Origin: Salinimicrobium sp. TH3
GTDB lineage: Bacteria > Bacteroidota > Bacteroidia > Flavobacteriales > Flavobacteriaceae
Assembly: GCF_026676115.1 (NCBI RefSeq)
Contig: NZ_JAPONB010000014.1
Location: forward strand, 1 to 53,199
Reading direction: 5' to 3'
DNA: 53,199 bases
Positions 1-53,199 of this stretch are shown one piece after another. The notes under the pieces are model-generated. The model was not told where the DNA came from and did not search any database. It saw nothing but the letters and a program-made list of their open reading frames with translations. The translations under genes and the position numbers were made by a program. The stretch's first letter is position 1. Every line of letters starts with the position of its first letter.

Positions 1-314
1 TAAATCCTGGACCCCTCGGGTAATATTCAAATTACAAGCACCAAATTCCAATAGGGGACAAACAAGAAAAGCTGACGGCGATAGCCGTCAGGGTTTTTGT
101 ATTTCCAGCGATGGATGTAATGAGGATTCTTTAAATCCTGGACCCCTCGGGTAATATTCAAATTACAAGCACCAAATTCCAATAGGGGACAAACAAGAAA
201 AGCTGACGACGATAGTCGGCAGAGCTTTTATATTTCCAGCGATGGATGTAATGAGGATTCTTTAAATCCTATACCCTTCGGGTAAAATTCAAATTTCAAG
301 CACCAATTTCCAAT
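1..314. repeat. 131-bp tandem direct repeat (two full copies plus a partial third)
   Basis: Copies span 1-131 and 132-262, and a diverged partial copy begins at 263. The two full copies are identical except for six substitutions, all within about 23 nt around a hairpin. In copy 1 the hairpin stem is CTGACGGC (72-79) with GCCGTCAG (84-91), loop GATA, followed by a T-run. Copy 2 keeps a stem of the same form with a compensatory G-C to A-T change and one mismatch. Each hairpin is flanked by A-rich and T-rich DNA like an intrinsic terminator. No gene was seen here. The repeat is not CRISPR-like because there are no unique spacers. Confidence 0.9.
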
Positions 315-545
315 ATGATGAAGCAAAGTGATTCCTGCTGGCAGGTTTTTTTAAGTCTTGGTTCCTGGCTCTAGAAGTGGAGGGTCTATATTTTTTTCCG
401 AACAACAATGTTTTCAAGCACCAAATTCCAATATGAAGCAAAGTGATTCCTGCTGGAAGTTTTTTTTAAGTCTTGGTTCCTGGCTCTAGAAGTGGTGCGG
501 TCTTTATTCTTTTTCCGGACAACAATGTTTTCAAGCACCAATTTC
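297..545. repeat. ~118-bp tandem direct repeat abutting the end of the next gene
   Basis: Two copies (297-414 and 415-531) and the first bases of a third (from 532) follow directly on the 131-bp repeat. Both units open with a CAAGCACCAA-type word and contain a GATTCCTGCTGG core, a T-run and TTCCTGGCTCTAGAAGTGG. The first copy has a short CCTGC/GCAGG hairpin before seven Ts, which the second copy has lost. The third, partial copy runs into the stop codon of the minus-strand gene at 544, so the array occupies the 3' flank of that gene. Confidence 0.85.
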
Positions 546-1413
546 ACCAATCCTTTTTCTTCACGTTTTTGATCATCAGGAAAGCGCTCCAAATGGTAAT
601 AATATTAATGGATGGAATAATAAATATCGCCGGAATAACATTTACGTCAGCCATAGCCATAGCAATAACTTTGGCGGTAAGTGCTGTCATTAAAACAGAT
701 AGAAATATTATATAGACAGTCCCATAACTAAAACCCAAAGGAAACTTCTTCATTAAAAAATATCCTACAATAAAACTTATGGGCAATAACAACCCAAGAT
801 CCAGGCCCTGAACAATTAAAGTAGTAAAGTGGTTTAAGTCCGGTGGATAAATAGAACCATCCAACAACGGGGGAATAATAATACTTAACCATAAAAATGC
901 GATAATAACTGAATTCAGTATCAAAAACCAGCCAACAAATTTGTGGGGTGTCTTTGTCGTAAAAACTTCCGTAGCATTATATTGATTAAGCCGATCTACT
1001 GTAAGAAAGAAAGCAAAAAATGTAAGTCCTAGTAAAAAAACATAAGAAAGGAACATAATATTATACATTCCCATGGTAAGGTAAAATAGGTAAGTGACCA
1101 AAAAATAACCTAATGTGCCCGCCAATATGAAATGAGCCTGAATGGATTTCTTTCTGAAGCCCATCAACGAAATTAACAACAATGGAATGGCCAAAAACAA
1201 GGTCACATAATCCTGGGCTATACCTTGTATGGCAACATCTGCAGGCATGTGTTTATAGATTCCCTTGCCGAATATTTTAATAGTTTGTCCACGAATTGAT
1301 TCATGCTCAAATGGTCCCGGACCCTTGTCAGAAAAAATTCCGAATCCCGAAGCAACTCCTGAAATAACAGCGATAAAAAAGACAAGGAGGGAAATAATTT
1401 TATTTTTTCTCAT
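544..1413 (-). CDS. Multi-pass inner-membrane protein of unknown function
   Basis: This 289-residue protein starts at an ATG and has a hydrophobic N-terminal segment (about residues 7-27), then a polar stretch of about 45 residues rich in His, Lys and Gly. Six or seven further hydrophobic helices follow to the C-terminus, which ends in a lysine-rich cytoplasmic tail. No catalytic motif or known transporter signature is visible. The polar region between helices 1 and 2 could be a periplasmic loop. Its 3' end abuts tandem repeats. I do not recognise the family. The long open frame and typical flavobacterial codon use support a real gene. Confidence 0.75.
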   Translation of the reverse strand: MRKNKIISLLVFFIAVISGVASGFGIFSDKGPGPFEHESIRGQTIKIFGKGIYKHMPADVAIQGIAQDYVTLFLAIPLLLISLMGFRKKSIQAHFILAGTLGYFLVTYLFYLTMGMYNIMFLSYVFLLGLTFFAFFLTVDRLNQYNATEVFTTKTPHKFVGWFLILNSVIIAFLWLSIIIPPLLDGSIYPPDLNHFTTLIVQGLDLGLLLPISFIVGYFLMKKFPLGFSYGTVYIIFLSVLMTALTAKVIAMAMADVNVIPAIFIIPSINIITIWSAFLMIKNVKKKDW

Positions 1414-1685
1414 ATAACCTATGCTTTAGTAGGAAATCAAGAATCCCTGAAAATTAGTCATACTTTATCATTTTTGAAAGATAAATATGTAGGAATCAGG
1501 CTTGAAGGCTTAGGTCAGGACTTATTCCAGAGAAACAGCCTGTAAATTTTCTACAACTTAAAATCGGCATAACCTGCGGAAAGATGAAATACACACTTCG
1601 TTGTGTTAATAATATTAACTAACTTTCCCCTTCAGTTTCTTCCCTACAGGATCCTGTTTTCCAGAAGCACTATATTTTTCCCTAC

Positions 1686-2164
1686 ATGGCGAAAGCAGAC
1701 ATTGATTTTGAAAAAGAACTTCGGGATGCGGCGAACAAATTGCGCGGCGCGGTATCTGAGAATAACAATAAAAACTACAACCTTCCCCTTGTTTTCGTAA
1801 AGCACCTTAGCGAACGCTATGAGGCAATAACAAAGGTGAGAAAAATGTACGGCAGCATATGGTAGATAATTCTATGATGGATGCCATTGTGCGCCTGCCC
1901 GATAAGCTGTTCCTTACCACCGGAATCCCCGCCTGCCTTTTTATCCTGAGCAAAAACCGTGAAGGAAAAGACGGCACCCACCGCGAACGCAACAACGAGA
2001 TCCTGTTCCCGGACGCCTTTATAATGGGCACTATGGCCAGCAGGAAACGGCGGATTTTTAATGACGATACTACCAGTCAGGAGCAAATGAAAATACCGAT
2101 GTACAAACTAAAGTTGAACATAAAGGAAAATAACATTTCAGAAACCATTGAAAAAAAACTTTAA
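1686..2164 (+). pseudogene. hsdM: Decayed type I restriction-modification methylase (HsdM) remnant
   Basis: Two fragments of an HsdM N6-adenine methylase lie side by side in different frames. An ATG at 1686 opens a 59-codon frame (stop 1863-1865) with the HsdM N-terminal signature (ADIDFEKELRDAANKLRG, then LPLVFVKHLSERYE). A second frame, readable from about 1823 and containing an ATG at 1859, carries the C-terminal methylase region VRQHMVDNSMMDAIVRLPDK, then FLTTGIPACLFILSKNR and RERNNEILFPDAF. The central part of the enzyme, including the NPPF catalytic motif, is missing. The tail after about residue 75 of the second frame no longer resembles HsdM, which suggests a second deletion or substitution. 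No hsdS or hsdR is present nearby. The family identification rests on remembered HsdM motifs. Confidence 0.8.
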
Positions 2165-2172
2165 ACTAAATA

Positions 2173-2817
2173 ATGAAAAATTATTTCTTCGCTTTTTTAC
2201 TTCTTACGAGTTTTTATTCCTACTCCCAAAGTCCCTCTGATCTTTTTAATATAGGAAAAGGTATTTCCCAAAGTTCAATTCAGGATAAATTAGAGAAACG
2301 CTGGTTTTCCAATGTTGAAGTGGAATTTGGAGTAAATAATGAAGTCAGGTATGACTATTCCCTATATGATAACAATGGAAAGCCTTTAGGAGGAAGTAGT
2401 GCCGAATTAGAAAATAAAGTTTCATATGGCATTTTATATAACATTAACTATCCCATTTTAAACAAGTTGAGCATAGGTGCTGTAGGTGGTTTTCAACACC
2501 AGGTTCAGCAAAATATTTCGGCATTAAAACTAGGAGGAATTCTCAGATATCATTTTGTTAATTACGAAAGCGTAAATATTAATTTGATGACTGCTTATAA
2601 TATTGCTTTAAGCGACAATATAGATAGTGAGATGGGAAATGTGCGTCTTGGGCTTCAATTCCCCATCGCAAGAACAGATACTTTTATTTGGAATTTGAAC
2701 GTCTTTGGAGACTATAATTACTACATCTACAAAGAACCCATTTTAAATGAAAATAATGAAAGACCGGATAATATCCTGTTCAGATCTTATGGAGTAAGTT
2801 TAGGAATTCAGTTCTAG
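2173..2817 (+). CDS. Exported, probable outer-membrane beta-barrel protein
   Basis: The 214-residue product begins with a Sec signal peptide (about residues 1-19, ending SYS-QS). The remainder is rich in alternating polar and aromatic residues and ends in phenylalanine (GVSLGIQF), the usual C-terminal signature of an outer-membrane barrel. Repeated Tyr/Asn-rich hairpin segments fit a small barrel of about eight strands. It lies 8 bp after the hsdM remnant and could have been acquired with or after its decay. No enzymatic motif is visible, and function is unknown. Confidence 0.7.
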   Translation: MKNYFFAFLLLTSFYSYSQSPSDLFNIGKGISQSSIQDKLEKRWFSNVEVEFGVNNEVRYDYSLYDNNGKPLGGSSAELENKVSYGILYNINYPILNKLSIGAVGGFQHQVQQNISALKLGGILRYHFVNYESVNINLMTAYNIALSDNIDSEMGNVRLGLQFPIARTDTFIWNLNVFGDYNYYIYKEPILNENNERPDNILFRSYGVSLGIQF

Positions 2818-2920
2818 AAAGGTAAAAAACATAATATAATTCTATCAAAAACAAATGCTTGATCCTGGTTCGAATCGCACTTTTTTGAACGGGATGTGGT
2901 GCGTAAACTAAAACAAGAAA

Positions 2921-3742
2921 ATGAAAAAATACATTTACACTTTTATCCTATTTCAGTTCGTAAGCCTTTTAACCTTTTCCCAGGAAATTGTCATGAGTGG
3001 ATTGTTGATCGATTCTGAAACAAATAATCCCGTTGAATTTGCAAACATTGGCGTAATCGATAAAAATAAAGGCACCGTTTCTGACCTGGAAGGAAAATTC
3101 AGGATAAAGTTGCCCCATGGGTTTGCAGGTGACAGTCTCACAATTAGTCACGTCATATATAAATCCGTAAAAATCCCTATCAAAAATTCTAAGAAAATGG
3201 TTATTACACTTCAACCAATTGAAAATCAATTATCTGAGGTTGTAGTTACAAACAGAAAGAAGAAAAACAGAAAAATTGGGGTTAAAAGCTATAATCCATT
3301 GTTATGGGTGAGTACAGTCTCAGATGAAATGGACATTATCGAAAGTTCAAAACAAATTAAAATTCCTAATAATAGAACCGTCAGGGTGAAGCATGTAAAT
3401 TTTTATTTAAGACAGGGATTTGAAACAGATAGTGCTTTTGTTAGAGTTAATTTTTATAAAGACCTTGACGGTTCCCCCGGTGAAAAAATAGTATTTGAGA
3501 ATATTATACAACGTAAGCAAGTAGAGCAAGGCTGGGTAAATATTAATCTTGAAAAACATTCGGTTTATCTTGATGAAGATTTCTTTGTGGGAGTCGAAAT
3601 TATTCCGGATTTCAAAAAACCACGGGAAATTTATATGGGAGCTATTCTAACCAAAGGAAAAGGTTTTATGAGAACAAGTAGTCTTGGGAAATGGGAAAAA
3701 GTCAATGGGGCCCAATCAATTAATGTAGAAGTAGAATATTAA
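2921..3742 (+). CDS. Exported protein with a stand-alone carboxypeptidase-regulatory-like domain
   Basis: A signal peptide (about residues 1-20) precedes a CarboxypepD_reg-like beta-sandwich at about 22-105, with the family hallmarks SGLLIDSETNNPVEFANIGV, G-T-V-S-D-L-E-G-K-F and an I-x-LQP ending. In Bacteroidota this domain usually forms the N-terminus of SusC/TonB-dependent receptors. Here no plug or barrel follows. Instead there are about 165 residues with a beta-rich pattern and many aromatic and charged residues (about 110-273) that I do not recognise. It is probably periplasmic or surface-associated. The neighbours give no functional clue. Confidence 0.75.
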   Translation: MKKYIYTFILFQFVSLLTFSQEIVMSGLLIDSETNNPVEFANIGVIDKNKGTVSDLEGKFRIKLPHGFAGDSLTISHVIYKSVKIPIKNSKKMVITLQPIENQLSEVVVTNRKKKNRKIGVKSYNPLLWVSTVSDEMDIIESSKQIKIPNNRTVRVKHVNFYLRQGFETDSAFVRVNFYKDLDGSPGEKIVFENIIQRKQVEQGWVNINLEKHSVYLDEDFFVGVEIIPDFKKPREIYMGAILTKGKGFMRTSSLGKWEKVNGAQSINVEVEY

Positions 3743-3996
3743 AAGTTTGTCGGTTAACACTAAAGGATACTCGAGGATAAAATAAACCCGATCATTAGAA
3801 AAATAAAAAATAACCCAATTGAGCCTAAAAAAAAGAAGTATATCTGGATTCAGATTAGAAACAAATACTAATTCTTATCCCGCTATTAAGAATTTCTGGC
3901 CTGGATCTATGTGTTATCTTTCGGGGAACCTGTACTGCATGTCTAAATAGAAGTAACGTAAATACCTCTTGTATTTTCAGCGGCCTTTGTAATGAA
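3743..3996. other. Intergenic region between convergent genes, no gene seen
   Basis: This 254-bp AT-rich stretch separates the 3' ends of two convergent genes. I found no convincing reading frame, tRNA or strong terminator hairpin. It is non-coding as far as can be seen. Confidence 0.5.
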
Positions 3997-5112
3997 TCAG
4001 GATCTGAAATTTAAGAAAAAGGTGGTTCCGCCGTCCACTTCACTTTCTACTTGTATATTACCTCCCAGGCTGTTCATGTAGTTATTTACAAGATACAGGC
4101 CTATGCCTTTACTGTCCTGGTGATCATGAAATCTTTGATGTAAGCCAAAGATCTTCCCATCAGCCTTTTCCATGTCCATGCCACGTCCGTTGTCAGAAAA
4201 GATTACAGTCGAAAAATTACCTGAAATTTTTGATTTAATACTAATTTTTGGCGGGACCCCCGCCCTTGAATATTTTATGGAATTCGAGATTAAATTCAGG
4301 AAGATGCTATGAAGGTAAAATGGATTGAATTTTATCTCCGGCACTTCTGAAAAATCGATATTAAAAGATGTTCGTGAATTATCGATCAAAGCTTTTAAAG
4401 GTCCCAAAGTATTTTCCAGAGTATTCTCTAGACTAACCTTTTCAACTTTTACGTTCAGTTTGTCTTCTTCGTTTAGAACTTCAAGATGTGTATTTAGAGT
4501 ATTGTTCAGCTGGAAAGCTGAAGCCTCTAGTAGGTCCAAATAAAACAGGGTATCTTCATCCTGAATTGTTGAAGTATCTATAAGGCTAAAAATAGAAATG
4601 AAATTACTTACCGGAGACCGAAGGTCGTGGGAAGTGGTGTAGGACAATTGTTTGAATTCGGCATTTACTTTAGTAAGTTTAGCTAGAAGCATATTTCGCT
4701 CTTCCTCCAGCTTTTTTATATGGGATATATTCTTTGCAATGGCGTAGATAAGTTCTTCAGATGGTTCCGGGATGGAGGTCCAGGTAAGCCAGACAATCTC
4801 CCCCGACTTAGTGATATACCTGTTTTCAAAGTTCAACAGAGGAACTTTTTTTTTCAATTGATCTCTGTGGCTCGAAGTGATACTTCGGTCTCCGGGATAA
4901 ATATATTCGCTTATTGGTTTTGAAAATAATTCTTCTTCTGTGTAACCCAATAATTTCAGAAAAGCAGGATTTACTCTTTTAAAATAACCGTCATAACCGG
5001 CAATACAGAGAAAGTCTGACGTTGATTCAAAAAAAGGTTCGATTTTGAATTGATTATCAATTTTTGCGGTGGGGTGATGAGTAGTAGACATAGTATTGGA
5101 ATGGGTTTTCAT
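3997..5112 (-). CDS. PAS-domain sensor histidine kinase
   Basis: The ATG at 5112 is preferred to an upstream TTG and gives 371 residues. A PAS domain covers about 25-130 (SDFLCIAGYDGYFKRVNPAF, GYTEEEL), followed by a short coiled coil rich in Glu and Lys. The HisKA helix has SHDLRSPVSNF with phospho-acceptor His162. The HATPase_c domain has an N-box with Asn273 and Asn277 (LNLISNSIKYS), a G1 box SDNGRGMD and a G2 box SKGIGLYLV. There is no membrane segment, so it should be a cytoplasmic sensor. No response regulator is adjacent on the same strand; the LytTR regulator at 6302 is not the usual partner type. Confidence 0.93.
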   Translation of the reverse strand: MKTHSNTMSTTHHPTAKIDNQFKIEPFFESTSDFLCIAGYDGYFKRVNPAFLKLLGYTEEELFSKPISEYIYPGDRSITSSHRDQLKKKVPLLNFENRYITKSGEIVWLTWTSIPEPSEELIYAIAKNISHIKKLEEERNMLLAKLTKVNAEFKQLSYTTSHDLRSPVSNFISIFSLIDTSTIQDEDTLFYLDLLEASAFQLNNTLNTHLEVLNEEDKLNVKVEKVSLENTLENTLGPLKALIDNSRTSFNIDFSEVPEIKFNPFYLHSIFLNLISNSIKYSRAGVPPKISIKSKISGNFSTVIFSDNGRGMDMEKADGKIFGLHQRFHDHQDSKGIGLYLVNNYMNSLGGNIQVESEVDGGTTFFLNFRS

Positions 5113-5494
5113 TAGGCAGTATCCTTTGGACAATTATTGCTTCCGGAGCTTATCCCAGAGGAATAATGATTTGCAGTAATCCCATTTTTTCAATCTTGCT
5201 GTTCTTCATTATATGCTACTAAGATAGATTTTTTCTTTCAATACCTTACTTGCAGTGACATTAGGTTAATATTTGTTTCTACTGCAGCCATTTGAGGGAC
5301 TGTATGCTCTTTAGCCTGCTATTGCCAAGGCAGGATTTTCAAATCCATGTGTATAAAGTGGCTCCCGGTTACTACTTTCGGGCTATTCATATCACAACTA
5401 TTAAAGAGGCTGTCATCTAGTGTAAATTTGAAGGAAATTTTGACGGGCTGAGGTAAAACTCAGGTTTCAAAAATCACTAATTAAAGCTGTTATT
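5113..5494. other. Divergent intergenic region upstream of the kinase and an exported protein
   Basis: This 382-bp non-coding stretch lies between divergently transcribed genes and must hold both promoters. A TAAATTTG element at 5423-5430 matches the Bacteroidota -7 consensus and is oriented toward the gene at 5495, but no TTG-type -33 element sits at the right distance. No small reading frame or strong secondary structure is evident. Confidence 0.45.
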
Positions 5495-6046
5495 ATGAGA
5501 AATTTTTTTGTTTCCCTTATGATCCTAATGTGGGCAGGAATTGGCAATGCTCAATTTACTGAACTCAAAGAAGCCCGTGTAGGGTTTGATCCTGTTTTAC
5601 CTGAAATTACGGTAGATGGTGAAAATTATATCTTTAAAATAGAAGAAAAATATACTGGAGAGTTTGAAAAAGATCCTGTTGCTTTTCTTGATAAGTACTG
5701 CAATATAGAAGCCTTTATTGATCTTGTGCAGGATGGAAAAACCTTGGAATACCAGGTAGAGGTTCAGAGTACAAAAGGCAGGATGAAGGCTAAGTATTGT
5801 AAAGAAGGAAATTTGCAAAGGGTTTCTTACAGGCTGAAAAATGTTCTGCTTCCAGCCAGTTTGCAGAGAGACATATACAGCAAATATGAAGGTTGGAATA
5901 TGACCAGAAATTTACATATTGCAAGAGGAGTAGATGGGGATGTACAGAAAGAGTACTATAAGATTCGCCTGGAGCAGGGGGATAAGGTGCAGAAATTAAA
6001 GATCGACGTAAATGATGTGAAGCCAATAGAAATTTCGAGCTTGTAA
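5495..6046 (+). CDS. Exported protein of unknown function
   Basis: The 183-residue protein starts with a signal peptide (about residues 1-19, MRNFFVSLMILMWAGIGNA then QF). The mature part is predicted beta-rich with many charged residues, two Cys at about 68 and 103, and no recognised motif. It is followed by two strong structured elements (6073-6166 and 6196-6233), so it is probably transcribed alone. It lies between a histidine kinase and a LytTR regulator, but no functional link can be shown. Confidence 0.7.
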   Translation: MRNFFVSLMILMWAGIGNAQFTELKEARVGFDPVLPEITVDGENYIFKIEEKYTGEFEKDPVAFLDKYCNIEAFIDLVQDGKTLEYQVEVQSTKGRMKAKYCKEGNLQRVSYRLKNVLLPASLQRDIYSKYEGWNMTRNLHIARGVDGDVQKEYYKIRLEQGDKVQKLKIDVNDVKPIEISSL

Positions 6047-6072
6047 AAATTAAAAATTGAGGCTCGTTTAAG

Positions 6073-6166
6073 GACTGTCAAAGAAGGAATTCATTTTGCA
6101 CTCAACAGGTGCAGGGTCTCTACATTAGTGGAGACGAAGGGGGGATGAATATTTTTTTTGACAGTC
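6073..6166. other. Branched palindromic element (structured RNA, terminator or small non-autonomous repeat)
   Basis: A closing stem pairs GACTGTCAAAGAA (6073-6085) with TTTTTTGACAGTC (6154-6166), giving 13 bp with one G-T wobble. Inside it are ATTCAT (6089-6094) with ATGAAT (6145-6150), a TGCAC/GTGCA hairpin (6097-6101 with 6109-6113) and a GTCTCTAC/GTGGAGAC hairpin (6116-6123 with 6128-6135, loop ATTA). The nested helices form a cloverleaf-like fold. It could be an untranslated structured RNA or terminator of the upstream gene, or a terminal-inverted-repeat mini-element. It resembles no RNA family I know. Confidence 0.55.
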
Positions 6167-6195
6167 TTTTCTATTTAATTGGATTTTGAATAAAG

Positions 6196-6233
6196 GGACC
6201 AGAAAGAGTAAATTTTTATGCTCTTTTTGGTCC
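6196..6233 (+). terminator. Strong hairpin, probable intrinsic terminator
   Basis: GGACCAGAAAGAG (6196-6208) pairs with CTCTTTTTGGTCC (6221-6233) over 13 bp with one G-T wobble, with a 12-nt loop. It is followed by ATTTTCTTATTT. It likely ends transcription from the exported-protein gene before the LytTR regulator. Confidence 0.65.
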
Positions 6234-6263
6234 ATTTTCTTATTTAAATGGGACTAAAAAATG

Positions 6264-6271
6264 TAAATTTG
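6264..6271 (+). promoter_or_regulatory. -7 promoter element upstream of the LytTR regulator
   Basis: TAAATTTG matches TAnnTTTG and lies 30 bp before the TTG start at 6302. No TTG-type -33 element is present at 19-21 nt upstream, so the promoter may be weak or need an activator. Confidence 0.45.
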
Positions 6272-6301
6272 AACAGGAAATAATTAATTAAGCTTTGGCC
6301 T

Positions 6302-7057
6302 TTGAAAGCTTTAATAATAGACGATGAAGCCCTCGCACGAAAGCGGGTGATCAACCTTTTAAACAAGGTTCCGGAAATTGAGGTTTTGGGAGAATGCGCC
6401 AGTGGAAAAATTGCAGTCGAACAAATCAATTCCCTCAGCCCCGACCTTATCTTCCTGGATCTTGAAATGAAAGATATGGATGGTTTTGAGGTCCTTGAAA
6501 AGATCGAAATTTCTCCCCGTCCCGCAATTGTTTTTCTCACAGCACACAATCCCGATGCTTCCAGGGTTTTTGATGCAAATGTGTGTGATCTTCTTTTAAA
6601 ACCATTTAAAGAGGAACGATTCTACAAAACAGTTTCTAAGGTGCTCAACACTGTGCTTCACGAAGAGCTTGATATTGATAGCAAGATCCAGAACCTGTTA
6701 GGATTTTACACCAATCGTTCTACCGGAACCATTTTTAAAATTCCTGTGAAACAGGGAAATAAAACAATCCTTGTTGATCCGCGGGATATTCTTTACATCA
6801 TCTCCTCGGGTTGTTATGCCGAGATCTATACTCACAGTAAAAAATACCTACTTAGGGAATCCTTATGTGCCCTGGATGAAATTCTCGATCCTAATTTGTT
6901 CTTCAGAATACATCGATCGGCTATTGTGAACCTGGATCACGTGAAAGAACTGGTGCATTCAGAATATGGTGAAATTGACGCAAAGATGGCCGACGGCCGA
7001 CTCTTGCATACAAGTAAAGCTCAAAAGAAACCATTTTTAGAGAAACTTGGAATCTGA
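6302..7057 (+). CDS. LytTR-family response regulator
   Basis: The 251-residue protein uses a TTG start, since no in-frame ATG precedes the conserved MKALIIDDEALARKRV opening. The receiver domain (about 1-120) has acidic residues Asp7/Asp8, phospho-acceptor Asp53 (FLDLEM), Thr80 and Lys100 (LLLKPF). The LytTR DNA-binding domain (about 145-248) has the family pattern with FFRIHRSAIVNLDHVKEL. It should bind direct-repeat DNA as a phosphorylation-dependent activator. LytS-type 5TM kinases normally pair with this class. None is in the window, so it is an orphan here. Confidence 0.93.
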   Translation: MKALIIDDEALARKRVINLLNKVPEIEVLGECASGKIAVEQINSLSPDLIFLDLEMKDMDGFEVLEKIEISPRPAIVFLTAHNPDASRVFDANVCDLLLKPFKEERFYKTVSKVLNTVLHEELDIDSKIQNLLGFYTNRSTGTIFKIPVKQGNKTILVDPRDILYIISSGCYAEIYTHSKKYLLRESLCALDEILDPNLFFRIHRSAIVNLDHVKELVHSEYGEIDAKMADGRLLHTSKAQKKPFLEKLGI

Positions 7058-7143
7058 AGGAGACCAAGGTTCAGGAACATTTTTCTTTTGGTTATCCTAT
7101 TTCCAATCTCACATTGGATTTTCCATTTTTGCTCCCTCTCAGT

Positions 7144-7188
7144 TATGACCGACCTCATAAAATTCGGGAATTAAATTGGGCATCTTTG
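7144..7188 (+). promoter_or_regulatory. CRP-type box plus -7 element, hemerythrin operon promoter
   Basis: A near-palindrome TATGAC-CGAC-CTCATA (7144-7159) is followed after exactly 21 nt by CATCTTTG (7181-7188), one base off TAnnTTTG. If the first base of the -7 element is -12, the box centres at -41.5. The spacing equals that at the promoters of tauE, the doxX/dsrE operon, the cstB-like gene and rrf2. This is the weakest match of the five boxes. Confidence 0.5.
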
Positions 7189-7206
7189 TCCTATTAGCCG
7201 TATTTT

Positions 7207-7368
7207 ATGGAAGAAAAGGATCAAATTAAATCTACCAAAGCTGCTTCCGAAGTAAAAGAACCAGTGAAGCTTTGCAATATTTGTGGCGAGCTAAGGAATA
7301 AACCACTGGGAAAGAAGAAGCCGGGACGAAAAAAGAGTAATGGAAAAGAAGAAACCGATAAAACGTAA
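7207..7368 (+). CDS. Small basic CxxC protein (53 aa)
   Basis: An ATG 18 nt after the predicted -7 element opens a 53-codon frame whose last 29 nt overlap the start of the hemerythrin gene at 7340, which suggests translational coupling. The product has a Lys/Glu-rich N-terminus, a CNIC motif (Cys23, Cys26) and a very basic C-terminal half (KPLGKKKPGRKK). The single CxxC could bind zinc as a dimer or be redox active, and the basic tail could bind nucleic acid. I do not recognise the family. Support is position, spacing and overlap, not homology. Confidence 0.55.
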   Translation: MEEKDQIKSTKAASEVKEPVKLCNICGELRNKPLGKKKPGRKKSNGKEETDKT

Positions 7369-7819
7369 TGAAGCCCTAAAGCCTTTAAGTCGTGAACATC
7401 ATCACGGCCTGTTGTTGTGCTGGAAAATAAGACAGGGAATAAAGATGCAGGTTGAGCCCGAGCGTATTAAAAGCTATACTGACTGGTTCAAAAGCAAGTA
7501 CCTCTATCCCCATTTTGAGGCCGAAGAAAAATTTGTCTTTCCTGTTTTAGGAGATGAAAATCCATTTGTAAAAAAAGCTCTTGCCGAACACCGGAGGCTC
7601 AGGAGACTATTCAACCAACAGTCGGAAATTTTTAAGGCTTTGAGTCTTATAGAGGAAGAGCTCGAAAAGCATATAAGATTTGAGGAACGTATTGTGTTCA
7701 ACGAGGTGCAACAGGCGGCTACTCCCGGACAGTTTGAAGAGATCCAGAAGAAACATCATGCCATTGCTTTCTCAGATGACATTTGGGAAGATAAGTTTTG
7801 GATTATAAAAGGGAAATAA
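7340..7819 (+). CDS. Hemerythrin-like (HHE) protein
   Basis: This 159-residue four-helix protein has all expected non-heme diiron ligands: His20 (SREHHHG), His58 and Glu62 (HFEAEEKFVFP), His84 (EHRRL) and His111 with Glu115 (HIRFEERIVF). HHE proteins bind O2 or NO or deliver iron, and are often under NO- or redox-responsive regulators. It overlaps the preceding small CxxC gene and is 10 bp from a paralogous gene, so the three are probably one transcript. A CRP-type box lies upstream of the operon. No SD sequence is evident, as usual in this phylum. Confidence 0.88.
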   Translation: MEKKKPIKRNEALKPLSREHHHGLLLCWKIRQGIKMQVEPERIKSYTDWFKSKYLYPHFEAEEKFVFPVLGDENPFVKKALAEHRRLRRLFNQQSEIFKALSLIEEELEKHIRFEERIVFNEVQQAATPGQFEEIQKKHHAIAFSDDIWEDKFWIIKGK

Positions 7820-7829
7820 AAACAGGAGC

Positions 7830-8282
7830 ATGACAACAACATCTTTAGTATTAGAGCCCTTGTCCCTTGAACACCGGCAGGCGCTTCAGCTTTGTGATAA
7901 TATAAGAAAAGGTCTCCAAAATAATATAGAAAAAGAAAGAATAAGGAACTATACTAACTGGTTTAAGAATAACTATTTAGATCCTCATTTTCAGCTGGAA
8001 GAGCAGTATATATTTCCACTTTTGGGAAACAATGTTAGGGTCAAAAGAGCATTGGCAAATCACAGGCGAATTAATAAACTACTTAGCTGCGACTGCGACA
8101 ATGAAAAGGTCCTAAACTTGCTTGAAGAAGAACTGGGCACGTATATAAGGTTCGAAGAGCGCGTACTTTATAAAGAGCTAGCGAAAAGTGTAACCCCGGA
8201 AGATCTTATCATGATCCAAAAAAATCATGAAAAAATAAGTTTTAACCAGAAAGACTGGAACGATAAATTCTGGACCTCATAA
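7830..8282 (+). CDS. Hemerythrin-like paralogue with one altered iron ligand
   Basis: This 150-residue tandem paralogue of the preceding gene keeps His15, His53, Glu57, His78 and Glu109 at the aligned ligand positions. The fourth-helix histidine is replaced by Tyr105 (YIRFEERVLY against HIRFEERIVF). The WF/W-rich segments (TNWFKNNYLDPHF and a C-terminal DKFW) match the paralogue. Tyr could still bind Fe(III), so this may be a different diiron or mononuclear site rather than an inactive copy. A CDCD motif (Cys87, Cys89) is unique to this copy. Confidence 0.85.
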   Translation: MTTTSLVLEPLSLEHRQALQLCDNIRKGLQNNIEKERIRNYTNWFKNNYLDPHFQLEEQYIFPLLGNNVRVKRALANHRRINKLLSCDCDNEKVLNLLEEELGTYIRFEERVLYKELAKSVTPEDLIMIQKNHEKISFNQKDWNDKFWTS

Positions 8283-8309
8283 GTCTAAATTTTATTGTGT
8301 ACTTAATTG

Positions 8310-8654
8310 TTATCGTAAAAGCCTGCGGGTAATAAAGTTGTTTTTTTGGAAATAGCTGCTGTGAGCTGCGCCAAGGTTTAATACTGTGGTGTAGAAACCT
8401 CCCAGAATAAATAAAACGTGGTAAGCAGTGGCCGAATAAAACGAAGCCAGCAGGTATACCAATACTGCCGTTAGAAGAATGGTGCAGAAGAAGGAAATCC
8501 ATGCATCATGATCCAGCTTCAACATCTTAAACATTAAACGAAGCAGCGGATTCTTCTCTTCATAAGAAACAACCGGTCCATTTGATGAAATGTAAGACAC
8601 TAAAAATTTGGAAGCAATAATTTCAAAAGCAACCAGGGCTAATAACAGATCCAT
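8310..8654 (-). CDS. Small membrane protein of unknown function
   Basis: The 114-residue product starts at ATG with a hydrophobic helix (about 3-22), then a polar loop (NGPVVSYEEKNPLLRLMFK), then two long hydrophobic helices (about 52-95) and a basic C-terminus (ITRRLLR). The three-helix pattern fits an inner-membrane protein with a cytoplasmic tail. It is convergent with the hemerythrin genes and 27 bp from them. I recognise no family. Confidence 0.65.
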   Translation of the reverse strand: MDLLLALVAFEIIASKFLVSYISSNGPVVSYEEKNPLLRLMFKMLKLDHDAWISFFCTILLTAVLVYLLASFYSATAYHVLFILGGFYTTVLNLGAAHSSYFQKNNFITRRLLR

Positions 8655-8878
8655 ATGGTATAAGTAGGTGAAACTGAACGAGCTAAATTAAAATAAAAAT
8701 TTTATCCTGCAAGTTTAATTGTGGTTAATTTTGCTGTTCAGCTATAAAAATGGTCTTTCATCGATCAAAGAATAATGAGAATTAATCTTTGTATGGAAAA
8801 TTCTCATAAGGTAGTGCCCGTGAATTTTGAAAAAGCTGATTTATAGGCCTATTTTTACAGGAAGAATACCTACAAAAA

Positions 8879-9529
8879 TTGAAGAAGCCGTTAAAGATAA
8901 GGTCTTATTCTCCCAAAGAGGAACTCCTGAATGTAATTACTCATGGAGCAGGCCTGGTTCTAAGTGTACTGGGACTCTTTTTTTTAATCTTTAAGGCCCT
9001 TGAATTTGATAGCAGGAGGTTACTGCTCAGTTTTCTCATTTTTGGCAGCTCTCTTATATTATTGTATCTGGCTTCCACCCTTTACCACAGCACAAAAGAC
9101 AAAAGAAAAAGGTTTAATTTCAAGGTTTTTGATCACATTGCCATTTTTGTGCTTATCGCCGGCACCTATACGCCATTCGCACTTGTGACACTGCATGGCC
9201 GCACAGGATGGATCATTCTTGGAGTAGTGTGGGGCATTGCCCTCTTTGGAACTATCCTGAAGCTTTTCTTTACCGGAAGGTTCAAAATCCTCTCAACACT
9301 GCTCTACGTAGGAATGGGCTGGGTCATTATTTTTGCTATAAAACCTTTAATGGAAAATCTCTCTTCCCAGGGGCTGCTATGGCTTTTAGGTGGCGGGCTG
9401 GCCTATACCATAGGTGCAATCCTCTATAGCATAAGCAGAATAAACTATAACCATGCGATCTTCCATTTCTTTGTATTGCTGGGAAGTTACTGCCATTATA
9501 TGGCAATTTACAATCACGTGAGTCCTTAA
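8879..9529 (+). CDS. Hemolysin III / TrhA family membrane protein
   Basis: The 216-residue protein probably uses a TTG start. It has seven hydrophobic helices and the PAQR/hemolysin III signature: ELLNVITHGAG near the N-terminus, a S-T-L-Y-H-S motif, DHIAIFVLIAGTYTPF, and a C-terminal H-x3-H (NHAIFHFFVLLGSYCHY). The conserved Ser, Asp and three His form the zinc site of the superfamily. Bacterial members have been linked to membrane energetics and fluidity; toxin activity is not implied. It stands alone, 76 bp before a DUF202 gene that may be co-transcribed. Confidence 0.9.
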   Translation: MKKPLKIRSYSPKEELLNVITHGAGLVLSVLGLFFLIFKALEFDSRRLLLSFLIFGSSLILLYLASTLYHSTKDKRKRFNFKVFDHIAIFVLIAGTYTPFALVTLHGRTGWIILGVVWGIALFGTILKLFFTGRFKILSTLLYVGMGWVIIFAIKPLMENLSSQGLLWLLGGGLAYTIGAILYSISRINYNHAIFHFFVLLGSYCHYMAIYNHVSP

Positions 9530-9605
9530 CGATAATCCGCTTTTTTAATTATCTCACTTAAATCTCTACCTTTATTCATAGAAATTATAAAGGCCTGGAA
9601 ATAAA

Positions 9606-9893
9606 TTGAAACAAAAAAAACAAACAAAAGTCAGGGAAGATCTCATTACACGGGACTGGCTGGCCATTGACCGTACCCGCATGGCCAATGAACGTACCTT
9701 TCTGGCTTATTTCAGGACCTTTATCGTGGTGCTGGGTTCGGGTGTGGCTATACTTAGGGTTGAAGTTCTGGAGGACATGTTTGATCTTGGGATCTTTCTT
9801 CTTATTGTTGCTCCAATTATTCTGCTAATAGGCCTTCTAAGATTTCTTTATGTGAAGAGGCATATAAAAAAATATTATAGAGAGAACATATAA
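9606..9893 (+). CDS. DUF202 (YidH-like) membrane protein
   Basis: The 95-residue product probably starts with TTG. It has the DUF202 hallmark DWLAIDRTRMANERTFLAYF with the ANERT-LAY-R core, then two hydrophobic helices (about 36-55 and 60-83) and a basic C-terminal tail. The family has an unknown role and often occurs beside other small membrane proteins. It follows the hemolysin III homologue on the same strand. Confidence 0.88.
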   Translation: MKQKKQTKVREDLITRDWLAIDRTRMANERTFLAYFRTFIVVLGSGVAILRVEVLEDMFDLGIFLLIVAPIILLIGLLRFLYVKRHIKKYYRENI

Positions 9894-10020
9894 CTAAATA
9901 TTAATGGGTGAAAGGTGCAGCCCGGTTGGGTGTAGAATTGCAAAATTAAGCACGAAACCTGCATTCTTGAATAGATGATCCTAAATCCCCAAGGAGGGGA
10001 AAGTTATCAGAAAATAAACT

Positions 10021-10752
10021 TTACTGATATCTCTTTTTCTTTCCTGTTTTACCAAAAAACTTCATCATGGTAGGAGAGGAGATGAACCACAGAACAAAAC
10101 CACTTAATACTGTGATCAATCCAAGAAGGGAAAAAGCCCGAAGAATGCCGGTATTGAAATCATCTCTTGTTTCATAATCCATAGTGTGGGTCATCCACAG
10201 GAAATCAAACCAACGCCAGTCCCGGTGACGCACAGACCCCAAGGTGCCGTCAACCACAGATACGTAAGCTTTTATATTTTCACTCCCTGCATACGAGATC
10301 ACAAAGGCAGGAAGGCGCCCGCCCCTATATTCATGGTGGTCCCCGGTTGAGGTGATCCTCTCTATTCCAGAGATTTCCAGGGTATTGAGCATGTTCTTAT
10401 CTGCAATTTTGACTGCTTCCTCCTGGGAAATTTCCTGTTTTTGAATTCCGCTGCGGGCATGCACTAAGGTTTCTTCATTGATCCAGTAATATGGTTCCCC
10501 TGCAACATCTTTTAATTGGAGGGAATTCACCTCTACTTCGGGGAACAATTCAGAAATACCTTTTAAATTAGTAAAAGAAGCAGGCTGTACATGGCTTTTT
10601 CGAAAGTGGTCGCCATGGATTTCGTCAATATCTGTCCAGCTAAAATACATTCCGCTTATAGTCCACATAAAAAACTGGATTCCGAGAAAGATTCCGAGTT
10701 AACGATGAGCTTTGCGAAATTTAGCAGCAGTTTTTCGTTTTACAAAAGGCAT
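10021..10752 (-). pseudogene. PepSY-domain membrane protein interrupted by an in-frame stop
   Basis: The frame from ATG 10752 reads MPFVKRKTAAKFRKAHR, then TAA (10699-10701), then LGIFLGIQFFMWTISGMYF and on to the end. Flavobacterial PepSY proteins normally continue HR-(Y/W)-LG across this point, so a Tyr codon TAT or TAC probably became TAA by one change. The rest (215 codons from an internal ATG at 10668) is intact: PepSY regions at about 30-140 and a C-terminal transmembrane helix (about 175-200). PepSY proteins of this type accompany iron/siderophore uptake or flavin reductases. Restart at 10668 would lose half of the first membrane helix. A sequencing error is possible. Confidence 0.75.
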
Positions 10753-10808
10753 TTTTCAGGTCTAAGATTCTACAAGTATAATTGTTTTGCTTCAGCCAAA
10801 CACATACT

Positions 10809-12338
10809 TTAAAAAGTTTCAGAAGGGATTCCTTTTTTTGAGAGGGATTGATCTATGGCATCGTTAAGGATCAACATTGCCGTTTGGACCATATTCCTGA
10901 GCTCAAAAAATGGCACTGTTCCCGAATTGAACTGCGGGTAATTTTCGAGCATATCCTGCAAATACTGCAGTTGTTCAAGAGCTTCTGATTTTTCCCTTTT
11001 TGAAACTGAATGTAGAAGATCGTAATCCATGATCTCATTAAGCCGCATTCGAAGACTGGCAATGATCTCGTCATCGGCTTCAGCTTCACAGTTAAGGAGC
11101 ACCTTTTGTTGATGAAGTTGCGGTGGCGGAATAAGATCCAGTTCCTGTAAAACGATTTTGGAAGCCTCATGAGAATAAACCAGTGCCTCCAAAAGAGAAT
11201 TTGATGCCAATCTATTTGCTCCGTGAAGGCCGGTATGTGCGCACTCTCCCGAAGCATACAGTTGCTTTACTGATGTTCGCGCCTTTTGATCCACCTCAAT
11301 ACCCCCGCACTGGTAATGCGCTGCGGGAACAACCGGAATAAGATCTGTTGCCAGATCAAGACCTATGGAGTTGCAGTAGGTAATGATGGTGGGAAACTTT
11401 TTGCTGAAATTGGAAAGATCAAGGTGACGGCAATCCAGGTAAACATGTTTCTCTCCCCAGGATTTCATTTCCTTAACAATGGCTTCTGAAACTACATCGC
11501 GGGTAGCCAGTTCCCCGCGGGAATCGGTTTTAAAAAGGAACCTGTTGCCCTTGTGATTCACTACATACGCACCATATCCACGAACAGCTTCAGAAATGAG
11601 GAAAAGTGGATGTTTTCCTTCTTCGTACAATGCCGTGGGGTGGAACTGTATGTAGTTCATGTTTTTCACCCTGGCGCCGGCACGCCATGCCATGGCTATA
11701 CCATCCCCCGTGGCTACAGAAGGATTGGTAGTGTTGCCAAATACCATCCCACTACCTCCACTTGCCAAAAAGGTGATTTTTGAAGTGAAATTTATTTTTT
11801 GACTTGTTTCTTTGTCAAGGGCTGTGATTCCGGTACAACTGTTTTTTTGCTTATCCACCAAAAGCTCGGTTACAAAATAATGATCGTAAAAATGGATATT
11901 GGGATAAGATTTTGCATGGGAGATCAACTTCCGTTGAATTTCCAGTCCGGTAAGATCCCGGTGGTGTACAATGCGATGGCGGCAATGTCCTCCTTCCAGG
12001 CCAAGTTCTAAAGTTCCATTTTTACCGGCATCAAAAGAAGTGCCCCAGGCCATCAATTCCAGCAGTCGTTCCGGAGCCTGGGAAACAACCATTTTCACAA
12101 CTTTGGGATCATTGAGGCTGCGACCCGCTTTTATAGTGTCCTGTACGTGCAGTTCAAAACTATCCCTTAGCCTGTCCAGGACCACGGCGATCCCGCCCTG
12201 GGCCTGTGCAGTATTGGAAACCTCTTTCCTTTCTTTCGTGATCACCGATATTACTACATCGGGACGGGCCTTCGCTATTTTAATAGCAAAGGTCAAGCCG
12301 GCCACTCCCGATCCTATTACCAGCACATCTGTTTTCAT
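10809..12338 (-). CDS. nadB: L-aspartate oxidase
   Basis: NadB oxidises L-aspartate to iminoaspartate with FAD, using O2 or fumarate, for quinolinate and NAD synthesis. The ATG at 12338 gives 509 residues starting MKTDVLVIGSGVAGL (the FAD GxGxxG). An ATG 36 nt upstream would overlap nadA and is rejected. Further hallmarks are TAQAQGGIA, the substrate-binding loop GGHCRHRIVHHRDLTG and GLHGANRLASNSLLE near the FAD site. It begins 1 bp after nadA, so the two are translationally close in one operon with the Rrf2 gene. Confidence 0.96.
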   Translation of the reverse strand: MKTDVLVIGSGVAGLTFAIKIAKARPDVVISVITKERKEVSNTAQAQGGIAVVLDRLRDSFELHVQDTIKAGRSLNDPKVVKMVVSQAPERLLELMAWGTSFDAGKNGTLELGLEGGHCRHRIVHHRDLTGLEIQRKLISHAKSYPNIHFYDHYFVTELLVDKQKNSCTGITALDKETSQKINFTSKITFLASGGSGMVFGNTTNPSVATGDGIAMAWRAGARVKNMNYIQFHPTALYEEGKHPLFLISEAVRGYGAYVVNHKGNRFLFKTDSRGELATRDVVSEAIVKEMKSWGEKHVYLDCRHLDLSNFSKKFPTIITYCNSIGLDLATDLIPVVPAAHYQCGGIEVDQKARTSVKQLYASGECAHTGLHGANRLASNSLLEALVYSHEASKIVLQELDLIPPPQLHQQKVLLNCEAEADDEIIASLRMRLNEIMDYDLLHSVSKREKSEALEQLQYLQDMLENYPQFNSGTVPFFELRNMVQTAMLILNDAIDQSLSKKGIPSETF

Positions 12339-12339
12339 C

Positions 12340-13287
12340 TTAAGAAAGTTTAAGCATACGTTCAATGGGTACAAGAGCCTTTTTCATAAGGTCTTTGGAA
12401 AGAATAATTTCCGGGTCTTCATTTTCCAGACAGGCATACAGCTTTTTGAGGGTATTCATTTTCATAAATGCACACTCGCTGCAGGCACAGGTATTGTCTT
12501 CTTTTGCGGGGGCAGGGATGAGGGTTTTCCAAGGGACATCCTTTTGCATTTGGTGGAGGATTCCTGCTTCTGTAGCTACAATAAAAGTGTTTTTTTCGCT
12601 GTTCTTCACGTAATTGAGCATTCCCGATGTTGAGCCAACATAATTGGCGGCCTTTAAAATATGCGCTTCAGATTCGGGGTGCGCAATGATCTGCGCAGTA
12701 GGATGCAGCTTATACAATTCCAGGAGTTTGTCCAGAGAAAATGCTTCGTGCACGATGCATGCACCATCCCACAGCAGCATCTTCCTGCCTGTTTTTTCCA
12801 TGAGGTACCTGCCCAGATTCTTATCTGGCGCAAAGATGATTGGCTTATTATGGGGAATTGAATTTATGATCTTTTCGGCATTGGAAGAGGTGCATACAAT
12901 GTCACTCAGGGTTTTAATTTCTGCCGAACAATTAATATAAGTGACCACCACATGATCGGGGTACTGTTCTTTAAGTTTCTTAAAGGCTTCCGGCGGACAA
13001 CTGTCGGCAAGGGAGCAGCCGGCATTAAGATCGGGCAGAAGCACCTTTTTTGAGGGGTTTAGGATCTTTGCCGTTTCGGCCATAAAATGTACCCCCGCAA
13101 ATACTATAATATCGGCAGAAGTTTGCGCAGCTTTTTTGGCAAGTTCCAGAGAATCGCCAATAAAATCGGCAACTTCCTGTATTTCCGGCTCCTGATAGTA
13201 GTGAGCCAGGATCACTGCATTTTTTTCCTCTTTTAATCGTGTTACCTGTTCTTGTAAAATTCTTTGAGGCAGGGTTGTCACTGTCAT
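12340..13287 (-). CDS. nadA: Quinolinate synthase A ([4Fe-4S])
   Basis: NadA condenses iminoaspartate with dihydroxyacetone phosphate to quinolinate. The 315-residue length is typical. Cluster cysteines correspond to Cys91 (AGCSLAD), Cys177 (DGACIVH) and the C-terminal CACSEC group (267-272). The signatures [29 protein letters not shown] and a STSGM motif are present. The gene lies between rrf2 (20 bp upstream) and nadB (1 bp downstream). Its oxygen-labile cluster makes redox control of this operon plausible. Confidence 0.97.
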
Positions 13288-13307
13288 AAATTTTGGCTCT
13301 GATGGTT

Positions 13308-13742
13308 TTAGATCTTTAAAAAAGTATCTCCCGAAACAAGTCCGCTGGTGAGATCTCTAAGGCTGGTATTTTCTACAATTTCCTTTAGTCCATTTCTTAC
13401 TGGTTTAAAACGGGAGTGAAAAGGGCAGGGATGGTTTTCGGAACAATCGTGAAGTCCAAGGCTGCAACGGGTATAAACCTTATCTCCGTCTATAGCGAGA
13501 ACAATTTCTGAAATCTTGATTTTGGTCGCCATATCCTGCTTTACTTCGAAGCCGCCGTGAGCACCTTTGGTAGAAACAATAATGCCGCTTCGGCTTAACT
13601 TTTGAAGGGTTTTGGCAGTAAAGGCTTCTGGAGAATCTATTTCCCGCGCAATATCTTTAAGGCTGGCTCTTCTGCCTCTTTCAGATTCTGAAGCGATAAA
13701 AATAGCTGCCCTAATTGCATATTCACAGGCTTTTGAAAACAT
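13308..13742 (-). CDS. Rrf2-family transcriptional regulator with three conserved Cys
   Basis: The ATG at 13742 gives 144 residues beginning [13 protein letters not shown], the standard Rrf2 opening. The predicted transcription start (about 13762) lies downstream of the alternative ATG at 13781, which supports this choice. The winged helix (about 1-65) has [20 protein letters not shown]. Cys93, Cys100 and Cys106 lie in the region that binds [2Fe-2S] or [4Fe-4S] in IscR and NsrR. It heads the nadA-nadB operon. Fe-S, NO or O2 sensing is inferred from the family and the cysteines. Confidence 0.9.
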
Positions 13743-13766
13743 GGGCTTTATTATCAGGTTAAAGCA

Positions 13767-13811
13767 CAAAATTAGGGACATGAATGTCTTTATTTTATGA
13801 CCTGTGTCAGG
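13767..13811 (-). promoter_or_regulatory. Box plus -7 element, promoter of rrf2-nadA-nadB
   Basis: Read on the minus strand, CCTGAC-ACAG-GTCATA (13811-13796) is followed after exactly 21 nt by TAATTTTG (13774-13767), a perfect TAnnTTTG. The core TGAC-N4-GTCA is a perfect inverted repeat centred 29.5 nt from the -7 element, as at four other promoters in the window. It could be bound by a Crp/Fnr protein or by the Rrf2 protein itself. Confidence 0.55.
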
Positions 13812-14033
13812 AACTGCTCAATTTTTGAGAAAGGAAAAAATAAAAGATGCTGTTTGAAATTCTTTATTCCTTCAACCAGAAATTTCCAGCGCTTTAGAAA
13901 TTTCATCTTTTAATTTTAAAGACCTGATTATTAAAATTAAAAATCACGCCTTAACTGAACAGATGGGTGAAGTAAGAATAACGATTTAACAGCTTTTGAA
14001 ACAGCTTTTGATAAATTTAAATTCACACTTTAT

Positions 14034-14501
14034 CTACATTCCCTCACCGGCAGTAATTTGCTGTACCATTTGTCTCATTTGCCTTGCAAAAGCTGTATCC
14101 CGTTGCATCATTGTGCTCATGTGACGTAGCATTCTTTCCCGCATTTGAGGAGAAGATCTTATAATAGTATCGTTTTCCATGCTTGCCATCATTCCCTGCA
14201 TCATGGAATCCCGCATCTGTGGATTTCTTCTCATCATATTATGCATTCTTTCCCTGCCGTATAAACGGTTCATCATGGGACGGTTGTTGTCCATCCATTC
14301 CATTGATTTTCTGTTTTCTCTCAATTCGTTCATGAACTCGCCAAAAAGCTGTTCATCATTAAGTATCTGTTCATAGACATCTTCTCTTGCCTCTCGATTT
14401 TCTGAAAGATTTATTTGCTCATTATCTTCACAGGAGACAGTTAAAAAAATAAGAAGAAGAAGAAAGGGGAAGGCTGAAATTTTTGTAATACTGGTTTTCA
14501 T
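14034..14501 (-). CDS. Methionine-rich lipoprotein
   Basis: The 155-residue precursor has a lipoprotein signal ending LTVSC (lipidated Cys near residue 24). The mature part has about 22 Met, clustered in runs such as RMHNMMRRNP and MMQGMMASM, together with many Arg and few aromatic residues. Met-rich periplasmic segments can bind Cu(I) or be oxidised by hypochlorite, but no cupredoxin or chaperone fold is identified. It is predicted helical. It is divergent from the SLC13 transporter at 14636. Function unknown. Confidence 0.75.
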   Translation of the reverse strand: MKTSITKISAFPFLLLLIFLTVSCEDNEQINLSENREAREDVYEQILNDEQLFGEFMNELRENRKSMEWMDNNRPMMNRLYGRERMHNMMRRNPQMRDSMMQGMMASMENDTIIRSSPQMRERMLRHMSTMMQRDTAFARQMRQMVQQITAGEGM

Positions 14502-14635
14502 ATTTGAAAGGTTTTGGATGGTAAGTAATTAATTCCAGGAAATGTATTCTGGCGCCTAAAGTCCTCAGGCTCTATGAAATTAGTATAAAAGATTGAAGTC
14601 CCGAATATTCTTAAGCTTTTCTTAACTTAGGTTAG

Positions 14636-16105
14636 ATGAAAATTTCTGTAAAACGTATAGCGATCTTTCTTGGTCCTTTGATTTACCTGGTACTTCAAAG
14701 CCTGGATCATCCTCAATCTATGCCTTCCCCGGCCTGGGATGTGCTATGTGTAACCCTGTGGATGGCTTTATGGTGGGTAACCGAAGCTGTCCCCATTGCG
14801 GTCACAGCCTTACTTCCCATTGTGCTTTTTCCGTTAACAGGTGCCTTATCTATAGGAGAGACAACCTCGGCATATGGCGATAAATTTGTATTTCTTTATT
14901 TAGGAGGTTTTTTACTGGCTATTGCTATCGAAAAATGGGAGTTACACCGGCGAATTGCACTTAATATTATTAAGCTAATTGGTACAGACCTTAAATTTAT
15001 TATTCTTGGATTCATGGTTGCCACAGCTTTTTTATCCATGTGGATCTCAAATACCGCCACTTCTGTAATGATGCTGCCTATTGGTGCTGCGATCATTAGC
15101 CAGTTAAAGGATAATCCTGAGACTGAAAGAAATGAAAATGTCATTTTTGGAAAGGCGCTAATGCTCGCCATTGCATATAGTGCCTCTATTGGTGGGATAG
15201 CGACCCTCATTGGTACGCCACCAAATCTTGTTTTGGCCGGGATAGTTCAGAAACTTTACGGGATTGAGATCACCTTCTTTGAATGGATCAAATTAGGCTT
15301 GCCTATTTCTATACTTCTCCTGGCCATTTGCTGGAAATATCTTACATCTTTTGCTTTTAATTTAAAAGGTATGAAACTCTCGGGCGGGAGGGGGGGAATT
15401 TCCCGCTTTCTCCTCGAACTGGGAGGTATAAGCAAACAGGAAAAAATTGTGTTGACGGTTTTTGTGCTTACGGCACTGGGATGGATTACCCGTTCTTTCT
15501 TACTTCAACCATTCATTCCATTTATTGATGATACAATTATTGCTATTTCTGCCGGAATTGTGTTGTTTCTTCTGCCTTCAGGAAAAGACAACGGGCGTAT
15601 CCTTGTTTGGGAGGATGCGGTGAAAATTCCATGGGGGATAATCATTCTCTTTGGTGGCGGAATGGCCCTGGCAAAAGGTTTCGGAGAAACCGGACTTGCG
15701 GTTTGGATTGGAGAGCAATTGACAGATCTTGAAAACCTTCCCCTGATTCTCCTAATAATGGTATTGGTTGCAGCGGTTAACTTCCTTACCGAAGTAACTT
15801 CAAATTTAGCTACAACTGCCATGCTTTTACCAATTCTTGCACCTATGGCCCTGGCGATGAATATTCATCCCTACTTTTTACTGGTAGCGGCTACTCTCGC
15901 AGCGTCCTGTGCTTTTATGCTGCCGGTTGCAACTCCGCCAAATGCCGTGGTTTTTGCGTCGGGTCATTTACAGATAAAAGATATGGTGCGCGCAGGAGTT
16001 TGGATGAATATTTTTTCCATTTTAATTATTACCCTTATCATCTACTTTTTGCTGCCAACTATTTGGAACATTACTGTGGATGAAATTCCGGCCGTTTTTG
16101 AATAA
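14636..16105 (+). CDS. SLC13/DASS-family sodium:anion symporter
   Basis: The 489-residue membrane protein has about 11-13 hydrophobic helices. DASS signatures are present: WWVTEAVPI near the N-terminus, the first SNT motif in MWISNTATSVMMLPIG, LIGTPPNLVLAG, the second SN-T motif in LTEVTSNLATTAMLLPIL, and VATPPNAVVFASG. The family carries dicarboxylates (succinate, malate, citrate) or sulfate with Na+. The substrate cannot be told from sequence. The nearby sulfur genes make sulfate possible, but the motif set resembles the dicarboxylate carriers equally well. Confidence 0.92.
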   Translation: MKISVKRIAIFLGPLIYLVLQSLDHPQSMPSPAWDVLCVTLWMALWWVTEAVPIAVTALLPIVLFPLTGALSIGETTSAYGDKFVFLYLGGFLLAIAIEKWELHRRIALNIIKLIGTDLKFIILGFMVATAFLSMWISNTATSVMMLPIGAAIISQLKDNPETERNENVIFGKALMLAIAYSASIGGIATLIGTPPNLVLAGIVQKLYGIEITFFEWIKLGLPISILLLAICWKYLTSFAFNLKGMKLSGGRGGISRFLLELGGISKQEKIVLTVFVLTALGWITRSFLLQPFIPFIDDTIIAISAGIVLFLLPSGKDNGRILVWEDAVKIPWGIIILFGGGMALAKGFGETGLAVWIGEQLTDLENLPLILLIMVLVAAVNFLTEVTSNLATTAMLLPILAPMALAMNIHPYFLLVAATLAASCAFMLPVATPPNAVVFASGHLQIKDMVRAGVWMNIFSILIITLIIYFLLPTIWNITVDEIPAVFE

Positions 16106-16151
16106 TTCGCTAATCAGAAATTTTTGTGAGAGTTCTATATAGCATCTCCAA

Positions 16152-17459
16152 TCACTGCTGGTGAGAGCCTACTTCTTCTTTAGGTACACCGGTTTCATAA
16201 GGGTTTGTTGGATCATTGCTCCATTCAAACCAGCCACCATCATATACAGAAACATTTGGCCAACCCAGGAGCCAGGCGTTGAACCAGGCTTCACTGCCAC
16301 GCCATCCTGTTCCGCAGTAAAATGCCAGGTGCTTATCGGGCGTGATACCGTTCTGCTTCCAGTTCTCTATGATCTCATGAAATTCCCTGGTGGTATGGTC
16401 TACATTCCGGTAGTTTTCCATGTGATAGGCGTCACTCCCACAGTCGGCGAAAATAGCTCCGGGAATACGACCTTTTGCTTCGATATAATTATAACCGCTC
16501 ACTTCTCCAATATATTCGGGGTAACTGCGTACACAAACCAGGTCGGCATCACCGGCAGCGATCATCTCTTTTGCCTCGGGCACATCTACAGCCAACTCCG
16601 GGTGGGCTGGGATTTTTGCACCAAAATCCTGAACAGGTTGTTTCGGTACATCGTCTGTACTTACCTCAAATCCTGCATCTTCCCAGGACTGGAACCCGCC
16701 GTTGAGTACCCTCACATCCTTGACCCCGGCGTACATCATGATAAAGGCGTTTCTAATGGCTCCAATGTCGCCGGCAGCACTTCCCGGGAATTCATCATCA
16801 TTATCTGGGAACATAAATTTCCCATAAAGAACAACGGTTGTATCGGCGGTGATCCCGTGCTCTTCCAGTGCTTTCTTTAGTTCTTCGGGACTACGGCGGT
16901 TCCAGGTTTCCGGAGATTCAAGGGCATTAGTGTCCATGTCAATTGCTCCTGGAATGTGTCCGCTTAAGTAAGCGTCTCTGTTGCGGTAGTGCGAGTGCAC
17001 CACAACATATTTATCATTATCATATTCTGCCGGATTCTTTCCAGAGATCAGGTCCTTTACCCACTGTGCAGACACCAGCTGTCGGTATTTTGGTAGATAA
17101 CTCATTGGCAAAGTTTCATCTATAGCCCACTCGTCTAAAAAGAAGTTGTAAACTGCTATTTTAGAGTACTCTGCTTTTTCAAAACTTTCGGCAACTTTTA
17201 TAGCCTCTTCGCGAGTGTATCCGTAAATGATGATCTCTTCGGAAGGATCAATTTCCTTGTGCCTCACTATCTCGATCCAATCCATATAGCCGGCCCATTT
17301 TGCCGGAAGGGATTTTGCACCCTTAATATGTCCTCCCCGATGCTCATCGCGAAGTTTCCAGCCGTTGTAAGCATCTACAGGACGCACATCAATGATACGT
17401 GCTCCTTTTTTTTGTCTTTCTATAAGTTCCTGAGTGGTTACTTCCCTGAATTTTGTCAT
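16152..17459 (-). CDS. Three-domain rhodanese sulfurtransferase, only the third domain with active Cys
   Basis: The 435-residue protein has three rhodanese modules at about 1-118, 128-266 and 290-425. Module 1 reads EIIIYGYTREEA and module 2 VVLYGKFMFPDN at the active loop, so neither has a catalytic Cys. Module 3 has AFYCGTGWRGSEAW with Cys382 and a six-residue CGTGWR loop typical of thiosulfate or 3-mercaptopyruvate sulfurtransferases. Two-domain enzymes with an inactive N-terminal domain are the norm; three domains is an extended form. No signal peptide is seen, so it should be cytoplasmic. It probably transfers sulfane sulfur to cyanide or thiols. Confidence 0.9.
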   Translation of the reverse strand: MTKFREVTTQELIERQKKGARIIDVRPVDAYNGWKLRDEHRGGHIKGAKSLPAKWAGYMDWIEIVRHKEIDPSEEIIIYGYTREEAIKVAESFEKAEYSKIAVYNFFLDEWAIDETLPMSYLPKYRQLVSAQWVKDLISGKNPAEYDNDKYVVVHSHYRNRDAYLSGHIPGAIDMDTNALESPETWNRRSPEELKKALEEHGITADTTVVLYGKFMFPDNDDEFPGSAAGDIGAIRNAFIMMYAGVKDVRVLNGGFQSWEDAGFEVSTDDVPKQPVQDFGAKIPAHPELAVDVPEAKEMIAAGDADLVCVRSYPEYIGEVSGYNYIEAKGRIPGAIFADCGSDAYHMENYRNVDHTTREFHEIIENWKQNGITPDKHLAFYCGTGWRGSEAWFNAWLLGWPNVSVYDGGWFEWSNDPTNPYETGVPKEEVGSHQQ

Positions 17460-17603
17460 CTTTTTTCGAATTGTTTGGCAAAAAAAGAACTTCCGTAGAA
17501 GCTCTTTTTTATCATTTCTCCGAAGATAAGTAAAATCCGTTTTTTCTGAAGAAGCTCACGACTTAAGATATTCCTAAATCTTGCTTAAGTACTATTTCTC
17601 CTT

Positions 17604-18014
17604 TTACAGCCTTATCTCCTTTTTATAAGATCGATTATATTTCACTTCACTGTCATCCTCAGTGAGATGAACTTCGATGGTCATTGTCTTATAGTCTTCA
17701 ATATCCCCGATTCCATTTTCTACAGCTTTTTGTATTTCATCGGCCATTCGGGAGAAGGAAAGTCCATTGTCAGGTAATCTTGGGGCCTGGATTTCCACAT
17801 TGATTGTGTTAAATTCCGTTCCATCCGATATTTCGGTATGTGTTGATGTGAAAGTCACAGTTTCCGCAGGAATAACATTGGCGACCTGGTTTTTCAAAGT
17901 CTCTTCTGTCACTGAATAATGAGGTGTAATAGAATGGGTTTCAGTTGTTGTGGTTACACATGACGTTATTGAAATGAGGAGCAATAGCAAAGGAAATAAA
18001 GTTCTAATTTGCAT
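17604..18014 (-). CDS. Small lipoprotein of unknown function
   Basis: This 136-residue precursor has a lipobox ISITSC (Cys about 19), then a Thr-rich linker (VTTTTETHS). A mixed alpha/beta domain follows, with a predicted helix RMADEIQKAVENGIGDIEDY and closing basic strands. No family is recognised. It stands between a rhodanese and the serine-biosynthesis fusion without close neighbours. Confidence 0.7.
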   Translation of the reverse strand: MQIRTLFPLLLLLISITSCVTTTTETHSITPHYSVTEETLKNQVANVIPAETVTFTSTHTEISDGTEFNTINVEIQAPRLPDNGLSFSRMADEIQKAVENGIGDIEDYKTMTIEVHLTEDDSEVKYNRSYKKEIRL

Positions 18015-18261
18015 GGTTGGATGGTTATTTTAAACCTGTTAGTGTGCGGCAATACTAGTTCGTTACACTTGCAAAACTTTCCTTACAAGTTCTATTCTTG
18101 TGGAACGTTATAAGAACTTCAGTTTCTTCTGAAAAAAATCAAAAAAAAATAATTTTTAGAGGGATTATTTCAGGATATGTAAAATCTTATGGACTTGCTG
18201 AGGAAACCTTCGGCTTGTGCCCGAAAAAGCTTAGTTTTGGGTTCATTTCAACAACTTCAGC

Positions 18262-20154
18262 ATGAACAACAACAGGCATTTTGTGATCGATTTTGACAGT
18301 ACCTTCACACAGGTCGAAGCTCTTGATATTTTAGGAGAAATTTCTTTGGAAAATCATGAGGAAAGAAATGAACGGCTTCAAAGATTGTCTGATCTTACTA
18401 ATAGCGGAATGGCCGGAGAACTTTCTTTCAGGGAATCCCTGGAACAGCGCCTGGCCCTGCTCAATGCTGAAGAACAACATTTGCCAAAACTGGTTGACAG
18501 GTTAAAAAGTAAGGTATCCACAAGTTTTATACGAAACAGGGAATTTTTTGAAGAAAACCACGAGAATATTTATATTATCTCCAACGGTTTTAAAGAGTTC
18601 ATTGTACCCATTGTAAGGGAGTTTGGGATTAGAGAAGAAAATGTTTTTGCCAATACCTTCCTCACCGATGAAAATGGTAAACTGAATAATTTCGACAAAG
18701 AAAATGTTCTTTCTTCCAACAACGGCAAGGTGGAAATGTTGAAAAGACTGGACCTGCAGGGAGATGTGTATGTGATAGGGGATGGATATACAGATTATGA
18801 GATAAAGGCTGCCGGTCTTGCCAATAAATTTTACGCCTTTACCGAAAATGTGGAACGTGGCAACGTCCTCGAAAAAGCCGATCATATCACTCCCAGCCTT
18901 GATGAATTCTTATATCTGCACAAGATGAATAAAGCAATTTCCTATCCCAAGAACCGTATTAAAGTTTTGCTCCTGGAAAATGTGCATGAAGATGCCGTGA
19001 AGATCATGAAAAATGAGGGCTATAACGTCACGACAATTTCGGGTGCTTTAGATGAGGAAGAGCTGGCAGAGAAAATAAAAGATGTTTCTGTGCTGGGAAT
19101 ACGTTCTAAAACCCAGGTCACGAAAAAGGTGCTGGAGAATGCCAACAGGCTCATTGCAGTAGGAGCATTTTGCATTGGTACAAATCAAATTGACCTGGAG
19201 GAATGTCTTAAAAAGGGGATCGCAGTCTTTAATGCCCCTTTCAGCAATACGAGATCTGTAGTGGAACTGGCTATTGGAGAGATCATCTTTCTTATGCGCG
19301 GCTTGCCAGACAGGCTTGCAGAAATGCATGAAGGTAACTGGAACAAGTCGGCAAACGGAAGCAGGGAAGTCCGCGGAAAAAAACTTGGGATTGTGGGTTA
19401 TGGGAATATTGGCTCCCAATTATCTGTAGTGGCCGAGGCTATTGGGTTTGACGTGTACTATTACGATCTTATGGAGAAGCTGGCTCTTGGAAATGCGACC
19501 AAGTGCAAAAGTTTGGAGGAACTGCTCAAGGTATCAGATATTGTGACCCTTCATGTGGACGGGCGCAAGGAGAATGAAAATCTTATTGGCGAGAATGAAC
19601 TGCAACTCATGAAAGATGGAGCGGTATTCATCAACCTTAGCCGGGGACATGTGGTGGATCTAAAAGCGCTGAGAAAATATCTTGAAAGCGGAAAGATACG
19701 TGGTGCAGGAGTGGATGTTTTTCCAAGGGAGCCAAAGACCAACGCAGAGCAGTTCGAATCTGAATTAAGAGGTGTCAAAAATGTCATTTTAACGCCGCAC
19801 ATTGGTGGGAGTACAGAAGAGGCACAAGTAAATATCGGAAATTTTGTTCCGGGGAAGATCATTGAATACATCAATACCGGAAGCACGACAAACAGCGTCA
19901 ACTTTCCAAACCTGCAACTGCCTATACTCGAGAATGCGCATCGCCTTATCCATGTTCACCACAACAGGCCGGGTATTATCGCCCATATCAATAATGTGCT
20001 TTCAGATCATGACTGCAATATCGTTGGGCAATACCTTAAGACAAATGAGACAATTGGCTACGTGATCACAGATATTGATAAAGCTTACAATGAGGAAGTT
20101 ATCCAGGAGATGAAGGGAATTGATGGAACAATAAGATTCAGAGTGCTCTATTAA
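18262..20154 (+). CDS. serA: Bifunctional phosphoserine phosphatase / D-3-phosphoglycerate dehydrogenase fusion
   Basis: The 630-residue fusion joins the first and third steps of serine synthesis. Residues 1-220 form a HAD phosphatase with DFDST (Asp10, Asp12), motif II ISNG and motif IV GDGYTDYE (Asp174, Asp178). Residues 232-545 form a SerA-type dehydrogenase with NAD motif GYGNIGSQ (379-386) and catalytic Arg461 (LSRG), Glu490 (FPREP) and His513 (TPHIGGST). A C-terminal ACT domain (about 558-630, HHNRPGIIAHI) should bind serine for feedback. SerC is not nearby. The fusion order SerB-SerA is known in Bacteroidota, so this is unusual mainly outside the phylum. Confidence 0.95.
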   Translation: MNNNRHFVIDFDSTFTQVEALDILGEISLENHEERNERLQRLSDLTNSGMAGELSFRESLEQRLALLNAEEQHLPKLVDRLKSKVSTSFIRNREFFEENHENIYIISNGFKEFIVPIVREFGIREENVFANTFLTDENGKLNNFDKENVLSSNNGKVEMLKRLDLQGDVYVIGDGYTDYEIKAAGLANKFYAFTENVERGNVLEKADHITPSLDEFLYLHKMNKAISYPKNRIKVLLLENVHEDAVKIMKNEGYNVTTISGALDEEELAEKIKDVSVLGIRSKTQVTKKVLENANRLIAVGAFCIGTNQIDLEECLKKGIAVFNAPFSNTRSVVELAIGEIIFLMRGLPDRLAEMHEGNWNKSANGSREVRGKKLGIVGYGNIGSQLSVVAEAIGFDVYYYDLMEKLALGNATKCKSLEELLKVSDIVTLHVDGRKENENLIGENELQLMKDGAVFINLSRGHVVDLKALRKYLESGKIRGAGVDVFPREPKTNAEQFESELRGVKNVILTPHIGGSTEEAQVNIGNFVPGKIIEYINTGSTTNSVNFPNLQLPILENAHRLIHVHHNRPGIIAHINNVLSDHDCNIVGQYLKTNETIGYVITDIDKAYNEEVIQEMKGIDGTIRFRVLY

Positions 20155-20155
20155 A

Positions 20156-20322
20156 GGTTTAAGGTTTAAGGTTCAAAATTGCAGGTTGAGAGTTGTTTGC
20201 TTCAACCCTGAACTTTTAACCTGGTAAATCTAATTTCCTTCCCACTACCCACTAACATCCGTATTTCTCAATACTCATATCTCATATCTCAAGTCTCAAG
20301 TCTAACATCTCATATCTCATAT
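20156..20322 (+). repeat. Intergenic 7-bp period degenerate tandem repeats
   Basis: Directly after the stop codon are three heptamers GGTTTAA, GGTTTAA, GGTTCAA (20156-20176). After about 90 bp of spacer, eight heptamers of type CTCATAT/CTCAAGT/CTAACAT run from 20267 to 20322. Similar composite arrays occur at 40686-40831 and 48442-48522. No gene is present between 20155 and 20404. Confidence 0.8.
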
Positions 20323-20404
20323 CTACCTCAAACCTGATCTAAATCATATTTAAGCTGCGGGAGGTTCTTCATCTTTGAGGTTTTGCCTTTAAAAACCTTT
20401 ATAT

Positions 20405-22204
20405 ATGACATATGATCTATCCCCACACCGGTTTCACATCCCGGTAATGGGAATTGCCTTCACAATAGACACGCCAATTAAAGTTGCTTCCTACGGGATC
20501 ACTTCGGCATTGTCTATTATTGAAGACAATCTCATTGAAATGATGAGGAAGCATTACTACCAGGAAAATGAGGAAACTTACGTTCCTATTGAAAAACACG
20601 AGGAAAATTATCGCGTGCGACGCATTACAGACTATCTTAATTTGGTGAACCGGAATGTGCAGACCAGGTTTGATAAGCTCAAAGAGTCGGCTTTTGAAAA
20701 AGGGTCGGAGATCGTGAAGTACTTCGAGATGCTGCCCGAGGAGAGCGGACTCAAAGAAAAATATCATCAATTCCAGCAGGCTCACGGAGAGGCTAAGGCA
20801 GAGCTGGAAACTTTTCTTCGGAAGCATATTCGTCCCGGTGCAATTGAAGTGAACATCATGACCAAGGTCGATAAGAACAACAAAGATAAAACAGGGGAAA
20901 TCCTTGCAGATGGATCTGATGCTCTGGGAGCTTTGAAAGCTTTTGCTGAAAGTAATCTTGAAAATTCTGCTGTGATATTTTCTGCGGGAATGAATCCCAG
21001 GTTATTTAACTACCTGGAAAATTTCAGAGCATTTGATGCTTTGGCCTGGGGAGTTTTTAAGAAGAAAGTGATCATCAAAGTTAGCGACTATCGTTCTGCA
21101 TTGATACAGGGGAAATACCTGGCTAAAAAAGGTATTTGGGTGAGTGAATTCAGAATTGAGTCCGGATTGAACTGCGGCGGACATGCCTTTGCCACTCAGG
21201 GTTATTTACTTGGACCAATCCTGGCAGAGTTCAGAAATAAAAAAGATGAGTTAAGAAAAGAGCTGTTCAGCCTTTACAATCCTGCTATAATAGCCAAAGG
21301 AGAAAATGGTTTTGAAGAGCCACATCCCGTGAATATTACGGTACAGGGTGGAATTGGGACTGCGGCAGAGCAAAACCTGCTTTATGGATATTATAATGTT
21401 GACGGCGCCGGTTGGGGAACTCCTTTCCTGCTTTGCCCCGAAGCTACAACTGTAGACGTGAATACTCTTGAGTTGCTCGCAAAAAGTAAAGAGAACGATG
21501 TGGTACTGAGCAAAGCTTCGCCGCTGGGGGTGAGATTCAACTATCTTAAAGGAACCACCGCCGATAAGGAGAGACAGCAAAGAATTGACAAAGGAAAACC
21601 GGGAAGTCCCTGTACCGAAAAATACCTTGTCTCCAATACCGAGTTTACTAAAGAACCTATTTGTACTGCTTCAAGAAAATATCAAAAATTAAAACTGGAG
21701 CAACTTGAAAATGCAGGACTACCGGAAAATGAATATCAACTGCAGGTAGATGACCTGCTAAGCAAGGAGTGTTTGTGCATTGGGTTAAGTAACTCCGCCG
21801 GCCTAAATTACAAGGTGCCTATTGTGGAAAAACTCGATGCGGTGACCATCTGCCCCGGGCCAAATATTGTAAACTTCAATAAGGTAGCCAGTTTGCAGGA
21901 AATGACAGATCATATTTATGGGCGAAAGGAATTCTCCCAAAATGAGGATCGTCCACATATGTTCATCAAGGAACTACAGCTTTATGTAGATTATCTTAAG
22001 GAGGAGGTGCGCAATACATTTAATCCCGGCCCCAGGGATATAAAAGCCTGGACTGGATTCTGCAATAATCTTCTGGAAGGAGTTGCACATTACAGGGATT
22101 TACTGGAAAGGGAGCTTATAAAGAAGAAAGATGCTTTTGAACAAGGCCTGTACAAAATGGAACAGGCGGTACTGGAAATAAGGACCGGGCTAAGTAATAA
22201 CTAA
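20405..22204 (+). CDS. Large conserved-looking cytoplasmic protein of unknown function with Cys motifs
   Basis: The 599-residue protein has no signal peptide or membrane helix. The N-terminal segment HIPVMGIAFTIDTPIKVASY, and later VQGGIGTAAEQNLLYGYYNV and GAGWGTPFLLCPEATTV, resemble strand-loop elements of FMN-binding TIM barrels such as nitronate monooxygenase, but I cannot confirm this. Cysteines occur in LNCGGHAF, GSPC, PICTASRKY, KECLCIGLSN and TICPGPN. The spacing would allow a metal or Fe-S site. Charged helices lie at about 90-145 and at the C-terminus. It stands alone before a strong terminator. Possible roles are a flavin or Fe-S oxidoreductase or a novel enzyme. Confidence 0.8.
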   Translation: MTYDLSPHRFHIPVMGIAFTIDTPIKVASYGITSALSIIEDNLIEMMRKHYYQENEETYVPIEKHEENYRVRRITDYLNLVNRNVQTRFDKLKESAFEKGSEIVKYFEMLPEESGLKEKYHQFQQAHGEAKAELETFLRKHIRPGAIEVNIMTKVDKNNKDKTGEILADGSDALGALKAFAESNLENSAVIFSAGMNPRLFNYLENFRAFDALAWGVFKKKVIIKVSDYRSALIQGKYLAKKGIWVSEFRIESGLNCGGHAFATQGYLLGPILAEFRNKKDELRKELFSLYNPAIIAKGENGFEEPHPVNITVQGGIGTAAEQNLLYGYYNVDGAGWGTPFLLCPEATTVDVNTLELLAKSKENDVVLSKASPLGVRFNYLKGTTADKERQQRIDKGKPGSPCTEKYLVSNTEFTKEPICTASRKYQKLKLEQLENAGLPENEYQLQVDDLLSKECLCIGLSNSAGLNYKVPIVEKLDAVTICPGPNIVNFNKVASLQEMTDHIYGRKEFSQNEDRPHMFIKELQLYVDYLKEEVRNTFNPGPRDIKAWTGFCNNLLEGVAHYRDLLERELIKKKDAFEQGLYKMEQAVLEIRTGLSNN

Positions 22205-22210
22205 AAAAAA

Positions 22211-22246
22211 ATTATCCCCTCTAAAAAGCCTTATAGAGGGGATAAT
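22211..22246. terminator. Bidirectional intrinsic terminator
   Basis: ATTATCCCCTCTA (22211-22223) pairs perfectly with TAGAGGGGATAAT (22234-22246). An A-run precedes it and Ts follow. It lies between the convergent 599-residue gene and the lipoprotein gene at 22312. Confidence 0.9.
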
Positions 22247-22311
22247 TTTACATCTTATTTTAAGCCTCAACTGGCAAAAAGATTGGACGCGTGAAGATTT
22301 TCCTGCGGATG

Positions 22312-23097
22312 TTAGTCCTGGTTTTTTTCCAGAGCGGCGATCATCTCGGGTGCCGTATTCACAACTTTCCTGATCTTTCCCGTAGGTTCTACGATTATAT
22401 GCGTTGGATAGACAGAAAAACCAAGGGTGTCTTCAATAAAAGCTTTTTGGTTGGGGATCACCGGATAGTTAAATTCCCTTTTTGAAAGAAATGTTTCAAG
22501 CTCCTCTTTTGGGTCAAGGGAAAGACTAAGAAAAACCACGTCTTCCCGGTCTTCATATTCACTTACTAATTGATTGAGCATGGGCATTTCTTCAATACAT
22601 GGCTTACATCTTAGGAACCATGTTTTAACAACCAGGGTTTTACCTTCGGCTAATTTTTTTGAAAATTTTCTTCCCTCCAGGTCTGTAAATTCAAACTCGG
22701 GAAAGTCCTTTCCTTCCATGATAAAATGCTTGTACGCAGGATAGGTGTCGGCCATGATGGTATAGCTTATATCATCATCTGCATCTTCCTGCATCTTGAA
22801 AAGTTGATATTGTTCGCCCCCTTTCTTGTTTTTCTTTTCAAGGACAATGAATTCGCCCGTCAATATAGCCTCCAAAAAAGCCTTTTTTAAGATGGTATCT
22901 CCTTCTTCTCCCAGGGGCACAAAATCTGAAGCCAGGTCGATATTGGTCTTGTGATATCTCCACCATTTGGCCTGGTCGCCTTGAAGGGAAGAGAAAAGAA
23001 GATCGGTTTCGGTAACTTTTTCGTTTTCCTGACAAGAGCTTAGAAGGAAAATGCTTCCGAGGAAAAAAGTCCGTAATATGGTTTTGAAAGGTAGCAA
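22312..23097 (-). CDS. Thioredoxin-like (TlpA/AhpC-TSA) lipoprotein
   Basis: The 261-residue lipoprotein probably starts with TTG, since no ATG lies nearby in frame. The lipobox is LLSSC (Cys22). A unique N-terminal region (about 30-125) precedes a thioredoxin-fold domain (about 126-255) with redox motif CKPC (Cys163, Cys166) in KTWFLRCKPCIEEMP and the cis-Pro region VYPTHIIVE. Such proteins reduce periplasmic disulfides or support cytochrome maturation. The gene is divergent from the Crp/Fnr regulator, with about 220 bp between them. Confidence 0.88.
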   Translation of the reverse strand: MLPFKTILRTFFLGSIFLLSSCQENEKVTETDLLFSSLQGDQAKWWRYHKTNIDLASDFVPLGEEGDTILKKAFLEAILTGEFIVLEKKNKKGGEQYQLFKMQEDADDDISYTIMADTYPAYKHFIMEGKDFPEFEFTDLEGRKFSKKLAEGKTLVVKTWFLRCKPCIEEMPMLNQLVSEYEDREDVVFLSLSLDPKEELETFLSKREFNYPVIPNQKAFIEDTLGFSVYPTHIIVEPTGKIRKVVNTAPEMIAALEKNQD

Positions 23098-23318
23098 TAT
23101 ACTGTTGATTTATATAGAGGTTAAAGATAAGGATTTTGGTAAAAGACGGGAATGCCTTGGAGAAATCTTCCGCAGAAATTGCCGGGTTTGAAAAACCCAT
23201 TTTTTGAAACCAGCAAAACCTGTATTTACCACAAGGGAGATCCGGATAAAGAGAAGCGTCAATCAAACTTCAGAATTCTTTAGAAATAACCTAAATTTAC
23301 CGAACAAAACCTTTATCC

Positions 23319-23954
23319 ATGCTTGAAAAAGAACTCAGAGATGCCTATCATTTTATATTTGAAGAAGAATTACTGGTAGAAATTACAAAGTTTGGAACTT
23401 TAAGAGAAGTAAAGGCGGGGGAAACCATCATCGATATTGGAGATTATGTAAAAAGCATGCCCTTGCTATTGGAAGGAGCAATTAAGATCCTGCGGGAAGA
23501 CAAGGACGGGGATGAATTACTGCTGTACTTCCTGGAACGTGGTGATACCTGTGCCATGACACTTGCCTGTTGCCTGGGTCACACAAAAAGTGAGATAAGG
23601 GCAGTTGCAGAAAAGGATACACACCTGGTAATGATCCCTATTGACAAAATGGAGGAGTGGACTTCCAGGTTCAAAAGCTGGAGGAACTTTGTCTTTGAAA
23701 GTTATCACTCCAGGCTTACCGAGATGCTTGATACTATTGACACTATCGCATTTTTAAATATGGATGAGCGCCTTATGAGGTACCTGCAGGATAAGGCCAA
23801 GATCAACAAAAATGAACAAATACAGGTAACTCACCAGGAGATCGCTTACGACCTTCATACCTCCCGTGTAGTGGTTTCGCGACTCCTAAAAAAGCTCGAG
23901 ATAGAGGGTAAAATTGGGTTGCAGCGTAATAGCATCATGGTGCATGATCTTTAG
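23319..23954 (+). CDS. Crp/Fnr-family transcriptional regulator
   Basis: The 211-residue protein has a cyclic-nucleotide-binding fold (about 10-125) without the cAMP-binding RxS signature, a dimerisation helix (about 115-150) and a winged helix. In the recognition helix, RVVVSRLLKKLE (183-194) aligns with RETVGRILKMLE of E. coli CRP: the two DNA-reading arginines are kept (Arg183, Arg188) and CRP Glu181 is Val184. Cys78, Cys84 and Cys85 (DTCAMTLACC) may form a redox or persulfide switch. A CRP-type box begins 2 bp after its stop codon, ahead of tauE. Regulation of the sulfur genes in this window is inferred. Confidence 0.92.
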   Translation: MLEKELRDAYHFIFEEELLVEITKFGTLREVKAGETIIDIGDYVKSMPLLLEGAIKILREDKDGDELLLYFLERGDTCAMTLACCLGHTKSEIRAVAEKDTHLVMIPIDKMEEWTSRFKSWRNFVFESYHSRLTEMLDTIDTIAFLNMDERLMRYLQDKAKINKNEQIQVTHQEIAYDLHTSRVVVSRLLKKLEIEGKIGLQRNSIMVHDL

Positions 23955-23956
23955 TA

Positions 23957-24001
23957 TGTGATCTTTGTTACAAAGCCTGCAGCTTTAAAAAAGTACTTTT
24001 G
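23957..24001 (+). promoter_or_regulatory. CRP-type box plus -7 element, tauE promoter
   Basis: TGTGAT-CTTT-GTTACA (23957-23972) is followed after exactly 21 nt by TACTTTTG (23994-24001), a perfect TAnnTTTG. No TTG -33 element is present; the box occupies that place. With the first T at -12 the box centres at -41.5, class II geometry. The predicted leader is about 13 nt. Confidence 0.7.
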
Positions 24002-24018
24002 CACCGAACTTTTAAAGA

Positions 24019-24816
24019 ATGGAGATAACACAAATTCTTGGTTACCTGGGAGCTTTACTTATTGGAGTAGTCCTGGGACTCATAGGCGGTGGAGGTTCTA
24101 TTTTAACCGTACCTGTACTTGTATACCTCCTCTCCGTTAATCCCGTGACCGCAACAGCCTATTCTCTTTTCGTAGTAGGAACTACTTCTCTTTTTGGCTC
24201 AATTAAAAACTTTCAGAAAAAACGGGTGGACATACGTACCGCCATTGTTTTTTCCATTCCGGCTTTTATAGCAGTTTATCTTACCAGGAAATTCCTTGTA
24301 CCGGCGATCCCGGAGACTATTTTTACTATTGCCGATTTCACTGTTACCAAAAACATTGGGATCATGTTGTTTTTTGCCTTTATCATGATACTGGCTTCGG
24401 TATCCATGATCATGGAACCTTCAGAAAAGGACGCTAAGCCACGAAAGGTGAGGTTCAATTATTTACTCATAACATTAGAAGGTGCTATAGTAGGAGTTCT
24501 AACAGGAATAGTGGGGGCCGGTGGAGGATTCCTTATCATTCCAGCGCTGGTGCTTATGGCAAAATTACCAATGAAACGAGCCGTAGCGACCTCTCTCGTG
24601 ATCATAGCTGTAAAATCTCTTATAGGTTTTATTGGAGACGTGCAGAATCTTGAAATTGATTGGGTTTTCCTTCTTATCTTCACAACAATGTCGGTAGTCG
24701 GTATCTTCGTAGGGATATGGCTTAATCGTTTTATTGATGGAAAGAAGCTTAAGAAAAGTTTTGGCTGGTTTGTACTGTTGATGGGGCTGTACATTTTTTG
24801 GAAAGAGATCTTTTGA
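24019..24816 (+). CDS. TauE/SafE-family anion exporter
   Basis: The 265-residue membrane protein has about eight helices in two homologous halves, each with the family motif: GVVLGLIGGGGSILTVPVLV in the first and GVLTGIVGAGGGFLIIPALV in the second. The charged loop at about 135-150 (SEKDAKPRKVR) separates the halves. Members export sulfite, sulfoacetate or related C2/sulfur anions. It directly follows the Crp/Fnr gene and its box and precedes cydAB by 194 bp. Export of sulfite formed by persulfide dioxygenase is a reasonable inference. Confidence 0.93.
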   Translation: MEITQILGYLGALLIGVVLGLIGGGGSILTVPVLVYLLSVNPVTATAYSLFVVGTTSLFGSIKNFQKKRVDIRTAIVFSIPAFIAVYLTRKFLVPAIPETIFTIADFTVTKNIGIMLFFAFIMILASVSMIMEPSEKDAKPRKVRFNYLLITLEGAIVGVLTGIVGAGGGFLIIPALVLMAKLPMKRAVATSLVIIAVKSLIGFIGDVQNLEIDWVFLLIFTTMSVVGIFVGIWLNRFIDGKKLKKSFGWFVLLMGLYIFWKEIF

Positions 24817-25010
24817 CAGTAAAATTTGAGCTATGGGAGAGTACTCTTTTAAGTATTACTTTTCACTGCCAAAGCTTCTTATGAAAATTAGGTTTAGGCG
24901 GGGAGAATATTTCCTGCAATCATCTAATCTAATAGAGGAGAATTTAACATATTATTACACTAGAGTCTGGTCAAGATCTTTAAAAAATAAATTTTTAATA
25001 GTTTTTTTCC

Positions 25011-26312
25011 ATGGAAAATCTTGAATTTGCAAGACTGCAAATGGCCTTTACCCTGGGATTCCATATCATCTTTGCATGTATAGGAATGGTCATGCCTTTT
25101 TTTATGGTCGTGTCCCACAAGAAATGGTTAAACACCCGTAACCCTCTATACCTGGAACTTACAAAGGCCTGGCAGAAAGGAGTGGCTATATTTTTTGTAA
25201 CAGGAGCAGTCTCTGGTACTGCTCTCTCTTTTGAATTAGGAATGCTGTGGCCGGAATTTATGAAACATGCCGGACCTATTATTGGAATGCCTTTTTCTCT
25301 CGAAGGTGCTGCATTTTTTGTAGAAGCTATAGCCCTGGGCTTTTACCTGTATGGTTGGAACAAGTTACCCGAAAGATTTCACTGGTTCACCGGGATCATC
25401 ATTGGAATATCGGGAGTTGCCTCGGGTATATTAGTAGTTTCGGCAAACGGGTGGATGAATGCTCCCACAGGTTTTGATTTTATAGACGGGCAATTTACAA
25501 ATATTGACCCTGTACAGGCATTTCTAAATCCCGCCTGGTTTACACAGGCTCTTCACATGACAATAGCGGCCTTTGTAGCCACAAGTTTTGCTGTGGCAGG
25601 AGTTCATGCTTTCCAGGTGTACAGGAACAAAAGACCCGAGCTCCATAAGAAGGCTTTTAAAATAGCCATTATTTTTGGTGCAGTTGCGGCCTTTCTTCAA
25701 CCTCTAAGCGGGGATCTTTCTGCTAAAGATATAGCTAAGCGACAACCTGTAAAGCTTGCTGCTATGGAAGCACATTATGAAACCGGTAGGAATGTGCCAC
25801 TTTACATAGGAGGAATTGTAAATGAAGAACAGCAAACAGTTTCCCACAAGATCGAAATCCCCGGAGCTCTTTCCTTTCTTGCATTTGGAGACTTTGATGC
25901 CGAAGTGAAGGGGCTGCGGGATTTTCCCGAAGATGAACATCCTCCTGTAGCTATTGTACATTATGCTTTCCAGATCATGGTAGGAATTGGGACTTTATTG
26001 ATGCTTGCGGGAATTCTCTATTTTATTAGTTTAAAGTACAAATCCCTTTTTAACAGGAAATGGTACTGGTTGATCTTTGTAGTGCTTGCACCTCTTGGGT
26101 TTATTGCTGTGGAAGCTGGCTGGGTAGTAACCGAAGTTGGTCGGCAGCCGTGGATCATCTACGGGTTTATGAAAACCAGTGAAGCGGTAACACCTATGCC
26201 GGGAATGGAATTTAGCTTTTATATGTATGTAGTGGTTTATCTGGTGCTTGCCCTTACAGTAACCTGGTTAATGCGCAGACAGATCAAAGTTCTTAATAAC
26301 ACAAAAGAATAG
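25011..26312 (+). CDS. cydA: Cytochrome bd ubiquinol/menaquinol oxidase subunit I
   Basis: The 433-residue subunit holds hemes b558, b595 and d. Likely heme ligands are His18 (LGFHIIF), His182 (ALHMT) and Met323 (QIMVGIG), with Glu98 and Glu105 in the proton/heme d region. The quinol loop retains Lys248 and Glu253 (KLAAMEAHYET), and the GRQPW motif is present. It is the short Q-loop form lacking the E. coli insertion. It has about nine membrane helices. bd oxidases resist sulfide and NO, which fits the sulfur neighbourhood. The start is an ATG 2 bp before cydB's partner spacing; cydB begins 2 bp after the stop. Confidence 0.96.
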   Translation: MENLEFARLQMAFTLGFHIIFACIGMVMPFFMVVSHKKWLNTRNPLYLELTKAWQKGVAIFFVTGAVSGTALSFELGMLWPEFMKHAGPIIGMPFSLEGAAFFVEAIALGFYLYGWNKLPERFHWFTGIIIGISGVASGILVVSANGWMNAPTGFDFIDGQFTNIDPVQAFLNPAWFTQALHMTIAAFVATSFAVAGVHAFQVYRNKRPELHKKAFKIAIIFGAVAAFLQPLSGDLSAKDIAKRQPVKLAAMEAHYETGRNVPLYIGGIVNEEQQTVSHKIEIPGALSFLAFGDFDAEVKGLRDFPEDEHPPVAIVHYAFQIMVGIGTLLMLAGILYFISLKYKSLFNRKWYWLIFVVLAPLGFIAVEAGWVVTEVGRQPWIIYGFMKTSEAVTPMPGMEFSFYMYVVVYLVLALTVTWLMRRQIKVLNNTKE

Positions 26313-26314
26313 TT

Positions 26315-27355
26315 ATGCTGTACATCGTGCTCTTTTTTCTTTTGTTTTCCCTGCTCCTTTATGTTCTATTGGGAGGGGCAGATTTTGGAGCGGGAATAGT
26401 AGAATTGTTCTCCTCCAAAAAGAGTAAAAGAATTACCCGTGATACCGTATATCGCGTCATGGGACCGGTTTGGGAAGCCAATCATATTTGGCTTATCATT
26501 TTGATTGTTATAATGTGGATAGCTTTCCCCAGTTATTTTAATGTGATAATGATCTATTTGCATGTACCGTTCGTTCTGGTATTACTGGGAATTACTATGA
26601 GAGGAGTTGCCTTTATTTTTCGCCATTATGATGCCATTGTAGATAAATCCCAGTTCTTCTACAACTGGATGTTTCGCATTTCCAGTCTTGTTACTCCGGT
26701 TTTTCTGGGGATGTCTTTTGGATCTCTGGTGGGCGGAAGGATAATACTTGCTCAAGATTTTTCAGGTTACTCTTTTCCTGAACTTTTTATCTGGCCCTGG
26801 TTCAACCTCTTTTCTTTTTTAGTGGGTTTATTCTATGCTGCACTTTGTGCCTTTCTTGCTTCTACTTTACTCATTGGAGAAACAAAGGGGGAAGTACGTA
26901 GAATGTTCAGCCGTAAGTCTGCCATTTTTACCACAGTACTGGTGCTACTGGGATTCATACTAATTCTTTACGGTTATATATCTGAAGTTAAATTCATAAA
27001 GGATTTTATCAATAACCCGGTATCTATTGGAGCAGTTATTCTTTCAGGAATTCTTTTGTTCCCTTTATGGAGAGCAATAAAAAAGCAGAACCGGGTGGCC
27101 AGCAGGTACCTGGCAGGGCTACAAGTAGTGCTTGTGCTGTTTGCGGCTCTTTATGCTCACTTTCCATACATTATTATTACCACAGGGAAGGAACTTAGCA
27201 TTCTGGAAGGGCTGCCTCCTCATTCGGTCATCCAAAACCTGGCGATCATGCTGCTTATAGGAGGTGCAATCATATTACCGGGACTTTTCCATCTAATGAA
27301 ATCCTTCGGAATGATCAAGATCCTGGAAACCGGAAAGGAAGAAATGGGGCATTAG
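26315..27355 (+). CDS. cydB: Cytochrome bd oxidase subunit II
   Basis: The 346-residue membrane subunit begins 2 bp after cydA. It has eight to nine hydrophobic helices. CydB features include the N-terminal GGADFGAGIVELF, a VWEANHIWLIILIVIMWIAF segment, and GMSFGSLVGGRI. It has no cofactor itself but stabilises the oxidase and contributes to proton and oxygen paths. No cydX-like small reading frame was seen after it, and no cydCD assembly genes are in the window. Confidence 0.96.
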   Translation: MLYIVLFFLLFSLLLYVLLGGADFGAGIVELFSSKKSKRITRDTVYRVMGPVWEANHIWLIILIVIMWIAFPSYFNVIMIYLHVPFVLVLLGITMRGVAFIFRHYDAIVDKSQFFYNWMFRISSLVTPVFLGMSFGSLVGGRIILAQDFSGYSFPELFIWPWFNLFSFLVGLFYAALCAFLASTLLIGETKGEVRRMFSRKSAIFTTVLVLLGFILILYGYISEVKFIKDFINNPVSIGAVILSGILLFPLWRAIKKQNRVASRYLAGLQVVLVLFAALYAHFPYIIITTGKELSILEGLPPHSVIQNLAIMLLIGGAIILPGLFHLMKSFGMIKILETGKEEMGH

Positions 27356-27425
27356 CAAAAAAATCAAATTGTTATTTAAAATTCTTTAAACTATCTTTTT
27401 TAATCATCCCTCTAAAAAATAATGA

Positions 27426-27890
27426 ATGGCTGTTCCTAAAAAGGACAAGATTTTTGTAGCTCTCCAATTCCTGGTGTTCATAGCCTGGATCGTTGAAATG
27501 GAGGCATGGAGTTTCAAATTATCAAGCAATCTAAGTGCGCTGTCTTTTATTGTTGCGGTAATTGGACTTGTGCTGGTGCTTATTGCATTTCTGCAACTTA
27601 ATACAAACTTATCGCCCTTTCCCAGTCCTAAGAAAGGAGCAAAACTCGTTACAGGAGGAGTGTTTGCTTTTGCGCGCCATCCTATTTATTCAGGCATTTT
27701 ATTTATGGCTTTTGGGATCTCCATATGGTTGGGTTCGGGATATAAACTCGCAATAAGTGTTTTACTGTACCTCCTTTTCTATTTTAAGAGCAGGTACGAA
27801 GAACAAAGGCTCGCAGAAGCTTTTCCCGATTATGATGTTTATAAGACGCGTACAGGAAGATTTTTTCCTAAATTTAAGGGAAGAATTTAA
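27426..27890 (+). CDS. Isoprenylcysteine carboxyl methyltransferase (ICMT)-like membrane protein
   Basis: The 154-residue protein has four hydrophobic helices. It carries the ICMT/PEMT signature FARHPIYSGILF (about 80-91) and the C-terminal RYEEQRLAEAFPDYDVYKTRTGRFFP, which forms the SAM-binding site. Bacterial members methylate unknown lipids or small molecules. It starts a run of four same-strand genes with tiny gaps (6 bp to the next) and two more methyltransferases. The substrate is unknown. Confidence 0.85.
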   Translation: MAVPKKDKIFVALQFLVFIAWIVEMEAWSFKLSSNLSALSFIVAVIGLVLVLIAFLQLNTNLSPFPSPKKGAKLVTGGVFAFARHPIYSGILFMAFGISIWLGSGYKLAISVLLYLLFYFKSRYEEQRLAEAFPDYDVYKTRTGRFFPKFKGRI

Positions 27891-27895
27891 TCAAG

Positions 27896-28969
27896 ATGAT
27901 CAAGAGGTTTGGAAAAAGTCCTGAGGGTATGCGCCTTCAGAGAATAAGGAATTCTCCTAATTACCGGGATGGAAGTTTCAAAAACGTAGAAAAAACTTCG
28001 GTTAACCCCGATAATGTTTCGATTTTCACCATTCTTAAAAAGATGATCTCGAGACCTTCTTCTGTTCGGCCGTCTTCAGAAATTCCAAATCAGAAAGTAG
28101 TACTAAAAGATCTTAATCCAAACGAACCGCAACTGGTTTGGTTTGGACATTCTTCATATTTGATTCAGATTAAAGGATATAGAGTACTCGTAGACCCTGT
28201 TTTTAGTGGCAATGCCTCGCCCTTTCGCTTCTTCGGAAAAGCCTTTGAGGGAGCAGATCATTATGATGCTGAAGATATGTCCGAAATTGATCTTCTGGTC
28301 ATCACTCATGATCACTACGACCACCTGGATTATCCCAGCGTAAAGAAACTGGATTCTAAGGTGTCAAAAATCGCTACTTCTCTGGGAGTAGGCGCACACC
28401 TGGAGACCTGGGGTGTCAAAAATGACAAAATTACCGAGTTCGATTGGTGGGAGTCAAAAGAGATCAACAGCGGGGTAAGACTTACTGCTACCCCTGCACG
28501 TCATTTTTCGGGTCGAAGTATTAAAAGAGCACAAACTCTTTGGTCTTCCTTCGTATTGGAGATCTACGGGTATAAGATCTTTCTTGGTGGGGACTCCGGC
28601 TTTGACGGAAGCTTTAAAAAGATAGGTGAAAAATTCGGTTCATTCGACCTCGTTTTCCTGGAGTGCGGACAGTTTGGAAAATATTGGCCTCAAATCCACA
28701 TGTTCCCGGAGCAAACTGTGCAGGCAGCTGCAGATTTACAGGCAAAAAAGGTCATTCCAGTGCATTGGGGGAAATTTGTACTTTCATATCACCCGTGGAA
28801 TGAACCTATCCAAAGATTTGTGACAGCAGCCGAAAAAGCCGGAATTGATTATTTGTCTCCGCGAATTGGAGAACCGGTTAATTTTACTGCGGAATATGAA
28901 CAGCAGCCATGGTGGCTTTTTGAAAATAAAGATGAACAACATGAACGAGAATCAGCAACATTGGGATAA
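27896..28969 (+). CDS. Metallo-beta-lactamase-fold hydrolase (NAPE-PLD/UlaG-like)
   Basis: The 357-residue protein has the MBL metal motif THDHYDHLD (about 140-148), ARHFSGR, LGGDSGFDGSF and a late PVHWGKF histidine. The N-terminal segment (PEGMRLQRIRNSPNYRDGSF) resembles the opening of N-acyl-phosphatidylethanolamine phospholipase D-like proteins. A lipid phosphodiester or lactone substrate is plausible but unproven. There is no signal peptide. Its 3' end overlaps the following methyltransferase by about 29 nt. Confidence 0.88.
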   Translation: MIKRFGKSPEGMRLQRIRNSPNYRDGSFKNVEKTSVNPDNVSIFTILKKMISRPSSVRPSSEIPNQKVVLKDLNPNEPQLVWFGHSSYLIQIKGYRVLVDPVFSGNASPFRFFGKAFEGADHYDAEDMSEIDLLVITHDHYDHLDYPSVKKLDSKVSKIATSLGVGAHLETWGVKNDKITEFDWWESKEINSGVRLTATPARHFSGRSIKRAQTLWSSFVLEIYGYKIFLGGDSGFDGSFKKIGEKFGSFDLVFLECGQFGKYWPQIHMFPEQTVQAAADLQAKKVIPVHWGKFVLSYHPWNEPIQRFVTAAEKAGIDYLSPRIGEPVNFTAEYEQQPWWLFENKDEQHERESATLG

Positions 28970-29558
28970 GGTTTATTCTGAAAAAGCCCCCACAGAAGTG
29001 AGTTGGTATGAGCCTATGCCCGAGATTTCTTTGAATTTGATCAAGGAGTGTAATCTTGAAAAGGATGCTGCTATTATAGACATTGGAGGAGGGGACAGTT
29101 TTTTAGCAGAGTTCCTGGTATCCAAGGATTATACCGATGTTACGGTGGTAGATATCTCCAAAAATGCCATTCAACGGGCAAAGGAGCGAATGTGCGAAAA
29201 AGCCGACAAGGTTACATGGATTGTAGCCGATGCAGCCAATTTTAAACCTAATAAAAAATTTGACCTGTGGCATGACAGGGCCGCTTTTCACTTTCTTACT
29301 AATGAAGAACAACGGGAGAATTACTTAAAAACTTTGTTTGAATCTATAAAACCGGGAGGCTATGTGATCCTTAGTACATTTTCAGATAAAGGTCCACCTA
29401 CCTGTAGCGGACTTCCGGTGCAGAGATACTCTGTAGGGGATATGCAGAAATTGTTCGAAGAAGAATTTAGTGTTTTGAGTGGAAGAAGTTTAGATCACAC
29501 CACCCCTTCGGGCAAAACACAGAATTTTACAGTATGTAGTTTTCAGAAGAAAAAATAA
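28941..29558 (+). CDS. Class I SAM-dependent methyltransferase
   Basis: The preferred start is ATG 28941 (205 residues, MNENQQHWDKVYSEKAPTEV); an ATG at 28932 is equally possible. Both overlap the preceding hydrolase, so coupling is likely. The SAM-binding motif I is IIDIGGGDSFLAEFLV, with acidic VVDIS after it. Motif IV is FDLWHDRAAFHFL. A late CSGL element and conserved ends follow. The substrate is unknown. A homologous-fold methyltransferase follows 12 bp downstream. Confidence 0.85.
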   Translation: MNENQQHWDKVYSEKAPTEVSWYEPMPEISLNLIKECNLEKDAAIIDIGGGDSFLAEFLVSKDYTDVTVVDISKNAIQRAKERMCEKADKVTWIVADAANFKPNKKFDLWHDRAAFHFLTNEEQRENYLKTLFESIKPGGYVILSTFSDKGPPTCSGLPVQRYSVGDMQKLFEEEFSVLSGRSLDHTTPSGKTQNFTVCSFQKKK

Positions 29559-29570
29559 ATTAGAAAAGAG

Positions 29571-30182
29571 ATGAAAGAATTTTGGAATGAAAGATACAAT
29601 AGCGAAGAATATGTATATGGAGAGGTGCCTAATGAGTATTTCCACTCGCGGTTTACTCAATTTGATCCCGGGGAAATATTATTTGCTGCTGAAGGGGAAG
29701 GGAGAAATGCTGTTTTCGCAGCTAAGTGTGACTGGAAAGTAACTGCTTTTGATGTTAGTACAGAGGCGAAAAAGAAAGCTGAAAAATTAGCCAAAAAGCA
29801 TAAGGTGGAGTTGAATTACCGGGTGGGGGAACTGCCAGATCTGGGGTTTGAAAAAGGGGATTTTGATGCCATAGCATTGATCTATGCGCATTTTCCTGTG
29901 GAAGTACGAAAAAAATACCACCAATTATTGATCTCTTATTTGCGAAGGGATGGGTTAATATTTTTTGAAGGTTTTAGTAAAAAGCATAAGATCTATCAGG
30001 ATAAAAATCCGGGAGTAGGAGGTCCAAAGGACGAAGCCTTGTTATTTTCTATGGAGGAGATAAAAGAGGATTTTGGTAGTCTCAACTTCCTGGAATTATA
30101 TGAAGCCGAAGTTGATTTAAAAGAAGGAAATGGACACGATGGTTTGGGCGCAGTTATTCGTTTTGTGGCCCAGAAAAAGTAA
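29571..30182 (+). CDS. Class I SAM-dependent methyltransferase (TehB/thiopurine-like group)
   Basis: The 203-residue protein begins FWNERYNSEEYVYGEVPNEY, a pattern typical of small-molecule methyltransferases of the tellurite-resistance/thiopurine type. Motif I is ILFAAEGEGRNAVFAA with following AFDVS, and motif IV is DFDAIALIYAHF. It is the last gene of the ICMT-MBL-methyltransferase run and ends before a strong terminator. Thiol, tellurite or selenite methylation would fit the redox setting but cannot be read from sequence. Confidence 0.85.
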   Translation: MKEFWNERYNSEEYVYGEVPNEYFHSRFTQFDPGEILFAAEGEGRNAVFAAKCDWKVTAFDVSTEAKKKAEKLAKKHKVELNYRVGELPDLGFEKGDFDAIALIYAHFPVEVRKKYHQLLISYLRRDGLIFFEGFSKKHKIYQDKNPGVGGPKDEALLFSMEEIKEDFGSLNFLELYEAEVDLKEGNGHDGLGAVIRFVAQKK

Positions 30183-30187
30183 TTAAA

Positions 30188-30217
30188 ACCCGCAGTGAAA
30201 TGCTTTTAACTGCGGGT
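30188..30217. terminator. Bidirectional intrinsic terminator
   Basis: ACCCGCAGT (30188-30196) pairs with ACTGCGGGT (30209-30217), flanked by A-rich and T-rich DNA. It separates the convergent methyltransferase and dsbD genes. Confidence 0.85.
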
Positions 30218-30239
30218 ATTTAATTTTTAGAAAGTGGTC

Positions 30240-32303
30240 TTAATTTCCTGCCTGTCCTAAAAAGGCAGGATCTACCTTGTCCAGGTTCTCTTTATACCTA
30301 ATTTTTCCCTCGTCCAGAAATTCAACGAATTCCTGTACGTCAAGATCATATGCTCTTGGAGGAGAGAGTAACTCCTCATTGTCTCCCACCAGCGTGTAGT
30401 ATGGCTGAGCATTTGCATTAAGCTTCTGGATCATGAAATCCATGTTTTGTTTACCAATGGTCTTTTTTACTTTATTATCGTAAACAGAAGTGTACCATTC
30501 TTCCCGGGGGAGTTCTGTTTTTTCATCCACATACATGGCGACCACAATGTAGTCTTCTTTTAACCTTTTCAAAACTGCAGGATCACTCCATACAGCGGCT
30601 TCCATTTCCCGACAATTCACACAGCCGTGGCCCGTGAAGTCTATAAATATGGGTTTATTTTGCTTTTTTGAGCAGGCAAGCGCTTGCTCGTAATCAAAGT
30701 ATCCTTTGATGCCATGCGGAAGCTCGAGGAAATCATCGTATTTCGGCTTTTCACATTCGGCGGTAAGCGCTTCCTGTTCTGAAGATACTGGGGTCTCCAG
30801 GAGCTGGAAATCATGAGTACTCATTGGCGGCAGGTAACCTGCGAGTGCTTTTAAAGGTGCACCAAAGAGGCCGGGGATAAGATAAACCACAAAACTAAAG
30901 ACCAGGATTGCGCTGAGCAATCGTGAAATAGAAGTGCTTTCAGATTTCTGTTCATGTGGAAAAATGATCTTTCCTAAAAGGTAAAATCCGAGCAGAGCGA
31001 AAATTACGATCCACAGGGCCAGATAAATTTCCCGGTCAAGAAGATTCCAGTGATAAACCTGGTCTACCATACTCAGGAATTTAAGTGCGAGCGCAAGTTC
31101 CAAAAACCCAAGAACAACCTTTACCGTATTAAGCCAGCCACCGCTTTTAGGCAGGGAACTTAGCCATCCCGGGAAGATCGCAAAAAGCGTGAATGGAATT
31201 GCAAAGGCAGTAGAAAAGCCTAACATTCCTATTAAGGGTTTAATTGCCTGCCCGCTGGCGGCTTCCAGTAAAATAGTTCCTGCGATAGGACCTGTACAGC
31301 TAAAGCCAACAAGGACAAGGGTAAAAGCCATAAAAAATATCCCGGCTAAACCGCCTTTGTTTGCCTGGTTGTCAATATTATTGACCAGTTTATTTGGCAG
31401 TCTTATTTCAAACAATCCAAAGAAAGAGAGAGCGAATAATACAAAAATTGCGAAGAACAAAAGATTGGGAAGCCAGTGTGTGCTTAGAAAATTGGCAAAA
31501 CCAGCTCCAAATATTAAAGCGAAGACCGTTCCTACAAGGGTATATATAGCTATGATAGAAACACCATAGATAATCGCATTCAATATTCCCCTTGAGCGGC
31601 TACCGCTGGATTTTGTAAAGAATGTAACGGTCATGGGGATCATTGGAAAAACACAGGGAGTAAGCAGGGCTGCCAGTCCTGCTCCAAACGAGATGAGGAA
31701 GAAGGCCATCAATCCCATCCATCCTTTTTCTTCTTCCACAGGCTGGAAGGTGTTGGTAAACGGCTCCAATTCTTTAAGAGGGGGTTGACCTGAAGAGTTA
31801 GAAGGGTTTGCGGCATTTGCTACTGCACCCGCTTTTTCTCCCGAAAGGTCGATGGAAAATTCAGATTCATAGGGAATACATTGCCCGGTCACATCGGAAC
31901 AGATCTGGTAGGTTACACTTCCCGAGATCACCGGTTTTTCATCAATAAGTTTGATCTTATGTTTAAAAACCGCCTTTTCGGTAAAATAAGTGACATCCCC
32001 TTCCCAAATTTCTTCATATTTTTCCTTGGGATCTACCGGTAAGATCTCCCCCAAAAGTTCAAATTTTCCGGAAGGATCAAAACTGAATTCTGTAAGCATT
32101 GGCCCCAGGTCGGGATCAAAATCACTGGAATACATGTACCAGTCTTGAGGTATATCGGCAGTAAATGTGAGGGTAACCTCATCTCCCGGTGCAGCATCAT
32201 TATTATCGGCCTTAACCTGCCATTCTGGTGCTTCCTGCACCTGTGCTACATGAGGAAGAAATGAGAATAAAGCCAGCAGGAGGCTAAAAAATTTTGTTTT
32301 CAT
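30240..32303 (-). CDS. dsbD: Thiol:disulfide interchange protein DsbD
   Basis: The 687-residue three-module protein carries electrons from cytoplasmic thioredoxin to the periplasm. A signal peptide (about 1-22) precedes an N-terminal DsbD-alpha domain with Cys135 and Cys142. The central DsbD-beta region has eight helices with Cys217 (LTPCVFPM) and Cys336 (GFSCTGP). The C-terminal thioredoxin-like gamma domain has CVNC (561-564). It should feed the periplasmic TlpA- and DsrE-type proteins encoded just upstream. A terminator hairpin at 32327 suggests separate transcription from tlpA. Confidence 0.95.
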   Translation of the reverse strand: MKTKFFSLLLALFSFLPHVAQVQEAPEWQVKADNNDAAPGDEVTLTFTADIPQDWYMYSSDFDPDLGPMLTEFSFDPSGKFELLGEILPVDPKEKYEEIWEGDVTYFTEKAVFKHKIKLIDEKPVISGSVTYQICSDVTGQCIPYESEFSIDLSGEKAGAVANAANPSNSSGQPPLKELEPFTNTFQPVEEEKGWMGLMAFFLISFGAGLAALLTPCVFPMIPMTVTFFTKSSGSRSRGILNAIIYGVSIIAIYTLVGTVFALIFGAGFANFLSTHWLPNLLFFAIFVLFALSFFGLFEIRLPNKLVNNIDNQANKGGLAGIFFMAFTLVLVGFSCTGPIAGTILLEAASGQAIKPLIGMLGFSTAFAIPFTLFAIFPGWLSSLPKSGGWLNTVKVVLGFLELALALKFLSMVDQVYHWNLLDREIYLALWIVIFALLGFYLLGKIIFPHEQKSESTSISRLLSAILVFSFVVYLIPGLFGAPLKALAGYLPPMSTHDFQLLETPVSSEQEALTAECEKPKYDDFLELPHGIKGYFDYEQALACSKKQNKPIFIDFTGHGCVNCREMEAAVWSDPAVLKRLKEDYIVVAMYVDEKTELPREEWYTSVYDNKVKKTIGKQNMDFMIQKLNANAQPYYTLVGDNEELLSPPRAYDLDVQEFVEFLDEGKIRYKENLDKVDPAFLGQAGN

Positions 32304-32326
32304 GAATTCTTTTTGATTAAAGGAAA

Positions 32327-32347
32327 GGCTACCCGGTTAGGGTAGCC
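32327..32347 (-). terminator. Intrinsic terminator between tlpA and dsbD
   Basis: GGCTACCC (32327-32334) pairs perfectly with GGGTAGCC (32340-32347), with a 5-nt loop. Read on the minus strand, TTTCCTTT follows. It marks the end of the doxX-dsrE-tlpA transcript. Some read-through into dsbD is possible. Confidence 0.7.
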
Positions 32348-32353
32348 GTTTCT

Positions 32354-32947
32354 CTATTGAAGCTCGGTTAGAAATTGTTTGAAATCTTTTGTGTCAAAAT
32401 CCCCCATTCCAAGATGGGTAAGTGCAAGATTTCCATCGGCATCGATCACATAAGTAGTGGGAATACTGCGGGTAGAATACATTTGAGGTATTGGTCCTGC
32501 AGCTCTGTAGATCTCAAAATCGTATCCTTTTCTTTCCTTGAACTTTTTAGCTTTCTCGAAATTTTGATCTACAGAGAGCATTATAAATTCGACATTATCG
32601 TTTTTCACATCCTGGTAAAGCTTATTAATTCCAGGCATCTCAGCAATACATGGAGGACACCAGGTGGCCCAGAAGTTTAGAAAAATAACTTTTCCACGAT
32701 ACTGTTCCATATTAACTTTTTCACCTTTGGAATTTACCAGGTTAAGGTCCAGAACTGCTCCTTTGGCAGGAGTTACCGAAGCAATATCATCTTTTTCTTC
32801 AATTTTTGGGTCCATAATTCCGGTGGCCAATATACCACGTTGCAGGAATCCAAATACCTCTGTGTGGAGGCCGGTGACAAAAAGGCCAATTAGGACTGCT
32901 CCTATAATTCCGTATTCTATTAAATTCTTTTTTAGTTTCTTATTCAT
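32354..32947 (-). CDS. Membrane-anchored TlpA/ResA-like thioredoxin
   Basis: The 197-residue protein has an N-terminal membrane anchor (about 9-27) and a periplasmic thioredoxin fold (about 60-195) with redox motif CPPC (Cys97, Cys100) in NFWATWCPPCIAEMP and cis-Pro in RSIPTTYVID. Such proteins reduce periplasmic disulfides, for example apocytochromes or, here, possibly a persulfidated DsrE partner. It is 23 bp after the exported DsrE gene, and DsbD downstream would recharge it. Confidence 0.92.
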   Translation of the reverse strand: MNKKLKKNLIEYGIIGAVLIGLFVTGLHTEVFGFLQRGILATGIMDPKIEEKDDIASVTPAKGAVLDLNLVNSKGEKVNMEQYRGKVIFLNFWATWCPPCIAEMPGINKLYQDVKNDNVEFIMLSVDQNFEKAKKFKERKGYDFEIYRAAGPIPQMYSTRSIPTTYVIDADGNLALTHLGMGDFDTKDFKQFLTELQ

Positions 32948-32970
32948 GAGAAAATCGTTTTTTGTTGATG

Positions 32971-33390
32971 TTATAGTTCAATACTTAAATAGCCCTTCTT
33001 TTGTAATTCGAAGTTGTATAGAATGCCGTTTTCCACCACCTTTAAACTCTGGTGCAGTTTTTCGCGATCTACTCCAAACTTCTTTAGGGAAAAACCACAT
33101 GCATTTATGGTGACATTTGCCTGCCCGGCCTGCGAGATGAAATCCTTCATCATTTCTTCATTGGTGAGGTTTTGAACAGCCTTACCACAAACTACTACCT
33201 GGAAATCACCAAATTGATGTCCATCTTGTTTAGCCAGCTCCTGTGCCGCCAGCAGAATAGGCTTTAACTGGGGTACTTTTCTGGTAAGAACTACATAATT
33301 CGTTTTTTCTGAAGGCTGTGTCTGCGCCTGAGTACTAACTGTAAATAATGCGAACATGATTAGTATGCTGCTATAAAAAATCTTTTTCAT
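32971..33390 (-). CDS. Exported DsrE-family sulfur-relay-like protein
   Basis: The 139-residue protein has a signal peptide (about 1-22, ending TQA-QT). The mature domain matches the DsrE/DsrF/TusCD fold, with strand-loop VVVCGKAV (Cys68) and the conserved active-site region INACGFSLKKFG (Cys98). Cytoplasmic DsrE proteins carry persulfide sulfur; an exported one would act in the periplasm. Its start overlaps doxX by 20 nt, and a TlpA thioredoxin follows. The set looks like a periplasmic sulfane-sulfur handling unit. Confidence 0.85.
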   Translation of the reverse strand: MKKIFYSSILIMFALFTVSTQAQTQPSEKTNYVVLTRKVPQLKPILLAAQELAKQDGHQFGDFQVVVCGKAVQNLTNEEMMKDFISQAGQANVTINACGFSLKKFGVDREKLHQSLKVVENGILYNFELQKKGYLSIEL

Positions 33391-33793
33391 GAGTTGTTTT
33401 TTGAGGTTTATCGAAATCGTTTAATATGAAGAAAACAAGCCCGCCCATAATGGCGATGTTTTTAAATAAAGGGCCCAGGGTTGTGATCTGTCCTACTTGA
33501 ATTGTTAGAGTTATTGGAATAAGAACGGCAAGTAAAATTGCTGCTGCCCATCGGGTCCTAAACCCTATTAACAAACTTATTCCGGCCAGGAGCATAACAA
33601 TTCCTGAGGCAATCACCATTACCCGGGGTTCTCCAAAAAAATAAGCTATACCCTTAAAACTGGCCTGGTCTATTCGTTGCAGCGTTTTTTCCAACTTAAG
33701 CAAATGGCTTGAACTTGCCACCAGGAATATCCCGCTTAACATCACTCGGAAAATTTGTACCGAACGACGGCTCACTAAGGTTGTAGTGGTCAT
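33371..33793 (-). CDS. DoxX-family membrane protein
   Basis: The 140-residue protein has four hydrophobic helices with the DoxX pattern: GIFLVASSSHLLKLEKT, a central LLAGISLLIGFRTRWAAAILL and a final NIAIMGGLVFFIL. DoxX was named after a thiosulfate:quinone oxidoreductase subunit of archaea and occurs widely in membrane redox modules. It overlaps dsrE by 20 nt and follows a small membrane protein by 91 bp. Quinone-linked oxidation of reduced sulfur is an inference from family and context. Confidence 0.85.
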   Translation of the reverse strand: MTTTTLVSRRSVQIFRVMLSGIFLVASSSHLLKLEKTLQRIDQASFKGIAYFFGEPRVMVIASGIVMLLAGISLLIGFRTRWAAAILLAVLIPITLTIQVGQITTLGPLFKNIAIMGGLVFFILNDFDKPQKTTHEKDFL

Positions 33794-33884
33794 TGTTATA
33801 AATAATAAAATGAATGAATAAATAATGGCTGTTATATCGGCAGGGAGCCAGATTTTTAGCCGGAATAATTTTCAGGAATTGAAA

Positions 33885-34232
33885 TTAAACCTTTGGGGGC
33901 GGATAGAATTTGTCACGGGAAATAGAAAAAATCCCCGGCGCCCGGTAACTGTGTTTTTTGAAGTTGTTGTGGGTAACGGTATTGGCCTCCTCGCCTGGCT
34001 TAAAGTCAAAAGCCACCTGGCACAGGTAGTCAAATGCAAAATGAGATTCTAAATCGGTCTGGGCAAACTCATCGGCAGAATCCTTTTCAAGTTGCTGTTT
34101 AGGACACATTTTGTTTACCAGCGTTACTTCGGAAGCACTATAAATGATCCCTAAGAATTTTGCATCTATCGACACCATCTTTCCAAGGAAAAGAAGCACG
34201 AAAAATGCCGCTATGTAGTTTTTAAAACCCAT
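33885..34232 (-). CDS. Small membrane-anchored protein of unknown function, near-leaderless
   Basis: The ATG at 34232 (115 residues) is preferred to a TTG 9 nt upstream. One N-terminal hydrophobic helix (about 4-20) is followed by a region with MCPKQQ and LDYLC-like elements (Cys at about 43 and 71) and a conserved-looking FYPPP end. The predicted transcription start, about 34234 from the -7 element at 34246-34239, would leave a 2-nt leader. It is the first gene of the doxX-dsrE-tlpA run and lies under a CRP-type box. Function unknown. Confidence 0.7.
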   Translation of the reverse strand: MGFKNYIAAFFVLLFLGKMVSIDAKFLGIIYSASEVTLVNKMCPKQQLEKDSADEFAQTDLESHFAFDYLCQVAFDFKPGEEANTVTHNNFKKHSYRAPGIFSISRDKFYPPPKV

Positions 34233-34238
34233 GAGGAG

Positions 34239-34283
34239 CAAAAGTAATAATTGACCTGAAAAATATGTGTCACATTTGTTACA
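34239..34283 (-). promoter_or_regulatory. CRP-type box plus -7 element, promoter of the doxX-dsrE-tlpA operon
   Basis: On the minus strand TGTAAC-AAAT-GTGACA (34283-34268) is followed after exactly 21 nt by TACTTTTG (34246-34239), the same -7 sequence as at tauE. The box is palindromic with one mismatch. It could also affect the divergent lipoprotein gene at 34373, from whose possible -7 element (34322-34329) it lies at about -60. Confidence 0.7.
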
Positions 34284-34372
34284 TAAGGTTCATAAGGTTT
34301 TGGGAAGAACAGGTTTTTAGGTATTTTAGTAGATTGAAAATAACCAAATAATTTAATTAATCGATCAAAATT

Positions 34373-34687
34373 ATGAAAACCAGTATTTTAAAGACTGTAA
34401 TGTTCTCTATCACCCTTTTGTTCTTTGCTTGTGGGGAAAGCACAGATGTTGTGGAATCCGGAACTTATCAAGGAACTATTAAGGAAGTAGAGCCATCTAA
34501 GACCGAGATCTATGTAGAGACAGATGATGATCAAATCCTTGAGCTCTATTTCTCAGACAATACGGAACTTACCCGGGATGGAAGTACAGTAGAGTTCTCA
34601 ACTTTGGAGGAAGGAATGAGAGTTGAAGTTGATGTAGAAAAAGAAGGTAAAAGACTTAATCCGCTTGCTGTGCGGGTTCTAGAATAA
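34373..34687 (+). CDS. Small OB-fold-like lipoprotein
   Basis: The 104-residue precursor has a lipobox LLFFAC (Cys20). The mature domain is all-beta with GTYQGTIKEVEPSKTEIYVE and alternating charged residues, similar to DUF5666-type domains. It ends 2 bp before the DUF2231 gene, so the two form an operon. It is divergent from the box-controlled small membrane protein gene. Function unknown. Confidence 0.75.
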   Translation: MKTSILKTVMFSITLLFFACGESTDVVESGTYQGTIKEVEPSKTEIYVETDDDQILELYFSDNTELTRDGSTVEFSTLEEGMRVEVDVEKEGKRLNPLAVRVLE

Positions 34688-34689
34688 AT

Positions 34690-35178
34690 ATGGAAGAAAT
34701 ACCAGATTTTTGGCGGACAGAGGTTTTTCACCCTCTGTCTGTTCATTTTCCCATCGCCCTGCTGGTGGTGGCTTTTCTATTTAAAGTTGTTGCTCTAAAA
34801 TACTCCCGGGAGGTTTGGGAGCGGGGAGGAACAGTATTACTTATTGCCGGAGTTGTGACGGTCTGGATCGCTATTTTTACCGGAAATCTGGCCGATGGTG
34901 TGGTTTCCAGGAAGATCTGCGACCCCACCGTATTAAAAGACCACGAGAATCTTGCCTGGACTACGGCCTGGCTTTTTTCTGCAGGACTGGGGGTTGACCT
35001 TTTAAGGCAACTAAAATATCCCATTTTTAGAAACCTGCTCTTTAGATTGCTTATGATCCTGTTGCTGGCTATTGGCACGGGCACCCTGGCTTATACCGGC
35101 CATCTCGGCGCCACTCTGGTTTATCAACAGGCTGCAGGAGTTTATACGCCTTCGGGAAACTGTGCCGAATTCGAGTAG
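34690..35178 (+). CDS. DUF2231 membrane protein
   Basis: The 162-residue protein has four hydrophobic helices. It shows the DUF2231 signature HPLSVHFPIALLVVAF at the N-terminus, a conserved His in the loop (LKDHENLAW) and GHLGATLVYQQAAGVY at the C-terminus. Conserved His residues could bind heme or metal; the family has no assigned role. It lies 2 bp after a lipoprotein gene and just upstream of the cstB-like operon. Confidence 0.88.
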   Translation: MEEIPDFWRTEVFHPLSVHFPIALLVVAFLFKVVALKYSREVWERGGTVLLIAGVVTVWIAIFTGNLADGVVSRKICDPTVLKDHENLAWTTAWLFSAGLGVDLLRQLKYPIFRNLLFRLLMILLLAIGTGTLAYTGHLGATLVYQQAAGVYTPSGNCAEFE

Positions 35179-35209
35179 TAAATCATTAAAGCTGAATGCC
35201 TAAACTCTC

Positions 35210-35254
35210 TGTAACCCGTGTTACTTACTAGCCTGCCTAAAAAAGCTATTTTTG
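35210..35254 (+). promoter_or_regulatory. CRP-type box plus -7 element, promoter of the cstB-like operon
   Basis: TGTAAC-CCGT-GTTACT (35210-35225) contains a perfect GTAAC-N4-GTTAC inverted repeat. Exactly 21 nt later comes TATTTTTG (35247-35254), a perfect TAnnTTTG. The spacer shares the words AGCCTGC and TAAAAAAG with that of the tauE promoter. The predicted leader is about 50 nt. Confidence 0.75.
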
Positions 35255-35308
35255 CTCTTCAATTTTTAGATCGGGTTACTCCGGTATTTTAATTTTAAAC
35301 TGATTGAT

Positions 35309-36646
35309 ATGACAATAAAACAATTTAAAGACAGTCCTCTGGCTCATTATTCTTACGCAGTGGTAAGTGAGGGAAAGATGGCACTTATAGATCCAAGTCG
35401 AAACCCACTACAGTATTATCAATACGCCGAGGAACAGGATGCAAAGATCGTTGCAGTGTTTGAAACTCATCCACATGCCGATTTTGTGAGTAGTCATTGC
35501 CAGGTGAGAGAGCAAACCGGAGCAAACATTTACGTAAGTAAATTGCTGGGGGCAGATTACGAACACCAGGCTTTTGATGAAGGTGATACTGTTAAAATGG
35601 GAAATGTAAAGTTCAAAGCTCTTAATACTCCCGGTCATTCGCCTGACAGTATTACTATTGTTGCCAAGGATGACCATAGAACAGCTCTCTTTACAGGAGA
35701 CACCCTGTTTATTGGAGATGTAGGCAGGCCCGATCTTAGGGAAAAAGCCGGTAATATGACAGCTAAAAGAGTGGAGCTGGCCAAAGCGATGTATGATACA
35801 ATGCAGAACAAGTACAATGATTTACCCGATGATGCCATTGTGTATCCGGCACATGGTGCAGGATCTCTTTGTGGAAAGAATATGAGTACAGATTCTTCAA
35901 GTACATTAGGCTATGAAAAGAAGTATAATTGGGCCTTTCAGGAGCAGACAGAAGAGAAATTTGTTGAAACTATTCTCAAGGATCAGCCATTTATTCCCCA
36001 TTACTTTGGGTTTAATGTGGATGTCAACAAAACAGGAGCAGATAATGTTCAGCAAACCAAGGCAGCTGTAAAGCTTAAGTTGTTGACAGAAAAAGTAGAA
36101 TCAGGAATTACCGTGATTGATGTTCGTGACGGAGACAAGTACAAGGAAAATCATCTGCCAAACAGTATCAACATTATGGCCCGGAATGAAGACGACAAAT
36201 ATGAAACCTGGTTAGGGGCTATTGTAAAGCCAGAGGAACCTTTTTATCTGGTGGTAGAAAGTGTGAAGCAAATAAGTGACATCCTTGAAAGGACTGCTAA
36301 AATTGGTTATGAAAAACAATTAAGAGGAATTTTAACCCTTCCAAAGGAAGCATTCCAGACTTCAGAAGAGTTCAATCTGCACGATTTTAGAGAACATAAA
36401 GACAATTATACGATTGTAGATATAAGGAATCAAAGTGAAGTTGCCGAGGGTAAAATATTTGATTCTGCTCTAACCATTCCTCTAAATGAATTGAGAGAAA
36501 GGGCAAATGAAGTTCCGGCAAATAAACCTATAGTGGTGCATTGTGCAGGTGGATACAGGTCTACTGCAGGAGCCAGTATTCTCGAGAACTTTTTTCATAA
36601 AACAGATGTTTTTGATCTAAGTGAGGATATAAAGAAGTTCAATTAA
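35309..36646 (+). CDS. CstB-like persulfide dioxygenase-rhodanese
   Basis: The 445-residue protein matches the domain order and length of Staphylococcus CstB. An MBL-fold persulfide dioxygenase (about 1-235) has ETHPHADFVSSH (His54, His56, Asp58), His110, Asp131 and His182, with Cys188 in GAGSLCGK. A rhodanese-homology domain (about 255-345) lacks a catalytic Cys (LVVESVKQ). A C-terminal rhodanese (about 350-445) has Cys412 in HCAGGYRS. The family oxidises glutathione- or low-molecular-weight persulfide to sulfite or thiosulfate. TauE and YeeE nearby could export or import the products. It is 8 bp before DUF3703. Confidence 0.92.
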   Translation: MTIKQFKDSPLAHYSYAVVSEGKMALIDPSRNPLQYYQYAEEQDAKIVAVFETHPHADFVSSHCQVREQTGANIYVSKLLGADYEHQAFDEGDTVKMGNVKFKALNTPGHSPDSITIVAKDDHRTALFTGDTLFIGDVGRPDLREKAGNMTAKRVELAKAMYDTMQNKYNDLPDDAIVYPAHGAGSLCGKNMSTDSSSTLGYEKKYNWAFQEQTEEKFVETILKDQPFIPHYFGFNVDVNKTGADNVQQTKAAVKLKLLTEKVESGITVIDVRDGDKYKENHLPNSINIMARNEDDKYETWLGAIVKPEEPFYLVVESVKQISDILERTAKIGYEKQLRGILTLPKEAFQTSEEFNLHDFREHKDNYTIVDIRNQSEVAEGKIFDSALTIPLNELRERANEVPANKPIVVHCAGGYRSTAGASILENFFHKTDVFDLSEDIKKFN

Positions 36647-36654
36647 TCCATACG

Positions 36655-37020
36655 ATGAAATTCAATTTCAGGATCCCAAAGCGGCTTAAGTACTACTATT
36701 TAAGAGAATTGGTGTTATACAAAGCTGCATTTAGCCAGGGAAACCTTGTTCATGCGTGGCATCACCTTGAACGGGCACATGTTATTGGTCAATCCTATCC
36801 ATGGGAACACACCTATGCACACTGGCTTATGCTGAAGTTTGGATTAGCAATAAAAGATGTAAAAGAGATCCTGGGGCAAATCCCCCGATTACTTGTAGGT
36901 GGGGTTAAGTCTTTTGTGGGCAAAATTCCTTTAGGAAATACAGGTGGGGCAAATGTTCCTCCCCTTAGATCTATGCCTTTGCCTGAAGATATCCAGGTGC
37001 TTTTTAAGCTGAAAATGTAA
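36655..37020 (+). CDS. DUF3703 family protein
   Basis: The 121-residue cytoplasmic protein has the DUF3703 pattern: AWHHLERAHVIGQ, a second His pair (HTYAHWLML), GQIPRLLVGGVKSF and GNTGGANVPPLRSMPLP. The several His residues could bind metal. Members occur near metal-resistance and sulfur genes but have no assigned role. It follows the cstB-like gene by 8 bp and ends before a strong terminator, so the two form an operon. Confidence 0.88.
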   Translation: MKFNFRIPKRLKYYYLRELVLYKAAFSQGNLVHAWHHLERAHVIGQSYPWEHTYAHWLMLKFGLAIKDVKEILGQIPRLLVGGVKSFVGKIPLGNTGGANVPPLRSMPLPEDIQVLFKLKM

Positions 37021-37041
37021 GAATAAAACCAAAAAAATTAT

Positions 37042-37069
37042 AAAAAAGCCACCTCAAGGTGGCTTTTTT
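37042..37069 (+). terminator. Intrinsic terminator of the cstB-like operon
   Basis: GCCACC and GGTGGC pair around TCAA, flanked by six As before and six Ts after, so the stem can extend. It follows DUF3703 by about 20 bp and precedes the carboxylase promoter. Confidence 0.92.
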
Positions 37070-37097
37070 GTTGGTCGTTATTGAAAATATCCGAAAA

Positions 37098-37125
37098 TTG
37101 ACAGACAATTTTTTTATTATATTTA
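37098..37125 (+). promoter_or_regulatory. Promoter of the acyl-CoA carboxylase operon
   Basis: A TTG (37098-37100) and TATATTTA (37118-37125, one base off TAnnTTTG) are separated by 17 nt, 25 bp before the ATG at 37151. Confidence 0.5.
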
Positions 37126-37150
37126 CCAAAAGCGCATAAAAACCGCATTT

Positions 37151-37636
37151 ATGGAAGAAAAATATAAAGTAACGGTAAACGGGAACATGGAGTTCGAATT
37201 TACTAAAGAACAAGTTGAAGCACTTGATCTGCAAAAATCGGGTGGAGGTGCAGCACATGTTTTAAAAAACAACCGTTCCTTTAAAACCCAACTTCAAAAA
37301 TCACATTTTTTAGAGAGGTCTTACACCATAAGAGTGAATTCTGAACCTTATGAAGTGAAAATATCCAATGAACTTGACCTTTTAATTGAGGAGATGGGGT
37401 TAAGTCTCGCGGCTGCACAGGTGATAAATGATATTAAAGCACCCATGCCGGGGCTTATTCTTGACGTACAGGTAAAAGAAGGAGATGAAGTGAAGGAAGG
37501 GGATTATCTTCTGGTACTGGAAGCTATGAAAATGGAAAATACGCTAACTGCACCCAGGGATGGGGTAGTAAAATCTGTAAAGGTTCAAAAAGGGGAAACT
37601 GTTGATAAGAGCCAGCTACTTATAGAAATGGAATAG
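37151..37636 (+). CDS. Biotin carboxyl carrier subunit of an acyl-CoA carboxylase
   Basis: The 161-residue protein carries a C-terminal biotinyl domain (about 92-161) with EAMKMEN and biotinylated Lys127. The N-terminal region (about 1-90) is a beta-rich interaction domain as in propionyl-CoA carboxylase-type carriers. It heads a three-gene operon with the biotin carboxylase (47 bp on) and the carboxyltransferase. It shuttles CO2 between their active sites. Confidence 0.93.
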   Translation: MEEKYKVTVNGNMEFEFTKEQVEALDLQKSGGGAAHVLKNNRSFKTQLQKSHFLERSYTIRVNSEPYEVKISNELDLLIEEMGLSLAAAQVINDIKAPMPGLILDVQVKEGDEVKEGDYLLVLEAMKMENTLTAPRDGVVKSVKVQKGETVDKSQLLIEME

Positions 37637-37683
37637 CTCTTCAAAAAGCCTTTTTTGAATACCAGCTAATTTAAAGTCTTAGA

Positions 37684-39126
37684 ATGAAAAAAATCTTAAT
37701 AGCAAACCGGGGAGAAATCGCTTTACGAGTGATGAAAACAGCCCGAAAAATGGGAATACGCACAGTTGCTGTCTTTTCTACTGCAGATCGTAATGCACCC
37801 CACGTAAAATTTGCCGATGAAGCCGTCTGCATAGGGGAGGCCCCTTCAAATCAATCCTATCTTCTTGGGGATAAGATCATAGAAGTGGCAAAAGATCTGG
37901 GGGTCGATGGAATCCATCCCGGGTACGGCTTCTTAAGTGAGAATGCAGATTTTGCCGAGAAAGTAGAACAGAATGGCATCATCTGGATTGGTCCCGGTTC
38001 AAAAGCCATAAGGATCATGGGGAGTAAGCTCGCCGCCAAAGATGCAGTAAAGGACTATGGTATTCCTATGGTTCCGGGGATTGATGAAGCAATCACAGAT
38101 CCCGAAAAAGCTAAAAAGATCGCTGTCGAAATTGGATTTCCCATCCTCATAAAGGCTTCCGCCGGCGGTGGCGGAAAAGGAATGCGGATTGTTGAAAAAG
38201 AAAAAGATCTGGAAGACCAGATGAAGCGGGCAATAAGTGAGGCTGAATCGGCTTTTGGTGACGGTTCTGTATTTATTGAAAAATACATTGGAAGTCCGCG
38301 GCATATCGAGATCCAGGTGCTTGCCGATACTCATGGAAATACTCTGCACTTTTTCGAGCGGGAGTGCAGCATACAGCGGCGCCATCAAAAGGTGGTGGAG
38401 GAAGCCCCCTCGGCAGTTCTTGACGCGAGTTTGCGCCGGGAGATGGGAGAAGCTGCAATAAAAGTTGCCAAAGCCTGCGATTACGTGGGTGCGGGAACTG
38501 TGGAATTCCTTTTGGACGAAAATAAGAATTTCTATTTCCTGGAGATGAACACGAGGTTGCAGGTGGAACACCCTGTGACCGAGTTGATCACCGGCATCGA
38601 CCTCGTAGAGCAGCAAATAAAAATAGCAAGGGGAGAAACGCTGTCTTTTTCGCAGAAGGATCTCAAGATTTCCGGCCATGCTGTGGAGTTACGGGTTTAC
38701 GCCGAAGATCCAATGGAGGATTTTATGCCTAGTGTTGGCCTTCTCGAAAGGTATAGCGGTCCTTCGGGAGAAGGGGTGAGGCTTGACGATGGTTTTGAGG
38801 AAGGTATGGAGGTGCCAATTTACTACGACCCTATGCTGGCAAAACTCATCACCTATGGAAAGACCCGTGAGGAAGCTATCCAAAGGATGTTGAAGGCAAT
38901 TAGCGAATATGAAGTGAAAGGGGTTAGTACTACCTTACCCTTTGGGAAGTTTGTTTTTGAACATGAAGCTTTTAGAAGTGGGAATTTTGATACCCATTTT
39001 GTGAAAAAATATTATTCGGCCGAAAAGCTGGAATCCCAAACCACAGAAGAAGCAGAAATAGCGGCCCTGGTCGCAATAAAGCAGTACCTGGAAGACAGGC
39101 AGCAGTTGAGATTACCCAATAAATAA
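37684..39126 (+). CDS. Biotin carboxylase subunit of an acyl-CoA carboxylase
   Basis: The 480-residue ATP-grasp enzyme carboxylates biotin with bicarbonate and ATP. It has [18 protein letters not shown], the glycine-rich loop [31 protein letters not shown] and [20 protein letters not shown]. It lacks the fused biotinyl domain, which is a separate upstream gene. The operon structure suggests propionyl-CoA (or acetyl-CoA) carboxylase; genuine acetyl-CoA carboxylase AccC cannot be excluded by this gene alone. Confidence 0.94.
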
Positions 39127-39143
39127 TTCCGGAAGCAGAAATC

Positions 39144-40685
39144 ATGAGCCAAAATACCGAAAAGCTAAATGAAAAAATCACCGAAGCTCTTAAAGGCGGC
39201 GGTGAAAAAAGAATAGCCAAACAACACCAGCAGAAGAAACTCACCGCCCGTGAAAGGGTTGATTACCTGCTGGATGAAGGTTCTTTTGAAGAAATTGGAA
39301 TTCTGGTCACCCATCGCACGACCGACTTCGGGATGGAAGATCAGCAATATTATGGTGACGGAGTGGTCACCGGGTACGGAACCATAAATGGTAGACTCGT
39401 ATACGTATTTGCACAGGATTTTACTGTTTTTGGAGGTTCTCTATCAGAAACTCATGCCGAGAAGATCTGTAAGGTAATGGATCACGCGATGAAAGTAGGA
39501 GCTCCAATCATAGGACTTAACGATTCGGGAGGAGCAAGAATTCAGGAAGGAGTGCGCTCGCTTGGAGGTTATGCCGACATTTTTTATAGGAATGTTCAGG
39601 CATCTGGAGTTATTCCGCAGATCTCGGCAATTATGGGACCATGTGCCGGTGGCGCAGTATATTCCCCGGCCATGACAGATTTCACCCTCATGGTGCAGGA
39701 TACCAGCTATATGTTCGTGACGGGGCCCAACGTGGTAAAAACGGTAACCAATGAAGAAGTTACTTCCGAAGAACTGGGTGGGGCAAGTACCCATTCCACT
39801 AAAAGCGGGGTCACGCACCTTACATCAGCAAATGATATTGGCTGCCTGGAAGACATTAAAAAATTGCTGAGCTATCTGCCGCAGAACAACAAAGATATTT
39901 CTGAAAAGCTGCCTTATGAATTGGGCGACGAAGTGCGGGAAGAACTTGAAAACATTGTCCCCGATAGTTCCAATAAACCTTATGACATGCATGAGGTAAT
40001 CGCAGGAATTATTGATAAAGATACTTTTTTTGAAATCCATAAAAATTACGCAGATAATATTATAGTCGGCTTCGCAAGGATGGGAGGCAGGAGCATAGGA
40101 ATAGTGGCCAATCAGCCAATGAGCCTCGCGGGAGTGCTTGATGTGGAATCTTCAAGAAAAGCTGCCCGGTTTACCCGTTTCTGTGATTGTTTCAATATAC
40201 CGTTACTGGTGCTGGTGGACGTACCGGGCTTTTTGCCGGGAACCGACCAGGAATGGAACGGGATCATCCTGCACGGTGCAAAATTATTGTACGCCCTTAG
40301 TGAAGCGACCGTTCCAAGAGTGACGGTCATTACCCGAAAAGCCTATGGTGGCGCTTATGATGTGATGAATTCCAAACACATTGGTGCCGATCTTAACTAC
40401 GCATGGCCTTCAGCCGAAATCGCGGTAATGGGAGCTAAGGGTGCCAGCGAGATCATCTTCAGAAAAGAAATCAAAGCAGCCGATGATCCTGAGCTGAAAC
40501 TTTCAGAAAAAGAAAAAGAGTATGCCGAAAAATTTGCCAATCCCTTTAAAGCTGCACAACGTGGTTTCATTGATGAAGTTATCAAACCAAAAGATACCCG
40601 CAGGAAACTCTTAAAAGCATTTAGCATGCTCGAAAACAAAGAAGTGTTGCGCATTGACCGGAAGCATGGAAATATTCCACTGTAA
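39144..40685 (+). CDS. Acyl-CoA (propionyl-CoA type) carboxyltransferase beta subunit
   Basis: The 513-residue protein is a fused alpha/beta carboxyltransferase of PccB type. It has [38 protein letters not shown], a [10 protein letters not shown] element and the second-half [20 protein letters not shown] and [16 protein letters not shown]-like sequence. Such enzymes convert propionyl-CoA to methylmalonyl-CoA, feeding succinate. It is 17 bp after the biotin carboxylase gene and ends the operon. The acyl chain specificity is inferred from family. Confidence 0.94.
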
Positions 40686-40831
40686 AGGTTTAAGGTTCAA
40701 AATTCGGAATTCCAGATTGGTAAAATGGCAGTAAACAAAAACTTATTGGCTTTTAGAATTTTATTAATCTAAAATCTCACGTCTAACGTCTAATGTCTCA
40801 CGTCTCACGTCTCACGTCTAAAATCTAACAT
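40686..40831 (+). repeat. Intergenic 7-bp period degenerate tandem repeats
   Basis: AGGTTTAAGGTTCAA begins right after the pccB-like stop. After spacer, nine heptamers run from 40769 to 40831 (CTAAAAT, CTCACGT, CTAACGT, CTAATGT, three further CTCACGT, CTAAAAT, CTAACAT). The array ends 6 bp before the GTG start of the next gene. The order of the two word types matches the array at 20156-20322. Confidence 0.85.
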
Positions 40832-40837
40832 CTGGTA

Positions 40838-41731
40838 GTGAAGTTTAAAAAAATTGTCTGTGTCGATTATACAAAACTCGAGCCTTGGGCCCTTGAAGCG
40901 CTTCAGGAAATGAGTGAAGAAAAGATCGTAGTGTACGATGATGAGCCGGGTTCAAAAGAGGAAACGGTTGAGCGAATTTCTAATGCAGATGCAATACTGG
41001 TTTCATGGAAAACAGAAATTTCTCAGGAAATTATTGAGCAATGTTCTAACCTGAAGTATATAGGTATGGCGTGCAGCTTATACGATGATGCTTCGGCTAA
41101 TGTTGCGGTACAATTTGCGCGAAGCAAAGGGATCACAGTAACTGGAATAAGAGATTACGGGGATCCCGGTGTAGCAGAATTCATTGTTTCTGAATTAGTG
41201 AGATTGTTCCACGGCCTGGGAGAATATCAATGGAAGGAAATGCCTGTGGAACTAACCGATAAGAAAATAGGTATCATTGGCCTGGGGGTTACAGGGCAAT
41301 TACTTGCAAAATGCCTGCTGCCGTTTGGACCGAAGCTTTTCTATTACAGCCGCACCCGAAAAAAAGATCTTGAAAATGAAATAACTTACCTGCCTCTGGA
41401 AGAATTGCTGAAAACGGTGGATGTAATTTCTCTTCACCTTCCGAAGAATACTTTTATTTTAAAGGCACCTCAATTTAAACTTTTTGGAACAGGTAAGATC
41501 CTTGTCAATACCTCCCTTGGTTTGCCATTTGAAGAAAGTGCTTTTAGTGACTGGATAAAAAAGGAGGGCAATTTTGCCATTTTTGACGGGGATGGAAAAA
41601 AGCAACTTCCCCAAGAAACCGAAAAACTTTCGCGTGTGATCACGGCCGATAAAAGTGCAGGCTGGGCGGCCGAAACCCAAAGAAGACTTTCTGAAAAGGT
41701 TTTGGAAAACGTAAGGGATTTTCTTCAGTGA
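40838..41731 (+). CDS. 2-hydroxyacid dehydrogenase-like protein lacking catalytic residues
   Basis: The 297-residue protein probably starts at GTG, since no in-frame ATG lies nearby. It has the 2-hydroxyacid dehydrogenase fold with NAD motif GLGVTG (148-153) and HLPKNTF. The usual catalytic Arg (NTSRG) is Leu227 (NTSLG), the acidic DVF-E-EP region reads FDGDGKKQLPQE, and the catalytic His of the PH-AG motif is replaced (ADKSAGW, 270-276). It may bind NAD or a ligand without dehydrogenase activity, or use another chemistry. A heptamer array lies directly upstream. Confidence 0.8.
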   Translation: MKFKKIVCVDYTKLEPWALEALQEMSEEKIVVYDDEPGSKEETVERISNADAILVSWKTEISQEIIEQCSNLKYIGMACSLYDDASANVAVQFARSKGITVTGIRDYGDPGVAEFIVSELVRLFHGLGEYQWKEMPVELTDKKIGIIGLGVTGQLLAKCLLPFGPKLFYYSRTRKKDLENEITYLPLEELLKTVDVISLHLPKNTFILKAPQFKLFGTGKILVNTSLGLPFEESAFSDWIKKEGNFAIFDGDGKKQLPQETEKLSRVITADKSAGWAAETQRRLSEKVLENVRDFLQ

Positions 41732-41785
41732 TCCCGGCATAAGGTTTCCCGATGATCTGCCCGGACATATAAATATTGGAAGTTC

Positions 41786-41793
41786 TATATTTG
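41786..41793 (+). promoter_or_regulatory. -7 promoter element upstream of the YeeE/YedE pair
   Basis: TATATTTG matches TAnnTTTG exactly and lies 17 bp before the GTG start at 41811. No CRP-type box occupies the position 21 nt upstream, unlike the other sulfur-gene promoters. Confidence 0.6.
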
Positions 41794-41810
41794 CCGCAAA
41801 TTAAGATGAG

Positions 41811-42368
41811 GTGGAATTTATTTTAGAACCCTGGCCGTGGTATGTTGCCGGTCCATTAATAGCGTTGGTGATGTTCCTGCTTATATTTATGGGCAAAAAA
41901 TTCGGTATGTCTTCCAACCTGGAAACTATGTGCAGCATGTGTGGGGCGGGTAAACAGTCCGATTACTTCAATATTGACTGGAGATCCAGTAGCTGGAACC
42001 TTGTGGTTGTTATCGGGGCTGCAATAGGGGGTTTTGTAGCTGCTCACTTGCTTTCCAACGATACTGCTGTCGCCATAGCTACAGAAACTGTTGCAGAGCT
42101 GGAGAACCTGGGCTTTAAAAGTGCAGGCAATGCCTATTTACCGGAGCAGCTATTTGGATTCGAAGCACTAAACAATTTTAAATCCCTGTCAATTCTTATT
42201 ATTGGGGGATTGCTCATTGGTTTTGGGGCCCGTTATGCTGCAGGATGTACATCTGGCCATGCTATCTCGGGCCTTAGCAACCTACAGTTACCTTCCCTCA
42301 TCGCAGTTATTGGTTTTTTCATTGGCGGTCTGGTGATGGTACATTTATTATTTCCCATAATTTTTTAA
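41811..42368 (+). CDS. YeeE/YedE thiosulfate-transporter family, N-terminal half
   Basis: The 185-residue membrane protein probably starts at GTG 17 bp after the -7 element. It has five hydrophobic helices, a Cys pair (TMCSMCGAG), and the family motif GARYAAGCTSGHAISGL with the conserved Cys that contacts thiosulfate in TsuA-type carriers. The second half of the transporter is the next gene, 1 bp away. Together they should import thiosulfate or related sulfur anions. Confidence 0.9.
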   Translation: MEFILEPWPWYVAGPLIALVMFLLIFMGKKFGMSSNLETMCSMCGAGKQSDYFNIDWRSSSWNLVVVIGAAIGGFVAAHLLSNDTAVAIATETVAELENLGFKSAGNAYLPEQLFGFEALNNFKSLSILIIGGLLIGFGARYAAGCTSGHAISGLSNLQLPSLIAVIGFFIGGLVMVHLLFPIIF

Positions 42369-42369
42369 C

Positions 42370-42786
42370 ATGAAAAGAACAGCAGGATACCTATTTGTAG
42401 GAATTTTTTTCGGCATTGTCATGTATAAATCTGAAGCCGCATCGTGGTTTCGCATTTATGAAATGTTCAGGTTTGACGCGTTCCACATGTATGGCATAAT
42501 TGGTTCGGCTTTGATACTCGGCGTTATTGGGGTACAGCTTATCAAAAGAATGAACCTGAAATCCTTCACAGGGGAACCCATAAAAATAGCCTCTAAAGAA
42601 AGAGGCTTTAAAAAGTACTTTTTTGGAGGTATAATTTTTGGGTTGGGCTGGGCTTTGGCGGGGGCTTGTCCCGGTCCCATTTATACGCTCATTGGCGCGG
42701 GGTATGTTTCACTTTTAGTGGTTCTGGCCGGAGCATTGGGGGGTGCTTTTCTTTATGGATTGCTTCGGAAGCATTTGCCACATTAA
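42370..42786 (+). CDS. YeeE/YedE thiosulfate-transporter family, C-terminal half
   Basis: The 138-residue membrane protein has four hydrophobic helices and the motif GLGWALAGACPGPIYTLIGAG, which carries the second conserved Cys of the family. It begins 1 bp after the partner gene, so both halves are made together as a split transporter. The minus-strand gene at 42783 overlaps its last four bases. Confidence 0.9.
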   Translation: MKRTAGYLFVGIFFGIVMYKSEAASWFRIYEMFRFDAFHMYGIIGSALILGVIGVQLIKRMNLKSFTGEPIKIASKERGFKKYFFGGIIFGLGWALAGACPGPIYTLIGAGYVSLLVVLAGALGGAFLYGLLRKHLPH

Positions 42787-43136
42787 CGGGAAGCACAGGC
42801 CACCTGTGATTTTCCGGAGATGGTGAGTTCATAGATCATTCCTTCTCTCCATTTAGTGCCATCGAGTTTTTGCCCCTGAAGCTTTTTTTGAAGTAGATCG
42901 CTCACTTCCAACTCCTGTGCAGTTACCCCCACATATTGAATGCTGTTATCTTCAGCAATGGAAAAGAAAACAGTAACAAAACTTCCTTCTTCAAGACTAT
43001 GATTGGCATCCCGAAGTAATAGCTCAATTTCGGCAGAGAGACTGTTTAGGTCATATATTTTCTCAGTTTTTTCGGCGTAGATAACTGTGCTTATAGTGAT
43101 CGCTAAAGTCAACAGTAATAATTTAAAACGTTTCAT
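42783..43136 (-). CDS. Small exported protein of unknown function
   Basis: The 117-residue product has a signal peptide (about 1-21, ending YAE). The mature part is mixed alpha/beta with EKIYDLNSLSAEIELLLRDA, a central GSFVTVFFSIAEDNSIQ strand pair and a basic tail with one Cys. Its stop overlaps the YeeE C-terminal gene by four bases in convergent orientation. I recognise no family. Confidence 0.7.
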   Translation of the reverse strand: MKRFKLLLLTLAITISTVIYAEKTEKIYDLNSLSAEIELLLRDANHSLEEGSFVTVFFSIAEDNSIQYVGVTAQELEVSDLLQKKLQGQKLDGTKWREGMIYELTISGKSQVACASR

Positions 43137-43293
43137 AATGCAGATCTTTAAAAGTTAATAATCAGTTTCTTCGGGGAAGAGGAACCTATATCTTAAAGAC
43201 TGTCTGAAAATGAAATCGTTACAGCAAATACGGGAAATTATTGTAAATCTTTTCCTGTTAAAAAACCATCTTCAGAAATAGCATTTTTGAGAG

Positions 43294-43920
43294 TTATTTT
43301 TCCTCGGAAAGATAAAAGGAAGGAAGAGAGATGTGGAATTTCACAGCCATAAGTCTTATGAGGATCACGGTAAGGGAGGTGATCAAATAGATAACATCCT
43401 GGGCCATTCCCAATTCATAAAATATAACAAAGGCCAAACCTCCAACGATGCAGGCGGTTGCATAGATCTCTTTTCTAAAGATCACCGGGATCTCGTTACA
43501 AAGAATATCCCTTATAACCCCACCAAAAGTACCCGTCATAGCGCCAAGGGTGATAGAAATTATTGGGTTAAGGTTATTCTGAATACCAATTTCTACGCCG
43601 GTGATGGTGAAAATCCCCAATCCAATGGTATCAAATAAGAACAGGGATTTCTTAAGATGGTCAAGATATTTCCTGAAAATAATAGCCAGTATAGTGACAA
43701 ATCCAATTAAATAGATGTAAATGATGTTTTCCATCCAGGTGACCGGGGTATTGCCAATAAGAATGTCCCTTACAGTTCCGCCGCCAATAGCTGTGACAAA
43801 GGCAATAATAAAGATTCCAAAAAGGTCAAGCCGCCTGTTCATCGCCGAAAGAGCCCCCGAAATTGCAAAGGCAATGGTTCCTAAAAGGTCCAGAACATTA
43901 AATAACGATAATTCGATCAT
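43294..43920 (-). CDS. TRIC-like cation channel / UPF0126 family membrane protein
   Basis: The 208-residue protein has two repeats of a three-helix unit, each with a conserved loop: GGGTVRDILIGNTP in the first and GGVIRDILCNEIPVIF in the second. This is the signature of the TRIC/YadS-YicG family of trimeric cation channels. It should be an inner-membrane channel; ion choice and role cannot be read from sequence. It is divergent from trxB at 44062 with about 140 bp between. Confidence 0.92.
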   Translation of the reverse strand: MIELSLFNVLDLLGTIAFAISGALSAMNRRLDLFGIFIIAFVTAIGGGTVRDILIGNTPVTWMENIIYIYLIGFVTILAIIFRKYLDHLKKSLFLFDTIGLGIFTITGVEIGIQNNLNPIISITLGAMTGTFGGVIRDILCNEIPVIFRKEIYATACIVGGLAFVIFYELGMAQDVIYLITSLTVILIRLMAVKFHISLPSFYLSEEK

Positions 43921-44061
43921 GGCTCAAAGGTAATGCAATAGCAGGAGCCTGAAAAACTTGCTACTAATGATAGAAGTTATTCCGGTATATCAAATCTGTA
44001 TGTATTAAGCCTGAAGATTTCTTTTAAAGTTACTATTTTTACAGTAAGAAATTTTACTATC

Positions 44062-45033
44062 ATGAGCGAAACGAGAGAAAGAATAAAATGTTTAATTATA
44101 GGCTCTGGTCCTGCAGGTTATACTGCAGCTATATATGCCGCCAGGGCAGATCTTCACCCTGTAATGTACACGGGAATGGAACCGGGCGGGCAGTTAACCA
44201 CTACAACTGAGGTGGATAATTTTCCCGGTTATCCCGAGGGTATTGATGGACCTGCCTTAATGATCGATCTTCAAAAACAAGCCGAAAGGTTTGGAACGCA
44301 GGTGCGCATGGGAATGGTCACAGAGGTGCAATTGAACAAAGAACAAGGAGGTATCCACAAGGTGTGTGTAGACAACTCTACCTGGGTTGAAGCCGAAACC
44401 ATCATTATTTCGACAGGGGCAACGGCAAAATATTTAGGACTTCCAAGTGAGCAGAGATTGAGAGGCGGCGGAGTTTCGGCTTGTGCCGTTTGTGATGGTT
44501 TCTTCTACAAAGGCCAGGACGTGGCCATAGTAGGAGGAGGGGACACTGCAGCCGAGGAAGCTACTTATCTTGCTAATATTTGTAATAAAGTTACCATGTT
44601 GGTGAGAAAAGATGAATTAAGGGCTTCAAAGGCTATGCAGCATAGGGTCTTTAATACTAAAAACCTGGAAGTAAGATTTAATTCGGAAGTTGATGAAGTT
44701 CTTGGGGAGCAGGTTGTAGAAGGTCTTAGGATCCTCAATAATCAAACAGGTGAAAAGGAGGAGATCAATATCACCGGACTTTTTATTGCCATTGGTCATA
44801 AACCAAATACCGAGATCTTTAAAGGCCAGCTGGATATGGATAACACAGGCTATCTTATTACCCAGGGGAAAAGTACGAAGACTAATTTGCCGGGAGTTTT
44901 TGCATCGGGTGATGTACAGGATAAAGAGTATCGCCAGGCGATCACAGCTGCGGGTACAGGATGTATGGCCGCTCTTGATGCCGAGAGATATCTGGCAACT
45001 GTGGAAAGTAATGAAGAGGTTACTGCAAAATAA
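44062..45033 (+). CDS. trxB: Thioredoxin-disulfide reductase
   Basis: The 323-residue flavoprotein reduces thioredoxin with NADPH. FAD motif GSGPAGYTAAIYAARA is at 14-29, the redox centre CAVC (Cys141, Cys144) is in SACAVCDGFFYKG, the NADPH motif is VGGGDTAAEEA, and the late ASGDVQDKEYRQAITAAGTG closes the FAD site. Cytoplasmic. It supplies reducing power to thioredoxin, which in turn can feed DsbD at 30240. It ends before a strong terminator. Confidence 0.97.
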   Translation: MSETRERIKCLIIGSGPAGYTAAIYAARADLHPVMYTGMEPGGQLTTTTEVDNFPGYPEGIDGPALMIDLQKQAERFGTQVRMGMVTEVQLNKEQGGIHKVCVDNSTWVEAETIIISTGATAKYLGLPSEQRLRGGGVSACAVCDGFFYKGQDVAIVGGGDTAAEEATYLANICNKVTMLVRKDELRASKAMQHRVFNTKNLEVRFNSEVDEVLGEQVVEGLRILNNQTGEKEEINITGLFIAIGHKPNTEIFKGQLDMDNTGYLITQGKSTKTNLPGVFASGDVQDKEYRQAITAAGTGCMAALDAERYLATVESNEEVTAK

Positions 45034-45050
45034 TATAGCAGTTTTATAAA

Positions 45051-45086
45051 AATAAAAGAGGCTGTCTTTTGACAGCCTCTTTTATT
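45051..45086. terminator. Bidirectional intrinsic terminator
   Basis: AATAAAAGAGGCTGTC (45051-45066) pairs perfectly with GACAGCCTCTTTTATT (45071-45086) around TTTT. It lies between the convergent trxB and the small-ORF/pspC operon, and can end both. Confidence 0.95.
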
Positions 45087-45094
45087 TTTTCAGC

Positions 45095-45229
45095 TTAACA
45101 TTCTTCAGAAAAAATTTCGCAAACTTTTTCGGTTTTTGCTTTTTCCGCTACTTCGGGTATAACTTCTTCCCCTTTTGAAAATATTAGGGCAAAGAAAGTG
45201 GCTACTACAATTTCTATGAGTACGCTCAT
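45095..45229 (-). CDS. Small single-helix protein (44 aa) coupled to the PspC gene
   Basis: The start ATG (45229-45227) overlaps the stop of the PspC gene in the four bases ATGA, the classic arrangement for translational coupling. The frame ends 8 bp before the terminator. The product opens with a hydrophobic helix (VLIEIVVATFFALIF, about 3-17), followed by a Glu/Lys-rich tail with two Cys (residues 37 and 44, the last being C-terminal). It should be a small membrane-anchored protein, perhaps a regulator or partner of the PspC protein. Confidence 0.6.
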   Translation of the reverse strand: MSVLIEIVVATFFALIFSKGEEVIPEVAEKAKTEKVCEIFSEEC

Positions 45230-46917
45230 TGTCCTGTTATTGTATCGGTTTCTGTTGTCGGTATTTCTTCGTCTGGAAAATCTTCATTTAAAGATTCTTC
45301 TTCGCTCTCTTCTGTATCCCAATCACTCTCAGAATCTCCCCATGGATCCTCTTCCTCGGCGGGACAGTCAAGACATTCTGTTCCTTCACGGGTAATCTTA
45401 AGGTGTCTCTCTTCATATCCATTGTGCAGGATGTCACCATAATAATCTGTATTCCTGTGGAAGGAATAGGTGTTATCTGCAGCATAAAGGACAGTACCTA
45501 CCGGTAAAAATAAAGTCACCTGCACCTTTTGCTCCCTGTACTTGTTGGAAGGGTCTGTAGTGAGTATACCGCTTAAGTCAAGTCGGCCGTTTGAATAGCT
45601 GGTATTGTAGCTTATCTCTTCGGCTCTTTGACGGGCTTCCTCGTAGCTCTTGCCTTCTGCTTCTTTTATGACCTCCAGCCTTGCCAGGGAATCCAAAGTG
45701 GATTTAACGATCAACTGCACATTTTGCGACCAAATCACTTTCCTGTTACTGTCGTCATAGGATATGTTGAAATCTTCGGACTGATATGGAGTTGAATTGA
45801 ACTGAGGATCTCCCACCATATTCACATATAAGGTGTCATTGGCGGTTACAGGAAGATTTTCGGTAATCCTCACCTCCCCGTCAAAAGCTCTCTCGGTAGC
45901 CTGCTGAATTCCGAAGAATATAAGACCAAGTACAGAAATTATCCATAGCCCGAGCAGCACCAGCTTTGCAGTTCTTCCAATTGATCTAAGGTTCTTGACC
46001 AGGATCTTTAGTCCCAGGATAAAAAGGAAGAAAAATGGAATTCCCACGGCAAAGAAAGCAAGAAGGGAAATGATCCAGATACTTTCGGCTCCCGGTCCGG
46101 CGATTTCCACAAAGTCTGTCCATGGAGCTTCTATGATCCCAAAAGTTCCTATAGAAAAGAGACCAATGAACAATCCTATTAAGGTGGCTCCCGCGATCAA
46201 TATGAGGAAGATCCCAATAAGTTTTACAAAAAGATTAAGGATGAATTTTACGACATCACCTACTGCAGTCGCAGCCGAATTTGCACCGGACCGCGCCTTA
46301 TAACCGTATTTTTCGTAGTTGATGTCCTTCATCTTTCCCGACACCTCGTCGAACCCCTCTCTTATTTTGCGCTCAATGTTACTAATGGTAACCGGCTCTC
46401 CACGCATTGCGAGTTTATCGGCAGTGGTTTTAGCTTCGGGCACAAAGATCCAAAGCGCGATGTATATTAAAATAAAAGCACCGGTCGAGAAGATCGTTAA
46501 AAGGATCCACAGGATTCTTAACCATAAAGCATCTATTCCTGTATAATGGGCAAGCCCCGATGAAACTCCTCCTATATAGCTGTTATCGGTATCCCGAAAC
46601 AGCTTTTTTCCTCTGGTTTTACGGTATACTGGTTCATCCTCGAAGATCTCATCATCCAGTACATAATCTTCGGGTTGTCCCATAACCGAGATCACTTCAT
46701 CTACTTCTCTAATGCCAATTACCTGTCTTTCATTTTGGATCTTTTCAGCAAAAAGTTCGGCTATACGTGCTTCAATATCATGAATGATCTCTTCCTGGCC
46801 CGAGGTGTTGGTGAGAGATCTTCTTATCGCCTCTAGGTAATGTTGAAGTCTGGCATAAGCATCCTCATCAATATGAAAGAAAATGCCGGCAAGATTTATA
46901 TTGACTGTCTTATTCAT
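45226..46917 (-). CDS. PspC-domain membrane protein
   Basis: The 563-residue protein has an N-terminal cytoplasmic region (about 1-100) with a helix-rich DIEARIAELFAEK motif and GIREVDEVISVMGQP. A PspC domain (about 105-165) has KKLFRDTDNSYIGGVSSGLA and a WIFVPE end. Three or four further helices (about 225-345) precede a periplasmic beta-rich region and a strongly acidic tail. PspC proteins sense envelope stress. The gene overlaps the PadR regulator by 8 bp and a small ORF by 4 bp, so all three form an operon. Confidence 0.9.
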   Translation of the reverse strand: MNKTVNINLAGIFFHIDEDAYARLQHYLEAIRRSLTNTSGQEEIIHDIEARIAELFAEKIQNERQVIGIREVDEVISVMGQPEDYVLDDEIFEDEPVYRKTRGKKLFRDTDNSYIGGVSSGLAHYTGIDALWLRILWILLTIFSTGAFILIYIALWIFVPEAKTTADKLAMRGEPVTISNIERKIREGFDEVSGKMKDINYEKYGYKARSGANSAATAVGDVVKFILNLFVKLIGIFLILIAGATLIGLFIGLFSIGTFGIIEAPWTDFVEIAGPGAESIWIISLLAFFAVGIPFFFLFILGLKILVKNLRSIGRTAKLVLLGLWIISVLGLIFFGIQQATERAFDGEVRITENLPVTANDTLYVNMVGDPQFNSTPYQSEDFNISYDDSNRKVIWSQNVQLIVKSTLDSLARLEVIKEAEGKSYEEARQRAEEISYNTSYSNGRLDLSGILTTDPSNKYREQKVQVTLFLPVGTVLYAADNTYSFHRNTDYYGDILHNGYEERHLKITREGTECLDCPAEEEDPWGDSESDWDTEESEEESLNEDFPDEEIPTTETDTITGQ

Positions 46918-47254
46918 GATTTTTAGGTTTTTGGGTGGTTACAATTGTTACTGCAGTTTGCAGTTCATCCCAGGTATGGGTGAGCTCTTTTAAAAATATT
47001 TTTCCTGTTTCGGTGAGCCCATAGTATTTCCTTGGTGGTCCACTGGTTGATTCTTCCCAGCGGTAGTTTAGTAACCCGGCATTTTTTAGGCGGGTAAGCA
47101 AAGGATAAATTGTTCCTTCCACCACCAGGAGTTTTGCGCTTTTAAGGGTGTCGAGGATTTCGGCTACGTATGCATCATTGTCTCTTAGTACAGACAATAT
47201 GCAGTATTCTAAAACACCTTTGCGCATTTGTGCCTTTGTGTTTTCAATCTTCAT
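46910..47254 (-). CDS. PadR-family transcriptional regulator
   Basis: The 114-residue winged-helix protein has the PadR pattern LEYCILSVLRDNDAYVAEILD, VEGTIYPLLTRLKNAGLL and PRKYYGLTETGKIFL, with a C-terminal helix for dimerisation. It heads the operon with PspC (8-bp overlap) and a small ORF. A perfect 13-bp palindrome at 47276-47288, about 22-34 bp upstream of its start, is a candidate autoregulatory operator. Confidence 0.93.
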   Translation of the reverse strand: MKIENTKAQMRKGVLEYCILSVLRDNDAYVAEILDTLKSAKLLVVEGTIYPLLTRLKNAGLLNYRWEESTSGPPRKYYGLTETGKIFLKELTHTWDELQTAVTIVTTQKPKNHE

Positions 47255-47275
47255 AGTGTTTTGTTTTGAATGTTG

Positions 47276-47288
47276 ATGAACTGTTCAT
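47276..47288. promoter_or_regulatory. Palindromic candidate PadR operator
   Basis: ATGAAC-T-GTTCAT is a perfect inverted repeat with a one-base centre, 21 bp upstream of the padR start codon. PadR proteins often repress their own operon through sites of this kind with ATG/CAT ends. Confidence 0.45.
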
Positions 47289-47331
47289 TTTTTGATCGAT
47301 TGATGATTAATGATTGACTGATGATGCGTTA

Positions 47332-47850
47332 TTATAGATCCTGTTGAGGTTCTGTTTTCTCTGTAGCTGCGGAAGAATTGTGAATATTCTTTGCATTTAG
47401 AAAGTTAATGGTCAAAGGGTATTTATATAAGTGACCTTCCCCCGCGCGTATAGTTGCTGAAATTACCGCGTAAATATTAAGAACAAGTAATCCAAGAATA
47501 AGAAGCGCCATGATCACTACATATATAATAATTGGACTGGCTTCCATCGGATTTCCTATCCACTGGTGATGCTCATTAATGTATAATGGGCCATCAAAGT
47601 TTATTTTAATTCCAATTATGACTGCTCCTGCAATTCCTGCCATGACCAGAAAAATAAAATAAAGAAAAAGACTTATTTGAAAATTGAGCGCCTGTTTCCC
47701 GTGTTCATTCACAAAAGGATCGTTCTTTTTTGCAGTCCAGAAGATCAAAGGAAAAATAAAGTTTCCAAAGGGAAAGAAAAACTGGCTGAAGGTAGACAGG
47801 TGGATTAATGCTGCTACGGTCTTGTCTGGATTTGTTGATTGATTGTTCAT
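47332..47850 (-). CDS. DUF4870 membrane protein
   Basis: The ATG at 47850 (172 residues, MNNQSTNPDKTVAALIHLS) is preferred to one 51 nt upstream. A strong promoter -7 element at 47877-47870 lies between the two, so the upstream start would not be transcribed. The protein has the DUF4870 pattern: FGNFIFPLIFWTAKKNDPFV, EHGKQALNFQIS and four helices, with a YKYPLTINFLN end. The family is of unknown role. Confidence 0.88.
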   Translation of the reverse strand: MNNQSTNPDKTVAALIHLSTFSQFFFPFGNFIFPLIFWTAKKNDPFVNEHGKQALNFQISLFLYFIFLVMAGIAGAVIIGIKINFDGPLYINEHHQWIGNPMEASPIIIYVVIMALLILGLLVLNIYAVISATIRAGEGHLYKYPLTINFLNAKNIHNSSAATEKTEPQQDL

Positions 47851-47869
47851 TATGATTGATTTTCTTATA

Positions 47870-47903
47870 CAAATATATATCTTAAAGATGGTATTATGCA
47901 AAA
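47870..47903 (-). promoter_or_regulatory. Promoter of the DUF4870 gene
   Basis: Read on the minus strand, TTTTG (47903-47899) and TATATTTG (47877-47870) are separated by 21 nt, a full Bacteroidota -33/-7 pair. The 21-nt spacing equals that between the CRP-type boxes and their -7 elements, so those boxes take the place of the -33 element. Confidence 0.7.
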
Positions 47904-47987
47904 CAAAGTACTATATTTTTTTAGCTGGGTGCAAAATTTAACATTTTAACATGTTGAATAATTTGAATACTTTTAAAGAAATCAACA

Positions 47988-48446
47988 ATGACTATGGAAG
48001 TTTCTTCCCAAAAATTAAATTCTTTTTTAATGTTTAAACTTCCCAGTGCCTGGCTCTGTGGAGTAAGAGTAAAGGAAATTGATGAAAATCACTGTCTTAC
48101 AACAGTAAGGCACCGCTGGATCAACCAAAACCCGTTCAATTCTTTGTATTTTGCAGTGCAGGCTATGGCTGCAGAGTTGAGTACAGGCGCTCTTGTAATG
48201 ACAGCCATACAGGCTAAGGGGAAGCGTATTTCAATGCTGGTTGCACAGAATAATGCCAAGTTTAGCAAAAAAGCAAAAGGGAAAATTTCCTTTATATGTA
48301 ATGATGCTCATCTTGTCACTGCAGCTATTGAAGAGACTATAAAGACTGGCGAGGGACAAACTTTTTGGATGCGTTCCCGGGGATTAAATGAGGAAGGACA
48401 GGAGGTTTCTGTCTTTGAATTCGAGTGGACGATTAAATTGAAGTGA
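47988..48446 (+). CDS. DUF4442 (hotdog-fold thioesterase-like) protein
   Basis: The 152-residue protein has the DUF4442 pattern: FKLPSAWLCGVRVKEIDENH, RHRWINQNPFNSLYFAVQAM with the N-x-F-x-S-x-Y core, and AELSTGALVM. Members share the hotdog fold of acyl-CoA thioesterases. The substrate is unknown and catalytic residues are not certain. It stands directly upstream of a heptamer array and the AIM24-like gene. Confidence 0.85.
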   Translation: MTMEVSSQKLNSFLMFKLPSAWLCGVRVKEIDENHCLTTVRHRWINQNPFNSLYFAVQAMAAELSTGALVMTAIQAKGKRISMLVAQNNAKFSKKAKGKISFICNDAHLVTAAIEETIKTGEGQTFWMRSRGLNEEGQEVSVFEFEWTIKLK

Positions 48447-48522
48447 TCAGTGCTCGGTGCTCAGTGATCAGGTTTTTTCTTTAAACCTTAAACCTTAAAC
48501 CTTAAACCTTGAACTTTAAATC
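48442..48522 (+). repeat. Intergenic 7-bp period degenerate tandem repeats
   Basis: Four heptamers AGTGATC, AGTGCTC, GGTGCTC, AGTGATC (48442-48469) start inside the stop-codon region of the DUF4442 gene. After a T-run, six heptamers follow (four TTAAACC, TTGAACT, TTAAATC; 48481-48522), ending 8 bp before the next ATG. TTAAACC is the reverse complement of the GGTTTAA word at 20156 and 40686. Confidence 0.85.
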
Positions 48523-48530
48523 TTATTAAT

Positions 48531-49331
48531 ATGAATGCACACGAAATAGACTACGAAATCTTTGGAGAGGAGATGCAGTATGTGGAGCTGGAGCTGGATC
48601 CACAGGAAGCTGTAATTGCCGAAGCCGGCAATTTTATGATGATGAACGACGGGATCAAGATGGACACTATCTTTGGGGATGGTTCCAAACAGAATGAAGG
48701 GTTCTTAGGGAAAGTACTGGGAGCCGGAAAAAGGTTGCTTACCGGGGAAAGTCTCTTTATGACCATCTTCACCAATCAGGTTCCGGGAAAAAAGAAAATA
48801 AGTTTTGCCTCTCCTTATCCGGGGAAAGTGATCCCCATTGATCTTACCGAGTATGGCGGGAAGTTCATTTGTCAAAAAGATGCTTTTTTATGCGCTGCAA
48901 AAGGAGTTGCCATTGGCGTGGAGTTTAGTCGTAAACTAGGTCGCGGTTTCTTTGGAGGAGAAGGGTTTATAATGCAGAAGCTGGAAGGTGATGGGATGGC
49001 CTTCGTACATTCGGGCGGTACTACAGCTAAAAAGGTATTGCAACCTGGAGAAAAGCTCAAGGTGGATACCGGTTGTATCATTGGTTTTACCAGGGATGTA
49101 AACTACGACATTGAGTTTATAGGAGGCATTAAAAACAGCCTTTTTGGAGGGGAAGGTTTATTCTATGCTACCCTTACAGGACCGGGTACAGTCTTCGTCC
49201 AGTCTTTGCCATTTAGTAGACTGGCAGGTCGAATTTTAGCTGCAGCACCACAAGGCGGCGGTAGAGATAAAGGAGAAGGAAGTATCCTTGGAGGCCTTGG
49301 AAATATGGTAAGTGGAGATAACCGTTTTTAA
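48531..49331 (+). CDS. AIM24-like (TIGR00266) protein
   Basis: The 266-residue protein has the AIM24/TIGR00266 fold signature: [40 protein letters not shown], and [20 protein letters not shown] near the C-terminus, with glycine-rich loops. Bacterial members have unknown roles; some relate to membrane or stress responses. There is no signal peptide. It follows a heptamer array and is probably monocistronic. Confidence 0.9.
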
Positions 49332-49393
49332 GTGTTAAATTAGCTTCTTCTTGTTCCCTTTTAGGAAAAAAAGCTTATTTTTATAACTGTTAA

Positions 49394-49407
49394 CGAAAAC
49401 GATTTCG
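49394..49407. promoter_or_regulatory. LacI-like palindrome upstream of a small protein gene
   Basis: CGAAAACGATTTCG is a quasi-palindrome with a central CG, the form of many LacI-family operators. It lies about 52 bp before the ATG at 49460. No LacI-type regulator is present in the window. Confidence 0.3.
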
Positions 49408-49459
49408 CTTATAGATAACCATTACTTTTTCTAACCAAGGTTAACTAATTTTTACCATT

Positions 49460-49657
49460 ATGGCAAGAGCGATGTTTGAGTACACCAAGACAGTACTAAG
49501 TAAAGTAAGTTTTGATGTTACTCTGTTCTGCAAAGAGGTTAAAAAGGCACTTCAGCGATTATTACCTTATGAAATTGAGGAGTTGAAGTTGTACATTTTT
49601 ACCCTGATTCGGCAAAACCCCGAATTAAATAAATGTCTAATTTATCTAAATCCTTAA
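49460..49657 (+). CDS. Small conserved helical protein (65 aa)
   Basis: The 65-residue product (MARAMFEYTKTVLSKVSFDV, LFCKEVKKALQRLLPYEI) resembles a small protein I recall as common in flavobacteria, with no assigned role. It is predicted helical, has two Cys and no signal. It ends just before a terminator hairpin, and a LacI-like palindrome lies upstream. The recall of conservation is not verified here. Confidence 0.7.
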   Translation: MARAMFEYTKTVLSKVSFDVTLFCKEVKKALQRLLPYEIEELKLYIFTLIRQNPELNKCLIYLNP

Positions 49658-49660
49658 AAT

Positions 49661-49690
49661 AAAAAGCGGCTAATTAAAAGCCGCTTTTTT
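49661..49690. terminator. Intrinsic terminator
   Basis: AAAAAGCGGC (49661-49670) pairs with GCCGCTTTTT (from 49680), with A-run before and T-run after. It lies between the convergent small-protein gene and oxyR and can serve both. Confidence 0.92.
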
Positions 49691-49704
49691 TACTTTTAAT
49701 TGTG

Positions 49705-50646
49705 TTATTTTTTATGAATTGGACTAATGATCTTCACGTTCTGGAAGGCAATTGCTCCTTTGACAACACCTGCGATCGTGCTGCGCAGAGCTTCCACGAT
49801 CTGCATTTTTAATTCACTTTTATTGTAAATGAGACTTACTTCCCTTGCCGGGTTAGGTTCCGAGAACATCCTTATGTTCTTTTGTTCATTTTCTTTAAGA
49901 TCCAAAGTATGCAGGTAGGGGAGAAGGGTCATTCCCAGCCCCTCATTGGCAAGCTTTATCATGGTTTCAAAGCTACCACTCTCCAGCTGGAAATGTTGAT
50001 CACTTGATTTACGTGTAGCCTTGCATAAATTGAGAATTCCATCCTTAAAACAATGCCCGTCTTCTAATAACAGGATATCGTCGAGGTCAAGATCTTCGGC
50101 CTCAAGTTTATTTTTAGAATGTAATCTATGCCCCGGCGGAGTATAACCTACAAAAGGTTCATAATAAAGAACCTGTTCTTTTATATTTGGTAGTTCCAAA
50201 GGAGTGGCAGCAATAGCTGCGTCAAGATGACCGTCTTCAAGTTTTTCAATTATTGCTTCGGTATGAAGTTCCTCTATTTTTAACTTCACTTTTGGGTACT
50301 TTTTTATAAAATTATGCAGGAACATTGGCAGGAGCGTTGGCATAACAGTAGGAATTACCCCCAATCTAAAAAGCCCGCCTACAAATCCTTTTTGTTGATC
50401 CACGATATCTTTAATCCTGTCACTCTCGTTCACAATGTTACGGGCCTGTTGAACGATCTTACGACCGGTCTCTGTAAGCTCAATAGGCTTTTTACTGCGG
50501 TCGAAGATAAGTACATCGAGTTCATCCTCCAGTTTCTGAATCTGCATACTAAGAGTAGGCTGGGTTACAAATACTTTTTGTGCCGCTTTTGTGAAGTTTT
50601 GATGTTCGGCCACCGCTAAAACGTAGTGTAACTGTGTAATGGTCAT
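49705..50646 (-). CDS. oxyR: OxyR-type LysR regulator
   Basis: The 313-residue LysR protein has an N-terminal winged helix (MTITQLHYVLAVAEHQNFTK, TQPTLSMQIQKLEDEL). The effector domain holds the OxyR redox pair: Cys199 in LLEDGHCFKDG and Cys208 in ILNLC, at the same numbers as in E. coli OxyR. Peroxide should oxidise Cys199 and form the 199-208 disulfide, activating catalase, Dps and thiol genes. A TACTTTTG -7 element lies at 50677-50670. No target gene is adjacent. Confidence 0.95.
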   Translation of the reverse strand: MTITQLHYVLAVAEHQNFTKAAQKVFVTQPTLSMQIQKLEDELDVLIFDRSKKPIELTETGRKIVQQARNIVNESDRIKDIVDQQKGFVGGLFRLGVIPTVMPTLLPMFLHNFIKKYPKVKLKIEELHTEAIIEKLEDGHLDAAIAATPLELPNIKEQVLYYEPFVGYTPPGHRLHSKNKLEAEDLDLDDILLLEDGHCFKDGILNLCKATRKSSDQHFQLESGSFETMIKLANEGLGMTLLPYLHTLDLKENEQKNIRMFSEPNPAREVSLIYNKSELKMQIVEALRSTIAGVVKGAIAFQNVKIISPIHKK

Positions 50647-50753
50647 AGATTCCAGAATTTGTTCAGATGCAAAAGTATTTATTTTTTCTATAGAAATAAT
50701 AAAAAAAGGTTCATTCCTCTATAATTGGATCCTGGAAAGTATAGTTATATAAA

Positions 50754-50786
50754 ATGAAAAGAGCCGGGGTCATCCCGGCTCTTTTC
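50754..50786. terminator. Intrinsic terminator of icd
   Basis: GAAAAGAGCCGGG (50755-50767) pairs with CCCGGCTCTTTTC (50773-50785) and one more T-A pair outside, with a 5-nt loop. On the minus strand it follows the icd stop at 50806 and leads into a T-rich tail. Confidence 0.92.
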
Positions 50787-50805
50787 AAAAAAATATATTC
50801 TTTAA

Positions 50806-53199
<2,394 letters not shown>

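Follow-up and report, generated by a model that had tools for sequence, protein, structure and literature searches.

Five promoters in a 53,199-nt stretch of the Salinimicrobium sp. TH3 genome (the whole of which we call the window) carry a CRP/Fnr-type palindrome followed after exactly 21 nt by a Bacteroidota -7 element, and by their sequences these palindromes are of two classes: class A, TGTNAC-N4-GTNACA, with three sites, and class B, TATGA-N6-TCATA, with two (Table 1). From the sites, their spacing and conservation, the gene context, the co-occurrence of sites and regulator and a correlation between recognition helix and box base, it seems probable that the class A sites serve a thiol-switch activator of reactive-sulfur detoxification encoded at 23319–23954, and that the class B sites belong to a different Crp/Fnr regulator. 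The initial annotation had described one shared box and one coherent sulfur/redox gene set. Its five boxes with an exact 21-nt gap were all recovered by direct reading, and the three that it considered strong all lie upstream of sulfur genes; the unity of box and gene set has to be given up, as there are two classes with different downstream genes. The CRP/Fnr-type palindrome stands, but the proposed consensus TRTNAC-N4-GTNAYA is matched without mismatch by only one box of the five. The hemerythrin and rrf2 boxes, regarded there as weaker and possibly a second class, do form such a class, with a distinct consensus and a different regulon. Features beyond that annotation are the Crp/Fnr gene, a sixth, probable class B site, whose orthologous loci L177 and L178 have better boxes and also a gap of 21, and inverted repeats at the class B promoters.

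Table 1. Promoter elements, regulators and target genes located in the window.
Feature	Position	Strand	Sequence	Basis or remark
Class B box, hemerythrin promoter	7144–7159	+	TATGACCGACCTCATA	Read directly
Inverted repeat, candidate Rrf2-family operator	7178–7191	+	GGGC-N6-GTCC	Covers the -7 element 7181–7188
-7 element, hemerythrin promoter	7181–7188	+	CATCTTTG	21 nt past box
Rrf2-family regulator	13308–13742	−		Pfam; NCBIfam rrf2_super over cut-off
-7 element, rrf2-nadA-nadB	13767–13774	−	TAATTTTG	21 nt past box
Inverted repeat, candidate autoregulatory Rrf2 operator	13776–13789	−	AGAC-N6-GTCC	Just upstream of the -7 element 13767–13774
Class B-type box, rrf2-nadA-nadB	13796–13811	−	CCTGACACAGGTCATA	Read directly
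Sixth, probable class B site	20333–20377	+	CCTGATCTAAATCATA-N21-CATCTTTG	3 mismatches; upstream of 599-aa ORF 20405–22204
Crp/Fnr-family regulator, 211 aa, proposed class A activator	23319–23954	+		Pfam, alignment, AlphaFold
Class A box, tauE	23957–23972	+	TGTGATCTTTGTTACA	Read directly; position kept in orthologous loci
-7 element, tauE	23994–24001	+	TACTTTTG	21 nt past box
tauE (sulfite exporter TauE/SafE family)	24019–24816	+		Pfam PF01925
orf33885-doxX-dsrE-tlpA operon	32354–34241	−		Pfam; listed ORF start 34241 within the -7 element, likely ATG 34232
-7 element, orf33885 operon	34239–34246	−	TACTTTTG	21 nt past box; predicted leader 2 nt
Class A box, orf33885-doxX-dsrE-tlpA operon	34268–34283	−	TGTAACAAATGTGACA	Sequence context shared with genomes G003, G007
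Class A box, cstB-like gene	35210–35225	+	TGTAACCCGTGTTACT	Counterparts in genomes G003, G005, G007, G009
-7 element, cstB-like gene	35247–35254	+	TATTTTTG	21 nt past box
Metallo-beta-lactamase with two rhodanese stretches	35309–36646	+		Pfam

Short palindromes may arise by chance in AT-rich intergenic DNA, and two observations lean that way: the loose box TRTNAC-N4-GTNAYA by itself is no commoner in the genome than its reversed control (16 against 24 places), and the class B pattern is weak within the window alone (4 matches with a shuffle mean of 1.0, 2 of 100 shuffles reaching 4). When the gap and TAnnTTTG are added to the loose box, the window gives 5 matches with up to three mismatches where 0.45 are expected, a number reached by none of 100 shuffles; the match at 31980, inside a dsbD-like ORF, is probably a chance one among these five. 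Genome-wide, box-N21-TAnnTTTG with up to three mismatches gives 25 + 19 matches against 16 + 15 in the control, and the window's three class A sites are the sole match without mismatch and two of the four with one mismatch. The genome-wide and cross-genus comparison that the initial annotation proposed places the pattern far above chance and conserved between genera, with 213 class A sites against 20 in the control at up to one mismatch in 60 genomes; in the same genomes class B (TATGA-N6-TCATA) has 247 sites against 15. A chance origin thus retains a negligible probability and was dropped, the reversed-pattern, shuffle and free-gap controls excluding it for class A and the 60-genome comparison for class B.

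The distance between box and promoter element is rigid. When the gap was left free between 8 and 38 nt, the class A pattern was found 74 times in the 60 genomes against 12 for the reversed pattern, with 56 of the 74 at gap 21, 8 at gap 20 and 2 at gap 22; the shortest match was taken at each place, and one place counted at gap 11 (in G026) also has gap 21. The class B scan of these genomes peaks at 21 as well (41 of 82 matches). In the 80 regulator-centred loci, from species that are related to each other, 101 class A sites have gap 21, at most two have any other gap from 0 to 60, and the reversed-sequence control has none at 21. Outside the family the spacing is less firm: of 15 loci (L299–L313), two have the exact TAnnTTTG at gap 21 and two at gap 22, and several have a box directly after the regulator gene but no exact -7 element. 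According to PMC9723704 the -7 element of F. psychrophilum lies at -12 to -5, and adding the 21-nt gap to this position places the box centre at -41.5, the start positions being those of F. psychrophilum and not of our organism; the value agrees with the approximate -41.5 of the initial annotation. A site so centred, at a fixed distance from a promoter element, has the geometry of class II Crp-type activation. The rigid gap would fit contact with the polymerase better than blocking, and its presence in both classes probably reflects that both activators meet RNA polymerase alike rather than that one regulator serves all five promoters. For class A, a dimer of the 23319–23954 protein would bind TGTAAC-N4-GTTACA-like palindromes centred at -41.5 and, contacting RNA polymerase 21 nt from TAnnTTTG, would activate transcription in the manner of CRP at class II promoters.

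The gene of this protein ends 2 nt upstream of the tauE box. Its product belongs to the Crp/Fnr superfamily by its cNMP-binding-like domain and Crp-type HTH (Pfam cNMP_binding 46 bits, HTH_Crp_2 35.8 and Crp 22.9, all over cut-off), and its AlphaFold model (mean pLDDT 87.4) has the Crp fold, with Crp and NtcA as top structure matches. The recognition helix reads SRVVVSR. The 80 regulator loci were picked by patterns that included part of the helix and C78, so the conservation of both among these loci is partly selected. A class A box with exact TAnnTTTG at 21 nt follows within 500 nt downstream of the regulator gene in 55 of the 80 and is accompanied by a near -7 element in 7 more; in 15 the regulator gene is followed by no box. 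A regulator homologue is present in 48 of the 60 genomes, and class A sites occur in 46 of these 48 against 1 of the 12 others; with four weak homologues counted as absent, the figures are 42 of 44 and 5 of 16 (p = 8 × 10−7). This co-occurrence is confounded, because the genomes without the regulator are mostly small and the four with weak homologues only keep their sites.

The persistence of sites in those four genomes, together with the presence of ten cNMP-domain proteins in our own, is compatible with class A boxes being bound mainly by another cNMP-domain protein, for instance the 35%-identical paralogue at C11:270468, which is followed directly by a box-N21-TAGTTTTG site and by a YgaP-like gene. 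We consider this unlikely: the helix of that paralogue is of the E type and its own box is GTGAC/GTCAC, not the TGTAAC type, and a V-type regulator adjoins a V-type box in most loci. Among 121 V-type regulators, 83 have an adjacent exact-core box, 71 of these being A/A and none G/G; of 17 E-type regulators, 6 have a box (3 G/G, 2 A/G, 1 A/A). The association of V with A and E with G, counted by half-site, is significant (Fisher, 3 × 10−7) within the set of helices fitting the search expression, regulators with identical last 150 residues being counted once and only the first box of each being used. The 23319–23954 protein is therefore likely, on this comparative evidence, to be the class A regulator.

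At class II promoters E. coli CRP is centred at -41.5, and our system shares with these a Crp-fold activator, the palindrome position and a promoter element at fixed distance; it differs in the Bacteroidota -7 element, in a box of TGTAAC-N4-GTTACA rather than TGTGA-N6-TCACA and in the lack of E181. Membership in CRP itself was rejected (NCBIfam 63.4 bits against a cut-off of 266; V at the E181 position; A predominating at the discriminating base). NtcA, the cyanobacterial nitrogen regulator with the motif GTAN8TAC, is the second-nearest solved relative by sequence and shares the palindrome type and, in its helix, the R-V pair (aligned as STRVTVTR). The relationship is nevertheless on a 27-bit scale, the targets here concern sulfur and not nitrogen, cysteines are present instead, and NtcA membership was rejected at 47.5 bits against a cut-off of 244.95. 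FNR was rejected as well, the protein having no N-terminal cysteine cluster for [4Fe-4S] and C78 as its first cysteine. Known sulfide and persulfide repressors are CstR, of the CsoR type, and SqrR and BigR, of the ArsR type. They control persulfide dioxygenase, rhodanese and TauE genes and sense through thiols, as our proposed regulator would, whereas their folds are different and their logic is repression, against a Crp/Fnr protein and putative activator in our case. HcpR2, a Crp/Fnr protein present in Bacteroides, has the motif GTAACnnnnGTTAC (Rodionov 2005, PMC1274295), and class A sites conform to it; in HcpR2, however, E181 is replaced by P, here by V, and HcpR2 controls hcp. Membership was rejected since hcp (PF03063) occurs in 2 of the 60 genomes and is absent from our own, against 48 with a regulator homologue. 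A literature search of open-licence papers, a weak negative, found no Crp/Fnr regulator of sulfide/persulfide genes in Bacteroidota.

The class A regulator would turn on the handling of sulfide, persulfide and sulfite through TauE, a CstB-like dioxygenase/rhodanese, DsrE, DoxX and a thioredoxin-like protein. The layout of the gene at 35309–36646 is what we take to be that of a CstB-like persulfide dioxygenase/sulfurtransferase. In the orf33885 operon the first product has no Pfam family, the DsrE-like one falls just below the Pfam cut-off (22.4 against 22.7 bits), and the last is an AhpC/TSA-thioredoxin (TlpA-like) protein with DoxX as a neighbour. Elsewhere in the genome the class A targets would be rhodaneses, YgaP-like membrane proteins, OsmC, DUF302 and a TsdA/SoxA-like cytochrome. 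Sulfur proteins make up the majority of the targets that can be recognised, in a list partly drawn from loci centred on the regulator. Persulfide or polysulfide would probably be sensed by C78, C84 and C85, which border the cNMP-like pocket and are conserved in 30, 28 and 27 of 30 aligned sequences, the two cysteine-poor relatives L077 and L080 keeping C78 and having SG in place of C84-C85. A genuine class A regulator with some other signal (oxygen, NO, haem, a nucleotide or a metal), or one that acts as a repressor, we regard as a serious possibility, at somewhat under even chances. In the window tauE is followed by cytochrome bd, cydA homologues lie downstream of three class A sites, the targets also include an efflux gene (OEP), HcpR of B. 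thetaiotaomicron binds haem according to PMC13370916, and the model has its lowest confidence at C78–C85. The majority of sulfur proteins among recognisable targets and the conserved thiols argue for a sulfur signal instead, and the rigid gap at -41.5 would fit repression less well.

Class B looks, from its sequences and gene context, like a separate low-oxygen/NO-type regulon, in which a different Crp/Fnr regulator of low-oxygen or nitrosative genes would use the same geometry, overlaid by an Rrf2-type operator. GGAC-N6-GTCC with 0–2 mismatches stands at a constant offset in 17 of 17 chosen class B loci: 10 rrf2 loci (all genus matches of at least 71% identity) and 7 hemerythrin loci, where of seven matches of at least 69% L152 had no box in the 260 nt inspected and L165 (47%) was added. 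The rrf2 loci inspected outside the genus had no box, L130, L142 and L143 being left out as they had no start, and a fuller inverted-repeat consensus showed no enrichment in the window, with 1 match against 2.04 expected. We read the rrf2 product as starting with MFSK at 13742; the ORF list has its start at 13781, upstream of the -7 element. A small ORF precedes the hemerythrin genes. POR in our genome's class B operon scores 26.4 against a cut-off of 27.4, and HemN as a target is our own reading of three sequences (L264, L265, L268), Pfam finding no domain in a 90-residue piece. The paralogues L046, L047, L048 and L051 have class B sites at distances of up to 1.5 kb, and none of the four is singled out. 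The identical spacing, the similar palindromes and the redox-flavoured targets would agree with a single regulator of the five promoters, in line with the one shared box of the initial annotation, if the weak boxes were low-affinity forms of that site. We find this very improbable: each consensus is strongly enriched in its own right, the downstream genes differ, and class B sites occur in genomes without the class A regulator (five in G001, one each in G033, G041, G043, G044, G054 and G057). A single regulon was rejected on the distinct class B consensus and downstream genes.

What is known of sulfide and persulfide control comes chiefly from other phyla and their CsoR-, ArsR- and sigma54-dependent regulators. 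The class A circuit appears to be a previously undescribed one of a known type. As a more tentative proposal, for which we would not claim even odds, the regulator may represent a widespread, apparently undescribed Bacteroidota Crp/Fnr subfamily in which C78 with C84-C85 made the nucleotide pocket a thiol switch for persulfide or polysulfide and which is the main flavobacterial activator of reactive-sulfur detoxification, acting at GTAAC-N4-GTTAC exactly at -41.5, an E-helix lineage having split off with GTGAC-N4-GTCAC to give parallel sulfur regulons without cross-talk. If our reading is true, marine and soil bacteria of a very common group rely instead on a Crp/Fnr activator for handling sulfide and persulfide, and the signature of box, 21 nt and TAnnTTTG would be precise enough for target prediction genome by genome. 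The natural variation from helix to base could be used to test recognition and, because two unrelated box types have the same distance, there would be a clean rule for activator placement at the promoters that the unusual Bacteroidota sigma factor recognises.

The five box positions proposed in the initial annotation were recovered on direct reading of the sequence, and the gap between the box and the -7 element (TAnnTTTG) was 21 nt in 5/5 cases. The boxes are of two types, and the single sulfur/redox regulon that had been suggested for all five promoters is replaced here by two regulons with a common geometry. The 599-aa ORF behind a sixth site (see the table) has orthologues at loci L177 and L178 with better class B boxes and the identical gap, while the imperfect box is unchanged at the almost identical locus L176. 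Homologues of this ORF were seen at L176-L178 and probably at L259.

Coordinates of the regulators, boxes and neighbouring genes, with predicted leaders
Feature	Position	Remark	Predicted leader
Crp/Fnr protein, 211 aa	23319-23954 (+)	stop codon 2 nt before tauE box	
Class A boxes, TGTNAC-N4-GTNACA	23957, 34268, 35210		tauE, 13 nt; orf33885, 2 nt; cstB-like gene, 50 nt
Class B boxes, TATGA-N6-TCATA	7144, 13796		rrf2, 20 nt; small ORF ahead of hemerythrins, 14 nt
Sixth, probable class B site	20333-20377	upstream of 599-aa ORF	
599-aa ORF	20405-22204	no Pfam family	
Small ORF, 53 aa	7207-7368	CNICG motif; between class B promoter and hemerythrin genes	
435-aa protein	16152-17459 (-)	three rhodanese stretches	
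cydAB (cytochrome bd)	25011-27355	after tauE	
Regulator paralogue, 35% identity	G000:C11:270468-271034	E in helix; L054, L362	
Two near-perfect class A boxes	G000:C14:369961 and 370872	L010, L011; 911 nt apart	

The loose box alone was not enriched in the Salinimicrobium genome (16 matches vs 24 in the reversed control). The combination of box, gap and -7 element was enriched there at up to 3 mismatches (25 + 19 matches vs 16 + 15); the sole perfect match and two of the four 1-mismatch matches are the class A sites of the window, the other two lying at C21:156528 and C14:369932. Across 60 genomes, the class A pattern occurred 213 times vs 20 in the control and the class B pattern 247 vs 15, counts that are not independent events because the species are related. 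When the gap was left free (8-38 nt for class A), the class A pattern matched 74 times vs 12 for its reversed form, and the gap was 21 nt in 56 of the 74, 20 nt in 8 and 22 nt in 2; for class B there were 82 vs 18, with 41 at 21, 8 at 22 and 2 at 20. At 80 named loci around regulator relatives, again from related species, class A with an exact TAnnTTTG stood at gap 21 in 101 instances, compared with 17 at all other gaps from 0 to 60 (at most 2 at any one) and none at gap 21 in reversed sequence.

The F. psychrophilum start-site map (PMC9723704) places the TAnnTTTG element at -12 to -5. With the element so placed, a 16-nt box ending 21 nt ahead of it would extend from -49 to -34, centred at -41.5. 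This is the class II CRP position. Since the distance is common to both box types, the spacing is likely to be set by RNA polymerase rather than by regulator identity. The 21-nt rule is weaker outside the family, where exact gaps of 21 and 22 were each found at 2 of 15 loci and some loci carry a box directly 3' of the regulator gene with no exact TAnnTTTG. At five loci of family f37 (L306, L307, L309, L310 and L312) the regulator gene is immediately followed by a perfectly palindromic box, which reads TGTAACTAATGTTACA at four of these loci; no exact TAnnTTTG was found at 15-26 nt.

There is good support for the Crp/Fnr protein, a putative activator, as the regulator of class A. Its closest named relative, from Salinimicrobium sediminilitoris, is 99% identical, and in a phylum-wide sample of 247 genomes, 97 had homologues with E below 1e-30. 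Boxes with at most one core mismatch lay within 500 nt downstream of the relative at 65 of the 80 loci (none in that interval at the remaining 15), with an exact TAnnTTTG at gap 21 in 55 and a near -7 in 7 more; random windows of the same loci gave box plus 21-nt gap in 2.85%. Class A sites occurred in 46 of 48 genomes with a homologue vs 1 of 12 without, a co-occurrence partly confounded because many regulator-free genomes are small; scoring as absent the four weak homologues among the 48 (G020, G039, G042 and G056) gave 42/44 vs 5/16 (p = 8e-7).

The recognition helix reads SRVV[VI]SR in all 30 aligned orthologues. Position 181 has been tied to the box base by Rodionov 2005 (PMC1274295), and the natural variation found here agrees: V-type regulators with an adjoining box (n = 83) had A/A in 71 cases and G/G in 0, vs G/G in 3, A/G in 2 and A/A in 1 for the small E-type set (n = 6; half-site Fisher 3e-7). 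In the Salinimicrobium genome, GGTGACTAAAGTCACT-N21-TAGTTTTG comes immediately after the paralogue, with the gene of a YgaP-like membrane protein behind it. Cysteines C78 (30/30 of the aligned sequences), C84 (28/30) and C85 (27/30), the candidate sensor residues, would by alignment fall at the segment that forms part of the nucleotide pocket in CRP. The structure model has a Crp fold (mean pLDDT 87.4), but does not settle the cysteine geometry because residues 81-90 average 65; Cx5CC was present at 80/80 loci, which were, however, collected with patterns covering C78 and part of the helix. Any signal ascribed to the class A regulator is a proposal.

The putative class A targets in the window are TauE, orf33885, DoxX, a DsrE-like protein (22.4 bits, cut-off 22.7), a thioredoxin/TlpA-like protein and an MBL-rhodanese. 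Elsewhere in the genome they include two rhodaneses, just upstream of which lies a DUF302 protein gene with a separate 3-mismatch site, OsmC, the YgaP-like protein encoded behind the paralogue, a SoxA/TsdA-type cytochrome whose -7 is imperfect (TAGGTTTA) and an outer membrane efflux gene. A few matches in this genome are probably due to chance: C14:417209 lacks a clear target, and C18:236491 sits at the 3' terminus of a protease-like ORF. The 112 sites at the 80 loci (at most one core mismatch) preceded tauE in 45 cases, favoured because the loci are centred on the regulator, cstB-like genes in 20, orf33885 homologues in 5, cydA in 3, TlpA-like genes in 2, no ORF in 2 and others in 35; the last include YgaP-like, SulP, rhodanese, DUF302 and cytochrome genes and a Pyr_redox_2 protein read as sulfide:quinone oxidoreductase. 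Of the paired boxes L010 and L011, one lies upstream of a cytochrome of the SoxA/TsdA type, 21 nt ahead of an imperfect -7, and the second upstream of an Asp/Glu racemase-like ORF. The window scan detected class A sites at the 21-nt spacing neither before cydA nor near the 435-aa rhodanese protein; in other genomes, 3 class A sites lie ahead of cydA homologues.

Class B boxes at gap 21 were found within the genus at 10/10 rrf2 and 7/7 hemerythrin loci examined; the hemerythrin orthologue L152, outside these seven, had no class B box in the 260 nt covered. Both promoters carry a GGAC-N6-GTCC-like inverted repeat, a plausible operator for the Rrf2 protein itself. Relative to the box it stands at +6 in the rrf2 promoter and at +18 in the hemerythrin promoter, where it covers the -7; a fuller repeat consensus was not enriched within the window. 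Reading frames resembling the 53-aa ORF were noticed by eye in genus sequences. The class B boxes are presumably read by one of the ten cNMP-domain proteins of the genome. Genes downstream of class B sites at the examined loci include those for NadA and a ScdA-type iron-sulfur repair protein (by Pfam), hemerythrin and, by eye, HemN-like and 2-oxoacid:ferredoxin oxidoreductase-like proteins. Class B thus reads as a low-oxygen/NO regulon. The five-site observation is real and wider in reach than originally claimed.
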